The notes below the pieces were generated by a model that saw only the letters and a program-made list of their open reading frames with translations, searched no databases and was not told the DNA's origin. This document shows positions 1 through 64,000 of a DNA stretch of 64,000 nt, piece after piece. Source of the stretch: Babesia bovis T2Bo (taxonomy: Eukaryota; Apicomplexa; Aconoidasida; Piroplasmida; Babesiidae); contig NC_010575.1 in the NCBI RefSeq assembly GCF_000165395.2, positions 2,403,001 through 2,467,000 of the forward strand. Reading direction: 5' to 3'. Numbering within the stretch: the stretch's first letter is position 1; each line of letters opens with the position of its first letter. The translations under genes and the position numbers were made by a program.

Positions 1-634
1 GAAGCGTGATTAGAGACAACATCTCCCACACCGTACACGACCCGCGTCATATTACAATGTGCATGACTATAAAAACTTCAACGAGACTGTAAACAACGAT
101 GCCACGCAAACGCGTAGGCAACACCCTCTGGTGCGATGTGAGAGAGAGAGACAACAATAAACACACCTAACGAAAAATGTAAACAAAGAGTAATATAACA
201 GAATAAACCATGCACAAATGAAAACAGAATACAATAGTACAGAGTGTGGGTACTACTACAACACCGTTGTAAATCGGGCCACTAATAGACACACGACACA
301 GCGTCACGGGAGCACTCCTGGGTATAGCAAGAATCAACATGAATGCAGCCAAATATACATTTATCATACACACACATTCAACCTTAGCCACGGAATAAAC
401 GGTGCCAGGGGTGCCCAGTACGCAAACACATACGCCATATAGTACATGTGACACACCTGCATTATCACCAAAATTACACCACGAAGCAAATGTGTAAATA
501 ATATCATGTTCTATTATAAATAAGTGTTTTGTCACCGTGGTTTCTAGTGAATGTGCCACTGTTTAGTAAAGTTCAAGTGTAAGGTACCCTAAAGACCTCA
601 GAGGCGTAGCCCTAAAATGAACTGTAACGATAAC
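1..634. other. Gene-poor left edge
   Basis: No convincing gene is seen in these 634 bases. Open frames of 74 and 130 codons overlap each other on opposite strands; the antisense one is rich in Cys, Val and Ile from low-complexity DNA and resembles nothing I know. The stretch lies downstream of the phosphatase gene on the minus strand and probably holds its 3' UTR. Confidence 0.5.
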
Positions 635-2230
635 TCACGTTTTAATCAATGCTTCCAATACCGATTTGTTGCCAGCGGTACCTAAAACAGAAGCAACGAC
701 TTCGTTTAAAGTAAACTTCTTGGCCAGAACATCACGTACATCATCCGATGCCCAGCACTCTTCAAGCAAACGAACAATCTGGCCAAATTCATATAAACCA
801 TCTTGACCAGTGATCTTAGATAAATCATCTACATTTGGAGTAGTACTGCATAGCATATCAGCACGGCCGTCGTTGACAAAGGGCTGAGCACCCTGCCATG
901 GACGAATCCAAACCCCGTTGTCAGGGTTATTCAAAAATGATAATAAGGAGTTGTCAAAAAACACAACACGCTCCAATGGCCACCCAAAAATAGACAGATC
1001 CTTCTTTAAGTAATATTGAGGAACTGCGTCATCACGGTGATGATTCCCAATGCCTAACGAACTCGCACGGAAGCTGAATAAGGATGTTGGAGTAGGACGA
1101 ACCTCACAACTGTCCCTGTAGAACCGCACGGAGCTCTTGATGACCTCGCGATCTGGGTCAATAGCGTGAAGTATGGCATTGGCATAATGACGGGTGCCAG
1201 CAGTGTAAAGTGCTACGGTGTACCTCGAAGAGTTTGACTTGAGGTACCTGAAAAATTCAAGAACACCAGGGCGAAGTGATACCTGCATAGTAGGATGTAC
1301 GGTAAAACCAATCACACCAGGATTGGTCTGCTGCTGGTGAGGCAACGTACCGTTGTCCTCGTGTTCAACAATGTTCACCAAATAGTCGTGCTGCTCAGCA
1401 GGACGGTCATGCATATGGATTAATGTCTCATCAAGATCAAGAACAACCAACACCTTTGGCCGGTTGCTCTCAGTAGGTATATCGGATGGCCGATCATTAA
1501 AGTCCGATACCTGGCGCATGCATTTGAATACGGGGTTACGCTCCAAATGGTCACGTAAACCGCCGTAACGAATAAAATGATTACGGTTAAAACGAATTAC
1601 CTGTGAAGGAATCATAGTAGAATCGTTGATCGCTTCACCGGATATCAGCAGGCGCATAGATGTTGTCTGCAACTGAGGTGTACAGTCAATGTAACGAGAT
1701 AAAAGACCCGTCATGCCCTCAAGAGTAATGCCCAAGGAGTCTTGGTCAGTAGGTTCCAGGTCATCTGAGTAATCCGAGCTCTCATCGAGGTCATCCAAAT
1801 AGAAACTGTCGTTGTCAGATGTTGGTGTCAATGTAGATACTTCACAAATACCGTCGCATTCGTCGTGAACACCGCCATTAACGGTACTGTAGCTGCAATC
1901 AGGATTGGAATGATACGCAGACCTGGGATTGCCCATAGGGTCACCGAAACCGCATTCTTTAGAGTTTAACGGTGAATCACCGTCGGGATATGCCGATATA
2001 TTGCTCTTGGAATGGCCACCCAAAAGGTCGACGCCTTTCATGGATGTACCGTCAAAAAGGTCGTCATCAGATACAGTAGTGTCAGTCTCCATGGATATCA
2101 TGTAAGTATCATCGTGATTCTCCAATGAACAAGAAGGAGGACTATCAATGCAGTCACCAGGTGAACGGATTGTATCTAAAGAACCATGTTCATTTGTATA
2201 TAAGTCAACAGGACAAGAAGTCTTCGCCAT
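635..2230 (-). CDS. FCP1/SCP-like (NIF domain) protein phosphatase
   Basis: A 531-residue protein with a C-terminal phosphatase domain of the HAD superfamily. The catalytic motif DLDET (DxDxT type) is at residues 265-269, followed by a second conserved block YTAGTRHYA near 342-350 and the acid motif region VVFFDN further on, as in TFIIF-associated CTD phosphatases and NLI-interacting-factor-like phosphatases. Known relatives remove phosphate from serine in the RNA polymerase II tail or other nuclear and membrane targets. The N-terminal ~240 residues are rich in Asp, Ser and Glu and look disordered. No BRCT domain or membrane segment is evident, so it is closer to the SCP type than to full FCP1. 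The start is an ATG with only non-coding DNA upstream. An alternative C-terminus is possible: a GTGAGT...TTTTAG segment of 27 nt begins inside the last codon and would replace the stop with a short extra tail. Confidence 0.88.
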   Translation of the reverse strand: MAKTSCPVDLYTNEHGSLDTIRSPGDCIDSPPSCSLENHDDTYMISMETDTTVSDDDLFDGTSMKGVDLLGGHSKSNISAYPDGDSPLNSKECGFGDPMGNPRSAYHSNPDCSYSTVNGGVHDECDGICEVSTLTPTSDNDSFYLDDLDESSDYSDDLEPTDQDSLGITLEGMTGLLSRYIDCTPQLQTTSMRLLISGEAINDSTMIPSQVIRFNRNHFIRYGGLRDHLERNPVFKCMRQVSDFNDRPSDIPTESNRPKVLVVLDLDETLIHMHDRPAEQHDYLVNIVEHEDNGTLPHQQQTNPGVIGFTVHPTMQVSLRPGVLEFFRYLKSNSSRYTVALYTAGTRHYANAILHAIDPDREVIKSSVRFYRDSCEVRPTPTSLFSFRASSLGIGNHHRDDAVPQYYLKKDLSIFGWPLERVVFFDNSLLSFLNNPDNGVWIRPWQGAQPFVNDGRADMLCSTTPNVDDLSKITGQDGLYEFGQIVRLLEECWASDDVRDVLAKKFTLNEVVASVLGTAGNKSVLEALIKT

Positions 2231-3583
2231 CGTAAAAAAGACCTAATCAAAAGTGATCGATAAAATTATCCACGCCCGTATATCAGTGTTCCACACATCT
2301 AAACGTCAGTTGTAACAATAAAAGTTAAATCCAAAAATATATACAACGAAAATATTCCAGATCCCGTATGGAAACGGGCACTTTCTCACAGTAATTCACC
2401 TGATATTGAAAAATTAGGTATATTACCGAAGAATAATAACGATATAATGACACAAGGGCGAAAATTTTTTCGAAGAAAAAGACTCGAGGTGATACTCAAC
2501 AGCAGCCCGGGTGAGCTATTTGCCACAATCAACGAAACTCCTGAAACAATGTGCACCAAATGTAATGATGCATTAATCTACCATTCATCGAACGGCTGTA
2601 GACAAACTTTTGAAGTAGATGTGTCAAGAGTAGAGCATCAAACGCGATACGTAAAATGTGTGAAAACAAGCGATAAATAATCACAGAAAATGATAAATGT
2701 GTAGAGCACTGTGAACGGAAAACGCTCAATAAGCACACAAGGTGTAACCTTTCACTCACCCAGAATATATAAAACGATTTATGGCACCGATGCACAATAA
2801 CAGATTTAGGCGGACTCGGGTGCAAGCCCACACATCAACGCCCAATCTAAGAAAACAACGTAAAACTTGTATAACATTAATTAGACACATGCATATTCAA
2901 CATTAAATCCTATTTCATACTAGAAGCCGAGAAGATTACGAGTACATAAGTGGTCAGTAATAGTACCCTCCAACACAACACTAATTTAGGGTACATAGAC
3001 AACTATTTATAAGCACACACCTTTACACATCAGTTGAGAACGTTACGTTCTATACAAGTGCCAACTTATATAAATGAATATAACATAGACCCTGATTATT
3101 CATGCCGCCCACGGGCGTCTCCTTCAAGGGGCATAGTGACTAACATCTCTGCTCCAACTTAATAAATAGGTTCAAAACCCGGGATACTAAACAGTTATTA
3201 TGAAATCAGGCCGCCACCTCTTTTTGGAAACTGTAACTAACAGCGTTCAAGAAGTCATCCACAAACCATCTCCATGGATAACACGAATTGGATGTAATCA
3301 TTGAATATGAATAGAATGATATAACTATAATTACTACGTAGAGTCCCATCTGTGTCTACAGACAGCTTGCTAATGTCACTCCATAGATACCATCACAAAG
3401 TAATGTAACTAGCCATAATATAGTGGATTGAACTTTAAAATTTTTTTAATAAGTTAAATATATCTTGGTTAATAACTATATAATTATGGTGTTACCTTAG
3501 ATATTTGCAACACACTTGATAGAATCGGGGCATTACGCGCTATAAGGTTTTATATTTCGTATATTAACACCAAACATACAAAA
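2231..3583. other. Divergent intergenic region
   Basis: These 1.35 kb separate the minus-strand phosphatase from the plus-strand ankyrin-methyltransferase gene and should hold both promoters. A 77-codon open frame (2447-2680, +) with four Cys in CxxC-like spacing and a 41-codon basic frame (2781-2906, +) are present. Neither has recognised homology and no in-frame splice joins them, so I do not call them genes. A GC-rich folded block at 3102-3134 is listed separately. Confidence 0.5.
3102..3134. other. Compact multi-stem inverted-repeat block
   Basis: An outer 5-bp stem (ATGCC at 3102-3106 with GGCAT at 3130-3134) encloses two perfect small hairpins: GCCC-ac-GGGC (3107-3116) and CCTT-c-AAGG (3121-3129). 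It stands out as a GC-rich island in AT-rich DNA. It may be a small structured RNA or a DNA regulatory site; it matches no RNA family I know. Confidence 0.3.
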
Positions 3584-5186
3584 ATGGATGACGTGACTTC
3601 CGATGATAATATAGATTTCAATGAGGAATGGTTGTATTCCCTGAGAGCAAACGAAGTCATAGAAGCCGTTGATATTCTCAAGGAAAGATTGATAACAAAT
3701 GTAAACGTTGCTGATTGCAATGGAAATAGCGCATTACATTATTGTGCAGCCAACAATTTGGCACAGGCAATTATATTTCTCCTTAAAGAGTGCAAAGTGG
3801 ATTACTGCCGCCCTAACCATAGTGGCAATACCCCGCTTCAATGGGCTGTCCAGACAAATAGCATTGACGCAGTTAGGGAAATACTAAAGCACGACTATGA
3901 TGTACATCGGGAGGAGTACACTAGTAGAGAAGGCATATCTATGTATGGTACATTCCAGGCAACAGCACTGAAGGAAGAGTACAAATTAGACGAGGAAACT
4001 AAGAGGTATTACAATATAGTACAATTCCCACCAGGATATGCACAGAATAACAGGATACATATTTTAATACCAAATATATTTGGGAAAAGTATACTGAACG
4101 ACGCATTCAACGCATCGGATCAGAATATATTGTTAGCCATACTTGAACACCCCGTGGCATATGCCATTGATGAATGCATAGCAGCAAAGGAAGAAGCTGG
4201 TTTGGAAAGAGTAGATGTTAACGGTATCAGCGGAGTTGTACATGCCTTTATTTTCAAGCCCATAAAACAAATAGTTAAGGCCAGGGAATTAGAAATTAAG
4301 CATACACAAATTTTAAATGAACGAAATGCTGAAATGGACCATAGCGGTGAAGTTATATGGGAAACTGATCTTGTTGCATCGCAATGGCTCGCTGAACTGG
4401 CAAAAGAGGGTAAATTTGAAGGAAGGCGGGTCTTGCAATTAGGGTCTGGCTGTGGTCTGTCAGGAATAGCACTCTACCTTGCTAGCCTCGAGCATCGTAA
4501 GCTACCGATGATATTGATATTCACGGATGTATGTGATACCACCATGTCTAATTTGCATTTCAATATCCAGTTGAATGAAATGCAAGGTAAATCTGGAGTG
4601 TCAATACTCTCGTTGGACTGGACAAAGCCATCCACATGGCCAATGGATGGAAATGGTAACCTCCAAACCTTTGATATAATCATTGGAAGTGACCTAGTAT
4701 ACGACTCTCACTTGGTACAACCATTGTCGAATACAATTAACCACTTACTGGAAAGAAAGAAGGGTGAACTGCTATATGTCTATAGGCAAGCAAGGGACGG
4801 GTCTAAACTGATTCCAGAAGCGTAAGTTTTGCATAGATTTTAGACATGTGTCACGACTGTTGGTTGCACAATTGAGTCAATGGTCCGTATTAGATCATAT
4901 CCCGATGATACTACAACGAGTGTGAACGATAAAATCTGTGTGTTGATGCCTGCAGTGTCTATAGAAACGATCTATATCCTTAGATAAAGTCTCCATAGCA
5001 AATGTGTAAACATGATATAATACCATTTACAGGTTGAGGCATATTGGTCTAGAAGTGCAATCAGTGAAAGCGCCGGTAAAATACCAAGATAACCCATTGA
5101 AATCACAAGACAAAAACGTGTTGGATGCATTCTTCCCTGAATTGGGGGCTGATGATTTCACCATAATACACGCGCGCAGGAGATAG
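3584..5186 (+). CDS. Ankyrin-repeat / METTL21-type methyltransferase fusion
   Basis: Two exons: 3584-4821 and 5033-5186, with a 211-nt intron (GTAAGT...TTACAG, phase 2), giving 463 residues. Residues ~40-115 hold ankyrin repeats (motifs GNSALHYCA and GNTPLQWAV). Residues ~260-430 are a seven-beta-strand methyltransferase: the SAM-binding motif I VLQLGSGCGLSGIAL near residue 282, preceded by the family hallmark VIWETD, and the DxxY motif in GSDLVYD near residue 365. The combination of E/D-x-x-Y and motif I points to the METTL21/FAM86 group of protein lysine methyltransferases. The second exon supplies the end of the domain; without it the frame stops right after the DGSKLIPE segment, so the join is well supported. 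The substrate cannot be told from sequence. The next gene starts 96 bases downstream on the same strand. Confidence 0.85.
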
Positions 5187-5282
5187 ACCAATAAACATTG
5201 CAACTATACAGAGATAATTCGGCGAAATGGAAATATATATCGCATTGACACGTGAATGTGTAATTGATTAACGCTGGCAACA

Positions 5283-6296
5283 ATGTTTGAGAACTTGCTC
5301 AACTTTGTTGCAGGTGGCGGCCATTCCGCTGAAGAAACGACGAATACAGATGCTGCACGAAGACGAAATAGTCGACGTCTAACGGGATCTAGAGGCAATG
5401 GTAACACTCACCAGGATGGACACGTTGATAATAAAATCAATGACATGTTACACATCGCACAAACAGAAGAAAGAGTATCACGATATCTTGAACAAATACA
5501 GCAAGATCATGCAACGGGGAGGTTCCAACGTCTAGATACTGATAAATCATCTATGCAAAAGCAAAAATCATGGGAATACCTACATAAACCAAAGTCACAC
5601 AACAGACATGTATACTTTGGAGGAGCGCCTTTAGGCCAGTGTATAGAAATAATTAACATGAAACGGCGCGAAGCAGTGATATTAAAAGAAAAACAAGTTA
5701 TCCTAAAGGAATTAGAAGATAGAGAAGCTGAAATCGATGAGCTCATGGAAAAACAAACCACAGATTTTCAAAAGTTTGAAGTGGCACTCGGGAAGGCATT
5801 GGGACTGGGTGGCGGATGCGCTATACTTGCAGACCTGTTGAACAGGCATTGCACTAAGATGATGCGCCAATTTTTCAAACGGATGCGGCGTAAACAAATA
5901 CATAAGCTGGAGGGTACCATCGAGAGGCAGGCGGAGATTATCCGACAGAAGCACAAGCTGGCTGTTATGGTTATCGCAAGAATGGTTGATAAATCATTAT
6001 TGACCCCAATGAAAGAAGCGTTGGTACACTGGAGGTGTAGTCGTGGCAATAAGCCTATGCCAAGTGCGACATTTAAAGGCTTTAAGTATGCTGAGGTACT
6101 GAAGGGAGAAAAACCAGCTATGAAGAAATCATGGAAAAGGGGATCTAACAAACCAACTGAAAATTTAGTAAGTCTGCTCACTAGTGTAATCATGACACCC
6201 CAGGCATCAGTAGAGGAGTCATTGCTAACCAGACTAGAGAATTTAGTGGCCGAAGAGATGCAAATGCTAACCACAACAAGGCTAGTGGAGCCTTAA
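5283..6296 (+). CDS. Coiled-coil protein of unknown function
   Basis: A 337-residue soluble protein that I do not recognise. The first ~50 residues are low-complexity with an Arg-rich patch (RRRNSRRL). Residues ~115-165 are highly charged and helical (EKQVILKELEDREAEIDEL), a probable coiled coil. Residues ~175-260 form a basic helical region with a Gly-rich turn (GLGGG). No signal peptide or membrane segment is seen. The ATG lies 96 bases after the stop of the methyltransferase gene. Its TAA stop overlaps by two bases the TAA of the convergent minus-strand gene inside the palindrome CTTAAG. Confidence 0.75.
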   Translation: MFENLLNFVAGGGHSAEETTNTDAARRRNSRRLTGSRGNGNTHQDGHVDNKINDMLHIAQTEERVSRYLEQIQQDHATGRFQRLDTDKSSMQKQKSWEYLHKPKSHNRHVYFGGAPLGQCIEIINMKRREAVILKEKQVILKELEDREAEIDELMEKQTTDFQKFEVALGKALGLGGGCAILADLLNRHCTKMMRQFFKRMRRKQIHKLEGTIERQAEIIRQKHKLAVMVIARMVDKSLLTPMKEALVHWRCSRGNKPMPSATFKGFKYAEVLKGEKPAMKKSWKRGSNKPTENLVSLLTSVIMTPQASVEESLLTRLENLVAEEMQMLTTTRLVEP

Positions 6297-7464
6297 GGGA
6301 GCGTAAGTGCTTCTTGGAGAACTGCAGCAATTTGTATGCGGGATTTGCAACCGTCCAACCGTTCCTTCAAATATGCGTAAGCTTTGGCCTCCATGGGATC
6401 CAAAGTAAATTGCAATCCGTTTGAACTGTCAGTCACACGTAATGTGCTACGTGTATTACCTAGGGTGTATTCATATACAATATGGTTATCGCCTTCTTCC
6501 AAAACTTTCAAAGGGCTGGCGTCCAGTGCCGATACTAAACGATTAAGATCATCGAGTCTGCCTAATATGAGTTAAAATAGCTTAGGGTCTACCTTTTATG
6601 CGATATTGATTCATCCGTGAAATCTGATAAACTCGTGCCTTTAGGAAGGTCGACCTTAGTAGTAACCTTCAATTCATCTATGCGCTTGAGAGCTTTTGCG
6701 ATATCGTTGTCCACACTGTCCAACAAACGAGCGTTTTCTATTAGACCCCCTTCCAGCTCCCTGTTGCGATCCAAAAGTTCGTCACGTTTAGCATGCTGAT
6801 CGACAATGAGGTTGTTTTGGTATTCCGTCTCGCCACCAAAAAACTTGTGATTACTCTCTGCTAGCAGCGATAAACCCTCGAGAAACAATATGGCGTCAGA
6901 AGCATCATTTTGCATATCACTAATAGCACTAGACAGCTCCTTCTCGAGTAGACGCTTTCCCTCTTCATCCAGTGTTGTATCAATGGCCTATTAAAATGTG
7001 GTAAACGGGATCATGAATTAATCTGGATAACAGTACTGCAAACAACTAGAGTATATATCTCGAGAAATAGATAAAGTTTTAATTACGATACATAGCATAT
7101 TCGCATGACATCAGCACATAAGAATCATTACTAAAAATCACTGAGAATGGAATAAATGCAAGAGGAACACTTTGCACTAACATACCTTGAGAGAGCTCAA
7201 ATCACTTTCGCCTTCAGAGGGTTGTAGCAATGCAATAATGGAATCTAACTCTGATAGTAGAGCCCTGTATGCGACTATTTCATACAACGTAAAAATGCCA
7301 TACCTGTACGTGCCAACAAGACCAGTGGCGTCGGTACTTCCATTACCTAAATTCAAAGGTCAAACATGTTACACATGGTCTATACACATACCTATAGAAT
7401 CTAACAAAGCGGAAAGACGAGTTCGAGATTCACGCAAAGAAGGAAGGTAACCCTCTTTACCCAT
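6293..7464 (-). CDS. Five-exon coiled-coil protein, possibly kinetochore-like
   Basis: Reconstructed from frame-consistent splice sites: exons 7392-7464, 7304-7346, 7186-7264, 6593-6987 and 6557-6293, with introns of 45, 39, 198 and 35 nt, all GT...AG; total 284 residues. The first ~80 residues are helical, residues ~90-190 are a long charged coiled coil with heptad-like spacing (ESNHKFFGGE, RDELLDRNRELEGGL, VDNDIAKALKRIDELK), and the last ~70 residues form a compact domain with alternating beta and helix elements (HIVYEYTLGN, STLRVTDSSNGLQFTLDP). A coiled coil followed by a small C-terminal globular domain is the architecture of kinetochore subunits such as Spc24/Spc25 and Csm1, but this is only an architectural likeness. 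The start ATG gives a good context and faces the AsnRS gene across a ~200-bp divergent promoter. Confidence 0.75.
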
Positions 7465-7714
7465 TATGAAGAGTGCACATCGCCCACAAAAAATAGCAGT
7501 TAGACAAGATAAACACGATAGTATTCACCGATATTAATTCAATCCCATATCTATTAAGCATTTGTGGCAGCTTTTTGCATCCTGTATACACCTAAAACTG
7601 GCACTAACCTACGGTGTACTGACTGGGGCAGTAAGTGCAAAAGAACGCAACATACCTTCTATGTTACTTATAATCAAGAATATATTAAGATACCCACTGT
7701 ACAGCTACAACAAA

Positions 7715-9532
7715 ATGGCGTCCCTAACAACAGGAATGCCTACACAGGCCTTAGTTAAGGCAGCACTTGAAAAATCGAAAATTGTCGAAACAAAACAGCC
7801 GAAATATGAAAGAATAGGATACCTACTGTCGTCATTGTTGAAAGGAGTGAAAAGAGAGACTATCTCAGCCCATCTTACTAAACTATACGGACAAACTGAT
7901 TTGGGTGACGCCCGAGATGTCCATGATGGAATGCGTCCGATTCCATTCACTAGCTTCGAAGAAGTCAAGTCATCAGGTAAAGCTGATATACCTATGATAT
8001 CAGTTGCTGGGTGGTGTAAAACTGTACGTATGCAAAACGCGGGAAAACTGGGATTCGTGATTTTAAACGACGGTAGCTGCAAAGCTGATTTGCAAGTAGT
8101 TGTACACGAGGGAGCTATTGGCCACCAAGCTGTGGACAAGTGCACTTCAGGTACAACTATTGCTATAAGAGGTACACTAGTCGAGAGACCATCAAAACCT
8201 GGCTCCTTCGAAGGGAAGGAAAAGGAAGAAACACTCGAAGATGTAGCACGCAAGTACGAAGTACACGTTGCCCCCCTGGAAGGCCACTATTTGGAAGTCA
8301 TCGGTGAAAACTTCGATGCTGCCAAGTATCCAATCGCCAAGAAGTATATCACACAGGAATTCCTGCGTGAAGTTGCACATCTAAGACCAAGGAGCTACTT
8401 CATCAGTTCCGTCATGCGTGTGAGGAGTGCTTTGGCGATGGCCACGCATATATATTTCCAGAGGCTGGGATGTATATACCTGCACACGCCACTTATCACT
8501 ACCACCGACTGTGAAGGTGCTGGAGAACTGTTCCAAGTGACCACTATGTTGGAAGACTGTAAGACGTTGGGTGACCTGGCCAAAAAAATGACGGCTCATG
8601 GAGACCCAAAGAAAGCTAAAATCTTAGAAGAGATGGAAATGGACTACAAGAAGGATTTCTTTAAACGCAAGGCGTACCTCACTTGCAGTGGGCAGTTATC
8701 AGCAGAGAACTACGCATGCTCCATGGGAAAGGTATATACATTTGGGCCTACTTTCCGTGCTGAGCACAGCCACACCTCAAGGCATTTGGCAGAATTCTGG
8801 ATGGTGGAACCTGAAATCGACTTTTGCGATCTAGCAAAAAACATGGACATTGCAGAAGAGTACGTGCAATTTGCCATTAAGTATGCCTTGGACCACTGTC
8901 TGGATGATCTACTTTATCTTGAAAGCATTGGAGATAAGGGGCTAGTAGACAGCTTACGCTCATTTGCAACTGAAAAGTTTGTCCGTATAACATACACAGA
9001 TGTTATCGATATCCTGATGCAACATGAAGCTGATTTCCAGGCAGGCCGTGTTGAGATAGACAGTGCCCAATGCAAGAGGGAAGATGGATCTGAACCCAGG
9101 AAAACCGCATTTGAAAATCATGTTGAATGGGGAATTGACCTATCGAGTGAACACGAACGTTTTATCGCTGAAGCTGTATTCAAGAAGCCGACTATTATAT
9201 ACAACTACCCCGCCAAAATAAAGGCATTCTACATGCGTAGGAACGATGATGGCAAGACATGCGCTGCTATGGATGTGATTGTACCACGATTCGGCGAATT
9301 GGTTGGTGGATCACAGCGTGAAGAGAGGCGTGACGTACTAGAGGATTCCATTAAGCAGAACGGCCTGTGCATGGATGACTACACATGGTACATGGACCTC
9401 CGTACATACGGATCAATACCTCATTCAGGATTCGGTCTTGGATTCGAAAGGTTGGTCATGCTGGTTACAGGCGTTTCCAACATCAGGGATGTAATCCCAT
9501 TCCCACGTTACGTAGGCAAGGCCGATTTCTAA
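7715..9532 (+). CDS. Asparagine--tRNA ligase (class II)
   Basis: Cytosolic-type asparaginyl-tRNA synthetase, 605 residues from the ATG at 7715. An OB-fold anticodon-binding domain (residues ~100-200, with ISVAGWCKTVRMQ) precedes the class II core: TTTDCEGAGELFQVT, motif 2 TFRAEHSHTSRHLAEFW with its catalytic Arg (~345), and motif 3 GFGLGFERLVM (~570) followed by RDVIPFPR. These residues distinguish AsnRS from AspRS. The enzyme charges tRNA-Asn with asparagine. The frame stays open upstream to a second ATG at 7661, which would add 18 residues (MLLIIKNILRYPLYSYNK), hydrophobic and basic like an organelle leader. The 7715 ATG has the stronger context (acaaaATGg). Piroplasms may need the enzyme in more than one compartment, so both starts could be used. 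Confidence 0.96.
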   Translation: MASLTTGMPTQALVKAALEKSKIVETKQPKYERIGYLLSSLLKGVKRETISAHLTKLYGQTDLGDARDVHDGMRPIPFTSFEEVKSSGKADIPMISVAGWCKTVRMQNAGKLGFVILNDGSCKADLQVVVHEGAIGHQAVDKCTSGTTIAIRGTLVERPSKPGSFEGKEKEETLEDVARKYEVHVAPLEGHYLEVIGENFDAAKYPIAKKYITQEFLREVAHLRPRSYFISSVMRVRSALAMATHIYFQRLGCIYLHTPLITTTDCEGAGELFQVTTMLEDCKTLGDLAKKMTAHGDPKKAKILEEMEMDYKKDFFKRKAYLTCSGQLSAENYACSMGKVYTFGPTFRAEHSHTSRHLAEFWMVEPEIDFCDLAKNMDIAEEYVQFAIKYALDHCLDDLLYLESIGDKGLVDSLRSFATEKFVRITYTDVIDILMQHEADFQAGRVEIDSAQCKREDGSEPRKTAFENHVEWGIDLSSEHERFIAEAVFKKPTIIYNYPAKIKAFYMRRNDDGKTCAAMDVIVPRFGELVGGSQREERRDVLEDSIKQNGLCMDDYTWYMDLRTYGSIPHSGFGLGFERLVMLVTGVSNIRDVIPFPRYVGKADF

Positions 9533-10542
9533 GTTTTTAACCAAAAAGGCGCATTAATTTTGTATATATAATTTGATGTTGAAATGCATAAATGAGTGTA
9601 AATGCTAGCAGCTGTATTTGTCGAATCTAAAACATTAGGTTCCGCTAATGTGTCCGTATTGCTACACATTACGAATAGAACTTTAGAAATGTATATAGAG
9701 AAGATGGTATATTTGTACGATATATCCAATGACAATAGAGTGTCAAAATTTCATGTTATTACCATAGAATACAATCCATAACTCAATAAGGGAAAGAAAA
9801 AAAATAGGCACATTAATTGTCTTCACAAAAAAGGAGTGTAGCAGCTCTAATGAATGTATCAAAAACCTTGCTTGCGCATGCTAGAAGAAGTAGTTGTATA
9901 TTTAAAAGAAAGAATCATGATGTCGAGTTGATTATATACACACGCCAATCTATATTTGAGTTCTTTTGACCATCGGTGGCGTAACAACTCTTTTTAGTAT
10001 CAAACCAACAATATACACTACATTTCTACTATATGCCGTAATTAGATTAAAAGAGAATGAATAATGATTGCTCGGTATTATGTTACATGGATGTTGTAAC
10101 TAAATGTGACAACTAATAATAGAGAAGTGCGTAGAGAGTATTGATAATTTTCAACCAGTATTGTGAACGTCTAGCGTAACGATTTATATCAAGTATTCAT
10201 TCTTCCAGTGTGTATGTAGTGGGCAAATAGAATGATGTGTATAAGGCGATGTGTTGTGTTGGGAATGGAGATATATCTTACTTACAGATCTATTGATAGA
10301 AGATAATCTCTTTAGTTGCATATTTACCGGAACGTGTGGAATATTGAATGTTTAAAACATCTTGAATATTCTTTGATCCACAGCTGGCTTGCTCCTTTTG
10401 TGGCATTATATCATACGTTATTTTAGCAGACTCGGAATTGCCTGTATTTTGGCTGCTCTAAAGTTAAAATAATGTAGATTATTTATGTTCATATCATTGT
10501 GATATCTTCTACCATTGGGTTTTGTTTGTTTAGTGAATCAGA
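9533..10542. other. Intergenic, no gene seen
   Basis: About 1 kb of AT-rich DNA between AsnRS and the transporter gene. Only short spurious frames occur. It should contain the AsnRS 3' UTR and the transporter promoter; no repeat or RNA gene was recognised. Confidence 0.5.
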
Positions 10543-11943
10543 ATGTCACCAAGTGGTAACGGAAATGGCTCAACCCCTCCTTTCAAATATGAACCTGGTG
10601 GTAAACTTATATACCATCTCATGGCGTTCATGGAAGGATATGATCTACAGATATATCCTGTATGCCTGCGAACTTTTGAACAATGTTTGAAAATGAGCCC
10701 CTCAACATTATCAACCATTGCTACAGTTGACAACATGTCCTTATTGGGTAGCGCTTTCTTTTGGGGATTTCTGTCTGATAAGTTCCAATGCCAGTATCTG
10801 TATGGTATAGCTGCTATGCTCGCAGGGGTTGCCAATATATTACTCGCTAGTACCTCAAATTATCACTCTGTAAGTTTGAATCTATATTGAAGCACGTATT
10901 TTTAGATTTTAGCATTACGCGTGTGTCACGGTTTGGGTGTAGGAGCTGTAAATGCTGCACAGCCTAAGATAATTAGCTCATCAGAAAAAGAGGATACTCA
11001 TCCGGTAAGCTATGGTATCATTCAGGCAGTTACTGTATTGGGGCGTCTTTTAAGCGCCATCCTAACAACTTTTGCAGCAAGTAATGTTATCTTGGGAGTT
11101 CATGGATGGCGTATGTGTTATGCCATCTTGGGATATGTCTGGATATTTATAGGATCGATTGCGGTGTTGGGAATGAAACCAAAAGGGAATAATGGCAGTA
11201 GTACTAGTGGTGGCGGTGGTGGCAATGGCGAAGGAGATTTGTCTAAATTAGGCGGCTTATTTAAAAAAACTACTACTTATTTCATCACATTAGTTGTTTA
11301 TGTTTCCGAAGTTCCATTTGTCGCATTTACGTATATGATGCTGTATCTTCAATACAATGGAGTTTCTGACATGATGGCAGGTGTAGCACTTGCAGTCACG
11401 TTGATTGGTGCTATAGTAGGGGCCGGAGGTGGAGGTAAAGCTATCGGTGCAATACCGGACGAATATAAAGGGTACGGTTTATTAGGATCTGGAATTTTTG
11501 CCCTTGCTGTCAGATTTATTATTGGCTGCACTTTATTCATGGGACCGAAGCCTAATGGAAGGATGCTTTGGTTCCACTTCGTGGAGTTCTTCATCCTTGG
11601 GGCTACTTTAGTTACCATAGGAAGCGTCGATAGGACTGTTATATCAGACATTGCCGAAGACGGTGTTAAGGCTACCGCATCGGCACTTATAAGATCTGTT
11701 GCAGGCATTGCAAGCAGTTTAACTCTCTATCCTCTTGCGGGTCGTCTATCAGAAAAGGCCTTCGGGTATATCCCAACGACAGATGACATTGATATGATGG
11801 ACGAAACCGCCAAAGCGACCAATTGCAATTCTCTCAGGCAAACCATCATGTACATCTTGTTAGTTGGCACGGCAATTAACATCATTTTGTATGGGTTCTG
11901 TATGATTAGCTATAAGAGCGACAAAGGAACTAATGGAAAGTAA
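10543..11943 (+). CDS. Major facilitator superfamily transporter
   Basis: Two exons, 10543-10869 and 10906-11943, joined across a 36-nt intron (GTAAGT...TTTTAG, phase 0), giving 454 residues. The alternative acceptor 7 nt downstream would break the frame. The protein is almost entirely hydrophobic with about 10-12 predicted membrane helices. The loop between helices 2 and 3 carries FLSDKF, matching the MFS signature GxLsDrxG, and a Gly/Ser-rich linker (residues ~220-235) separates the two six-helix halves, as expected for this fold. It resembles organic-anion/sugar-type MFS members; the substrate cannot be inferred. Babesia bovis is known for an expanded family of multi-pass MFS-like proteins (mtm), and this may be a member or its single-copy relative. 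It is directly upstream of the secreted-protein array, on the same strand. Confidence 0.85.
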
Positions 11944-12798
11944 GTTGTTACGTGTATCCTTTGAATTCATCTAGTAGCAGTAAATCAGCTGGCTGATGAA
12001 AGTATTTAAATTCCATACCATTAGCTCAAAGTATTTTTTAAAACATAACCGACTTATAAGGCACAGGGGAAAGAAATAACAACATTGGGAAAACATAAGC
12101 ATATACGCGTTATAACAGTACAAAAAGTGATGACAATTGTGAAGCTTAAATGAGCAGTCTAATAAGTATTAATGGTGCTTTTTAATTGAGCATTGGTTCG
12201 TGAGTTGCAATTTGATCCACAAAATGTTGGAACTTGCTACTTTAATGTTTCATGTATTTGTATTGATTCAATTGTTGAATTTTCTTAATGTGAGACTTCT
12301 TTACAGTGATACTTTGTTGGTCGTGGTTTATATGCACAATAATTGCGTACCACTGTTACTTATTTGGATATATATTTTTCAGTTCATATAGTATGTTGCA
12401 TTCCGTTTCTTTGCATGTTCCTTTATATAATCGATCATAGTGGTATATGATGGGTAGTTATCTAATTAGGTGAGCCGTAAAATCTTGATTGGAAATTAAA
12501 ATGCTTTCATAACAAGGTTGTTGTGACTTGCTACTGACACTATTAATGAAACCGTACGTATCATCTATACAGATGTCGAAATCTATTTAATAAGAAAACA
12601 CCCGTTCATCATTTTCATGTAGCAATAGATCAACTTGTGAAGTGCAACGTTTCACCTTTACCAATTTTTGGTTATACAATATAGGGGCATTAAAACCCTT
12701 AATGTGAAATATGCTCCAAAGCTTCAGAAATTTTTCAATAGTGTTTGCATATGCATCTTATGTATGGCTACATAATAATCCATTTGTTGGACATAACA
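11944..12798. other. Intergenic before the array
   Basis: About 850 bp with only a hydrophobic 63-codon chance frame (12200-12391). No relic of an eleventh array gene was found by eye. It holds the promoter of the first array gene; a weak AGAAATTTTTC stretch at ~12725 may be a degenerate form of the element found upstream of later copies. Confidence 0.45.
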
Positions 12799-14040
12799 AT
12801 GGTAATTTTATATCTATTTTTACGTGTCATGTGTACATGGCGTGGCTTATTTCATAATGTTGCCCATGGAGTAACGCTAGACCTTGAGCAAGATCAGCCG
12901 CCAGCTGGAGTCGTGGTTTTGAAGGGTACATTCACCGGTAATGGACTATATCGACTGTTCTATTCAGATAGTGTACACATATCTGTAGTCACCTATGGAA
13001 GTAACATAGTTCCCATTACAGACAATATCCCACCAGAGTCAACAGAACTATATGTTCATGAATATCGGTGGGATGATAAAATCATAGTAGGTATCACAAT
13101 TAACTACGGCACAAGATCATCGCTATTTACTATATACTTTTTCAAGATTGAGAGAGAGTACCTCAAAGTGTCTGTTACACAAAAGCGCAAGCTTGTGCCA
13201 AACTATATATCAATACCACTAGATATTAGCATTCCACTTAAATCACCAATAATTTCATTTCTTGAGAATGTTAGCAACTCCACATTATCCAATTGGTACG
13301 TGGTGAATATCCATGACGAAGTTGCAAAAGGGTCTAATAATGGTCCTAAAATCGGCAATGATAGATATTTTATATCCCCGTTACTAAACGTAGAATCATA
13401 CGATGGTAATGGCAGGCCCCCTATGCTGGTATCACAAAGCACTAAAATACATATCCCACATAACCGTGAATACATAGTTATATGCATCGGTAAGAATAAT
13501 GCTATGCAACAAAAAGTAAAAATACCTCCTATAGTCAATGGCATTTTTACCCCCTTTAACATAATGGAATATAGCTACGATTATTCAAAAAGTAAATTAG
13601 GGTCGGGTTTAATTGACATTCAAAGACTGGTTATTGATATATCAAGTCAACGTGTAGAAACGCCTGATATAGTTCTGTTAGCCAACTTAAAAAGAGGTAG
13701 CTGGATATACCATCAATATGCAATTGCCCCAATCAGGCATTCTGGATACATGTACTCAGAGGTTGTCAACTCAGATGCTAAATGTTTTATATACAGAATA
13801 GAACCCCAAGAAGTGGTGACCCACGTAGAGGTGTTCGAGCACATTAGAAACGTGTGGCAATATGTTGTAGTGAATGTCCGAAAGTTGGGTACAAATAATA
13901 AGGGTGAAGCAGGTGAAACTAAACATATATACAAGCGCATAGAATCAGAAAATGGAAGAGTTTACTTTGACATTAAAAGCGTCTCCTTTGTTTTATTCTA
14001 TAATATGTTGTACAAAATACGAGTTGATGAAAACGTTTAG
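12799..14040 (+). CDS. Array gene 1: secreted piroplasm family protein
   Basis: First of ten tandem paralogs; 413 residues from the ATG at 12799 (context aacaATGg). Upstream in-frame ATGs at 12751 and 12760 are possible but would put extra polar residues before the hydrophobic signal segment (MVILYLFLRVMC). The family landmarks are GTFTGNGLYRLF near residue 33, YVHEYRWDD, PPIVNGIFTPFN in the middle, the RGSWIYHQY segment, and VVTHVEVFEHI with YVVVNVRKL near the end. It is the most divergent copy: it lacks the HPVI element and the Y-x-G-N...LW block. It belongs to clade A with genes 2 and 3. There is no membrane segment after the signal, so the product is probably secreted into the parasitophorous space or host cell. 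Function unknown. Confidence 0.8.
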   Translation: MVILYLFLRVMCTWRGLFHNVAHGVTLDLEQDQPPAGVVVLKGTFTGNGLYRLFYSDSVHISVVTYGSNIVPITDNIPPESTELYVHEYRWDDKIIVGITINYGTRSSLFTIYFFKIEREYLKVSVTQKRKLVPNYISIPLDISIPLKSPIISFLENVSNSTLSNWYVVNIHDEVAKGSNNGPKIGNDRYFISPLLNVESYDGNGRPPMLVSQSTKIHIPHNREYIVICIGKNNAMQQKVKIPPIVNGIFTPFNIMEYSYDYSKSKLGSGLIDIQRLVIDISSQRVETPDIVLLANLKRGSWIYHQYAIAPIRHSGYMYSEVVNSDAKCFIYRIEPQEVVTHVEVFEHIRNVWQYVVVNVRKLGTNNKGEAGETKHIYKRIESENGRVYFDIKSVSFVLFYNMLYKIRVDENV

Positions 14041-14855
14041 TAAGAACCCAAGAATGTGGATCTATAATGGTACAAAAGAATAAGTCCAGTTATGTGATAT
14101 AATTCATCCACTGAGTGAACTCTCGCTTTATCAGTTGATATTTTTTGCAGCAGAATAATAAACCTATGTTATGCTGATGTATTATCGTGCTCCAGGCAGT
14201 TCAATTATAACCGTACTCGGAGATGATGCAGTTTTAACATTGTTATAAGTCGCTATGATAACTAGTAAATGCCTACCTAACTTCCTCATGACGCAAATGC
14301 CATCAAGTTAAACACCTGGATATTATGGCACAATGTGATGTATCTAAGAATCTATGCTGAAGTGGATAAAAGTAGCTATACTTTCGTATATTTTCACAAG
14401 TGATATATGAACCGTCATTAGCAGTGATTTGAAGCTATGAAATTACTCAGAGTGTCAAAATTGCGTGAATCAAATACAAAATACTAATGTTAACGTTCAC
14501 TGCACAAACCGTAGTTATGTCAAAGCGTTTCAATAGCAAGATTTATAACACGTTGAAATGGAATTCTAGATGAAAGACGTATCTGTTGTTTACAAGAATA
14601 AACTGCCCAGACAACGAATTGATAGCTAGTTATATGAAATGACATAAAATTTACATGACGGTTGGCTGATAATAAATGCTATTAATAATCACTAACGTAG
14701 TATACTGTTGTCATTCATGATATGCATTGTTTGATAAATACTAAATTGTTAAATGTATCTTATAATGAATTAGAATGCCTCAGCCCTAGGAGTGAAATAT
14801 TGCATCACAATGTCCATTCTATTGACGGCTATACATTTTCTCTCCAATAAAAATT
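14041..14855. other. Array spacer 1-2
   Basis: An 815-bp AT-rich spacer, the longest in the array, without an open frame worth calling. A CATTTTCTCTCC stretch ~15 bp before the next ATG is a poor match to the shared upstream element. No gene relic seen. Confidence 0.45.
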
Positions 14856-16121
14856 ATGAATGATATATACAGTATTATAATTGTTTTTATGTCATTGTGG
14901 GCCTTGGGATTCAATAATTATGTGGAGGGAATTGAAATTGACATACGAGGTCCGATGACAAATGATACGGCGGTTTACACTGGTTCATTTAGTAATGGTG
15001 GTATATATCGTCTTATAAAACCACTTGGTTATGTATCACTTATTGTGTATGGCAATCAAGTTTTATATAACGCCGAGAACATGAAGGGTGCCAGAGTTGT
15101 GGGTGATATTTACATTGAAGATTTTAAGAGAGGAACACAAAGAACAATAGGCATAACCATATGTGAAGGAATTCGGCATTACTGTCTACGTAGGAGGTAC
15201 TATAGGGTCGCATACGATATGGTCCATATGATTAGATGGGATTTAAAATCCTATTTTTTGAAGGGGACTGTTAGTTTAGATATGGACCTTTCTAGTGAAT
15301 TTCATCATCCAGCAATAAACACTCACGAAATGAGAACCAATACATTACACAATAAATGGTATGTTGTTGACACTAATAAATTTGATCCATCGAATCCGTC
15401 ATTTCAAATGCCATTTTACGATGACTCATTCTGCATATCACATGTTTACAATATTGAACCACAATTGTTTCAACAATTACCGGCTTCTGTTCTCATAGCA
15501 AACGTTTCGAGGCTTGTTGTCTGTCACGGGAACGGTATGGTTTTGATAACATTAGATGGCAGCCCACAGAAAGTGTATACCGTTATAATACCTCCAATTA
15601 TAAACGGTATATTTAAACCAAGGAATGCATTGGAGGATCCACGCGATATAGCTAATATATATACATCTAATGGAATGTTACATTGTCTCATCCCAATAGA
15701 TATTTCAAGAACAATGAAACATCCAAACGATGTAGTAATATTGGCCAATCTACACAGGGGGGATTGGTTATATTCTCAATTTAGCATATATCCAATACGT
15801 CACCCAGGTCACTGTTCAGTAAAAGTCCTTAATATGGCTAGTAATTCAATTATATATAAAAGTCCAAATCGGCAAACAGTGGTTACTCATGTAGAAGTGT
15901 TTGATCATATAATACACAAATGGCAATACATTGTGGTGAACTACATCAAGTGGAATGGGTACAGGTTTGAAGAAAAACAGGACGCATATAAACGAATTGA
16001 GGATAAAACGGGTGTATATTATTATGACCTCAAAAAGTTCGTTCTTGAACCATACATCCAGCTGCTTTATAACATAGACACTGCCCAATCTATCTACAAG
16101 AATACAGCCCAGGCAGTTTAA
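14856..16121 (+). CDS. Array gene 2: secreted piroplasm family protein
   Basis: 421 residues, clade A. A signal peptide (residues 1-25, core IIIVFMSLWALGF) is followed by EIDIRG, the landmark GSFSNGGIYRLI (~44-55), YIEDFKRGTQR, FHHPAINTH in module 2, PPIINGIFKPRN (~245-256), an IDISRT module start, DWLYSQFSIYPIRHPGH, and VVTHVEVFDHI. The segment coding for the last motif is 52/53 identical in DNA to the same segment of gene 3 although the flanks have diverged, a gene-conversion signature. The protein ends in a short polar tail with no anchor. The start is the first ATG after an AT-rich leader and directly precedes the hydrophobic core, so it is secure. Function unknown. Confidence 0.85.
   Translation: MNDIYSIIIVFMSLWALGFNNYVEGIEIDIRGPMTNDTAVYTGSFSNGGIYRLIKPLGYVSLIVYGNQVLYNAENMKGARVVGDIYIEDFKRGTQRTIGITICEGIRHYCLRRRYYRVAYDMVHMIRWDLKSYFLKGTVSLDMDLSSEFHHPAINTHEMRTNTLHNKWYVVDTNKFDPSNPSFQMPFYDDSFCISHVYNIEPQLFQQLPASVLIANVSRLVVCHGNGMVLITLDGSPQKVYTVIIPPIINGIFKPRNALEDPRDIANIYTSNGMLHCLIPIDISRTMKHPNDVVILANLHRGDWLYSQFSIYPIRHPGHCSVKVLNMASNSIIYKSPNRQTVVTHVEVFDHIIHKWQYIVVNYIKWNGYRFEEKQDAYKRIEDKTGVYYYDLKKFVLEPYIQLLYNIDTAQSIYKNTAQAV
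15871..15923 (+). repeat. Near-identical tract shared with gene 3
   Basis: These 53 bases match 17816-17868 with a single difference (T/C), while the sequences on both sides differ at many sites. It encodes the VVTHVEVFDHIIHKW segment. It is best explained by recent gene conversion between neighbouring copies. Confidence 0.8.
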
Positions 16122-16803
16122 CACGACAATTCATGACGAAGAACAAGCATTAATGATGTGATTGAATGCAATTTTTGTCATAAGCAATATTTTAAAATTC
16201 GTTATGTTATGCACAGGTTTATAGATGAACATGTTTAAAATGCGTTATAACGATCCCACCTTCGCGCGAAAGGGTCAAATAACGTGAACAAACATGATCC
16301 ACACACACTATAAATCCTGAATAATGCCGTCTATCTAGTGTAGTATAATACCATAGCGACCTCCCAGTACATACACATATGTACCGCTGAAGGACCGGGT
16401 CCACAGTTCGTGAATGTTTTCGGATTGCGAAACTCTCTGGAATCTCTAACGCAACACTACCATTGACACCTTTTTGTGGGCAGCGGTTAATCATATGGAT
16501 CCCATTCTCGATTATTGTTTAGTAGCTAGCATAAAACAAAACCATCCAGTGGACAGTTTTAGTAATACACTCTACGAGTAATTTTGTTATGTCAAATATT
16601 GAGAAAAGCGAAACATATGGTTTAACTCATTTCCAATGCAATAATTATATAAATTTAGTGTATTCTAGCAATTATTTTGCATGGGTTAATGGCTCGTCTT
16701 CATTTAAGATGCAGAGAAATTCCTCGCTAGAACTTATCTTAAGGGTGGAAAATGCCATAATATTGTAATTTACGCAATGCTCACTACGTCATACTATTAC
16801 AAC
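16122..16803. other. Array spacer 2-3 with unusual insert
   Basis: Positions ~16250-16500 are visibly richer in G+C than the other spacers and hold a 91-codon ATG frame on the minus strand (16219-16494) with five Cys (CPQKG, YICVCTG, VCVDHVC). No homology is recognised and it is alone among the spacers. The shared upstream element GAGAAATTCCTCG is at 16714-16726. I do not call the frame a gene, but it is the spacer most worth checking for transcription. Confidence 0.4.
16714..16726 (+). promoter_or_regulatory. Shared upstream element, gene 3 copy
   Basis: GAGAAATTCCTCG, 77 bp before the ATG at 16804. It matches similar motifs 78-109 bp upstream of genes 4, 5, 6, 7 and 10. Confidence 0.4.
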
Positions 16804-18102
16804 ATGACTAATCGCAAAGTGACTCTTTTCATTAAAGCCCATATATGGGCTATATTGTGTTCCCTTTTCGTGCATTCCATTAAAATCGATTTACTTGATG
16901 ATAATTTTCCCCCGAATGTGAATGCCTACCATGGTAGCTTTCAAGAGGGGGGGCTATATCGTTTGATTCAATGCATTGATGTCGATTTAGATGCTGTTGT
17001 GTATGGGAATCTTCTGATTGCGAAGGTGCCTCAGGGTTCAGCTAGAGATATGTATGTTTACATAGAGGAATACAAAATACAGAGTAAAGTGATCATTTGT
17101 ATAACGTTTATAGATATGATTTTAGAAATTTGCAAAAGTAGAAGGTATTATAGGTATAAAATATTTGGATTTGCGGAGGCATCACATCAGATAATGAAGT
17201 CGGTTAAGGATCCCATATTTTTAGAAATTGATATGACGATGGAAAAGATGCATCATCAACTACGTTGTGAATTAAGACCAGAGGGTGAACATGGCGCACC
17301 ATGGTATTCGGTCCGTCCACAATATATAATAGGTAAAGACAATAGATTCAGATGCCGGCGGTTTGCTAGCAGGTTTCTTATATCTCAGATTTTGAATGTT
17401 GATTATAGAAATAATGGGATATATCCTCCTTCATCTTTAATTGGTTATTTTAAGGGCTTCTCCAGATCATGTAGTGAAGAGCATTGCATTGTTACCGTAC
17501 TGGACCAATATGAATTTATGTATGAAATCGTTATACCACCTACAATTAACGGGATTTTTAGACCCAGAAACATATATGAGACTATGGTTGAAATAGACCC
17601 ACATATGCAACGAAGATTATCTCCAGATAAAACATTGATTGAGATTGATATTTCATCTATTAAGCAGAATCGGGATGATCTAGTCATACTAGCGAACTTA
17701 AAGAGAGGCAAATGGCTTTATACTCAATATACAATAATACCGTACCGTTACCCCCTTTATGAAATTGCTTGCGTAATATCTACTGAAGATATATCTACCA
17801 TTTACTGTCCAACTGGGCAAACAGTGGTTACTCATGTAGAAGTGTTTGACCATATAATACACAAATGGAGGTACATTGTGATACATACAGTAAAATTCAA
17901 TGAAGGAAATGATATGAATGATTATGATATATATAAAAGAATTGATGATGAAGAAGGCGTTAAATATTTTGACGTTGGAAATAACTTTTGCAAAGAACCT
18001 TATATGTTAATGTTAAATAATATAAGCACGGAAGAAGGCGGTGACGAGGGATTACATACCGCATGTATGGGTCAAGTTCTCAATGTGACTACATCTGCAT
18101 GA
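16804..18102 (+). CDS. Array gene 3: secreted piroplasm family protein
   Basis: 432 residues from the ATG at 16804 (MTNRKVTLFIKAHIWAIL); an in-frame ATG at 16777 would add nine polar residues. I prefer the inner one because it leaves a standard signal peptide and places the upstream element at the same distance as in other copies. Clade A landmarks: GSFQEGGLYRLI, YIEEYKIQSK, PPTINGIFRPRN, IDISSI, RGKWLYTQYTIIPYRYP and VVTHVEVFDHI, the last inside the tract shared with gene 2. The usual HPVI is altered to HHQLRCEL. It has more Cys than its sisters and a longer, acidic and Gly-rich C-terminal tail (EEGGDEGLHT). There is no membrane anchor. Function unknown. Confidence 0.83.
   Translation: MTNRKVTLFIKAHIWAILCSLFVHSIKIDLLDDNFPPNVNAYHGSFQEGGLYRLIQCIDVDLDAVVYGNLLIAKVPQGSARDMYVYIEEYKIQSKVIICITFIDMILEICKSRRYYRYKIFGFAEASHQIMKSVKDPIFLEIDMTMEKMHHQLRCELRPEGEHGAPWYSVRPQYIIGKDNRFRCRRFASRFLISQILNVDYRNNGIYPPSSLIGYFKGFSRSCSEEHCIVTVLDQYEFMYEIVIPPTINGIFRPRNIYETMVEIDPHMQRRLSPDKTLIEIDISSIKQNRDDLVILANLKRGKWLYTQYTIIPYRYPLYEIACVISTEDISTIYCPTGQTVVTHVEVFDHIIHKWRYIVIHTVKFNEGNDMNDYDIYKRIDDEEGVKYFDVGNNFCKEPYMLMLNNISTEEGGDEGLHTACMGQVLNVTTSA
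17816..17868 (+). repeat. Near-identical tract shared with gene 2
   Basis: Partner of 15871-15923: 52 of 53 bases identical, within the coding sequence of the THVEVF motif. Confidence 0.8.
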
Positions 18103-18747
18103 TTGTAGTGGAAATTTTAAGGTCAGCTGTAAGTCTTAACACCCCAAAGGACGAGTACTAACAATCGATTGTGCAGATCTATTGACGCTAATACGTAAAA
18201 CAAAAAAAATTGAAAAGGCAGCTATCTACCTCCTGTCGTATTTAACCCGCAATATGGCATGCTAATATTTCCAATGTTATTTTAACTGTAAACATATACA
18301 TCTTCGAAGAATTATGTATATGAATGTAATGCTTATTAATCAATTGAGAATCCATGAAGTACCTGTATACAAAGGTTAACATATTGTATCATATGATAAA
18401 TAAATGTGTTTGAAGATTTTAATAATGGTTAAAATGTTACATTTCACCCTATATTTTTATAGGATTATACTGTTATTTATACGCAGCATTATCTCACCTA
18501 GTCTTATATATATACAAATTGTATACTTTTGCCTGTATACATTTATATGGCATCTTGGTATAACTATTTATAACCACTATTACCTATATTGACGTAATTA
18601 TTAGTTACTTGCTGCAGCGGTTGCATGAAAATTTTCCCAGTTACCAATTCAACATACGATGGTGTATCGTTAATATTAGAATCATAAACAATTTTATTTA
18701 CAACTCTCAAAAGTATAAATATACATACATCAAATAGTTAATTCAAG
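18103..18747. other. Array spacer 3-4
   Basis: 645 bp of AT-rich DNA. A 62-codon hydrophobic frame (18404-18592) is a product of base composition. The shared upstream element lies at 18626-18638. Confidence 0.45.
18626..18638 (+). promoter_or_regulatory. Shared upstream element, gene 4 copy
   Basis: TGAAAATTTTCCC, 109 bp before the ATG. It is preceded by GGTTGCA, as is the gene 10 copy (GGTTGCAAGAAAATTCC), so these two copies share a longer block. Confidence 0.4.
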
Positions 18748-19998
18748 ATGGTTTGCGTTGGTTGGTTTGGCTTTGCAATAAAGGTTGCATCAATACTATT
18801 GATATCGACAAGGTCGGTAGCCTCTTGGATTTTGGACCTTAATGAATCAGAATTTCCTGAGTTTGTTCAAGTAACTCATGGGACATTTAGTAATGGTGGT
18901 ATATACCGGATGATTCAAAGTCCAGCTAGGGATGTGATGTTCATTAAATCTCACCAGGTTTATTTGACTGGAATCAATCGTTCACCAAATAACGATGCAA
19001 TGGTATATGTGGAGGAATATAAACGTGATGAAAGGACGTTTGTTTCGGTTTTGTTTTACAAGTTCGCTAATTTGCTTGTTGAACGAAGATACTATGAGCC
19101 ACAAGGGTGCACTGTTGCATTTGTTAGTCGTTTTCAAGTGCAAAGTTTTGTGAATGGGCCGATCAATCTATGTATAGACCTTGAGATTGGCATGCATCAT
19201 CCAGTCATCGAACCAATGATTAATGTAGAAGATGGTCGACAAATCATTGCCGGGTACATAGGAAACAAAGTGTTGGACTTTCCTCCAGGTTCATTAGCTC
19301 GTGTTTGGTCTAAAGATTCGTACTTTCGTTTCATGCCGATCATAAACATTGATCCTCTAAGCAAATCACTTCACAATCCTCCATCGGCCTTAATAGGTTT
19401 TATCAATGGTTATTACCAAGATCCGGATTCAAAATACCTCGTTATCAACATAGAAGAGATACGTGATGTGGAGTATCGAGTTTGGATCCCTGGAATTGAC
19501 AATGGCACTTTCAAACCACAGAACATTTTGCAAAATCCACCTAAGATAAGCGTTCATGAGCCAAAACCTGTTGATGCCAGAGCGGTAGAAATAATAATCG
19601 ATATATCGCGTACCTCTAAACATGAACCTGATGTTCTAGCCATGATTAACTTAAGTAGAGGTGTATGGTTATATTCCCAATATACTATTCTTCCCATTCG
19701 TCATGTAGAGGACATGAATATCATCGTAGAAAATAGTGCCATGAAAACGGAAATATATCAGGTTGAAGATGATTATTTTATTACATATGTTGAAATATTC
19801 GAGCACATGCTATCTAATAATCGGTTCGTAGTGGTAAACATGAGGAAGCTGGAGTCTCCATTTATGTCCGACACTAGAAAAGTATTCAAATACAACTGGG
19901 ATGTTAATAATCCAGCCTATACAGAGATCTTAGGACAAGAGCTAGATGCTTGCATTGCGATCATAACAAACATAAAATCCTTAGAACCTATTTTCTAG
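18748..19998 (+). CDS. Array gene 4: secreted piroplasm family protein
   Basis: 416 residues, clade B, and the clearest copy for reading the module plan. A signal peptide covers residues 1-26. Module 1 (~28-115) starts ILDLNE and contains GTFSNGGIYRMI (45-56) and YVEEYKRDERT. Module 2 (~138-250) starts NLCIDLE and contains HHPVIE (150-155), YIGNK...RVW (170-187), and PPSALIGFINGYYQ. Module 3 (~280-395) starts IIIDISR and contains RGVWLYSQYTILPIRH (304-319), FITYVEIFEH and VVVNMRKLESP. Each module opens with a hydrophobic-Asp-hydrophobic strand, as FAINT/DUF529 modules do. Cys are few and not conserved, so disulfides are unlikely to define the fold. The start has the context caagATGg, also seen at gene 10. 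Confidence 0.87.
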   Translation: MVCVGWFGFAIKVASILLISTRSVASWILDLNESEFPEFVQVTHGTFSNGGIYRMIQSPARDVMFIKSHQVYLTGINRSPNNDAMVYVEEYKRDERTFVSVLFYKFANLLVERRYYEPQGCTVAFVSRFQVQSFVNGPINLCIDLEIGMHHPVIEPMINVEDGRQIIAGYIGNKVLDFPPGSLARVWSKDSYFRFMPIINIDPLSKSLHNPPSALIGFINGYYQDPDSKYLVINIEEIRDVEYRVWIPGIDNGTFKPQNILQNPPKISVHEPKPVDARAVEIIIDISRTSKHEPDVLAMINLSRGVWLYSQYTILPIRHVEDMNIIVENSAMKTEIYQVEDDYFITYVEIFEHMLSNNRFVVVNMRKLESPFMSDTRKVFKYNWDVNNPAYTEILGQELDACIAIITNIKSLEPIF

Positions 19999-20611
19999 AA
20001 TATTTGGCAAATCTTCTACATATATAAAGTTGGGCGGTTATATCAAGAAGACTTGGGGGTTCTTATAACTCAGAAATCATAATAATTATATAACGTGAAA
20101 CTCACATAACTATTCCTAGTATCTATAGATTCAATTTTTGTCAATAATGGGAACATTTTACCACGTCATAAATCGTTCAGCCCACGGTTAACAAATGTAG
20201 GAATATAGTATCTATCAAATATATGAAACAATAGGATTTACTTTGTGATAGAATTATCTAATAGTGCATGATGCATTAGTGAATGGAATCTCTGCAGTAT
20301 TATGAAATATTTTGTAACCGGCATTATGGCACTATATGTAATGAAGCTAGGTGATTATTATTACATCGTAGAGTCTATTGAATTGTTTAACCTATGGATA
20401 AATGTCATTTAAATTGCTCGAATAGCGTAAAAACAACAACTTAGAAAAGGCTAAAGAAAACAGGGCTAGTACTAGCTATTCATTTTCATTTACCATATCT
20501 CTGTGGAATTCTCTCCGTAATATGATCAAATTTATTCTCTATAAAATTGGGAATGTTTTAATATGTTAAATAGGCGTTAATTTATACTATTTTAATTTCA
20601 CACTTACTTAT
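19999..20611. other. Array spacer 4-5
   Basis: 613 bp, AT-rich, no frame worth calling. A GGAATTCTCTCCG element occurs at 20505-20517. Confidence 0.45.
20505..20517 (+). promoter_or_regulatory. Shared upstream element, gene 5 copy
   Basis: GGAATTCTCTCCG, 94 bp before the ATG; one of six related motifs in the array. Confidence 0.4.
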
Positions 20612-21847
20612 ATGATGGTAGTTAGCCTACGTTGTAATCTAGTTTTTACTTGTCTATTGATCATATTTATAGAAACATTAGATAGCCGATTATTTGACGT
20701 TGAATATGCTGAACTATATCACGATATACATGCAGTAGGTTCATTTCGTGATGGTGGTGTATACTATCTGTTCCATGCAACTTCGGATAAAGCCCGTTTA
20801 ATTATGTATGGCCAAACTTTCCTTTATTCATCGTTTTCTTATGGAAATACAATAAATGATATCTATGTGGAGAAGTTCCGTCGTTCTGACGAAGAGATAA
20901 TTGGCATAACTATTTGTAGCCAATTTTCATTCAATCGTTTTGTTAAAATGTATTTCTGTTTATTAGATGGCAATTGGTTTCCTACTACTTCTGAAGATAA
21001 GAATTCATTTGTTGGTGGCCCTTTGAATTTACAGATGGATATGGAAAGATGGGAGGTACACCCAATAATAGACGCTAGGATTATCATGAGAGGTAATGCT
21101 GCTATACTCTACTATATAGGGAACGAGCAGCCAGACAATCGTGAATCTACTAGGAGTCAACTATGGGCGGATGATGGAAATTTCTTGATATCACCAATAT
21201 ATAATTTTGAAAAAATATCTCGATTATCTGGTGACCTGCCCTCCTCCTTAATTGCACCTATTACAAGTTTTTATCAAAATCTGAACGAGAATACTATGAC
21301 AATTACTCTGGATAAAACAGGAAATCGTGAATACGTACTTAAGGTTGTACATGCCAATACGAAATGTGGGCAAAGTAGAAATATAATCACCGATTTACCG
21401 AAAATCGGTGTGAATGCTCCAAACCTGGTTGCTAACAGATCGCAAAATATAGTTATTGATATAGCAGAAGCATATTTTCAACCGTCAAATATGGTGATAT
21501 TTTGCAGATTTAAGAGAGGTGGCTGGACATATTACCAACATAGCATATTACCAATACATGAAGTCAACGACATGGATATAAAAGTCATCGATTCAGATAC
21601 TCACACTGTTATATACCACAATACGGATGACGAATTCATTACATATATTGAAGTATTTTTCCATAGAAGGACTAAAATGCGGTACGTGGTAGTAAACATC
21701 AAGCGTCTTGTCGAACCTGGTATCGATACATTGAACATTTATGAATTTAAGAGTGGCACTACACAGCAATATGTAAAAGTGGAGCCAACAAATGTTCGTT
21801 ACGTTCAAGAAATTCTATGCACCATATACAATGACTCGCGTGCCTAG
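20612..21847 (+). CDS. Array gene 5: secreted piroplasm family protein
   Basis: 411 residues, clade B, the shortest copy. A signal peptide (core LVFTCLLIIFIETL) is followed by GSFRDGGVYYLF, YVEKFRRSDEE, HPIIDARII, YYIGNEQPDN...LW, PSSLIAPITSFYQ and TGNREY, then IVIDIAEA, RGGWTYYQHSILPIHE, and FITYIEVFFH with YVVVNIKRL. Where most copies have a PP...NGxFxPxN linker, gene 5 has KCGQSRNII, which resembles the linker of gene 6 (CGAAASRNMI), so the two look like a sister pair. There is no C-terminal anchor. The start is the first of two adjacent ATG codons (ATGATGG); either may be used. Function unknown. Confidence 0.86.
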   Translation: MMVVSLRCNLVFTCLLIIFIETLDSRLFDVEYAELYHDIHAVGSFRDGGVYYLFHATSDKARLIMYGQTFLYSSFSYGNTINDIYVEKFRRSDEEIIGITICSQFSFNRFVKMYFCLLDGNWFPTTSEDKNSFVGGPLNLQMDMERWEVHPIIDARIIMRGNAAILYYIGNEQPDNRESTRSQLWADDGNFLISPIYNFEKISRLSGDLPSSLIAPITSFYQNLNENTMTITLDKTGNREYVLKVVHANTKCGQSRNIITDLPKIGVNAPNLVANRSQNIVIDIAEAYFQPSNMVIFCRFKRGGWTYYQHSILPIHEVNDMDIKVIDSDTHTVIYHNTDDEFITYIEVFFHRRTKMRYVVVNIKRLVEPGIDTLNIYEFKSGTTQQYVKVEPTNVRYVQEILCTIYNDSRA

Positions 21848-22501
21848 CACTTGCGGTCTAGATAGCGTTTCTTAAAGATTTTAAAGCGGTTAATGGTGGT
21901 AATCTAGTGTATGCAGTGCCCATAGCAGTTAACATTAAGACCGTCTGGCTGTTAAAGCATTGGGTTTCAATTTTCAGATTTGGGGAAACTCTAATGAAGG
22001 GCCTTATATACAATGTCACTGGCATTTCAAATTCAATTTAGTAGAGCATTTTAATCCATATAACTTACGTAGACGGAAGTCGGGGAAACCACGCTTATTC
22101 AGATCACAACTTCCTTTGAAGCTTTTAATTTAGATGCGAAACTGAATAATGCGTGCAATCCAAGTATTTAAGGTATTTATTTCGTTTGGAAGGAAAATGA
22201 ATTCCTGTGGGTATTTTCATACAGGGGCAACTCATTGGGCACTTTCGGATATACCGCTAATGTATAATTCATGTCATCAGATCTTTCGATGCTCATCTAC
22301 ATTGCCAGGAATTATATACGATGGACAGAGAAAGAAAAGGTGCTCTACTGGTACTAATTGTAGACGAATGCTATGGAAGGAAAACGTGGTATGAAAATTC
22401 TCTCGAATACTACAACGAAAGAACATATACTATTTATTCACAAGATAATCTACAATACACTAGTTAAATAATCTAAGTAAACACAAAAATATGTATTAAA
22501 A
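21848..22501. other. Array spacer 5-6
   Basis: 654 bp. An 81-codon frame (22149-22394, +) has an ATG and several Cys but no recognised relatives and no splice partner; I leave it uncalled. The shared element is at 22392-22405. Confidence 0.4.
22392..22405 (+). promoter_or_regulatory. Shared upstream element, gene 6 copy
   Basis: TGAAAATTCTCTCG, 96 bp before the ATG. Confidence 0.4.
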
Positions 22502-23863
22502 ATGAAGCTTCCCTTTATTTTTAGGACTTTGTTTAAATGTGGTATAGCACTATTGCTGTCATCAATAAGTAATGTTTCGTGTGATATATTTGATTATAGT
22601 AATTACATTGATATAAACGATGAGTACATACCTTCTTATGTAGATGTAGCGTATGGAACAATCCCTAATGGCGGGGTTTATAGATTTCTTCATACTACTA
22701 CTGATTACGTGATTCGCGTTAAAGCTGGGAAACTAAATTTGACTACAATTATGCTAATAAACAATATTCCCGCTGATATATTTGTGGAGGAGTTTATCAG
22801 GGATGACAAAGAAGTCGTAACTATAACATCATATGGTAAATCGATTCTTTATAACATGGAACGACTTTTCGTCGAGTTATCATCTAACGAGTGTAAATAT
22901 ATAACACAAGAAGAGCGAGATGACTTTGTAGGAGGACCTGTGATGTTACGCACGGACTTACTTGAAAAGTACATGCATCCTGTTATAGATTCTACAATTA
23001 CGTCACGTGATGGGCGGTTGACTATATTATATTCCGTTGGCAACAAGGGGTACGATAAAAAAGAATCCTCTTTTAGTTTTTTGTGGTACAACCAATTAGA
23101 TTTCATTATATCTCCACTCCTAAATATTGATGGTGTAAGCCGGATGGCCATGGGTAAAGCTGTTATGCTAACATCACGTATTACATCGTTCCTCCCTCAG
23201 GTGAGGCAGAACGGTATTATATTTACTATAGACAAAACCGGTGATCGTGAATACTTTTTGAAAATGGTACCAAGTGATTGTGGTGCTGCAGCAAGTAGGA
23301 ATATGATAAGCGAATCTGTTAAAATAGGCCAAATATTACCGATACCTGCAATGGATCGCCCTGACACTGTGATAATGGATATATCCATGGAAACAGAACC
23401 ATCGTTCGATGTGGTAGTACTAGATAACGTGAAAAAAGGCAACCTGTTGCTTTATGGTCAACAGTCATTCCTGCCGATACGCGAGGTACAAAATCTATAC
23501 GTCAAAATTCGCGATGTTAGTAACGATGCTGATATATACAGTGTAAAGGACGATGAGTTTATTGCCTACGTTGAAAAATTCTATAGTTCCGGTACAATTA
23601 TGTACGTTACTGTAAACACAAAGAAGTTAGAGTCACCCGATGGTGCAGAAACTCGTATTATATTTAAGAACGAAAACGTGGATGGCATTGTCCACTATAG
23701 GGAGATAGGTGACGATGAGTTCGAGAGTTACAACAGCTTGGTCTACGATATATATAGAATATGGCCTGTACAGCATGAAATTCCTACCCATTTACGAGGA
23801 TTAGATATGTCAGAAATATCTCCACTAATCACAGTAGCATACGAAACAGGGTTCGGGGTGTAA
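22502..23863 (+). CDS. Array gene 6: secreted piroplasm family protein
   Basis: 453 residues, the longest copy, clade B. A signal peptide (FKCGIALLLSSISNVSC) precedes GTIPNGGVYRFL, FVEEFIRDDKE, HPVIDSTIT, YSVGNKGYDK...LW and TGDREY. A Cys-containing linker similar to that of gene 5 follows, then VIMDISME, GNLLLYGQQSFLPIRE, and FIAYVEKFYS with YVTVNTKKLESP. The THVEVF motif has degenerated to AYVEKF. About 30 extra residues follow the usual end point (HEIPTHLRGLDMSEI...), giving this member a unique tail without membrane character. The start ATG follows an A-rich leader. Function unknown. Confidence 0.86.
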   Translation: MKLPFIFRTLFKCGIALLLSSISNVSCDIFDYSNYIDINDEYIPSYVDVAYGTIPNGGVYRFLHTTTDYVIRVKAGKLNLTTIMLINNIPADIFVEEFIRDDKEVVTITSYGKSILYNMERLFVELSSNECKYITQEERDDFVGGPVMLRTDLLEKYMHPVIDSTITSRDGRLTILYSVGNKGYDKKESSFSFLWYNQLDFIISPLLNIDGVSRMAMGKAVMLTSRITSFLPQVRQNGIIFTIDKTGDREYFLKMVPSDCGAAASRNMISESVKIGQILPIPAMDRPDTVIMDISMETEPSFDVVVLDNVKKGNLLLYGQQSFLPIREVQNLYVKIRDVSNDADIYSVKDDEFIAYVEKFYSSGTIMYVTVNTKKLESPDGAETRIIFKNENVDGIVHYREIGDDEFESYNSLVYDIYRIWPVQHEIPTHLRGLDMSEISPLITVAYETGFGV

Positions 23864-24479
23864 TGTATTGGAATGCATGTTCTAACATAGTATTCCCTAC
23901 AGATCACAATAATGTGTGTGCAAAAGCACAACACTACAATAAGAAACCTGTTTAATTGTTACCTATATTGCACGGTTTGATAATAATTTTATTGATATTT
24001 TTTCATCATTGCAGAATCCTGTTGCTGAAATGAATCGAAATGATTCCAACCTCATTCTGGCGGCTACGACGTCTATCTCCACCTATCTTCTACGTAACAC
24101 TATCCAGATTAAACTGTAACGCATGTGAGCTAATATCCAAACAATTCAGATAGTTCCATCGAGTTTAATGGATTTTGAAGAATATATATTTATGACATAT
24201 GTGCCTTTTTTGCATTCTAGACACTTTTGCAGTTCTATTTGTATTAAGAAACTATTGTTTTTTTATTTATTGGTATAATATTTGACACATGATTTACCCT
24301 GCTGTGACCATGTGGCACCTTTAAGCGACGATGAGAATCACTTACCTCCATTTTACAACCTATTTATGAGACGCTTTGAACGAAAATTCCTCGACATTTC
24401 ACACTAAAGGGACGAACCCAATTTCCATGAAACTGCCTTCCTGAATGACACCGATTATATAGTATCATGCTTTCGGAAG
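23864..24479. other. Array spacer 6-7
   Basis: 616 bp without a gene. The shared element is at 24381-24393. A 63-codon minus-strand frame overlapping the end of gene 6 is a shadow. Confidence 0.45.
24381..24393 (+). promoter_or_regulatory. Shared upstream element, gene 7 copy
   Basis: CGAAAATTCCTCG, 86 bp before the ATG; the closest match to the consensus GAAAATTCYYTCG. Confidence 0.42.
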
Positions 24480-25754
24480 ATGATTCCCCTTCTTAATATT
24501 CCTTTGGCGTTAACTTCCGTCACGTTTTTGTTATCGTCTTTTCAACCGGCTAACGCTCGTGTTTTAGATGTATCAAAGACGAACTTTTCTGAACAAATCA
24601 ATGTTTATGATGGAACTTTTAGTGATGGTGGAGTATATCGTTTGATCTATACAAGGTCCCCAGGGACAACCGATATTCATTATGGTGATGCGTTTATAAC
24701 ATCTGTAAAGGTCCGAGGGTCAATGAACACTGATATATATGTAGAAGTATTCAAACGCCGCGGCACCACACTGATATCCATAACCACAGCTAGTGATTCA
24801 TCATGCTTCGTTGACAATAGAGAAAACTGGGAAGTATCCAGCTCAGGAATAACCTCTAGATCACGTCTTGAAAAACAGCAATTCATCAGTGGCCCGGTGA
24901 TGATAGAATTAAACAGAAATGTAGCCAATAGACACCCGGTGATTGAAACCCAGAATCTGATGGTGGAGGGTAATGAGGAAGTGTGGTTTTACCTAGGTAA
25001 CAGACGGCGCCATGACAGTGCAGCGATGAGGAGCAACATATGGCTTCACGAAACAAACTTCATTATATCTCGTGTGACTAACATCGATGCTTATACTCAA
25101 CTTGTGGGAGGTCCAAAGTCGGCCCTAATAGCCAACGCCATAGCATTTAAACAGACGAATGATGAATCGATGATAACGATTAGGGTTCCCAGAACGCGTG
25201 GAAAGCAATTTGTTCTACATGTACCACCAACATTGGACGGTTATTTTAAACCCGAACATATAATATGGGATAAACCAAAAGTCAGGGAACGGAGCCCTGC
25301 ACCACTCCATGAAAGAATATTTGACATTGTGATTGATGTGTCAAATAAATTGACCCCTACATATGATATGGTAATATTGACCGACTTTGTTAGAGGTCCA
25401 TGGAACTATAGTCAGCATACATTTTTACCAATACGTTTTATGGACGATATGAACGTCAAAGTAAGGAATGTAGAAAGAAACATAACAATTTTTGAAATTC
25501 GACCAAGAGATTTCATAACTTATGTCGAAGTTTTTCATAATCGTGAAACCGCAGAGGAGTATGTCCTTATCCATACTAGGTCACTCTTCATGCCGGAAGG
25601 ACCTGACAAGATTCATTGCTATATATACGTGAAAGAGGATAGTTACAAACATGGCAAGTATATATTAATGGATCTCATGGAAGACTTTGAGAAAATAAAT
25701 ATGTTCAAAAGAATTCCGACTGCTACACCATATGACTTCCCTTGGGATTATTAG
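24480..25754 (+). CDS. Array gene 7: secreted piroplasm family protein
   Basis: 424 residues, clade B. Signal peptide (LALTSVTFLLSSFQPANA), then RVLDVSKT, GTFSDGGVYRLI, YVEVFKRRGTT, HPVIETQNL, FYLGNRRRHD...IW, PKSALIANAIAF, PPTLDGYFKPEH, IVIDVSNK, RGPWNYSQHTFLPIRF, FITYVEVFHN and YVLIHTRSL. The end is rich in acidic and aromatic residues (TPYDFPWDY). In place of the KLExP motif of its sisters it has SLFMPEG, and the charged D-REY strand is replaced by RGKQFVLHVPP. There is no anchor. The start lies a few bases after a purine-rich ggaag, and no earlier in-frame ATG keeps a signal peptide. Function unknown. Confidence 0.86.
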   Translation: MIPLLNIPLALTSVTFLLSSFQPANARVLDVSKTNFSEQINVYDGTFSDGGVYRLIYTRSPGTTDIHYGDAFITSVKVRGSMNTDIYVEVFKRRGTTLISITTASDSSCFVDNRENWEVSSSGITSRSRLEKQQFISGPVMIELNRNVANRHPVIETQNLMVEGNEEVWFYLGNRRRHDSAAMRSNIWLHETNFIISRVTNIDAYTQLVGGPKSALIANAIAFKQTNDESMITIRVPRTRGKQFVLHVPPTLDGYFKPEHIIWDKPKVRERSPAPLHERIFDIVIDVSNKLTPTYDMVILTDFVRGPWNYSQHTFLPIRFMDDMNVKVRNVERNITIFEIRPRDFITYVEVFHNRETAEEYVLIHTRSLFMPEGPDKIHCYIYVKEDSYKHGKYILMDLMEDFEKINMFKRIPTATPYDFPWDY

Positions 25755-26437
25755 TATTATAGACAATATTTTCTTGTACATTTACTCCATATAATATTCG
25801 AACATGTAAATTATCTTGTTCAATTTATGTATGATCTTCATCAATCAGATTGGTTGGGCAACTTCATTGCAAATTAAGGCACAACAAAAATGAACTTTTT
25901 ATTGTTTTCCTTTACCAAGTACATTGATATAAATATACATAGATTAATACTTGCTAGTTTAACGAATATGAATTATTATACTTAACTACATTAGCATTCC
26001 ATATACACTATTGAATAACTTCACTATAATATGAACAGGTAAACGTTGGATAGCGGGGATTATATCTTCAACAGAAACCCACGTACCATTTCTATGTATG
26101 ATTTTAACAAAATAATTTTAATATAGATTGTTTAGAATTTTTATTCATAAGACCACTATTGCAATGCCTAGGAATAATTTTGACTTATTACTGTTATAAA
26201 ATTTGGCTACCTTACAAAAAAATATGCTTGAATGCATCGCAATAAATCATACTATCAATTCAAGATTGTTTGCAATATTTATTAGTATATTGTTGTTTCC
26301 TATGTAGGAAAACGGATAATAAAATTTTTATTCACTGTTAGAGGTACTAGAATGCAAATAATGTAATATAAATTAATTGGCTAGTTTTGTCTAATTTTCA
26401 AAATCTATTTAATTGAATAGCAACATATTTTTTGGAA
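25755..26437. other. Array spacer 7-8
   Basis: 683 bp, very AT-rich, no open frame. The shared upstream element was not found here, so gene 8 may be controlled differently or the motif has decayed. Confidence 0.45.
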
Positions 26438-27715
26438 ATGGAGATTTGTCATATGTTCGGCATTCGAACAATATTGTGCCTAACATGTTGGTTATTTATA
26501 ACATTTTCACAATGTCTTCCTTTTGATATTGACAAGAGTGAATTCACCCGTGATGTACAAGTCATTCACGGCCATATAAATTATGGTGGCACTTACAGAC
26601 TTCTTCAGACTACCACCCGGGTAGCGTCAGCTGTCGTTTTCGGGGCTTTGAAGATTAGTCGGCCATTCATGCACGGTACAGCTACATCACATGTATTTAT
26701 AGAAGAGTGGAAGCGTGACGATACGTGGTTGATAGGTGTTACATATTATGGCAACTCTATTTTCGGTCGGGTTCAACGGACATATGTCGTGAAGTACATG
26801 AGAACTACGTATAGAATATCTAGGAGTATGAAGAACAATTTTCTTAGAGGTCCTGTAATGATTCGTATGGATATGTCATCTGGTTGTGTACATCCTGTCA
26901 TTGATTCTAAAATTGTATTTAATGGAGGTAAACCTACTATTTGGTACTATGTTGCTAATAAGATACCTCACCATAACAATTCATCTTTTAGCAAGTTATG
27001 GTCCAATGATAACGACTTTCTTATATCTCCTATTGTCAACATAGATGCTGCATCTCGAGTAACAGGTTATGGTCCATCTTCTTTAATAGGGCATATATCT
27101 GGATTTTCACAGTTTGACGATGGACACACAATACAAATAACTCTTGGACGTACGGGTGACCGCATATATACATTGCATATTCCTCGGAATCACGAACGCA
27201 TTTTCACTCCTATGTGCATTGTGAAAGACCTAACCATTATAGGTACCAATCAACGCATCCCTGCTGGTTCTAGGCCTATAAAGATTGTGATAGATATATC
27301 TAAGAAAGAAGGACCCTCAGGTGATGTCGTGATTTTATCGAATATACGGCGTGGTGAATGGAACTATTCGCAGCATGCTATACTCCCATTACGTAACATG
27401 GAAGAGATTGATGTAAGCGTAAAACATGTAGGGCGTGGATGTGACATATACGATGTCAAGGATGACGAAATAGTAACGCATGTTGAAATATTTAAGGAAG
27501 AGTTCGACATCTTGGTGTATGTGGTGGTGAATACTAAAATGTTAGAGAACCCATCTATTGAAAGACAATACGTTTTTAAATACAACAACAGTTTGTCTTC
27601 ACCAGCTTACTCCCTTTTAGATGACGTACAAGGGAAGGAAGCTTTAAGGAAGTTATGTAGAATATTCACTTTACTTCCCGATGATTTAAGCGACCTTCAT
27701 GTGCCGTCTGAATAG
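26438..27715 (+). CDS. Array gene 8: secreted piroplasm family protein
   Basis: 425 residues from the ATG at 26438 (context ggaaATGg). A signal peptide (RTILCLTCWLFITFSQC) precedes FDIDKSE, GHINYGGTYRLL, FIEEWKRDDTW, HPVIDSKIV, YYVANKIPHH...LW, PSSLIGHISGFSQ, TGDRIY, IVIDISKK, RGEWNYSQHAILPLRN, and VTHVEIFKE with YVVVNTKMLENP. The first landmark is atypical: an Ile-Asn pair replaces the Phe-Ser found in most copies. The tail is acidic (LLPDDLSDLHVPSE). Clade B; no anchor. Upstream it lacks a clear copy of the GAAAATTC element. Function unknown. Confidence 0.86.
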   Translation: MEICHMFGIRTILCLTCWLFITFSQCLPFDIDKSEFTRDVQVIHGHINYGGTYRLLQTTTRVASAVVFGALKISRPFMHGTATSHVFIEEWKRDDTWLIGVTYYGNSIFGRVQRTYVVKYMRTTYRISRSMKNNFLRGPVMIRMDMSSGCVHPVIDSKIVFNGGKPTIWYYVANKIPHHNNSSFSKLWSNDNDFLISPIVNIDAASRVTGYGPSSLIGHISGFSQFDDGHTIQITLGRTGDRIYTLHIPRNHERIFTPMCIVKDLTIIGTNQRIPAGSRPIKIVIDISKKEGPSGDVVILSNIRRGEWNYSQHAILPLRNMEEIDVSVKHVGRGCDIYDVKDDEIVTHVEIFKEEFDILVYVVVNTKMLENPSIERQYVFKYNNSLSSPAYSLLDDVQGKEALRKLCRIFTLLPDDLSDLHVPSE

Positions 27716-28255
27716 ACTTTGTTGGTCCACTTAGTTATCTTCTTTACTTTCTAGACAATTACGCAATTCGATTCGATAAGCAATTAAGTATTTTATATTT
27801 TAAAAGTTCACCGAACCCTATAGCATGTTACTCCAAAAGTTATATACATAGAGAATTTTTTTGGAGGCGTATGTATGATGGATGGGTGACTTTCATCGCT
27901 CAGTGGACCACCACTTCAGTTTAAGCAAACATTTTCTTTAGACTTTGCTCAGGGGTCATATAACATTGGATAAACGATGCTATCTTGCAGTAACCGCTGA
28001 TAAAATTGTCTTCTCGGAGGCAAGTTGTATATTACGTAATTAAAATATTGTATAAATTCCCCAAAGAACTACAACTCTATAAACAGCCATAGCTTAATGA
28101 GACATATGTAGGATTCTTTGGAGATTTATGTGATCAATGATATTTCATATTGGGAATGATTAAAATGTCAAGTAGGAATTTTCAACTGGCTAGCTTGGGG
28201 AGACACGGACTGAAGACATTGCAAATGATTTAGAACAATTAAGCAGAACTTTAAG
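27716..28255. other. Array spacer 8-9
   Basis: 540 bp, the shortest spacer, no frame worth calling. AGGAATTTTCAAC at 28174-28186 is a weak, partial match to the shared upstream element. Confidence 0.45.
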
Positions 28256-29524
28256 ATGGCAATTTTCAAGTTCTTTATAACCATACTTATGGTTTGCAGT
28301 ATATACATCCGGTTGATTAGTGGTATAGAATTGAATTTAAATAAACTGGAGTTCTCGGAAAATGTACGACAGGCATACGGTTATTTCCCGCAGAATGGGC
28401 ACTATCGTTTGCTTGATGTAGAGAATGATAAGCACGTCAGTATAATGTTTGCCCACCAATTGTTAAGCTCACCTACACTTATTGGTCAACCTGTAGTTCG
28501 TATATATGTTGAGGAGTTTCGTCGTTATAAAAGGTATCTATTAAGGATAACTTATGTTGGCGATGCCGTATCAGAGGTGGTTAAGACTATACACCTAGAG
28601 AAACATGATGAGGTTGTATATCTGTCTTCCCACGAAACTTTGATGAATTTTGTAAATGGCCCTATTAGGATTGCAATGGATTTTAATTATGACTACATCA
28701 ATCCAGTGATTGATTATTATATTGAAACTACAAGAGGCAATCCATCCATTAAATATTTAGTGGGTAACGAACTTCCGAACGATGAAGAAAGCTCACATAG
28801 TCGTTTATGGTACGGTAAGGGTGAGTTCATTATATCTCCCATTAAAAATTTTGACAAGTTCTCATCCATGCTTGGTGGACCGACAACCTATATTATTGGT
28901 TCAATTACAAGTATTACTCCGTATAGAGATATTAATATCATATATATAACTGTAAGCGGAAGAGGTGACATGGAGTATAAGTTATACATTCCACCTGCCA
29001 ACCTTGATGTGTTTCAGCCAAGAAATATGTTGACGAATGAGGATCATTCACAGTGGCCTTTGTTATATGGTGCTGCATCCGAGATTAGGCATATTGTTAT
29101 TGATATATCCCGTAAGACGTTCCCTGATAAAAATGTCGTGGTTGTTGAAAACTTGCGCAGGGGTGACTGGATATACGGTCAGCATTTACTCTTACCAGGT
29201 CACAACCTTGGCCACGTATCCGTTGAGGTGAAGCATGTACACGTAGGCATCGATATATACAAGTCGCCAGAAAATGAAAAAGTAACACATGTTGAGATAT
29301 TTAAATATGTAGTGGAGCCGTTGACTTATGTGGTTGTCAATGTTCTTGATCTATCAGTTACTGGGTATCCGGTTATCCGTCATGTATTCCAATTCAACAA
29401 CAATATAACATCCCCTGGTTATAAACTTGTTGTTCTACCTGATTTGAAAGAATGCCTAGATAACTTGTACAATATCCCAACAGCTGCTACTGGGTTGGAC
29501 TACGACGAGTACCGCCTTTTTTAA
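28256..29524 (+). CDS. Array gene 9: secreted piroplasm family protein
   Basis: 422 residues, clade B. A signal peptide (FFITILMVCSIYIRLISG) is followed by IELNLNKLE, GYFPQNGHYRLL (the usual GG pair is NG), YVEEFRRYKRY, NPVIDYYIE, YLVGNELPNDE...LW, a module 2 strand ITSITPYRD, PPANLDVFQPRN, IVIDISRK, RGDWIYGQHLLLPGHN, and VTHVEIFKY with YVVVNVLDL. The first landmark is among the more divergent, and the PIR motif after the third-module tryptophan is lost. It ends with a Tyr/Asp-rich tail. The start context taagATGg is like those of genes 4 and 10. Secreted, unanchored, function unknown. Confidence 0.86.
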   Translation: MAIFKFFITILMVCSIYIRLISGIELNLNKLEFSENVRQAYGYFPQNGHYRLLDVENDKHVSIMFAHQLLSSPTLIGQPVVRIYVEEFRRYKRYLLRITYVGDAVSEVVKTIHLEKHDEVVYLSSHETLMNFVNGPIRIAMDFNYDYINPVIDYYIETTRGNPSIKYLVGNELPNDEESSHSRLWYGKGEFIISPIKNFDKFSSMLGGPTTYIIGSITSITPYRDINIIYITVSGRGDMEYKLYIPPANLDVFQPRNMLTNEDHSQWPLLYGAASEIRHIVIDISRKTFPDKNVVVVENLRRGDWIYGQHLLLPGHNLGHVSVEVKHVHVGIDIYKSPENEKVTHVEIFKYVVEPLTYVVVNVLDLSVTGYPVIRHVFQFNNNITSPGYKLVVLPDLKECLDNLYNIPTAATGLDYDEYRLF

Positions 29525-30076
29525 TTTCAGCAGAGATATTGTAAACGTTACACGATGAATATGGTACCGAATACATCAAATGCATATCTAATAAGCTTAT
29601 AAACGTTATGGAATTATAGTTATCATTATGGCTTTTACATATCTGAAGTTATAGATTCTACACTATTATGTTGTAGAGTTAAATACGGCAGTGTCATTTT
29701 GTATTTCACGTTTTTTGCGGTTACTAGTTGAACAATTATATAATGATTAATACGACAATATATTAAGGTGTCCAACTAGCCTTTTTCGTTGAGTCATTCC
29801 TGTTATTTTGAAAATATTATGTCTACTGTTCTTTATCCGGTTCTTATATGTAGTCACTTTTTTTTATTAATATCAAGACTTTGATATCATATATAGTATT
29901 ATTAAAATGTTTCTTGTTATATATTTTACATTCATTTTTGTCTCTTCAGCATTTTATCTTCACCATGTGCATCAGTGGTTGCAAGAAAATTCCTTTTGTC
30001 TCATTACTTCATGCAAGCCTTAAATATATAAATTCCTAGTATATCTTCATTAAATGTTTTACCATATAGTATCAAG
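29525..30076. other. Array spacer 9-10
   Basis: 552 bp, AT-rich, no gene. A copy of the upstream element, preceded by GGTTGCA as at gene 4, lies at 29983-29998. Confidence 0.45.
29983..29998 (+). promoter_or_regulatory. Shared upstream element, gene 10 copy
   Basis: AAGAAAATTCCTTTTG, 78 bp before the ATG, with a GGTTGC block directly upstream as at gene 4. Confidence 0.4.
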
Positions 30077-31345
30077 ATGGCGTTTTCATCAATGTTGACA
30101 AACGTTTATATACTGTTGCTTTGCTTTTATAAAATCTATTCCGGCGTTCATTGTCGCGTTCTTGATTTTGGGAGCGATGCCTCGGAGGACGAAATTAGCC
30201 GATACTCTGGCACTTTCAACAATGGAGGCATATATCATCTTCTATACACGAAGTCTGATACGATAACTAGGGTGAAGTATGGTATATTTGAGATGGACGT
30301 CCCCAAATTTTCTAGTGGTATGACAGATATATTTGTGGAGTTAATGAGTCGTGGTACGATAACTATGTTTGTGTCAGTTACTTTTGTTGGTGCTAATATT
30401 TCAGAGGAGCATGAGCGGGTGTATATGGAATTGTCTATTAATGGTGTACGATCCGTTAGCAAGCTTGCCAAGGATTTTTTTGTTGATGGATTTATTTCAT
30501 TAAAGCTAGATTTGTCAACTGCCGATACTCACCCGCTAATACACCGAAAAATGGCTACACGCGACAACAAGGACTATAATTGGTATTACCTTGGCAATCG
30601 TGCTGAAGATTCTGAGGAGCATGCATTAAGTCGTTTATGGTTTGATGAAAAATACATCATATCACCTGTTACTAACATTGAGAGTTCATCTAGTATTGTC
30701 TATGTTCCGCCCAATTCACTGTATGGGCACATTACAGGTTTTATGTATGTATTTGATGAGGATTACATTGTTATAACGGTTTCGGATACAGGTGATCGAG
30801 AATACATTTTAAACCTACCTCCCGGTAATCATGATTTCTTAATTCCTATAAATATGCTGCATTCATATCCTAAGTATCACAAGCTTTTGCCATCTCCAGC
30901 GGCTAGACGTCCCATTCACATTGATATAGACGTTGCTCGATTTTCTCCGCAGAATCCCAATGTTGTGACTTTGACCAACTGCAGGCGACTACAGTGGTAT
31001 TACAACCAGTATACTATTTTACCTATAAACAATGTGGAGAACATATCGGTTCGTGTGTTCGATGCCTTTTTAATGGCTGAGATTTACACTGTAAAGGAAC
31101 ACGAATTTGTTACGTTTATTGAATTATTTGTTCATTCAACCAACAACGAATCATTTGTTATAGTCCACACTCGAGATTTGGAGGAGCCACTGTCAGCTGA
31201 CAAGCATTGGGTTTTTAAGAGGCATACTTCCGGGCATCAGGCACGCTATGTTGAGCAAATCGGCGTCAATTATGAGAGATCGTTACGACGTATATACAAG
31301 TGGTGGCCTCAAGTACCTACTTGGGCGTACAATCGTCGATGTTAG
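30077..31345 (+). CDS. Array gene 10: secreted piroplasm family protein
   Basis: 422 residues, last copy of the array, clade B. A signal peptide (YILLLCFYKIYSGVHC) precedes RVLDFGSD, GTFNNGGIYHLL, FVELMSRGTIT, HPLIHRKMA, YYLGNRAEDS...LW, PNSLYGHITGFMY, TGDREY, IDIDVARF, LQWYYNQYTILPINN, and FVTFIELFVH with FVIVHTRDLEEP. Here the RGxW motif is changed to LQW, so the small residue before the tryptophan is not essential. The C-terminus is Trp-rich (WWPQVPTW) and ends in Cys. The gene is followed after 188 bp by the convergent VPS13-like gene, which marks the end of the array. Function unknown. Confidence 0.86.
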   Translation: MAFSSMLTNVYILLLCFYKIYSGVHCRVLDFGSDASEDEISRYSGTFNNGGIYHLLYTKSDTITRVKYGIFEMDVPKFSSGMTDIFVELMSRGTITMFVSVTFVGANISEEHERVYMELSINGVRSVSKLAKDFFVDGFISLKLDLSTADTHPLIHRKMATRDNKDYNWYYLGNRAEDSEEHALSRLWFDEKYIISPVTNIESSSSIVYVPPNSLYGHITGFMYVFDEDYIVITVSDTGDREYILNLPPGNHDFLIPINMLHSYPKYHKLLPSPAARRPIHIDIDVARFSPQNPNVVTLTNCRRLQWYYNQYTILPINNVENISVRVFDAFLMAEIYTVKEHEFVTFIELFVHSTNNESFVIVHTRDLEEPLSADKHWVFKRHTSGHQARYVEQIGVNYERSLRRIYKWWPQVPTWAYNRRC

Positions 31346-31533
31346 TGACATATCTAGTTTACTCATTTTAAAATTTGGTCTATTGAGTCGGGTATCCTGA
31401 CTTAGTTAGGCCTAATATTTATAAGCCAAAAAGGCAGTTTAGATCATTTTTAATTTCTTAGTTACACTTTATATTGATTGGAACACTTGGTATTGTGCAC
31501 TACAAACTATTTAATATATACATTAGAGCATTG

Positions 31534-34500
31534 TCAACGTGAGTGTACTCTTTTGTTGAGTATGAGGGATGTTTTGCGTCTCTGCAATGTCTGCATTTCC
31601 ACATTGGTGCTATCTCGTGTATCTGAGCGCCTATCTTGTTGTGGATTGTTGACATTTCCTGGACCACCCAACTGGTCACTTTCATAAACATGAGTGAACT
31701 GTTCGAAATCTCCAAGCAGCACGTTAGAGAATCCTTCCACTACGGTAATCAGCATGTTGACTACCCCGATAAGTGGCGATACAGCGCATCTGGTGAGGTT
31801 AATGAAAACCCCGACACTTATTTTAAAAACGCTATCACCACTAGACTGCGCTTCTGTGAAGTCTATGTACAGCCTCTTCCACGGTGTGAAGAACACATGT
31901 AGGAACAGCGCATTTAGCCCAAGCCATATTGCATCCAATACTCCTTGTGGCTTTGACCTTTGTCCACCTACTATTTTGTGGCATACGTTGAGTACATGCC
32001 CTAGGGTTTGGGCGGTACCTCCTACCATATATAGTAAGCACAGCATGATACCACTACCCATGCCTATGAAGAACCCTTCTAGTACGTTTTTAAACCTTGT
32101 TGCAGACTGTATTGGCTGTACTACAAGCAGCAGGAGTCCATTGAACAGTCTATGTAACACTGCGAATATATTTGACAGCCATGCGCTTGGAAGCGATTGT
32201 CTTATAAGTTGCCTGAGGTAGGTGTTCCTCAGTGAATGCATGAGTTCGCGCCAACCGACTATAAGGCATGATCGCGCCACTCTGGCGAAGTGTACATACA
32301 CGCATGGCGTATCCAAGGGTAATGCATCCACTATCCTCATGGTATGGTGCGTTAACCTCAATGAGGACGTCCTTATAGCCAGACTTAGCGTTATAGGATC
32401 AATTGTTAGTTTACGGATATATACTGGCAGTGTAGGTTCCATTTCAACCCATTTAGGCTCTGGTGTTACCACATCATCGTTACTTGTACCTTCTTCATTT
32501 ATGGTGATCGACTTCGGTCTCCTGAGCTTGAGCATGGTTTCCACTGATCCTAGTAGCTGCTCAATGACAGCAGTTTCAATATTAACGGACATTGGTGACA
32601 TTTTGATTTGTATCAGGTCGTACACTGGCAGTCCTATTGCCATAAGGTTGGACAGCAGTACCCTGAGATGCAGGAAGCTTTCTTGGGTGGACGACCTTTT
32701 AGCTGAGCTTTTGAGAATAACTGGTATATATCCCTGAAGGAAGTGGTCTATATGTATGCTTTGTATAATCCCGTCAAACTCTACAGTATTGCTCCGATAA
32801 GTTTCTGCCTCGTTACTATCACGGTCGAGCACCAGCTGTTCTTTTTTCGATGGTGCAAGGGTGACTCCAACACTTGTGTTTGTTAGATGCAGCGCCAGTA
32901 TAACCTTTTTATTTGTGGATAGTGTGACTGTGATTCTTGGCGTGAGGAAGTTAAAATATATATTTGACCATTGCAGTTTGGGTCCATTGGACATTGCGCA
33001 ACTTCCAATTCTGTTTAACTCTATAGCTGCCTTCTTCGATTCCACTGCAACTACTATTCTTGTACCATTAGCTCGTATAATGATACTAGCGTATATATTT
33101 ACCGTCGTCCCTTTATCTACGAATGTTATTGTTTGGTAGCCATCTCTGCCTGAATCTAGTTGCTGCAGTCCCCAGCTGGAATTATCCACTTGTATTACTT
33201 TCAGCGCTACTTGTGGTGATTCCTGTGCTTTGTCATTAACCGTTGTGACGTAATGGGTGATCGATACTGGTGGCAGTATACCTATTTTGTTGAGTGTTGC
33301 CTTATCCAATGGTTGTTCATGATTCTTGTAATTGTCTACATCTTGTGCTTCGTTTGATTTAATGTTCTCAGGTACTGTGTATGCCAGGGTATATTTTGTG
33401 AGATTGAGTATTTGGTACTGTGGCTTTTTTGGCAGTGACAGTACGAAATAGTATCCGTTATGGCTGTATGGCACTTTCGATCCTTTGAACACCCCCGATA
33501 TGACATTTGTTTGTATAAGGACACCTCGCGTTGCGACAGTGGAGTAAGTGACATGTCTCGAGTTAATCTCTAGTTGGAACAGGTATGGCACCCTTTGGTA
33601 TTGCAATGGGAATACACCACTGCACATTCCATTTTCCATGCTTGCTACGTATGCGCTTGTATAAGTTGTATGTAGACATCCAGAGTCACCTGGAAGCAGC
33701 ACAATATCGCTGGTTACATCTGAAGTCAGCATATCTTGTTGTTGGCTATTTACAGTTGCTCCTCTGACGCACACTGCAAAGGGCAGTTTGTTTACAAAGG
33801 TGTACATATCCGTGAAGCTCACAATCTTACACATTTCATATGGATAATCTGCGTATCTTACAGTAGAACCCAGACACAAGTACATGCATTGTGCTTGTTC
33901 CGGCTCCGTTGTTTTCTGTACTTCTTCTGCTATATACTGGTTAATCTCATCCATATCAGCAGATACAATTTTATGGTTTCGTTCATATCTTCTGCTCATT
34001 ACAACGTTTGGGTTGTTGGTCAACGATTCAAATAACTGAGTATTTGATGCTGAGCTTTCTACAGGTATCATTTGCGTCGTTGTCTTTTTATTCATTGCAA
34101 TTGTGAATTTCATGGGTGGTCTGAAGTCCGTGGTTGATGTAGCATCAAGTTTAATGCTTTGGCTCATTGCGTACTCTCCTAATTTTGTGTTAGAAGTTTG
34201 TTTTTGTGTTGCGATGAGTGCTCTTATTCTACAGTTCGATGCATCATAGAGGTTCCCAAAGTATCTTGCTTTTGGTGCCAGCAGTCTTCCATTAACAATG
34301 AGCGAGTTTGACGTCATATTTTCGAATATAAAAGGCCACCATAGCCTGATATAGTGCCTTGATATGTCGATTGTTATCGACATTGTCTTGTATTGGTTTA
34401 TGAACGACTGCCATGCTGGGCTATCTTGTGATCCACATCGCATCAGATCTTCTATGGGCCCTCTGACTAGCCTTAGTGCCTTAACGATGCTTACAGATCC

Positions 34501-37500
34501 GGTACTATTTAGGAAGACTTGGAACACCGGTGACATATACTCCAGTGATTCAGCGCTTGTTTGTAATTCTGGGTTCCATTTCCTCTGTTGTGTGCCGATT
34601 ACCCCTAAACGCATGAATAGCTTCTGATCCGAGAAAACGATCCCAAAGCTTTCTCTTGGTTTCAGCCTTGCGCTTACTGTATATTTATTGTTAAGTGGCA
34701 TTTGCCCATCTTCATTTATATTCTCATTGACTTCGTTAAGGCTCAATCTGTTGAGCGATATGTACAGGTGCACATCGCATGGCAGCATGTTAACTAATTT
34801 TGCCATGGGTTCTATATTGATATTGAAATGATAGAGGCACGATCCGAAATCATTTGTACTTGCTGCTTCTTTTGCCAGTATTGTTACCTTGAATGCTAAA
34901 ATTCCCTTTAGCATTAACGTGACTTCTTTTACTGGTTCCACTGTATTATCACTTGTGCTGTTTCTGTTAAGCAGGTTATATAGGTACTGGAATGGCACAC
35001 CATTTTCTGAATCTTCCTCTTTCGAGAATATAGGTGCCACCATGGGCATCATAGCTGTACTAAACCAGCTTAATGGCACACTTGCGCTAGAATAAGGTTC
35101 TAGATACATCTCCTCCAGCTCTTCGGTAGTTTGTGCATGCTGTGTTAGTTTCAATGCTACTTTTGCGAAGTATCCCATTTTATTGTCAATATATATGCTT
35201 ATGGGTATATCCGTTGAGTTTTGTATTCTGATTGACGACGACAGTATGATATATGGTTCCATGGAATCGTCCGTGTATTGCTCCATGAGTACCATTCCCA
35301 TGCTATTGGGTACTCTGAATAACCTTGATCCGGTTTGTTCCAGGTGGTACTTGCCTATGAATGCTAGTGACAGGTTAGGGTGTGCCTGTGTTATTGCTTG
35401 TATATCAATTCCTCTTTCTTTAGCGCTGTTTTTCCCGCGTAGTACTGTCAATGCACTTCTGACGTTTATGCTGTTACCCAGCAGCAAACAATCCTGTTCC
35501 TTTGCTAACCACTTTGTCCAATCATGTGCGTTAGCATGTAACGATGTGAAGTGTTGCATGAATGTATCTCTAGGTTGCGAAAGTGATCCTTTACTCGATT
35601 TTTTGGAGATGAATATATATATTTCCTTATCAAATACGTTGGTGTATCGCTGTGAAGGTAGGTGCATGAGGTCAACTGTTTTCCTTTGTCCAGATCTACC
35701 TCCATATATAGCCACGTTAACTTCAAGTTCATTATACAGCTTCAATGAAGTTAGTGGTGCTATATGAACTCCCAGATCTCCAGAGGATAGCACTTTGGAA
35801 ACTGTTTTCAGTTGCTTCATTAACTGCATCAGGTACGGATTAACTTCTAGTGCCAACCCGCTTAGGTGCATGTTCAGATCCAGCGCTGGCATTTCGAAGC
35901 CAACATCTTCGTAAGTCACCTTGAATGTAGCAACGGTTGTTTGTAGCACTGTATCATGATTATCCAGGCGTGTGTTGAACGTGCTTATGTTGAATATCAT
36001 TGATGAGTCCACGACTGTACGTTTCTTGCTTGTTGGTGCTGTATGTGTGAGATCGAATGAGATTTGGTGCATATTGAATGTTAATGCCAGCTCATTTTTA
36101 TGTGAGAACATTGAGCATTTACAATCACTTAGTGCCACTGACACTGTTAACTGTGGGTCGTCATCATGCCACAGCAGCTTATTTATATAATGCAGCATTT
36201 TCGCTACTTTCGCATTTCCCTTTTCTCTCACTTGTAAAGCCTCTATGTTAGCTTCTTCGACATCAGATGACATTTTGTATACTCCATTCATTTTCGAGAG
36301 GTCCACCATCGGTATATCGTATTTGGCTGCTACGTAACTTACTGCATCCATGAAATCATGTGTTTCCACTGCCATACTATCATCAGGTTCCTCTTCTCTA
36401 GAAGTTTCTACGGTACCTTTCCAGTGCATTTTATGTGCCTTTAGTGTTTCTATGGCAGTTGTTATTAGGTATGGTTTAAGCAGGCACAGGTGGAAAAGCT
36501 GGTCCACATTGATAGATACTCTTGGCTTCGATGCTTGGAATGCAACTATTAGGTGTCCATTATCCAAGCGTTTCATGCTAATGCAGCTTTCTCTGAATTC
36601 AAAAAGGTTTCTTTCATCATTATTCAATGTATCCAACAAACAGTCGTTGCGTTCATCAGCTAGTACCTTAAGCCCGTTTATAAGCCTCAGTTTAGCGTGT
36701 GTCACACCCATATATTTAATTTTGAAGCTTGAGCATCCTGATCTATTATATGTTATCGATACACTTATCAAGCATCCTAGTACCTTGCCGTTGTGCAGGA
36801 ATTCAGCATCACTTCCACTTAATCTCCTTGTCATTGCGCCATTCAGGTTATAATCTACTTCTTTAGCTCGTTTTATTACTCGTGGTATGGGTGCACGTTG
36901 ATCAATTTCTGCGACAGTTGGTAGGTTTGACCTCATTGATACGACATCAGGTCCATCACTCTGATCACTGGACTCCTTAGGTAAGCTATGATACAGCCAT
37001 ATTTCGTGTAAATTTAAATTGAACTCCACGATTAACGTCCGTTTTTGTTTATTGGACTTCTCTTTTGGTTTAGGGAATTTCAAGTCTTGGACTAATCCTA
37101 GTATTACACTGACTCCATCAATTTGCAATTCAGTGCGTGTATGTTCCAGTGTGACCTTTAGCGTTTGTACATCGTTAGTACTTGTCAATGTAACACTTAC
37201 TTGATCCGCGGGGTAGCAGAAACTCGTTTCATCTATGTATCCAATGTCACCTAAAGCGCACCTTGCTCCATATAGGTCTTGTACCAGCTGTTTATCAAAG
37301 GCATCCGTTATTTCAACGTGTTGTATTGCAGCTTTTATCATCTCAATTTTGTGATTAGCCAGTGCTATATCCGAGTTCAGGTTAGAGACGTCTACCCTGA
37401 GTGCTACTTTGAAGTTGAGGTTAAGTTCTGGTGCTTCTGGGCAAGTGTTCATTTTTGTATGTTGCACTAGATCACGCCAGTACTCCAACCGGTGCTCCGG

Positions 37501-40500
37501 GCACAGCACATCGAGTTTAAGTTTATGGCAAGTGAATGATATGATGGTCCCTTTACGTTCGTCGTCGTTAACATCGAAGAGGTGCCTCGAAGCTTGATAT
37601 CGAGCATCTTCCATCATATCCACGTAGTCAAAGAAGGCATACGTTAGCATGGCCTGTAGGTACTTCATATTGTTGTAGAGCGACCTTACGAGATGCAGTG
37701 TTAGGCTGCTTTGCATCATGACTGTACTATCAGCTGTGCACCTTGCCATTGCGCATGGCACGCTGTGTATCCTAAAGATATAGAATGCTGAAGACTTGGT
37801 CTTGGGCCTGCGTTTATGCATAGGGGTATTAACCAATACATTTGGCAACAGTGTTGATGCCAGGGTGTTATCCACTCTTAGACCAGTTTCGTATGGACAA
37901 AACACCTCAATTTCTTCTATATTCACATCAATTTTCGTAACAATTGACTTTTTCTTATCCCTTGTGTTTTCCTGGTTTTTACGTTGTTTTAGTAACCTGC
38001 ATGATGCGAATAGATCCAGTATATTGCGTATAGATTCCCTGTGTAGTACTGCTGTATGTGCCACCAGGTCAACGCTTGCAATGGCTACCATTACCTCCTT
38101 GAGCTTTAGAATAGAAGCTGCTACTTTGGCAACACATCTTTTACGTTGTTGCATCGCATTTGATGGGAACAATCCGAGTATTTTCGATATCAATACTTCC
38201 GTTTTACGCACATCATGCTCCAAACTTGCCTTTTCCAACCAGTCTTTAATCCATGTATTATTCAGTAGTGGTGGCAATCTTGCGTTATCTGCGTAACTCG
38301 TGGTGAGTAGGGGGACTACTATAACAGGGGAATCGTCATAGTATGAAGGCAATGCTGCTGATGTCATGTGGTTGAACCATCCTTCGTGGAGCACAAGCTC
38401 CAGCTGTCGTGCTGCTTCATCCAGTGTACTATACCCGGGCACGTGATTAAAATCATCTGTGCCTGTATGGAATCCCCAAACTGCGCAATGTGAAAGTTCA
38501 AGCACCATATTAATCAGTGAAACATCCTGGTTCGGAGAGTCGGCCAGGCTGCACAATGAGTGTCTCAGCGCTATGTTTTGCCTGTACTCAGACAGATCAA
38601 GGATCAAGTCCAACAATGACACTGCAAACACGCGTTTTTGTACTCCGCTGGTGAACGTTACATGTAGACGTGGTACATCCACCGAGAGATTCCGTGCTCC
38701 GGTGGCATCCGTTGCTTTTACGGTAGCATATACGTCGACCATAGCACCAATTCCGTTGTAGTGTACGCTTGAATGGTGTATCATGATATGCCCGTTAACA
38801 TTACCAAAACGCGATGGTGGCGACCCCTGTGACTTGCGCAATTGCTTCATCAGGTTATTTACTGTTGTTATAAAGCCCATGTCGACCATGTGATGTACAT
38901 TGCGCACTTCTAGTTTGCAGTACTTTCCATCCTTACTGTTGTAGTCTAGCATTAGCTGTCCGTTATCCACTTCAGTCATCGTGGCCTCCACATTGGCACC
39001 AAGGTCACCTTGCCTCGAGGTTAGTAGCACCTGCTTGGCGCTGGCGTCTACTTTACACAATGCCATGCTGCCAACATACAGCTTCAGGCGTTGGCGCCCA
39101 CATAGATCCACTTGTACCTTATGTACTAGAAACTCATAGAGTATATGCTCCGCTGCGATATTTACCCTCACAGCTCCTAGTGATAGGAAGAGAGTCTTAT
39201 CCTTAGGATCAACAGAGCAGACCTTACGCTCCAGCGCATCCATTAAATCTTCGGAACAACCTTCTATAACATCGGGCGAGCCCATATAGTAGTCCGTTGT
39301 CAACGCCTTGCAAAGTTCAGTACTGCATACTACATTACAGTCTCGGTACAAGTGGTTATTATCCAATTTTGATATTGACTTAAACCGCTTGAAGAACTCT
39401 GCTATACGTGTGATATACTGTTTCAAGGATGGTACAATATCCATTATAGTTTTGTATAGTGGTATCCTGGGATCTAGCATTGCACAAACATTCTCGAGGT
39501 CCGCACAAATAGCATTCCGTTTTTTCGCAAATGTTATACATTTCAGATTCAGGAGCTCGGTACTGTTTCCACGTAGGTTAGTACATCCTGCCAATGCCGT
39601 GCCTATTGTGAAGTACGCTGTTGAGCTTTCGGAGAGGTAATTCATGGTAATGAGGTCGACCTTCACTACCATGGAGTGAAGTGATCCCAGATCACCCAGC
39701 AGCTCTTGCGGCAGCTGCAGTGACGCTGTATTACGGTACCATTTACGTAACTTCCCCAAATGATTCACTAGGTTGGACTTCAGCGACAGCTTGTTGTATC
39801 CTTCGGGTCCTAATAATACAAACGCACCTTGATCCATGGATCCCATGGTATCCATCTCTGATACAAATTCCGATTTACCATAGACCGTTTTATGGGACCC
39901 ATCGGTATGCCCGAATAAACGGCTACCAGGATTGGAGTACGAGTGCTTGAATGCAAATGGGTCGTCAATATCCTCGCAGTACTCCCATGTACTGAGCATT
40001 TTGTCGTTAAGTATGAACTTAGCACAGACATTACGTTGATCTGTTGAGGTACCATCAACGCTATCCCAATCAGCTTCCAGGCGTTGGTTTTCATGTAAAC
40101 TCTGGAATAGGGTACGTACAACTATACCACTAATAAACATCTTCACCACGGTCTTGGTACTATAGGATACATCCTCGGATGTCATCAGCTGCACTGCTTT
40201 CGGGTTCATAAATCCATGTAACTCATTGCTCTCTATAAATTGTTGTACGTTTACGAAATCTGTATCCAGTAGCATATTGACCATGGCGGTGTCCATACTG
40301 CAAAATGCATTTAGGATCAGTACCAATTTCGGTGCGTGCAACTCCACCTTCTTGATATCGTTGGCATACTTCTGCAGGCTGATATGCACTATATGGTCAT
40401 TCTTCGAGACCACGTGTTCCCATGGTCCTCCATGGTTAATGCAGTCTGAGCCGTAGTTACCGAAAAAGTCATAGACATCGGTGATCATACGCTCCGGATA

Positions 40501-42402
40501 GAATAATAGATGCTCCGATCCCTTCATGGGCCGCATCATAACTTTTGCACTGAAACTACGTTTACGTGTTGCCACTCTGACCTTGCCAAAGCGGACAATC
40601 GGTTTGAATAACAAGATATCACAGGATCCACGTCGGCACAGGGTGTTATACTCCAGGAGAAATGTGCTTAGCTGTATTACTACCGCAGGCAATGTGCGTG
40701 TACTTGGTATATTCGGCAACATTACCACGTGTAGGCTAAAATTCGGGAATATGAACCTCATTGTCATATCCCATTGATACCAGGTATAGGACTGCACTAT
40801 ACTTTCCTGGAAGAGCACATGCTCAGCTTCCTCTGTATGCTCCTCTGGGATACAGGGCACACTGATGAAGCATACATTATCACGGACAATACGGTTCTTG
40901 GTGGCATTGGCCATCTGTTTCATTAGGAGCAGTTTGTGAAATGCTGTTTTTAATTCCATTTCCTTTACGAACGTAGACTCCCCTTCGCTATGTGTCCACT
41001 GGAGCATCCTTATAATATCGATATAACGTTGACAATCCGGTCCGTCTGGCAAGCCGTTGTAGTCGGCACTAGCACGTGTTTTGAATAAAGACTTGATTTG
41101 TATGTATCTTATAATGTTGTAGAGTATCTTAGCACCAGATTGCGTTAGCATGAGATCCAGGGGGTTGAACTGGATGTTACCGTTGAAATTGGGGGGACCT
41201 TTGGTATCCACGGATGCCGTTGAACGCAGCGACACCTCGACAGTTCGGCGGTGCTCCTTGCTGGCATTTGGCATCGATACCAAAGAGCTCATTGCCCACA
41301 TCTTGAATACTATATCTAAAGTAAGCCCTTCCGGTGGAGTCACGTTATAGTGCTTGTATGGGCCCTGTAGTACCCTCATTAAACCCTCATCACAAGGTTT
41401 AATATGCATGTTTCCGGGTTCAACCACTGACTCTTCAACGTCGGCATTGCACGGCACGCTGCAAAAGTTCCAAAAACTACCTTCAGAGACAGCTGAGGTA
41501 TCCTGTGACATATGTTCACTCGGTTCTTCATCGAATAGTTCATCACTAAAGCGCGACGATGCCCTACTGGGGAATTCGTCTATGATATCATCATCACTAT
41601 CGTGTGATGATGCTGTATCCGACAGGTCTGTATCCCCCTTAGTACGTGACCTCTTGGCACTCAAGATCCAATCTGAGTGGTCAAAGGGGTTTTCGGGCAT
41701 TGAATCCTCTGTGTTGCTAGTTTCACCTTGATGGTATATTGCAAGCCAAATTTGCACTCCACTGGAGGTAAACCACAATGCATTCAGCATATGATCCGAT
41801 ACTCCCTGTTTCTCGTAATCTAGTAACGACGGATCGTCCGGGCTGATACCTTTCCCAATGAGTAAATTCGACTCGATAGTTATGCTAAAAGGCTCGTCGT
41901 ACAACATGTCATCGGCGATCATTATCTTTAGGTTATGCACTTCCATGTTTAGGGAATTCAGTATAGCCGTGCCGCGGTGGCCCTTATTCCCACCTTTGGA
42001 CGAAAGTAGTCCCAGAGACGATACTGCGGCATTCCATTTACGAAGCAGCTTTTCACGTGTTTTAATCAGGAATGACTCAACCTTCTCGGGGTCAAACTCG
42101 TCTAATCGTTTAAATCTCAATACTGCATCCACGTCGTGTACTTCAACAGTGAGTGATACAGACCCATCATTCATTAGTACTGTCTTCCAGGGGCAGCGGA
42201 TGACAACTTTACCGATATTGGATTTAACCACCTGGAAGGGCATGCTAGGGTTATCAAACAGTTTTTCCGGTATTGGTATGTTGACCAGCGTGATTTCCGG
42301 GTCTGTAACTGAGGTGATATTCAATCTTTCGAGTGGTATCCATTGTTCAATCACCTCTCTTCCGAACGATTTGACCAGATGGTCAATAAGTTTATATATC
42401 AT
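31534..42402 (-). CDS. VPS13: VPS13-like bridge-type lipid transfer protein
   Basis: A single 10.9-kb open frame of 3622 residues. The N-terminus is a chorein-type domain: MIYKLIDHLVKSFGREVIEQW, an amphipathic strand IPIPEKLFD, and KVVIRCPWKTVLMNDGSVSL match the VPS13 pattern in which a lipid groove begins. Around residues 2440-2460 a strand-rich segment with PYSSASVPLSWF resembles the adaptor-binding (VAB/SHR-BD) repeats. Residues ~3420-3500 (LFNGLLLLVVQPIQ, GFFIGMGSGIMLCLLYMVGG) match the VPS13 C-terminal helical region that binds membranes. The length fits the family (about 3100-4000). VPS13 proteins move phospholipids between organelles at contact sites. There is no signal peptide and, unusually for such a large gene, no intron is needed. 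It is convergent with the array (188 bp apart). Confidence 0.85.
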   Translation of the reverse strand: MIYKLIDHLVKSFGREVIEQWIPLERLNITSVTDPEITLVNIPIPEKLFDNPSMPFQVVKSNIGKVVIRCPWKTVLMNDGSVSLTVEVHDVDAVLRFKRLDEFDPEKVESFLIKTREKLLRKWNAAVSSLGLLSSKGGNKGHRGTAILNSLNMEVHNLKIMIADDMLYDEPFSITIESNLLIGKGISPDDPSLLDYEKQGVSDHMLNALWFTSSGVQIWLAIYHQGETSNTEDSMPENPFDHSDWILSAKRSRTKGDTDLSDTASSHDSDDDIIDEFPSRASSRFSDELFDEEPSEHMSQDTSAVSEGSFWNFCSVPCNADVEESVVEPGNMHIKPCDEGLMRVLQGPYKHYNVTPPEGLTLDIVFKMWAMSSLVSMPNASKEHRRTVEVSLRSTASVDTKGPPNFNGNIQFNPLDLMLTQSGAKILYNIIRYIQIKSLFKTRASADYNGLPDGPDCQRYIDIIRMLQWTHSEGESTFVKEMELKTAFHKLLLMKQMANATKNRIVRDNVCFISVPCIPEEHTEEAEHVLFQESIVQSYTWYQWDMTMRFIFPNFSLHVVMLPNIPSTRTLPAVVIQLSTFLLEYNTLCRRGSCDILLFKPIVRFGKVRVATRKRSFSAKVMMRPMKGSEHLLFYPERMITDVYDFFGNYGSDCINHGGPWEHVVSKNDHIVHISLQKYANDIKKVELHAPKLVLILNAFCSMDTAMVNMLLDTDFVNVQQFIESNELHGFMNPKAVQLMTSEDVSYSTKTVVKMFISGIVVRTLFQSLHENQRLEADWDSVDGTSTDQRNVCAKFILNDKMLSTWEYCEDIDDPFAFKHSYSNPGSRLFGHTDGSHKTVYGKSEFVSEMDTMGSMDQGAFVLLGPEGYNKLSLKSNLVNHLGKLRKWYRNTASLQLPQELLGDLGSLHSMVVKVDLITMNYLSESSTAYFTIGTALAGCTNLRGNSTELLNLKCITFAKKRNAICADLENVCAMLDPRIPLYKTIMDIVPSLKQYITRIAEFFKRFKSISKLDNNHLYRDCNVVCSTELCKALTTDYYMGSPDVIEGCSEDLMDALERKVCSVDPKDKTLFLSLGAVRVNIAAEHILYEFLVHKVQVDLCGRQRLKLYVGSMALCKVDASAKQVLLTSRQGDLGANVEATMTEVDNGQLMLDYNSKDGKYCKLEVRNVHHMVDMGFITTVNNLMKQLRKSQGSPPSRFGNVNGHIMIHHSSVHYNGIGAMVDVYATVKATDATGARNLSVDVPRLHVTFTSGVQKRVFAVSLLDLILDLSEYRQNIALRHSLCSLADSPNQDVSLINMVLELSHCAVWGFHTGTDDFNHVPGYSTLDEAARQLELVLHEGWFNHMTSAALPSYYDDSPVIVVPLLTTSYADNARLPPLLNNTWIKDWLEKASLEHDVRKTEVLISKILGLFPSNAMQQRKRCVAKVAASILKLKEVMVAIASVDLVAHTAVLHRESIRNILDLFASCRLLKQRKNQENTRDKKKSIVTKIDVNIEEIEVFCPYETGLRVDNTLASTLLPNVLVNTPMHKRRPKTKSSAFYIFRIHSVPCAMARCTADSTVMMQSSLTLHLVRSLYNNMKYLQAMLTYAFFDYVDMMEDARYQASRHLFDVNDDERKGTIISFTCHKLKLDVLCPEHRLEYWRDLVQHTKMNTCPEAPELNLNFKVALRVDVSNLNSDIALANHKIEMIKAAIQHVEITDAFDKQLVQDLYGARCALGDIGYIDETSFCYPADQVSVTLTSTNDVQTLKVTLEHTRTELQIDGVSVILGLVQDLKFPKPKEKSNKQKRTLIVEFNLNLHEIWLYHSLPKESSDQSDGPDVVSMRSNLPTVAEIDQRAPIPRVIKRAKEVDYNLNGAMTRRLSGSDAEFLHNGKVLGCLISVSITYNRSGCSSFKIKYMGVTHAKLRLINGLKVLADERNDCLLDTLNNDERNLFEFRESCISMKRLDNGHLIVAFQASKPRVSINVDQLFHLCLLKPYLITTAIETLKAHKMHWKGTVETSREEEPDDSMAVETHDFMDAVSYVAAKYDIPMVDLSKMNGVYKMSSDVEEANIEALQVREKGNAKVAKMLHYINKLLWHDDDPQLTVSVALSDCKCSMFSHKNELALTFNMHQISFDLTHTAPTSKKRTVVDSSMIFNISTFNTRLDNHDTVLQTTVATFKVTYEDVGFEMPALDLNMHLSGLALEVNPYLMQLMKQLKTVSKVLSSGDLGVHIAPLTSLKLYNELEVNVAIYGGRSGQRKTVDLMHLPSQRYTNVFDKEIYIFISKKSSKGSLSQPRDTFMQHFTSLHANAHDWTKWLAKEQDCLLLGNSINVRSALTVLRGKNSAKERGIDIQAITQAHPNLSLAFIGKYHLEQTGSRLFRVPNSMGMVLMEQYTDDSMEPYIILSSSIRIQNSTDIPISIYIDNKMGYFAKVALKLTQHAQTTEELEEMYLEPYSSASVPLSWFSTAMMPMVAPIFSKEEDSENGVPFQYLYNLLNRNSTSDNTVEPVKEVTLMLKGILAFKVTILAKEAASTNDFGSCLYHFNINIEPMAKLVNMLPCDVHLYISLNRLSLNEVNENINEDGQMPLNNKYTVSARLKPRESFGIVFSDQKLFMRLGVIGTQQRKWNPELQTSAESLEYMSPVFQVFLNSTGSVSIVKALRLVRGPIEDLMRCGSQDSPAWQSFINQYKTMSITIDISRHYIRLWWPFIFENMTSNSLIVNGRLLAPKARYFGNLYDASNCRIRALIATQKQTSNTKLGEYAMSQSIKLDATSTTDFRPPMKFTIAMNKKTTTQMIPVESSASNTQLFESLTNNPNVVMSRRYERNHKIVSADMDEINQYIAEEVQKTTEPEQAQCMYLCLGSTVRYADYPYEMCKIVSFTDMYTFVNKLPFAVCVRGATVNSQQQDMLTSDVTSDIVLLPGDSGCLHTTYTSAYVASMENGMCSGVFPLQYQRVPYLFQLEINSRHVTYSTVATRGVLIQTNVISGVFKGSKVPYSHNGYYFVLSLPKKPQYQILNLTKYTLAYTVPENIKSNEAQDVDNYKNHEQPLDKATLNKIGILPPVSITHYVTTVNDKAQESPQVALKVIQVDNSSWGLQQLDSGRDGYQTITFVDKGTTVNIYASIIIRANGTRIVVAVESKKAAIELNRIGSCAMSNGPKLQWSNIYFNFLTPRITVTLSTNKKVILALHLTNTSVGVTLAPSKKEQLVLDRDSNEAETYRSNTVEFDGIIQSIHIDHFLQGYIPVILKSSAKRSSTQESFLHLRVLLSNLMAIGLPVYDLIQIKMSPMSVNIETAVIEQLLGSVETMLKLRRPKSITINEEGTSNDDVVTPEPKWVEMEPTLPVYIRKLTIDPITLSLAIRTSSLRLTHHTMRIVDALPLDTPCVYVHFARVARSCLIVGWRELMHSLRNTYLRQLIRQSLPSAWLSNIFAVLHRLFNGLLLLVVQPIQSATRFKNVLEGFFIGMGSGIMLCLLYMVGGTAQTLGHVLNVCHKIVGGQRSKPQGVLDAIWLGLNALFLHVFFTPWKRLYIDFTEAQSSGDSVFKISVGVFINLTRCAVSPLIGVVNMLITVVEGFSNVLLGDFEQFTHVYESDQLGGPGNVNNPQQDRRSDTRDSTNVEMQTLQRRKTSLILNKRVHSR

Positions 42403-42611
42403 TGCACTGGCATTTGATTAGACAAGGAGAGAGTAAGTAACAGATTCACAACCGGTTCTATGTGCCGGTGACAAGTGGCATCACGAAGCAATAAGCGCGT
42501 AAGCTATTCATTGTTAGGTACACTATTGTATATATTTAATATATATTCTATGTTGTGTGTAAGGAGTCAGTGATTATAGCTTGGCATACCCTATGTGTGT
42601 GACCGCGGTAT

Positions 42612-43724
42612 TCATATCCACCAGTTAGTAGCCAGGTTATTCTCTTGGTTGGTCAATTCTTTTGTTGTTTCGCATTTATTGCAATTACCTGATTCAACAC
42701 TACAATCGCGTTTATTCTGTTTGTCATCATCTTCGATGAGTAATTTAAGTCCTGTCTGTAGTACTACTTCTAGCCAACCGTCTTCTTCATCATCTTCTGG
42801 TCCATCACTAGGTACATTAGACCACACTTCCTTTTGTATCACATCTTCATTATTTTCTACATTTATGTTATCTTTAGCACCAACTTCACGTTTATTCAAT
42901 TCGTCTAGTGTTAAGTAGGGGTTCACTAATTGGATGCCATTTTCTTCTTCGTCGTGTAGACGTAGGGTCTCACCTAGACTTGCGTTGAGGTCGAAATCCA
43001 TTATTGATGCCACATCATTGCTTGACATGGTCCCTGGTGACCCAACCGTGGTGTTAAGTGAGCTGATATCCATGTTAGTGTCCTTCTTATAATCTTCATT
43101 GTAGAGGAACTGGATGGCGTTTGTGAGCATTTGACTTTGGAAGGCATCTATAACCGATTCATCGGGTGCGTAGTATGTTTCCGTGAGCGAAATCTGCTGC
43201 TCTGCTTTTTTGGGCTTGTCCACTTTAGTTGACTTGTTCTTGGTACCACCTTCCTTGCGTTCACGAATCTCGGATTTGGAGTGAGCGAATGGGCAGAAGT
43301 ACCCCTTACAATCTGGGTAGTTCAGACACATACGTGTCTTGTACAATTCGGGGTGGTACAGTTGCTCCTCTTTGGAGTGGGAGTATCTGCAACGGCGGCC
43401 GTAGTGGCATTTCCCTTGTAGCTGCATTTTGTTGTACATCCGGAAGAATTGTATATTTGGGCACAGCTTGTAGTCGTATTTGAACAGCGACGGGTTACGT
43501 CGCGGCCACGTTTCACTGTGTGACATATTGCAGCGAACACTGTCTTGGCACATGCCCTTTACATATAGTGGGCATTGTTTAGTCCTGAACTCTTCTAGGT
43601 CTTTACCGCTTAGACACACGTGGTTCATATAGGCCAGTTCATCAGGTACATTGTTATTTGTCATTTTTGACGCCTCCGGGACGGGTTTTAGGCTAGAGCC
43701 AACCTTCGCCATCTTGTGTTGCAT
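42612..43724 (-). CDS. Triple CCCH zinc-finger protein
   Basis: 370 residues. Three CCCH fingers lie in residues ~50-160: CPLYVKGMCQDSVRCNMSH (C-x7-C-x5-C-x3-H), a long-spaced finger ending CHYGRRCRYSH, and CLNYPDCKGYFCPFAH (C-x5-C-x4-C-x3-H) preceded by the RNA-binding lead YKTRM. Proteins with such tandem fingers usually bind AU-rich or U-rich RNA and control its stability or translation. The C-terminal half is acidic and low-complexity with a conserved-looking end. A second ATG five codons in (MAKV) could also serve as start. It lies 209 bp downstream of the VPS13-like gene on the same strand; its upstream region carries a cluster of perfect inverted repeats. Confidence 0.88.
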   Translation of the reverse strand: MQHKMAKVGSSLKPVPEASKMTNNNVPDELAYMNHVCLSGKDLEEFRTKQCPLYVKGMCQDSVRCNMSHSETWPRRNPSLFKYDYKLCPNIQFFRMYNKMQLQGKCHYGRRCRYSHSKEEQLYHPELYKTRMCLNYPDCKGYFCPFAHSKSEIRERKEGGTKNKSTKVDKPKKAEQQISLTETYYAPDESVIDAFQSQMLTNAIQFLYNEDYKKDTNMDISSLNTTVGSPGTMSSNDVASIMDFDLNASLGETLRLHDEEENGIQLVNPYLTLDELNKREVGAKDNINVENNEDVIQKEVWSNVPSDGPEDDEEDGWLEVVLQTGLKLLIEDDDKQNKRDCSVESGNCNKCETTKELTNQENNLATNWWI

Positions 43725-43833
43725 ATGTTGTAATTATATCTACCTTTAGCAGCCTTTGTTCGTGTATTTCGCTGCAGTGGTGTTAAGTATACCAGATTGA
43801 CCTTCCGGCGAGACGAAACTTTATTTATCTACA

Positions 43834-44085
43834 AGGTGACTTTGTCACCTGTTACTATGTTTATCTTTTCCCCAAAGATTTGGTATTGAATGTAACTGCA
43901 TTCAATAGAACGATACAGACCAGGGATATATATCCTATAGGTTAAAGTCACTATTCCAACAACTGTTGGCTTGATTCGATTATCCCCAATCGGGTTCCAA
44001 TGCCTTATTAGACACTTTAATTCACACTATATCCTATATATTACACAGCGGCTTGATTGAAATTAGCAATCTGCTAATCATCAAG
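43834..44085. repeat. Cluster of perfect inverted repeats
   Basis: Five perfect palindromes or hairpins in 250 bp: AGGTGAC-ttt-GTCACCT (43834-43850), TATTGAATG-taactg-CATTCAATA (43884-43907), GGATATATATCC (43924-43935), CCAACA-ac-TGTTGG (43956-43969), and ATTAGCA-atc-TGCTAAT (44062-44078), the last flanked by a further CTTGAT/ATCAAG pair (44052-44085). The arms differ from one another, so this is not one repeat copied. It is upstream of the CCCH gene. Confidence 0.6.
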
Positions 44086-44555
44086 TCGATATGACATGGA
44101 AGTCACTAGCACTTGCTACAATTAATGCAATCTAATTGGTGCGATCCTTTATCAAACACGTATAATACAATCCTCTTCGTTTATTCAAACTACTTTAGCG
44201 GATATTTCTCACGCGGAGCAATAATTACACATCAAGACGATCAACTAGTATCCATCATATCAATGGTATCCATGCCATACGCCACGTACGTTTTCATGCT
44301 GTTTATCGTTTCAATCCTCTTTTAAGCGATGATAATGCTATATACGACAGAAAGGTACCCTTGACTCATGAATGTGCGCTTCGATTCCTCTCCTTGCCAC
44401 ATGTCACGTGCGCGTACTGTGCATTCTACGTCTCCTGGTGTGTCTAGTGTACTGTATATCATATGAATCTATGGAAACAGGGATACATGTATGCCATACA
44501 ATGCAATGTTTTAATATAGAGGTATATAATTTAGTTCGTTGATAGAATCTGTGAT

Positions 44556-44589
44556 ATGTGTAAGTGGCCCAGGCCCATGACTTACACAT
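44556..44589. repeat. 10-bp perfect inverted repeat
   Basis: ATGTGTAAGT (44556-44565) and ACTTACACAT (44580-44589) are exact reverse complements around a 14-nt GC-rich spacer that itself contains GGCCC twice. It could fold as a hairpin or bind a dimeric regulator. Confidence 0.55.
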
Positions 44590-44943
44590 CAACTTATATC
44601 CTCATGTAACACGCAAATACACATTAGTAGCTATTACGTACCTTAATAGACAAATAAACCTCTGGTTCCTATAGGGTATATAATATCCACAATGTTTCGT
44701 ACTGTTCTTGGTTCTAGAGTGTAAGCAGCTTATAACAAAGGTCATTCCAAAGCTACATACAAAATACCACCTATTTATACACTCTCTGTATATCTATATA
44801 CAGGAATCTATTGGTATTCTATAGCATATATTTTACCAAATGGCATATCCTAGCGTTATTAAGTAGGCAAACTCAAGTTATAACCAAATTCGCTAACAGC
44901 TTTTGCTTATTACACATTCGATGTTACTGATAACACAAAGAAT

Positions 44944-45632
44944 ATGGATGTGATACAAGACAGCACCACCGTAAAAAGTAGGGTTCGCAAGTCATTTTAC
45001 TTGGACAACCGTGTCTAACTCCCTCAGCGTGGACCGTGGAAACTATCAGTTTAAATATTCTTACACATTACACTCTAGAGTTAACACACCGCTATATTAT
45101 AACGTTATAAAGAGTATATAGGCAATTATATGGCATATTTTTGCGTATATATCCCTTGCGGGGAAGAACATTGTACGTTATCTCATGTCAGGAAGGCCCA
45201 GAAACTATAGCATCGCGTTTATCTAAATCTTCAATTCATAAATCCACTCAAAATATGGTCCAAACAGGATATAACTATGTTTTAACCCAGTATTTGGAGG
45301 TTATAATCACTAATGATGTTGCACCTTATACACGTTTCTAGCATGGATATAACACACCTAGTGGTATATGAAATGCAAAGATTACATCTATATTGTAACT
45401 ACAGTATGATTACATTCATAAATTCATTTTATATACCATTTGCTTTATGTGTCTATTTTTCTAGACAAATATTACACGAATGAAATGCAAGATGACGTTC
45501 TTGAGAGTATCGTGCAGGAAATACGTGTGGCTATAGGTATGGAAGTCATACTTATTTTTATACGATTTAAATATGATTAACTGCAGCGATGCAACAACGA
45601 AGTAATCTAATCATTTATCTTCAGGCAACTAG
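44944..45632 (+). CDS. Possible four-exon gene for an 82-residue protein
   Basis: Tentative. Exons 44944-44970, 45192-45333, 45465-45536 and 45625-45632 join in frame (phases 0, 1, 1) into 82 residues ending in a stop. The introns begin GTAAAA, GTTTCT and GTATGG and end in CAG, TAG and CAG. The clearest coding exon is the third (NEMQDDVLESIVQEIRVAIG). The protein would be soluble and helical. I do not recognise it. The second donor (GTTTCT) is weak, and the first exon is only nine codons, so the 5' part may be wrong. It would lie just upstream of the apicoplast RpoA gene on the same strand. Confidence 0.33.
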
Positions 45633-45754
45633 TAAATCGACCCGTTGAGCACATGGACTATAAATGTCCATGTCAATCTTCTGTATACCACCTAGCAGTC
45701 TTCCAATAGTATTGAAGCACCGGAATAATGATTTTGTTGATCTAGAATTTGCAT

Positions 45755-47959
45755 ATGCATTTGCCTGGTGTACTGGATGATATTGCCTGGAGGTTGTTAT
45801 GCACTTTAGGGTTATTTCTGGTAACATTATTTTTTAAAGCTGGCACATACATCATATCGCATGAATGGAGTAATTTAAAGGGATACTTCGACTTACGTTC
45901 ACGGGAATCCAGGTCAATACCCGGGCTAGTCCTCGACATCAAGTGTACGATTCCATGGATCTACAACATATATCGCAATTCAAAAGTGGAACTTTATTTA
46001 AGTCAACATTACAACAATGCAGTTTCTTATTATCCAGCACTATTCAAGGCAAAATGCCTAATTGCTATTCGGTACATTGTGTGGTTACTATTACTAACGC
46101 AATGGATTACCACTGGATCCAATGCAATGTCTATCCAGGCAGGTGGTACTAAGCTCGTTACTGGTATGAATCCCTTAAGGACTGATCGCACATTCCACGA
46201 AGATGATCATTGTAAGGGTACTGTCAATATCAACCAAGGTATCTCCAGTGGCTCACATTGCCGAAACAAGAGATTTCTTCCATCCTTTCTATCGTGTAAT
46301 ACATCTCCCGGCTTTTTTGGGTCTCTAGGAACTAATGTGGATCATATTAACTCCACACTCCACAAGGATGCATTGGAGCCACTATACTCATTAAGGGACC
46401 CTAGTTCCCAGGAGTACACTGGCGATGATCTGTACAACACAACGGAAGTTGGCACTAACCTTAGCGAGACTACCCACAGCATAGGTATACCGCAATCCAA
46501 ATTGAAACCCAAACCAATTCCGTTCAATGTTGATGCACCTTTAGAGAATCAGCCGTTACCTCCCTGGGCTTATGAGTTTGTCACTGGAGTGGCTGACCCC
46601 AAAGAGGAGTATGTGCCACGACATTACACCGAGCAGGAGATACAAGAGCACTTTAGGAAAGTGAATGAGGAAACCCGAAAGCGTGCGGTGACAACGAGAC
46701 TCGATGAAACCACGGGTGAACCGCCAAAAAGCTATGGGTTCAAATTTAAGCAAATCCAGCCATTACGGCATCACAATGGCAAGTCGTTTACTTTCTATTA
46801 CGTCCACTCATTGCACACCAACGTGATACCTGTTTTGCTAAACAGTTTACGCAGGGTAGCTAAACGTCATCTTGGTGCTGGTAGGATAACCGCGCTTAGG
46901 ATCCCAGGCATGAAGAATGAATTCTACTCCATAGTGGGCCTCCGGGAAGATTTCTTCGACCTGTCGAGAAATCTGACTAAAGTCATTTTCAGAAACGTGC
47001 CTATGACGGCAACATTCCACAGGCCACTGATTGGCCGATTAAGGTTAAAGGGTCCTATTATTGCGGTAGCTGGCCACATAGAGCTGGACCAGACATTCCA
47101 GAAGGAAGGTGTTGGCTCAAGCTCCGGGTCCAAGGATGACCGGCGGATTGAAATAGTTAATAAAAACCAGTACATATGCGCTCTCTCTAGGGACGCATAC
47201 CTTGATATGGAAGTTAAGATAGAGTACATCGCCAACTACGTCATGCCGGAGAAGGGCCCGGAGTCCTTGAATAGGGACATTACTCCAGATGGATTCATCC
47301 ACTTCAGCTCTAGCTGTACTCCTATAGAAGTATTCGCTTTTGACGGCGATCGTCGCGGTATTGACGAGGAGAGTACAAGCGAGATTGTAACCCTGGAGCT
47401 GCATACAGACGGTTCTACAACCCCAAGGTTGGCCCTGTTGAACTGTGCCACGTTCATAGAAACGTGGTTTGAGCGTACTTATAAGGCATTTAGGCGCGAC
47501 TGCACAAGGGACTTGGACGCACTGCATGAGGAGATGGCGTCGGTCAGTACTGCCGAGCGCCTCAGTCCGGAGTTGTATAGGAACTCACCCTACAACCCTT
47601 ATAGGAAGCCTGAGGATAAAATGCCTGCTAAGTACAGTTGGTTCTACAGGCATGATGTCAAGCGTCAGTATCCAATAGATCCTGATTCTAGGTTAGCTAA
47701 ACGTGAGCAGCTGGAGGAGTGGAACCGTCATGTAGATGATGAAATCGCTAAAATGGAGAATACGTTACCATATCAACCTGATGACAGAACTGTTAAGCCA
47801 GACAGGTATCTCTCATTTGAGGAAACTGCTGAGAAAGCTGGCTTCAACAGTCCCATGTGGATATTCCATGATCCCTTGGGTAAGGGCATGTTGAGTAACA
47901 GTCCAGTATTTGAATTCGATAAGGAGGATGACCCAATGTCATTCCCAATTGAATCGTAA
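45755..47959 (+). CDS. rpoA: Apicoplast DNA-directed RNA polymerase alpha subunit (nuclear gene)
   Basis: 734 residues from the ATG at 45755. Residues ~325-600 match the bacterial/plastid RpoA N-terminal domain: LNSLRRVAKRHLGAGRITAL (dimer helix, compare NALRRV in bacteria), EFYSIVGLREDFFDLSRNL, RLRLKGP with GHIEL, VNKNQYICALS, and the domain-1 return strand VTLELHTDGSTTP followed by a final helix. The alpha C-terminal helix-hairpin-helix domain is absent; instead there is a ~130-residue novel tail. The first ~320 residues are an extension with an N-terminal hydrophobic segment (WRLLCTLGLFLVTLFF), and a second one near residue 105, as expected for a bipartite apicoplast leader. It should assemble with plastid-encoded RpoB/RpoC to transcribe apicoplast DNA. 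It is tail to tail with the MRG15-like gene, 46 bp apart. Confidence 0.82.
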   Translation: MHLPGVLDDIAWRLLCTLGLFLVTLFFKAGTYIISHEWSNLKGYFDLRSRESRSIPGLVLDIKCTIPWIYNIYRNSKVELYLSQHYNNAVSYYPALFKAKCLIAIRYIVWLLLLTQWITTGSNAMSIQAGGTKLVTGMNPLRTDRTFHEDDHCKGTVNINQGISSGSHCRNKRFLPSFLSCNTSPGFFGSLGTNVDHINSTLHKDALEPLYSLRDPSSQEYTGDDLYNTTEVGTNLSETTHSIGIPQSKLKPKPIPFNVDAPLENQPLPPWAYEFVTGVADPKEEYVPRHYTEQEIQEHFRKVNEETRKRAVTTRLDETTGEPPKSYGFKFKQIQPLRHHNGKSFTFYYVHSLHTNVIPVLLNSLRRVAKRHLGAGRITALRIPGMKNEFYSIVGLREDFFDLSRNLTKVIFRNVPMTATFHRPLIGRLRLKGPIIAVAGHIELDQTFQKEGVGSSSGSKDDRRIEIVNKNQYICALSRDAYLDMEVKIEYIANYVMPEKGPESLNRDITPDGFIHFSSSCTPIEVFAFDGDRRGIDEESTSEIVTLELHTDGSTTPRLALLNCATFIETWFERTYKAFRRDCTRDLDALHEEMASVSTAERLSPELYRNSPYNPYRKPEDKMPAKYSWFYRHDVKRQYPIDPDSRLAKREQLEEWNRHVDDEIAKMENTLPYQPDDRTVKPDRYLSFEETAEKAGFNSPMWIFHDPLGKGMLSNSPVFEFDKEDDPMSFPIES

Positions 47960-48005
47960 CATACATACTAGGTATAAAATTGATAACAATGTAACTCAAC
48001 ATTAA

Positions 48006-49961
48006 TCACACAGCGTTCATTTGCGTAAGCTTTATCAAGCCACCTTCTAGGTGTGATGGCATGTACTTTTGGTTGTGTGCGTAGTCAGCGGCAACGAATG
48101 CCATATACTGCAGCAAAAGCTGGGTTATAGGTCGATATATTGGATAGTGCTCTCCATCTCGCTCTAGATGCTTCAGCAAGTCTCTGTACATCACTGGGAA
48201 GCAGAACATACGTGCTAGGTACTCGATACCCAAAATCTTGCATGGCCTTAAATCCTTGGAGTTAATTAGCATATACAGGAACTCGTGCTCCTGCTCGTTG
48301 TGGCAATGGGTGTGGATAAACTCCTTGTCCATGTATGACAGAAATATATCTAGCCAGTATATGTTGTTGAGGTATATTTCTTGGAACTGTTGTGATGTAA
48401 TCTTAGCTAGTGTTTCCGATTCCAGGTGCTCCAATAACCTTAAAGAGGGTACATTCACTTCATCAACACGTACATCTTTTAACCCCGTAGCTCTACGTAC
48501 CGTTGGCTTGGGTTTACTAACAGGTGCTGTAGCTTGTTTTTTAAACAATGTTGCCATTTTGAAGAGTATATATTTAAAATTCTGCACGAGACCGTATGCA
48601 GAAAGCCGTTCCATTATGGGTGACATTGTAAACATCTCCACTGCGCTTATTGAATATATATCAACGTCCACGGTGCCTGCAGTCATTACCTGGACCACGT
48701 GATCGTTGACCAGCGATATCAGCGCACGGGGGACGCACCACGGCTGTTTAATTAGGCCTGAAAGTTGTAAATAGCTACTCCATTGCTTACCTGGAAACAT
48801 GTTCTCTATACCTGGTGAATCCAGGTACATATTAAATGCCATGTTATATACATATTCATTTATATCTTGCACCTTGCGCTGCAGCCACTCAGGTGACTCA
48901 TCACTACCTCCCAATGGTCTATTACAACGTTCAACGGCATCATACTTCATTAAATCCTTTTCCTTTACCCAGAACCTAAAGTTTTTAGCACACTTCTTCT
49001 TGTATCCTGGGAACGACACAAAATATATGGGTACAAAGTATGAATATATATCTTCATCTGCATCAGTTGCATTGTCGTAGGCAGGTGCATCTGGTGGAAC
49101 TTGGTCATCCACCCTGAACGGCACTGGCTGTAACCGATTATGCTTGTATAACGCCTCTGAATGCGGATCCGAGAATATCTTCATGTTGGTATCTAAATCA
49201 CATTTTTTACTTTTACTTTGCCTTTTCGTGCTAGACTTCCGTTTAGCAGGTTTTGGGGAGCACTTGGATTCCGTAGCTGTGGATTCACCGAGGTCACTTG
49301 ATGAACCTCCCATTTCAGCTTCCTCGTCACAGTGTAGTTGTGATTTGGGCGTGTCCGAGGATTTCTTATGACTTGAACGTGGCTTGGTGTCGGAGTCAGC
49401 CTGTCCCTCGTCAGAAGGTGCTGTACATATTGGACTAATTACATATAACCTACGTTCCACGGTAATCAGCTTCTGTGATGCAAACTGTATGACAACTAGA
49501 TTTAACTCCCCATGCCATCGCACATATGCCAATTCACCTATTTGGAATCTAAAGTCAGTTCCAAGTATACGGGGCATGTGACTATAGTACAGGTTATGTC
49601 CATCTTGCTTTATTACAGTGGCTGCTGCCTTGTTATCCACATTGATTTGGTAGGAATCAGTATTGATTTCCGTGAGTTGCCTGGTATCATAAAGTCCACT
49701 GTTCATTTCGTCATATTCTTCCCCCGCGTCCTGTGTATCGGAATGGAATGACCTTACGGTACCGACATCATCTTCGCTGCTGGAGGCATTTACATCATCC
49801 ATGTCACTTTCTTCACGTGATACCGATGACGCTGAATCGTTTGGACTAGGGTACGCTGCTGCCGCAGTGGCAGCTTCATTGGTATCATCCGCGTTTCTCG
49901 ATGATAGAATGCTACCATAATCCATGGTCATGAAAGAGTGGATATATTCCAAAAAGTGCAT
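48006..49961 (-). CDS. MRG15/EAF3-like chromatin protein
   Basis: 651 residues. The N-terminal ~110 residues are acidic and low-complexity. A chromo-barrel appears in two pieces: GELAYVRWHGELNLVVIQF (residues ~142-160) and YFVSFPGYKKKCAKNFRFWV plus LMKYDAVERCN (~310-345), matching the MRG15 pattern in which 'YPGWNKNWDEWV' precedes 'RVLKY'. A ~145-residue charged insert with basic tracts separates them. The C-terminal ~230 residues resemble an MRG domain (LGIEYLARMFCFPVMYRDLL, ITQLLLQYMAFVAADYAH). MRG15/Eaf3 recognises methylated H3K36 and works in NuA4-type acetyltransferase and Rpd3S-type deacetylase complexes. Start: the first ATG; a second at codon 13 (MDYG) is also plausible. It is divergent from the VHS gene. 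Confidence 0.72.
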   Translation of the reverse strand: MHFLEYIHSFMTMDYGSILSSRNADDTNEAATAAAAYPSPNDSASSVSREESDMDDVNASSSEDDVGTVRSFHSDTQDAGEEYDEMNSGLYDTRQLTEINTDSYQINVDNKAAATVIKQDGHNLYYSHMPRILGTDFRFQIGELAYVRWHGELNLVVIQFASQKLITVERRLYVISPICTAPSDEGQADSDTKPRSSHKKSSDTPKSQLHCDEEAEMGGSSSDLGESTATESKCSPKPAKRKSSTKRQSKSKKCDLDTNMKIFSDPHSEALYKHNRLQPVPFRVDDQVPPDAPAYDNATDADEDIYSYFVPIYFVSFPGYKKKCAKNFRFWVKEKDLMKYDAVERCNRPLGGSDESPEWLQRKVQDINEYVYNMAFNMYLDSPGIENMFPGKQWSSYLQLSGLIKQPWCVPRALISLVNDHVVQVMTAGTVDVDIYSISAVEMFTMSPIMERLSAYGLVQNFKYILFKMATLFKKQATAPVSKPKPTVRRATGLKDVRVDEVNVPSLRLLEHLESETLAKITSQQFQEIYLNNIYWLDIFLSYMDKEFIHTHCHNEQEHEFLYMLINSKDLRPCKILGIEYLARMFCFPVMYRDLLKHLERDGEHYPIYRPITQLLLQYMAFVAADYAHNQKYMPSHLEGGLIKLTQMNAV

Positions 49962-50819
49962 TGCATATGATTATTTCGGTATTACAGAATAAAACTTATA
50001 ACGGGCATCATGCAACTGAAACAGAAAGTTTATGGCAGTGGCTATAGAACATCTATACTTCAATGCCCTATGGCAAGTGTATAGCAGACAGTACAGATAC
50101 GGTCATCCCGCAAGATTAACGGTTTAACATCTTGGGATTCGTTTATGAGTCATGCTGTGTAGGTGGAAGAGCCCATTGCGACACCATCAATGATTCCCCA
50201 GCGAATAGCGTATTTATTATATGTAGATCTATTTACTGCAAAATGTTGTTTTTACAGCACTCTATATGCCTCTAATGTCTGATCAGATAACATCTAAGCT
50301 TTCGTCTATTGTACTTCCTTTATCTACAGTGCATATATAGCTTAAGCTTTGGTGGATCACCCTGGATACGTGTTGTTTTATACAAAAATCCTATCAATTT
50401 AAATTACAAAGAATAGTATTAAAAATTATTGGTATAAATTCGATCAAAAATTCAACCGCCGGGAACACACATGGTATAGTACCTCTAGGTTAAATCCGCG
50501 CATAGACAATCAACTTGTTACATTGTCCTGGGACATTCTAGATGTGTCAATATAATAAAAATTGTGATTCCATGTTGCTTATGATAAAAATAGTATGATA
50601 CACGGTTGCCGCGTCAGCGTGAGCATGTGGCGGCGACACTTGGTAAATCCGGTATCCCTTACCACCAATGTGTATTTAGTACATTAGTTTAATTTTAAAT
50701 ATTACGCAAAAATTGATCTTTCATTGCCCTATTTGGGTATTGCCCCGATAGGGTAAGGCTCCTGGTTGAAATTACAGGACACAGTGGTAAGCAGCTTGGC
50801 ACAATACACCGGGTTAACG
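49962..50819. other. Divergent promoter region with hairpins
   Basis: About 860 bp between the MRG15-like gene (-) and the VHS gene (+). Two inverted repeats are visible: ATCCC-g-CAAGAT with ATCTTGGGAT (50105-50138) and a nested hairpin CCCTAT...GGG...CCC...ATAGGG (50727-50753) just upstream of the VHS coding sequence. No protein-coding frame is credible, except that the VHS frame stays open from 50766 without an ATG. Confidence 0.5.
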
Positions 50820-52884
50820 ATGACGAAAGAGGTGCATCGTAGACATGTGGAGAGGACTCAATCGTCACCACGTGACGAATATGTCAGTGAGGAGTATAGG
50901 CAGCACCAGTACCGTGGTCCTTCTGGTGGTCGAAGTCACGGTTCTCAGTCAATTAGCCTTAAATCATTGAAGCATACTGGTTTAAGTTGCGCCAAATCGC
51001 TTACTAGTAAGATTATATCGATGTCTAACAGTGGTATTCAAGCTGCGAGTTCGGCTATCACTGCTTACAAGGAGACTGCTGCTGCCAATGCACGCAAGGC
51101 TGCTTTGGCTGACCCTAATTCATTTTTAAGGATTTCTGAGCGCATTGCTACTACTAACGATCCCATTACTTCCCACAGGGAGCTTGTTGGTGTTATTGAG
51201 CATCTATTGACTTGGACTGGCCAACCTGTCCAGTTAACTTTGGAAAAGGACAGGTTCGGGCGGCCAACATCCCAGAGCATGTACAACATCCGGCTAATCA
51301 ACGACTTCGTGGTGGAAAAGGTGCTGATATACATTCGTGGGAGGCGTGATTGCTGTGTGTTCATCTACAAGTTTACTAATTGGAGGATGCGTACTACATA
51401 TCAGCCTGAGGAAATCATACTGTGCCTCGAGTTACTTCAATACTGTATGGAGAGCTTTGGTGGATACTTTTTGGGGTTAATGACAAGTTCATGTATGCGT
51501 CGGTTCAAGAAACTGCTTAAGATGACCAAGATATCCACATCTCTTGCTGGTGGTGTTAAGAAGCAGTTAACCAAGTTCTTGGTTGGGTCTTCCAACGTCC
51601 ATCCCGGTGTCCCTACTGATGTCCGTATTCATGTGATAAAGGCTAAGGTTCTATACATGATCCAGTTATGGCATGATGTATTTTTACTTGACCAGGGTAT
51701 GTATTTTACTTTTTTCGAGGGTTACCGCAACATGAGGGAGAGTGGCATTAAGTTCCCGCCGATTGACCCCAATGAGAAGCAGAAGATCAACTTATCACCT
51801 GTTGTTTCTGTGAACAGGTACTCCATAGCTCCTGGAGTTGCACTTCCACTTTCTCCTGAGGAGTTTGACATTATTTTATCTACTCTTCAGACCCTATCCA
51901 CTGAGATGCCTGGTCCTCAGCAGGATGCCGCTCTTGCTCGTTTGGCTGAGAGCAAGAAGAAGCTTGTTAGCAGCATCAACATATTGACTGAGAATCGCCC
52001 TGAAATGGCGGATGACGCTAGTTACGAGGCTATAATGAGGAAGTTGCTATTACTCAATGACTGTATCGGTGCTCATTTAACTACTGGTAGTAACCTTGAG
52101 GAGGCCCGTATGAAACTGCAGACCATTATAGAGCGTGACAACCGACACCGGATAGGGTGCTTTTGCCATGAACACGATGATCATGGTGACGATGAGGACA
52201 AGATGGTTTCTGTCAACTCGTCGTCGGATTCCGAAAACGAGGACTTTGGCAACTTTTTCAGTTCTGACAAATCGGGGACCCATAAAAAGAGCGATGAGGA
52301 CTACGACAAGTTCTTTGCTGACTTTGGTTTATTCGGGAACAATGTGAAATCAGTTGAGAAGATGGACTCGGTGCACAGCGAGGGTGGCAACTACGTCAAT
52401 GACCTGGAATGCCTCAGTTTTGACAACCCTGTTACCACAAGCAGCCAGGATATAAACGTTGCGTCTGCAGCTTTATCCGCGGACAAGTATAACATAAGGA
52501 CGTCGCTATCCAGCGCCACTTCGTCCAATGAATCGGTAGAGGAAAAGCCAAAGTGGGATGAATACAGCATCGGTGGCGCTGAGCTTGCTGATTCAGACCA
52601 CGACGTCGGCGCTTCCAGCAGCAGTGCGTATACCCGTAGCCTCAATGCTACGCAGGCCACTACTGCCAGCGTCAACTCCCTTGACATGATGGACCAGCTT
52701 GATTCTTTGATAGGTACTAAGCAGGAAGAGGGTGGTCCTGGCCATGATGATAACAATGACACAGGTAGGCTGTTGTTTACTGATTCACTGAGGCGCAGAC
52801 AACAAGAAGACACTCACTGAGATGGTGGACGAGCTTGACAAGGTTGAATTGGACTTTGGGCACATGTCAGTCACTGGTTTCTGA
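50820..52884 (+). CDS. VHS/GAT domain trafficking protein
   Basis: Two exons, 50820-52764 and 52799-52884, joined by a 34-nt intron (GTAGGC...GCGCAG, phase 1); 676 residues. Without the splice the frame runs into a stop after a meaningless tail; with it the end reads TLTEMVDELDKVELDFGHM, clearly protein-like. Residues ~100-290 resemble a VHS superhelix (SHRELVGVIEHLLTW, VIKAKVLYMIQLWHDVF), and residues ~365-430 resemble a three-helix GAT domain (LARLAESKKKLVSSINIL, YEAIMRKLLLLNDCIGAH). VHS-GAT proteins of the TOM1 type sort ubiquitinated cargo at endosomes and the Golgi. The C-terminal third is acidic and Ser-rich with DFGNFF- and DKFFADFGLF-like short motifs, such as those that bind clathrin or adaptors. 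The ATG at 50820 is the first in frame. Confidence 0.78.
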
Positions 52885-53088
52885 CTGTATCGGTTATGTG
52901 AACACTAGCGCAACACGTTGAATGTGTAGCATATTTTCATGTCTATAGCAAATGCCGCGATACATGGAACTAGAGTAGATAGTACCATATGACATTAGTG
53001 CCAACACTTACTTGAGTGTGTGGTGGATGTGTGATCTGGTTATCGCGCAGTTCGGCACAAACTATCGCTTTATTTTTGTTTACCAAAC

Positions 53089-53589
53089 ATGGCTAAAGAC
53101 CAGGCAACTCCAGTATTCCCTGTGGATACTGAGGAGTGTATTATCAAGGGCACCTGTCCACTTAGGGCTGTATGGAAGATCATTACCAACAATGCCGGTC
53201 CGGAATATTTTGATGCAAAGTCGTTTTTCGGCGGTCTTTGTTTGGGTGCTGGTTTGAGTGTTCTGTTGACCAAGACGGTGCGCGGCATTTGCCTGGTTCT
53301 CAGTGGCGGCATCGTCACTACTATGGTAGGTTACTATTTCAGTTAACAGACACCCTAGGTGCTCAACCACTATGGCTTCATTTCATTGAATAAGGAGGCT
53401 ATTTTCAACGCTATGAACACGGGTTACCAGACTCTCCGCGACAAGATTGGTCAAACTGTGGAATCCTGTGGTAGCCCAAGTCAGTGCTTCCACGACAACA
53501 TTTTGAATTCTGGCATACCGCGTGAGAACATCATATCGGCTTTGGTGGGCACTGGTGTTGGATTTACTGCTGGACTCATTATATTTTAA
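53089..53589 (+). CDS. FUN14 family membrane protein
   Basis: Two exons, 53089-53325 and 53359-53589, joined by a 33-nt phase 0 intron (GTAGGT...CCCTAG); 155 residues. The first exon contains GGLCLGAGLSVLLTKTVRG and the second starts VLNHYGFISLN, together giving the FUN14 signature (Gly-rich helix, then 'LNYYGYI' and a long amphipathic helix, then a final Gly-rich helix GTGVGFTAGLIIF). FUN14 proteins sit in the outer mitochondrial membrane; in animals FUNDC1 is a mitophagy receptor, but no LC3-interacting YxxL is obvious near this N-terminus. Context ccaaacATGg supports the start. Its stop lies only 2 bp from the stop of the convergent gene. Confidence 0.82.
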
Positions 53590-53591
53590 TG

Positions 53592-54974
53592 TTATACATT
53601 GTTTTTCTTGCCAAGTTTGCTTAACAGTTTGGCTCCTACTTCTTCTATGCCATGTTGAAACATTTCGACGTCTACGTTTGCTAGGTATGTACCAACATCC
53701 GTTTTCGGGTTGTTGTACAGGTGGTGGATATAACTTTCCTGTGGAGCGGAGACCTTGTTCAATAAGCTGTCCAACAGCATGTATGAACATGAGTAGTTAC
53801 CTGAGCCGCTAGAGCTTGACTCCACGTTAGACGGGCTTCCCACGGTGAAGTAGACTAGTTCCTGTTGTCTTCGTATTTTGCGAAGCACCTTCTTTACACA
53901 TCTCTTCAGGATGTTATACAATGCATATGTCGTCTCTATCGACTCGGTTATAGTGATATAGACATTCTCTAGGCAGTACACCAGCACCCATCGGTGTGCT
54001 ACCTTATCCAGCTGTACTAGCTGGGACATTGCGGCACATTCCGCTGGATTTGACGCGTCAGTGCCTGGTAACCCTAGCAGCTTTATTAACACCAAGGGCA
54101 AGCTTTGTGCCACATTTGGGTGTGCTGCCACTAGGTAAAAGAACAGTATCTTGAAACTAAGTATCAGTACGTACATCGCCAGGAGCTTGTATATCATGGT
54201 GTACAGTACACCGATAACGGGTATCATCGACTGTACCCTGTGCTCTCCGTTAGTGCAGCACATTCCACTTGTGCATAAAAGCGTTAACGTAAACAGTGCA
54301 AACACCAATTCGCCAAACACTTCATAGTAGGCATACCAGGTAACCTTGCGTGAAAACGTCTTTGCTACTTTAGAGAGAATCCCATGCTCTTCGTGCGACA
54401 GTGTTAACGGCAATTCCTCTGTTGGCGTACTGCGCAGTTGGGGTGCTGATGGGCTAACGTTCACAAAGGGCACTGGCTTCACGGCATCCGTGATAACTAC
54501 ATCTCGCGTTACCCATGTGTCCCAGTCTTTGAAGTGGCGCATGGTATACAACCCTATTATGGGATTAGACACCAAGATTACTAGCATATACCATAGTACC
54601 AGCTTGCTGCGGCTACTATGTGGATGTGATATCCTACCAGTTTGGTCTGCATAATAATGCATCATTCGACCGTACAAAGCGGCCTTGTCATTACTCTCCG
54701 TAACTCCCAAGGTGTAAATATCGCCGATTGTATCGTAGAATTCATCACTATCGGTATCTGATTCTCCTCTATACAACTGGTAGTAATCATAGGATATATC
54801 TTGCTCTTTGGCATCTGCGTGGCACGCTGTACTGGCTTGTGTTGTACTGATAGGGGAAACACTTGTCTTTGCCGAATTTGACATTGCGATAGGGTTTATA
54901 TTTCCCTGGATAACTTCTTCATGAAGATCTGGGAGTTCCTTTGTGGAACGCCAACCAAACTTAAATGGCCGCAT
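53592..54974 (-). CDS. Multi-pass membrane protein, unknown function
   Basis: 460 residues from the first ATG of the frame (54974). The N-terminal ~130 residues are polar and acidic (ESDTDSDEFYDTIGD). About four or five hydrophobic helices follow: LVLWYMLVILVSNPIIGLY, LVFALFTLTLLCTSGM, MIPVIGVLYTMIYKLLAMYV, and ILFFYLVAAH among them. A basic loop (KRCVKKVLRKIRRQQ) and a Ser-rich cytosolic-looking C-terminus end the protein. No transporter or enzyme signature is recognised, and it may be an apicomplexan-specific protein. It is convergent with the FUN14 gene (2 bp between stops) and divergent from the B-box gene. Confidence 0.72.
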   Translation of the reverse strand: MRPFKFGWRSTKELPDLHEEVIQGNINPIAMSNSAKTSVSPISTTQASTACHADAKEQDISYDYYQLYRGESDTDSDEFYDTIGDIYTLGVTESNDKAALYGRMMHYYADQTGRISHPHSSRSKLVLWYMLVILVSNPIIGLYTMRHFKDWDTWVTRDVVITDAVKPVPFVNVSPSAPQLRSTPTEELPLTLSHEEHGILSKVAKTFSRKVTWYAYYEVFGELVFALFTLTLLCTSGMCCTNGEHRVQSMIPVIGVLYTMIYKLLAMYVLILSFKILFFYLVAAHPNVAQSLPLVLIKLLGLPGTDASNPAECAAMSQLVQLDKVAHRWVLVYCLENVYITITESIETTYALYNILKRCVKKVLRKIRRQQELVYFTVGSPSNVESSSSGSGNYSCSYMLLDSLLNKVSAPQESYIHHLYNNPKTDVGTYLANVDVEMFQHGIEEVGAKLLSKLGKKNNV

Positions 54975-55399
54975 CGTGAGGGTACATTTACTGTATAACC
55001 AACAAAACTGTGGGCCACCAACCAAAGACAATAGCTTATACAATAAACTATAACCTCAGATTCGATATGTAATCCCAGACAACATGTATTATGTGCACGC
55101 GTTGAATACACCCGTCATATATACCCTGCAGTGTGTAGCATAGGGGAAACACGTACATACTGTATGATGCAATTTGTAGTCCATAGACCAATGAAAGTAT
55201 TTTATAAATCTGGGTACTATGAATTTTACAACCCGGGATCCGTAATGTCTATATAATACAACACACATTACACATTTATCATTGTTAATTACCATCATAC
55301 CCTGCTTTGGCTGGGCTTATTAACTAACTCACACATCGCAACATTTAACCAGGATCGATCGTTTCCATATTGATTACGTATCTACAGGACCTGGTATCC
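54975..55399. other. Divergent promoter region
   Basis: About 425 bp between the membrane-protein gene (-) and the B-box gene (+). The frames of both genes remain open for some distance into it without ATG. A CTACAG acceptor-like sequence just before the B-box ATG suggests a possible intron in the 5' leader. Nothing else recognised. Confidence 0.45.
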
Positions 55400-56224
55400 A
55401 TGTTTGAGCATTTGGAAGGGGCTATACCCCTGAAGGCAGGGAAGCCTACAGAGTCCACTAGGACATCTGATGCTCCAGGGCTGACTAGACACTCAATCGA
55501 TTCGCAGGAATGGTCACAGCCTGGTGTATCATTTGCGAGTGTGGAGAACGTTAGGTGCCCGCATCATTACGCTCTGCCTATACAGTATTTCTGCCTGGAC
55601 TGTAAGTTTGGTGAGGGTTGTTTCTGCAGTGAATGTGCATTAACGAGGCATGCTAGCTGTGACGTACGAACTTTGGATGAGGCCTATAACATGATATTGA
55701 ACAATGTCATTAGGAAATGGGCAAGTCAATTCAGTTCGCGTACTGACAGTCTTGAGGTAACGTTCGCGCAGCAGTTGGTGGATAAGCGAGAGGAGTGGAC
55801 CATGAAGTTACAGGAGGTGCAGACGGCTATAATGAAGACTTCGGATGATATAACCACTACACTGCGTGACATGGAGACTAAATTGTTACAATGGATCAAC
55901 CAAAGCCACAAATCGTTTATGGAGGAGCACGACAGATTGTGTGAGCACGTTGAATCCACCCTAGAGAGTTACGCCAATAATGCCGAGATGTTAAGGCAGC
56001 AGAGGCGCCTGTCCCCAGCACGTCTATTGTTGTTCTATCATGAAAATCATGTAAAGTTGAAGCAGATGCTTGTTGGCACTACTCCGCGTGATTCTGAGCG
56101 TGTCATTAGGCAGGCTACTAGGCATTTAGGTGTACGTCTGGACAACATTAACTCTACTTGTGTGGAATTTGAAAAGGAAATTGCACATTTAGAGCGTAGC
56201 ATTAGGAATGCTGGTGCCTCGTGA
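55400..56224 (+). CDS. B-box zinc finger coiled-coil protein
   Basis: 274 residues from the ATG at 55400. Residues ~53-90 form a B-box-type zinc-binding site: CPHHYALP, then FCLDCKFGEGCFCSEC and H-x2-C, giving the C-H-C-C-C-C-H ligand order seen in TRIM proteins. Residues ~105-270 are a long charged helical region (LEVTFAQQLVDKREEW, LRDMETKLLQWINQ), a probable coiled coil for oligomerisation. No RING finger precedes the B-box and no C-terminal domain follows, so it is a B-box/coiled-coil protein rather than a full TRIM E3 ligase. It probably acts as a scaffold; partners are unknown. Confidence 0.75.
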   Translation: MFEHLEGAIPLKAGKPTESTRTSDAPGLTRHSIDSQEWSQPGVSFASVENVRCPHHYALPIQYFCLDCKFGEGCFCSECALTRHASCDVRTLDEAYNMILNNVIRKWASQFSSRTDSLEVTFAQQLVDKREEWTMKLQEVQTAIMKTSDDITTTLRDMETKLLQWINQSHKSFMEEHDRLCEHVESTLESYANNAEMLRQQRRLSPARLLLFYHENHVKLKQMLVGTTPRDSERVIRQATRHLGVRLDNINSTCVEFEKEIAHLERSIRNAGAS

Positions 56225-56407
56225 ACCATGAACTTATAATCGCTATATATACTGAATTTGTAATGCATTTGTATATATCCAGTCTCTATATGTATTATCG
56301 TATGCAGTGAAGTCAATGCAACTATCATTTGATACACCTTCCATCTAATCATTACAACTCATGTGCATCTAATTATGTCTTGTATCCAGCTAACACCATT
56401 ACTCTCT

Positions 56408-56866
56408 TTATAGTGGTATAACATCCTTCTTGCCAGTACGGCAACAGATCATTACCCCGGAAGCTGTTGATATACCTAGCAGTATGATACCCACAATAAT
56501 TACCGCTTTAGTTCCTGGTTTGTGATACTGTCGGTATTGGTTTGCTATGGTGTTATCTAGGTAGAGATAAGGCCTTCTTTGTTTGTCTGGATCCTCTACG
56601 TTGATGACGGTGTAACCCGCTTCATCATCAGGCTCCAGCCGGTGACTACACGTCCTATGATTGTTCTCATCGATCATGTTGTAGAGTGAGTTATCAAACT
56701 CGTGTTCACCATATTCTGTAGGTATGTTTACATGAAATTGGTAGATACCTGACAACGCTGATGGCGGTAACACACGGTCTAGCTTCCCGCTAGGGCCCGT
56801 ATTGTTACATAATACAGTATTTAATATGGCACAGCATATGTATATATGCGTTAATATATGCACCAT
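56408..56866 (-). CDS. Small type I membrane protein
   Basis: 152 residues. An N-terminal signal peptide (ILTHIYICCAILNTVLC, residues ~4-20), a ~95-residue polar ectodomain with a single obvious Asn-glycosylation-type site (NNTG), one transmembrane helix (AVIIVGIILLGISTASGVMI, ~residues 120-139), and a short basic cytosolic tail (RTGKKDVIPL). The build is that of a surface or organelle type I protein; the family is not recognised. Its ATG lies in CCATGG, so the reverse strand also has an ATG there. It is convergent with the B-box gene, 183 bp apart. Confidence 0.7.
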   Translation of the reverse strand: MVHILTHIYICCAILNTVLCNNTGPSGKLDRVLPPSALSGIYQFHVNIPTEYGEHEFDNSLYNMIDENNHRTCSHRLEPDDEAGYTVINVEDPDKQRRPYLYLDNTIANQYRQYHKPGTKAVIIVGIILLGISTASGVMICCRTGKKDVIPL

Positions 56867-57107
56867 GGTTAAACTATCATATGGCTACTGTTGTAAATAT
56901 TATTATATTTTTAAATATATATTCTTTCCTCAAGTGTCCACAATCGCTTGGGAAAGCATCATAGCTGTATATATTCACGTCTTGTTATGTGGACGTCTGA
57001 TTCCGGAATTAGTGTCATGGTGGGTCAGTAACGACACAATTATAGCGCTATATACTAAACGGTCTATGTATCAATCACTTCGAGATACTAATCCATTTAG
57101 TACGTGA
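56865..57107 (+). CDS. Possible two-exon small membrane protein
   Basis: Tentative. Exon 56865-56892 and exon 56935-57107 join in phase 1 across a 42-nt intron (GTAAAT, then a T-rich tract, ending CTCAAG) to give 66 residues with one hydrophobic segment (SIIAVYIHVLLC) and a charged end (RSMYQSLRDTNPF). The second exon reads like real protein. The difficulty is the start: its ATG overlaps the ATG of the minus-strand membrane-protein gene within CCATGG, so the two transcripts would have to overlap at their 5' ends. Confidence 0.25.
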   Translation: MVKLSYGYCCKYYYIFKYIFFPQVSTIAWESIIAVYIHVLLCGRLIPELVSWWVSNDTIIALYTKRSMYQSLRDTNPFST

Positions 57108-57556
57108 TCATCTCTAGAGAGCCGTTTAATGGTAACGTATACCTAGTCCATTGATTGTTTTGTTGCAACTTCCTCATAAGGCATCAATTCGGGGTACTTC
57201 AAGGAACCCTAAAAACTCTTCTATATGCATACTAGTCTATTGTACCCAAAGAGAAGCTACATGTAGCTATGTACTATCCCCGAACGACACATTCGATGCT
57301 TATGTAGAATTGTGATAATACTCTGTATATTGGCATAAGCTTGAGTGACCTACCTAAAGTAATATATAGAATCTTTTGGGGATACTACATAGCATTTGGT
57401 ATAAAGACTCCTTTGTATTAGAAGTGTTATTACCGTGTTAATTTCTGATGTGTATATTAAATGTAACTCCACTAGGGATACTAGATCTATTCTAGTGTGT
57501 AACAGTAATCACAGTTTCATTGTTCATGGCATTAAGTATAACTAATATGACACAAG
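57108..57556. other. Intergenic before the FHA gene
   Basis: About 450 bp of AT-rich DNA; no open frame, repeat or RNA gene recognised. It should contain the promoter of the SNIP1-like gene. Confidence 0.45.
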
Positions 57557-58394
57557 ATGCGGGATAGAAGTCGATCTCCAATAAGAATTAAAAGGGAGTC
57601 ACCGGAATCGCGTGGCTCTCACCGTCGGGAATCATACGGCAGGGAGCATCTCGTTCGAGTTAAAGAGGAGCTTGGCGCCAGGCCTATACGTATCGATTCA
57701 AGGGGAAGGCCATATAAAGATGAAGATCGACCTCGCTCGAAAAAGAGCGGCTCTGCCATTGTTATAGGTAATGATGTATCCAGTGGATCACATTCCATAG
57801 AACCGGAAAAGGAGAATTTCGAGCCATCTGGTTTACTAGCAGCAGAGACCAATACGCGCAATGGAGTGGTTATGAAGGTAGGTTATTGCACGTTGCCATA
57901 TTATCTTTAGTACACCCCTCCTCCTGAATCACGGATGTCGCCTGTATCATGGCGACTCTATGTATTCAAACCTGACCCTGAAGATCCCAAGAATACACAA
58001 GTACTAAAGACCATTATGCTGGACAAGCAGGAGTATTACCTCATTGGCTGCGACCAGCGGGTGGCTGACATACAGTTATTCCACCCTACCATATCCAAGC
58101 AGCACGCGGTGATACAGCACAGATTACAGGATAATAAACGCGTAAGGTACGTCTTTATATATTCTGTCTCTTGATTATTCGCCTCTGCTCGATTACATTA
58201 TATACAGGCCCTATTTGATTGACCTTGAAAGTACGAATGGTAGCTTTATCAATGGAGAGCGTATAGAAAAGAGTAGGTACTACGAGTTGAAGTAGGTCCA
58301 TGTGTAATACATAAGCATATACAGAGAAAACGATATATTAAAGTTCGGTTTCTCCAGCAGGGAGTACGTGGTACTCCATGACAAGTGCGTGTGA
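57557..58394 (+). CDS. SNIP1/Pml1-like FHA domain protein
   Basis: Four exons: 57557-57877, 57911-58146, 58208-58291 and 58325-58394, with introns of 33, 61 and 33 nt; 236 residues. The N-terminus is Arg/Ser-rich (RDRSRSPIRIKRESPESRG), typical of splicing factors. YTPPPES leads into an FHA domain (~residues 118-236) with WRLYVF, LIGCDQRVADIQL, HPTISKQHAVIQHR, PYLIDLESTNGSFINGERI and DILKFGFSSREYVVLH, the conserved phospho-threonine-binding loops. The order and motifs match SNIP1/Pml1, a subunit of the spliceosomal RES complex that aids pre-mRNA retention and splicing. All exon phases agree. It is tail to tail with the ATR-like gene, 47 bp apart. Confidence 0.9.
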
Positions 58395-58441
58395 CTGGTG
58401 CACATGATTACTGTGTAATAATCGCAACAAACTGTAAGGGG

Positions 58442-61400
58442 CTACAACCATGGAGCCCATCCTACAAACATCTTCGACAAGTGAGCGTGTGACGTTGCTA
58501 CTTGGATCAGTTTCTGCAACTGTTCACGTGGTTCCATGAACTCCGCTACACTTTCGAAGTTCTGCAGTGCCTGAGCATCGCTCAGGTCCTCTTCATCTCT
58601 TGACTTTGAATGGCTAGAGTTAATTTCTACTGACGGCATTACCACGTTCAATGCTCCTCTTAATTTATTTTCTATGCACTGTATTACCTTTTGGGAATGT
58701 CCAGCTGCATTGTGTACTTGCTCACCTCTATGCCATTCTATAAGCGGATCGAATACAAAATTCATCAATATGGCAGTAATTTTATGCCTTTCTAGGTGTA
58801 GCGTTTGGAGGAACTTGAGTGCTTGTGAGTAGAACGGCCCGTCGTTGGCGGTACCGCATACTCCGAGGTTACATACGACATTCTGTGTCATCCTGAAGGG
58901 CACGAGCTCGGGTACAGCTAGTTGTAACCCCTTGCCAAACAGACAATCGAAGTCAACGTGCATGATCTGTCCGGTCAATAGGTTAAGCAAGATATTCTCT
59001 GCGTGCCGGTCACCTAGGCCTACTATATATCCCAGTATGCTCCATACGGCGCATGTATGTATAAACTCCTTTCTTGCGGTGAACCATGCCGTAGGGTCTC
59101 TCTTGAACACTTTATAATAAGCTCGATGTAATACCGGCGGTCTTCTATCACACAGTTTCCGGAACAGGTTCAAGCTCTCTACGTAGTTCTTATCCGTTAC
59201 GCTAGTGGCGTAGTTTGAGATATCTGCTCTGCACTCACGGTCAATGGACTCCGAGACCCTGCGCAGCTCTTCTGTAACCACTGATCGCATGGTTGCCATA
59301 TTAGGCACCCATTCAATTATCCCGGCGACTTCGCTTAGTGGTACCACACTATAGCACTGCAGCGGCATCCCTGTATGCTGGTTCCTTAATAACTTCGCTA
59401 TATACTGTGTCACTTCCATCATACGTTTATCTTTGCGCAAATCGCCTTTTACTTCATTCTTTATCAGAAAGTTAAGCAAGTCACCACTAGCCGCTATGAA
59501 CCCAACTCGTTTAGGCTTCTGCTTTGAATTTAATATTCTCATCTGTTCGTCCAGGCCGCATATACGTGATTTTTCTACCATCTGGTCGTAATGCACTATG
59601 AACTCGAAGCTTAGGTTCCGATTAGTGGGTATGATGACGTACTTCTTGCAGTCGTTACTATTAATTAGTCGCCACAACCCCTGGAACCTCAAGGCCGACT
59701 TCTCGTTTATGGACACGCTGGTATCCATTGCTACGTGTATAAGCTCCGTGAATATGGACCGATAGTGCTCCACTATAGTGGCTGACGGTGGCGATATCTC
59801 TCGTGCTTTCTTCTCGATGCTTATATGTATCTGCCTCATATGTGAATTCACTGAATGGGCGAAGTAGAGCGTTGACCACAGCGCCTGCTTGGGGTACCTA
59901 GCAACAAGTCTGGCCACTAGTGTCTGGAACAACGGCTGTCCCAGTAACTTATGGTTGCACCGACTCATTAACTGCGATATAACGGAGTACCAGTAGTACT
60001 GCGGCAAGGGGTCGTTGTGGCGCATGAATGAGTCCATGATGGCATTGGCGAAAATCTGGCACGCTTCATTCTCAAATGTCACATTACCCATACACTGGTT
60101 GGTATTCGGCGTGCAGTAGAAGCACAGTATCGCTATTACTTTGGTGAGTATATCCACAATATCCATGTTAACCCAGGGTTCAGTTGAGTTGCCGTGGCTA
60201 GTGTTATGGCTCTCCCTACCGCTGGCGCCACTGTCGTTATGCAGCTTCATATCGCAGTAGCTCGATATTCTATCGTCATTCCCTGAGAGTGCAGCGCCCT
60301 TGTCCATGGTAGGCACCATGAACGTCAACGCCTGGAGGTAGGCGTTGATCGTTGCTGGCACCAACTGGACAAAAGTGAATATCCCGGACACACCGTCGAC
60401 TCCAGTTATTTTATATGTATGCTCCACTGAACCACTCAGTGGCCCCCTTCGTGAGCATATGGCGGAATCATTGAGTACCACCTTCAAGTTCCTGGCGTTC
60501 CGCAGCCGGTGGTCCAGTAACTTGTCCAGGTAATCCGCGTACAACATATTGGCCTTGAAACTCTGCGGTGCTGCTTTCAATATCTCCCTCATGTGGAATA
60601 TTGCACGCTTCGGGATTAGCATGTTACTTGCTGTGTACATCTTCACTAGGTTATAGAACCCCTCGAAGTCGTTACGTGCCAGTGCCTTCAATGCCCCTAT
60701 GGCCTCATCAATCTGCCCCTGGTGTTGCAACGTCAGGGCATGCTCCAATATAACGTCACTTCTTCCGCTGAACGCCTCATCCGCTAGCGATATGCTGCCT
60801 GGTATATGTACATCCACTTTATGCAACCGGCATAACCGATTAAGTGACAACAGCAACTCAATGGCGGCATCCGACTTGCCACCCAATTCAAGTGCCACTT
60901 TAGCGGTTCCCAAGATATCCAGGGACGACTTTAGGCTGTCTTTGGCGCTGCCTTGTACCCAGTAAGTCAATTCGTTGGCGAACCCACGCTCCTGGTAATC
61001 GTACTTGCCACTGTTAAACCTGCTGCACAATCGCAATGCATTTAGCGTTGCTATTTTGTCTAGGTACTTCATGGCCACTACTGTAGACTCCCTTATGGCT
61101 AGCCCCAAGGGCCTTATGAGGTGCTTGAAGCCCTGCTTGATAGTTTCATCAGTTGATACGTAATCATGCTTCTGTAGGTGGCAGATGGCACTAGCCGTCT
61201 GCTCCATGAACCATACATCTATGGGATCCCTCATCATGAGTGACTCCCAGAACACACCCGATTCATTTTCATCCACTGTGCACTGGGTTAATTGCGATAG
61301 TGACCCTGATGAATTGGAATCCTGTGGTGTACTTTGTCGTTCAACTAGGAATATATCGCTACCTTTAATCTCTTCGTAGGGTATCTCCAGCAGTGAGCAT

Positions 61401-64000
61401 TCCGTTGACGTCTTCTTGGCCATTATTGCATCCAGCTCATCCCATAACGCAAGCTTCCAGCATGCAGTGATGGATTCCGCGATGAGTGACTCTGCTGAGC
61501 TTTCAAGATCCGGTGTTGGCAGCTTGATGAATACCGTGGGCCCCGTCATCTGTATAATGCGGTACCAGCTAGCCCATAGCCTGGGATCCTGCGATGTCTT
61601 CAACAGTCGGTTATAGACATCGCAGGCCTCCCTATACTTACCACGGCACTCGTATGAAAACGCTCTGCATACATCCTGCTGGTTCTTGTACACAGCTAGA
61701 TTACGGGCACTGGCTGGTGCATTGAAGCTGTTCTCAACGTTACTGTTACATACATCCACGATGCTAGCGCTTTTGCGCGATCTCTGGAAGTTATCGTTGA
61801 GCACTATCGTTGAGATACACACCAACGAATCGTAGTCCCCTAGACCTAGGTAACCACGGCATAGCAGTGATATAATTGTCTGTGGATCCAGTCCACCATT
61901 GTCCACTACGTTCTTTTTTAACTCGCGGTTACTCAGTGACCTGTATGGGTCGTTGAAATTGTATATCCTCGGCTCCAGTGCAAGCTTCTTCTCGATTATC
62001 ATGACGCCTCTGGCGTATGAACCACACGATATAGCAGCGTGTGCCACTAATAGCTCGGGCACTGCAAACAAAATGGAGTCTAGCCTTTTCATCTTGACTA
62101 CCAGTTGCCTCTCTATATGCTTGTTAGATACCTTCTCGGTACCCGACTCAGTCTTCCTCTTCTTGGGAGAGCCATTATCCGTGGATTCATTCCTTAGTTT
62201 AATGAGCTCCTTTCGGTATCTATCTGCCAGCACCTTTATACCGTCCAACAGATTGAATATAGCCTGGCACGACGTATACTGGTCTGTAATATCCAGTTTA
62301 CGTACATGTTTGCAAACTACTTCATAGGGTGGCTCCCACTTGATACCAAAAGTGGTACTGTCCCGTTTCAGGATGTTACACAACAAAGAGGCTACTCGCT
62401 TCCCGATGACCAGGCAGTTTTCATCATCTAGGAAGTGCACGCATGACTCCACTATATATGGCAGGAGGAACGTCAAGACTGAAGGTATCTTGACCATTGC
62501 CAAATCACATGCCCTGAATAGCGGGAGCGCAGGGCAAGTATCAGGTAGCATTTTCAGTAGCCACCATACAAACGATTTAATATCCAGTACTGTATTTACA
62601 TCCAGGCAAGTTTCAATTAAATTCTCTATTGACCTGTTCCTCAGGAAACTGGTTGCACGATAGGGTTCAATAGCTCTTCGGATTACCTTATCAAACGATT
62701 TGTTCCACCTGCGTGCCATCTGGTCCAAATCCTTTGTTGACCTGATACCACCCTTGTAGAGTCCCATTAACTTCAGGATTTCCTGTATGCAGTACAAGGC
62801 AACCTGCAGGTGCATGTTTGGTATAAGGTAGTCACGCAGCACTACGTCACCCAGTTCCCGGGGGTCCGCTTGTGCGCACTGTACGTATGCACTAACGGTC
62901 TTGCGAGGTACCTGGAATCTCCCGAGGTCACATGGCACGTAGCCCAGGATTGAGCAGCACTCCGTGGCCAGGGTGGTGGGTGTCTTGGAGAAGTCATCTG
63001 AGTACTCGGCAATCGTGCACAGAGCCGCCTCCGCCAAGCTGGATGCCGGCTGCCTGCAGTGCTCCATGTTTGATACGAATGGGTTCAGCTCTAGCAGGTG
63101 GTTGGCAGTGATGGCAGCAGCTTCCCTGGTGATGTATGGCACCTTTACTCTATCACCTCTGTGGAGCAATGCAGCCAGCATTGCCAGCTTGATCTCTATA
63201 CCCTTTACGTCTAAGGGTGACCTGACCACTGAAACTACACAATCGACATATGAGCACAGCCGCGCTCCATCACTCATGTCATTGAGTCTTGACTTTATTT
63301 CCTCTATAAGGCCACGGCTCTTCTGTGGGTCTATACCTAGCGCCTCTATAAGTGCCACGTTGTATGCAATACCGGGCGCACAGAGCCCTAGGATCTCCGC
63401 TGATATTTTACGGGAGAACACTCTCCAGCATGTCAGTAGCACTGACCCTATATGCTCGTTAACCTGCTGCAGTGTCAGCACCTCGATCAAGCGGTCACAG
63501 AATACGTCTATATCACCCTGATACAGGCAGATCAAAATGGCTATGCAGTTATAGGTCCTTGCTATATGTACGTATGACATGCGATCTTTGTCGTGGTATC
63601 CATATATTTCTGGATAGAACACACGTTTATTTTTTAGGGCAAAGTTGAGCGTTTGCTGCGCTCGGTTTAACCATACTGCCACGAAGTACTCCAGTATGCG
63701 TACGAAATTCTCCTGGAGGTATTCAACTAGTGCCGGTAGGTCTATAGCAGACTCGCTTAAGCTGTCTTTGCTACTCTCGCTTAGCGCCTCTGGCGAGTTG
63801 GTTGGTTCCATTACATCTGATGATAGAGCTATAGAGTCCATGGTTGGTAATGTACCATGCTCAAACTCGGAAGCCACGTAATTACTGCCACTGTCCACCA
63901 CTTTGGGTTGAGTTGTATTTGTCTGTGCACAGCTAGCGTTCGACGGAGCCTGGCTCGGGTTAGAGTCCTGCTGGCTTATGCCAACCTGTTGGTTAACGGG
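58442..64000 (-). CDS. ATR-like PI3K-related protein kinase, 3' part
   Basis: The frame is open from the right window edge to the stop at 58442-58444, giving at least 1852 residues; the 5' end lies outside. Most of it is helical-repeat (HEAT/FAT-like). The kinase lies near the end: N-lobe KPKRVGFIAASG, VKGDLRKDKRMMEV (compare DDLRKD in ATR) and CYSVVPLSEVAGIIEWV, the catalytic GLGDRHAENIL, the metal-binding HVDFDCLFGKG, and LAVPELVPFRMTQNVV, which fits ATR/Mec1 (VPFRLTHNM) better than ATM or TOR. The last ~30 residues are a FATC domain ending KMFVGWAPWL. ATR signals stalled replication forks and DNA damage in the nucleus. The frame needs no intron here. Confidence 0.85.
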   Translation of the reverse strand, partial: PVNQQVGISQQDSNPSQAPSNASCAQTNTTQPKVVDSGSNYVASEFEHGTLPTMDSIALSSDVMEPTNSPEALSESSKDSLSESAIDLPALVEYLQENFVRILEYFVAVWLNRAQQTLNFALKNKRVFYPEIYGYHDKDRMSYVHIARTYNCIAILICLYQGDIDVFCDRLIEVLTLQQVNEHIGSVLLTCWRVFSRKISAEILGLCAPGIAYNVALIEALGIDPQKSRGLIEEIKSRLNDMSDGARLCSYVDCVVSVVRSPLDVKGIEIKLAMLAALLHRGDRVKVPYITREAAAITANHLLELNPFVSNMEHCRQPASSLAEAALCTIAEYSDDFSKTPTTLATECCSILGYVPCDLGRFQVPRKTVSAYVQCAQADPRELGDVVLRDYLIPNMHLQVALYCIQEILKLMGLYKGGIRSTKDLDQMARRWNKSFDKVIRRAIEPYRATSFLRNRSIENLIETCLDVNTVLDIKSFVWWLLKMLPDTCPALPLFRACDLAMVKIPSVLTFLLPYIVESCVHFLDDENCLVIGKRVASLLCNILKRDSTTFGIKWEPPYEVVCKHVRKLDITDQYTSCQAIFNLLDGIKVLADRYRKELIKLRNESTDNGSPKKRKTESGTEKVSNKHIERQLVVKMKRLDSILFAVPELLVAHAAISCGSYARGVMIIEKKLALEPRIYNFNDPYRSLSNRELKKNVVDNGGLDPQTIISLLCRGYLGLGDYDSLVCISTIVLNDNFQRSRKSASIVDVCNSNVENSFNAPASARNLAVYKNQQDVCRAFSYECRGKYREACDVYNRLLKTSQDPRLWASWYRIIQMTGPTVFIKLPTPDLESSAESLIAESITACWKLALWDELDAIMAKKTSTECSLLEIPYEEIKGSDIFLVERQSTPQDSNSSGSLSQLTQCTVDENESGVFWESLMMRDPIDVWFMEQTASAICHLQKHDYVSTDETIKQGFKHLIRPLGLAIRESTVVAMKYLDKIATLNALRLCSRFNSGKYDYQERGFANELTYWVQGSAKDSLKSSLDILGTAKVALELGGKSDAAIELLLSLNRLCRLHKVDVHIPGSISLADEAFSGRSDVILEHALTLQHQGQIDEAIGALKALARNDFEGFYNLVKMYTASNMLIPKRAIFHMREILKAAPQSFKANMLYADYLDKLLDHRLRNARNLKVVLNDSAICSRRGPLSGSVEHTYKITGVDGVSGIFTFVQLVPATINAYLQALTFMVPTMDKGAALSGNDDRISSYCDMKLHNDSGASGRESHNTSHGNSTEPWVNMDIVDILTKVIAILCFYCTPNTNQCMGNVTFENEACQIFANAIMDSFMRHNDPLPQYYWYSVISQLMSRCNHKLLGQPLFQTLVARLVARYPKQALWSTLYFAHSVNSHMRQIHISIEKKAREISPPSATIVEHYRSIFTELIHVAMDTSVSINEKSALRFQGLWRLINSNDCKKYVIIPTNRNLSFEFIVHYDQMVEKSRICGLDEQMRILNSKQKPKRVGFIAASGDLLNFLIKNEVKGDLRKDKRMMEVTQYIAKLLRNQHTGMPLQCYSVVPLSEVAGIIEWVPNMATMRSVVTEELRRVSESIDRECRADISNYATSVTDKNYVESLNLFRKLCDRRPPVLHRAYYKVFKRDPTAWFTARKEFIHTCAVWSILGYIVGLGDRHAENILLNLLTGQIMHVDFDCLFGKGLQLAVPELVPFRMTQNVVCNLGVCGTANDGPFYSQALKFLQTLHLERHKITAILMNFVFDPLIEWHRGEQVHNAAGHSQKVIQCIENKLRGALNVVMPSVEINSSHSKSRDEEDLSDAQALQNFESVAEFMEPREQLQKLIQVATSHAHLSKMFVGWAPWL

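Follow-up and report, generated by a model that had tools for sequence, protein, structure and literature searches.

A tandem array of ten genes on Babesia bovis chromosome III belongs to a family that occupies 34 places on five contigs of the genome (genome search matches collapsed by hand), 31 of which are intact full-length open reading frames (ORFs). The initial annotation understated the family, since the ten array genes make up less than a third of these places. Our best explanation, held with middling confidence, is that B. bovis and a close relative share a family of secreted proteins, soluble and nearly all-beta in structure. The array proteins themselves are probably secreted, host- or tick-facing, and the outcome of old tandem duplication. 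We found no name, known fold or job for the family in the texts and databases searched.

Ten intact coding genes between conserved neighbours

The window, i.e. the whole stretch of 64,000 nucleotides analysed, is C3:2403001-2467000 of B. bovis T2Bo chromosome III. An ORF scan of the window yielded ten intact ORFs, all on the forward strand and encoding 411-453 aa each, with starts 1818-2105 b apart and gaps of 540-815 b between genes, and thus bore out the same-strand array with a period of 1.8-2.1 kb and products of 411-453 residues described initially. Inside the array, the scan revealed no further ATG-started ORF of at least 150 aa. Gene 1 (12751..14040) encodes 429 aa from its first ATG; the in-frame ATG at 12799, chosen in the initial annotation, gives 413 aa, and the database version P0004 (403 aa) starts at 12829 without the hydrophobic N-terminus. 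It is followed by gene 2 (14856..16121, 421 aa), gene 3 (16777..18102, 441 aa, with an internal hydrophobic stretch near residue 101), gene 4 (18748..19998, 416 aa), gene 5 (20612..21847, 411 aa), gene 6 (22502..23863, 453 aa), gene 7 (24480..25754, 424 aa), gene 8 (26438..27715, 425 aa), whose structure was modelled, gene 9 (28256..29524, 422 aa) and gene 10 (30077..31345, 422 aa).

Pairwise identity among the ten genes (45 pairs) is only 18-34%. A random open frame of 411 codons at the base composition of the window has a probability of about 4e-14, and identity by codon position over the 45 pairs is 0.42/0.52/0.32, which together argue that the array ORFs are coding genes and not decayed copies. 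Decayed frames, named at the outset as part of what would count against the interpretation, are not seen in the array: all ten frames are open and the codon-position pattern is that of coding sequence. Judged from these open frames, the genes appear to be intronless. No common motif stood out when k-mers were counted in the upstream sequence (up to 600 b) of each array gene; the top 6-, 8- and 10-mers did not exceed the null maximum, and the top 7-mer, the AT-rich ATATTTT, occurred in nine of ten genes versus a null maximum of eight.

Conserved genes flank the array on both sides, as first proposed. Upstream lie a class II (D/K/N) tRNA synthetase and then an MFS transporter (10906..11940, forward strand; MFS_1, PF07690, 6.5e-12); the downstream flank holds a CCCH zinc-finger open frame (42615..43733, reverse strand) and an RNA polymerase subunit gene. 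Also downstream is an ORF of 3622 aa (31534..42402, reverse strand) with no Pfam match at 1e-3, whose start we take, by eye, to be VPS13/chorein-like. A primer of znfp2 (BBOV_III011400) matches at 43175-43194, within the zinc-finger frame, and served to anchor the locus tags inferred for the array genes. A literature search with tags in and around the inferred range retrieved no paper on the array genes in the main texts searched. Genes named BBOV_III0111xx in the literature are taken to lie outside the array, and an ABC-transporter primer is absent from the window.

Predicted secretion and conserved motifs

The signal-segment call was made by hydropathy alone. All ten array proteins have an N-terminal 19-residue maximum of 1.47-2.33, while the strongest segment past residue 60 reaches 0.81-1.44 in nine proteins and an ambiguous 1.75 in gene 3; no strongly hydrophobic C-terminus was detected by hydropathy (at most 1.06). 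The signal peptide without an anchor reported initially is thus predicted for the array, with gene 3 ambiguous, and a signal segment, lack of a tail anchor and diverged paralogs place the proteins in the broad kind of secreted multigene families of piroplasms.

Alternatively, the N-terminal segments might be uncleaved anchors; the products would then be type II membrane proteins, seated at the parasite surface or in endomembranes and doing ordinary work inside the parasite. A dispersed paralog, P0009, carries the database label 'putative integral membrane protein', in view of which some family N-termini could be anchors. The model of gene 8 places a helix at residues 2-24, and the N-terminus of gene 1 is long if read from 12751. 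We nevertheless consider this explanation quite improbable: a conserved beta domain follows the N-terminal hydrophobic segments, nine of ten proteins have no segment above 1.5 past residue 60, and paralogs with housekeeping roles are unusual at identities as low as those in the array.

Motifs quoted in the initial annotation were counted in the ten proteins as regular expressions at any position. Their order is preserved in the array alignment, in which 12 columns are invariant, but the universal presence that had been claimed was not found, most motifs occurring in two to eight of the ten. G-x-[FIY]-x2-[GN]G-x-YR[LMF] and RGxWxYxQ are each present in eight proteins, HPx[IV] in seven, LW and Y[IV]V[VI][NH] in six each, YVEEF-like and VTHVE[VI]F in five each, and exact TGDREY in two (genes 6 and 10); GN occurs in all ten, trivially. 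An RxL/RxxL motif is not a consistent feature of the array, since genes 2, 3 and 4 have none within residues 1-100, which counts against the secreted-family explanation.

Comparison with FAINT and other piroplasm families

The initial annotation had pointed to FAINT proteins and truncated spherical-body proteins as known families of this sort. For FAINT (DUF529), the sequence checks gave neither a Pfam match nor a profile signal above shuffles for the array proteins, while SBP3 of the same genome was detected. PF04385 matched none of the ten array proteins and none of 11 further relatives (5 + 6) at E 10. Genome-wide, it produced three matches, two in SBP3 (76.8 bits, over the 20.7-bit cut-off; best match at residues 789-862) and one, below the cut-off, in a 378-aa ORF, with none at any family place. 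The best hhalign alignment of the family profile to SBP3 covered 83 columns at SBP3 199-281, a region not known to coincide with a Pfam FAINT match of SBP3, and 15 of 60 column shuffles scored as high. Single-profile hmmsearch tests in both directions gave scores within those of shuffled and reversed decoys, the top hit being a shuffled sequence. None of the four approaches supported membership in FAINT by sequence.

Alternatively, the family may be a very divergent FAINT branch, each protein being a string of FAINT-like beta units that works like SBP3, and the order of elements in a structural model speaks for it. The AlphaFold2 model of gene 8 is nearly all-beta (mean pLDDT 83.9, pTM 0.82), and no close PDB match to it was found. 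Its predicted N part (E65-68, E71-74, E83-93, E96-105, E112-120, E123-127, H129-136) and C part (E324-330, E335-339, E344-354, E360-368, E375-383, E390-393, H396-407) resemble in element order a stretch of the SBP3 model (E821-828, E831-835, E843-852, E855-863, E869-878, E883-887, H892-903), although that model, with a mean pLDDT of 35.1, is of too low quality for comparing structures and the stretch lies only partly inside the Pfam match. Internal repeats did not emerge above decoys. In hhalign, shuffles scored as high as the N/C, M/C and N/M comparisons of the N-terminal, middle and C-terminal parts in 9, 7 and 8 of 60 cases, respectively, and the idea that these parts are copies of a single unit gained no support; reversing the N profile raised its score against M (17.7, versus 11.6 for the real profile), profile self-comparison listed no internal repeats, and the C profile exceeded the 5% shuffled line in 3 of 37 N halves versus 2 of 36 reversed ones. 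With these results and the confinement of PF04385 to SBP3 and one other ORF, we regard a divergent FAINT branch as unlikely. SBP3 resembles the family in being secreted, anchorless and beta-rich, and an SBP3-like gene is intronless in B. orientalis (parts of PMC5870374). In contrast to the family proteins scanned, SBP3 passes the PF04385 cut-off, and it is a protein of 1089 aa with a cysteine-rich region.

Membership among the truncated spherical-body proteins did not hold up either, as the N-terminus of SBP2 is distinct from that of the family and the family profile scored at best -2.4 bits against 11 SBP2-type ORFs; SBP2/sbp2t membership was rejected. The sbp2t genes likewise form tandem clusters on chromosome III. 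Theileria SVSPs, which carry a FAINT domain (sections of PMC4413850), are also a secreted lineage-specific multigene family; they are described as encoded at subtelomeres, whereas the array is internal, its last gene lying some 159 kb short of the contig end by coordinates, and SVSP-type membership was rejected on location and on the missing FAINT match. Like our family, smorf (by description alone) and mtm have expanded in the lineage of B. bovis. The mtm family also occurs in Babesia sp. Xinjiang (parts of PMC9477259), and its genes, in neighbourhoods with ves1 and smorf, encode products with ten TM segments (parts of PMC7561165). Array proteins, by contrast, show one N-terminal hydrophobic segment, plus an ambiguous second in gene 3, and mtm membership was rejected.

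The family across the genome

In the tree, genes 4-10 form one clade (99/95), within which genes 8 and 9 are sisters (99/94), and genes 2 and 3 form another (99/96); gene 1 is unplaced. A copy at C3:2489296, about 55 kb downstream of the array, is sister to genes 4-10 (99/92), and genomic neighbours tend to be relatives in the tree. Array genes that lie farther apart tend to be more diverged (r 0.53; equalled or exceeded in 48 of 10,000 permutations). We propose that successive rounds of tandem duplication would have built up the array at a locus where diverged copies were already present, starting with gene 1, which is like dispersed members, followed by genes 2-3 and then genes 4-10.

Members of one dispersed branch are interleaved with genes that we read as copies of truncated spherical-body protein 2 (sbp2t), sharing their duplicated unit. 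This alternation concerns family branches other than the window array, in which the ORF scan found no sbp2t-type ORF. A search with six inferred tags lying between sbp2t genes gave no match in the texts searched, and a broader one found no description of the family there. In 15 pairs of sbp2t-linked copies dN/dS is 0.14-0.46. A trio at C3 0.96 Mb has values of 0.96-1.45, and coding constraint is therefore not uniform in the family.

The sbp2t family is transcribed in blood stages, and its copy 11 is probably secreted (parts of PMC5848574). The position of the interleaved branch among these genes speaks against the proposal that the family supplies mainly tick-stage (kinete, gamete, sporozoite) secreted or surface ligands and does not act in the bovine red cell. 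In its favour are some members with high kinete expression among ves1, smorf and GCC2/GCC3 genes (parts of PMC7701181), and the location of the array, some 159 kb from the end of the contig and without another large ORF. We judge this proposal to be doubtful, marginally more so than a FAINT origin.

Five long forms make up a second tandem array, and a long-form paralog on C5 matches gene 7 (E 3.1e-7). In a 66-sequence set with decoys, all three long forms read were matched by the N profile (i-E 2e-10 to 1.4e-13) as well as by the C profile (i-E 1.5e-5 to 2.6e-9); the C profile also touched their N domain, at only 1.2-3.8 bits. A long stretch separates the N-terminal and C-terminal domains in all three, a layout compatible with two separately folding binding modules.

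A protein search with the family profile returned eight proteins, five from Babesia sp. Xinjiang and three from B. bovis, in agreement with the piroplasm origin deduced initially. Two of the three are array genes, so that the search found two of ten array proteins and a single one of the 21 further intact B. bovis members that the genome search had identified. No relatives beyond Babesia were returned, but a search that misses most known B. bovis members says little about other species, in which relatives may exist. That the family is lineage-specific, as the initial annotation had it, agrees with the return of Babesia proteins only and gains little from a search that missed 20 of 21 other members.

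Discussion

Under our preferred explanation of a soluble secreted family, the proteins would enter the secretory route via a cleaved signal peptide and be released from the parasite, by a spherical-body or dense-granule type of secretion or constitutively. Binding to partners, whether in tick cells or in the infected red cell, may then be mediated by the two conserved beta domains at the N- and C-terminal ends, the paralogs keeping the framework while varying the surface.

Most known B. bovis exported proteins belong to a few multigene families (parts of PMC7561165). Somewhat more tentatively than the explanation above, we suggest that an undescribed superfamily of B. bovis and Babesia sp. Xinjiang should be added to them. 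It would consist of secreted two-domain, nearly all-beta proteins, with 31 intact short forms and the five-gene long-form array in B. bovis, would rank fourth in size after ves1, smorf and mtm by the family sizes in the literature read, and would have a fold either unmatched in PDB or distantly FAINT-like; one branch would co-duplicate with sbp2t, some copies rising in attenuated strains. Gene families of parasites commonly expand in this way, and the finding is only moderately surprising. In the sbp2t clusters, the duplication unit also includes a second type of gene, which matters when sbp2t expression serves as an attenuation marker. For B. bovis, a major cattle pathogen, some thirty predicted secreted proteins become new host- or tick-facing candidates.

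The array comprises ten intact genes for predicted secreted proteins

The array consists of ten + strand open reading frames (ORFs) of 411-453 codons at window 12751-31345, spaced 1818-2105 b from start to start with 540-815 b between ORFs. The chance that 411 random codons stay open is ~4e-14, and identity by codon position over the 45 pairs is 0.42/0.52/0.32, highest at the second position and lowest at the third. Together, the ORFs, their spacing and this conservation bear out the ten same-strand genes, 1.8-2.1 kb apart, of the initial annotation, and all ten are intact; decayed frames, named there as a sign to the contrary, occur in none of the ten.

A signal peptide without an anchor had also been described. 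As judged by hydropathy, all ten proteins carry an N-terminal hydrophobic segment (19-residue mean 1.47-2.33) and none has a strongly hydrophobic C-terminus, which is consistent with that description. The fixed motif order is real in the protein alignment, being common to all ten with 12 invariant columns, but the quoted motifs, as regular expressions, each match only 2 to 8 of the ten, GN being a trivial exception. In genes 2, 3 and 4, residues 1-100 contain no RxL/RxxL export-like motif. For gene 1 (window 12751-12829), the database model begins at 12829 and thus omits the hydrophobic N-terminus that is encoded from the ATG at 12799, which makes the start of that model doubtful.

In 2-kb bins, G+C content is 0.34-0.37 in the array region (window 12001-30000) versus 0.36-0.49 in the rest of the window. 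A single 3622-aa ORF on the - strand (window 31534-42402) gives no Pfam match at 1e-3; by eye, its start is presumably VPS13/chorein-like. The published znfp2 primer, assigned to BBOV_III011400 in the primer passage of PMC10877833, matches window 43175-43194, within a CCCH zinc-finger open frame. If every gene carries a single tag, counting back from znfp2 would place the array at about BBOV_III011290 to BBOV_III011380.

The family extends to dispersed members and a long-form array

Searches of the 8.23-Mb genome, in which the window lies at C3:2403001-2467000, gave 36, 35 and 38 matches with three protein queries; these were collapsed by hand. Short-form family places total 34: the array holds 10, the rest of its contig C3 another 14, and contigs C4, C2, C1 and C5 hold 5, 3, 1 and 1, the C1 member having a C-terminal extension (673 aa). 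Full-length ORFs are intact at 31 of the 34; the others are C2:178787 (in-frame stop), C3:1259514 (partial, 280-residue open frame) and C3:1196937 (N-terminally short).

With two diverged family members as queries, we found a second tandem array of five long-form paralogs on the - strand at C5:499558-523701 (open frames of 778, 847, 898, 791 and 793 residues). Three of the five were read; counted from their first ATG, they are 784, 788 and 830 aa long. Within a set of 66 sequences with decoys, the profile of the family's N-terminal part matched the start of all three (i-E 2e-10 to 1.4e-13) and the C-terminal profile the end of all three (i-E 1.5e-5 to 2.6e-9), both above all decoys. In contrast, the middle profile matched none of the three, in which a long stretch separates the two domains. 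The conserved modules are thus the N- and C-terminal domains, and the part between them can be replaced. The family stands and is extended, from ten genes to 34 places plus the long-form array.

The array is old, and some copies elsewhere are nearly identical

In a tree of 37 proteins, array genes 4-10 form one clade (support 99/95) and genes 2-3 another (99/96). The sister of genes 4-10 (99/92) is C3:2489296, which lies some 55 kb downstream, and genes 2-10 plus this place are joined at 91/90; gene 1 falls among dispersed members without a resolved place. With a median of 1.27 changes per site on the end branches, deep placement is unsure. The family gene pair at C3:2487320-2490594, about 53-56 kb downstream, is divided in the tree, one gene grouping with dispersed members (weakly placed) and the other with array genes 4-10.

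Array pairs share 18-34% identity, and divergence rises with distance along the array (r 0.53; as high in 48/10,000 permutations); the array is therefore old. In contrast, three family copies at C3 1.39-1.41 Mb are 99-100% identical. At C3:1387821-1405953, family copies alternate with genes whose shared N-terminus is of the ARRNNGFRKVAKWI type, the repeating unit measuring ~4.8 kb, and similar pairs lie at C3 1.19-1.26 Mb. Three of the four units, and also the locus at 1203245, have a 105-aa ORF ahead of the family gene. From the clusters and tag spacing of truncated spherical-body-protein-2 copies (sbp2t) reported in passages of PMC7701181, PMC3826834 and PMC5848574, we read the ARRNNGFRKVAKWI-type neighbours as putative sbp2t genes. 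Among the alternating family copies, dN/dS is 0.14-0.46 (15 pairs), the lowest value reflecting three differences; for the family trio at C3 0.96 Mb it is 0.96-1.45 (3 pairs, 8-15 synonymous differences). A 5.1-kb unit occurs three times at C3:959012-973626, each with a family member and full or shortened copies of a MKCARCNERPPTL-starting gene.

The family shows no sequence match to FAINT or SBP2-type proteins

Of the earlier interpretation, a predicted secreted piroplasm family is retained, but membership among FAINT (DUF529, PF04385) or truncated spherical body proteins is not supported by sequence. PF04385 matched 0/10 array proteins at E 10, and 0/5 and 0/6 further relatives in two more sets. 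Across the whole genome it recovered the positive control, spherical body protein 3 (SBP3; 38.5 and 27.6 bits), scored a 378-aa ORF, which we take to be SBP4, below cut-off at 19.6 bits, and gave no match at family places. When the family was compared with SBP3 of three species profile to profile, 15/60 shuffles scored as high, and single-profile searches in both directions stayed within decoys. The family profile also had no match in 11 SBP2-type ORFs.

AlphaFold2 modelled array gene 8 (16 sequences) with pLDDT 83.9 and pTM 0.82, giving a signal-like helix at 2-24 followed mostly by strands, with no convincing match in the PDB, nor a convincing viral one. The strand order of its N and C parts resembles SBP3 821-903, in an SBP3 model that is poor (pLDDT 35.1); this segment overlaps the best FAINT match of SBP3 (789-862). 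The family and FAINT/SBP3 may possibly have a common fold.

Relatives and proposed role

Protein searches returned relatives from B. bovis and Babesia sp. Xinjiang only (8 proteins, and 2 including the query), in line with the proposed lineage-specific piroplasm family. However, the search depends on shared five-residue words, and of the 21 intact B. bovis members that lie outside the array it recovered just one. It may therefore well have overlooked relatives in other species, and lineage restriction is likely, but weakly supported. The passages on B. bovis gene families name ves1 (133 genes), smorf (44), mtm (44), tpr-related (7), SBPs and sbp2t, and contain no description of the array family. 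The deduced array tags had no match in the literature text searched, and the family may have been described elsewhere, for instance in the B. bovis genome paper, in the kinete paper or in supplementary files.

Soluble, signal-peptide-led beta proteins with two conserved modules and many diverged copies are frequent at parasite host interfaces. Since the array proteins fit this architecture, they are predicted to be secreted and would bind a host or tick partner. With confidence lowered by the weak test of lineage restriction to an even balance, our best explanation is that the family comprises predicted secreted proteins that may face the host or the tick.
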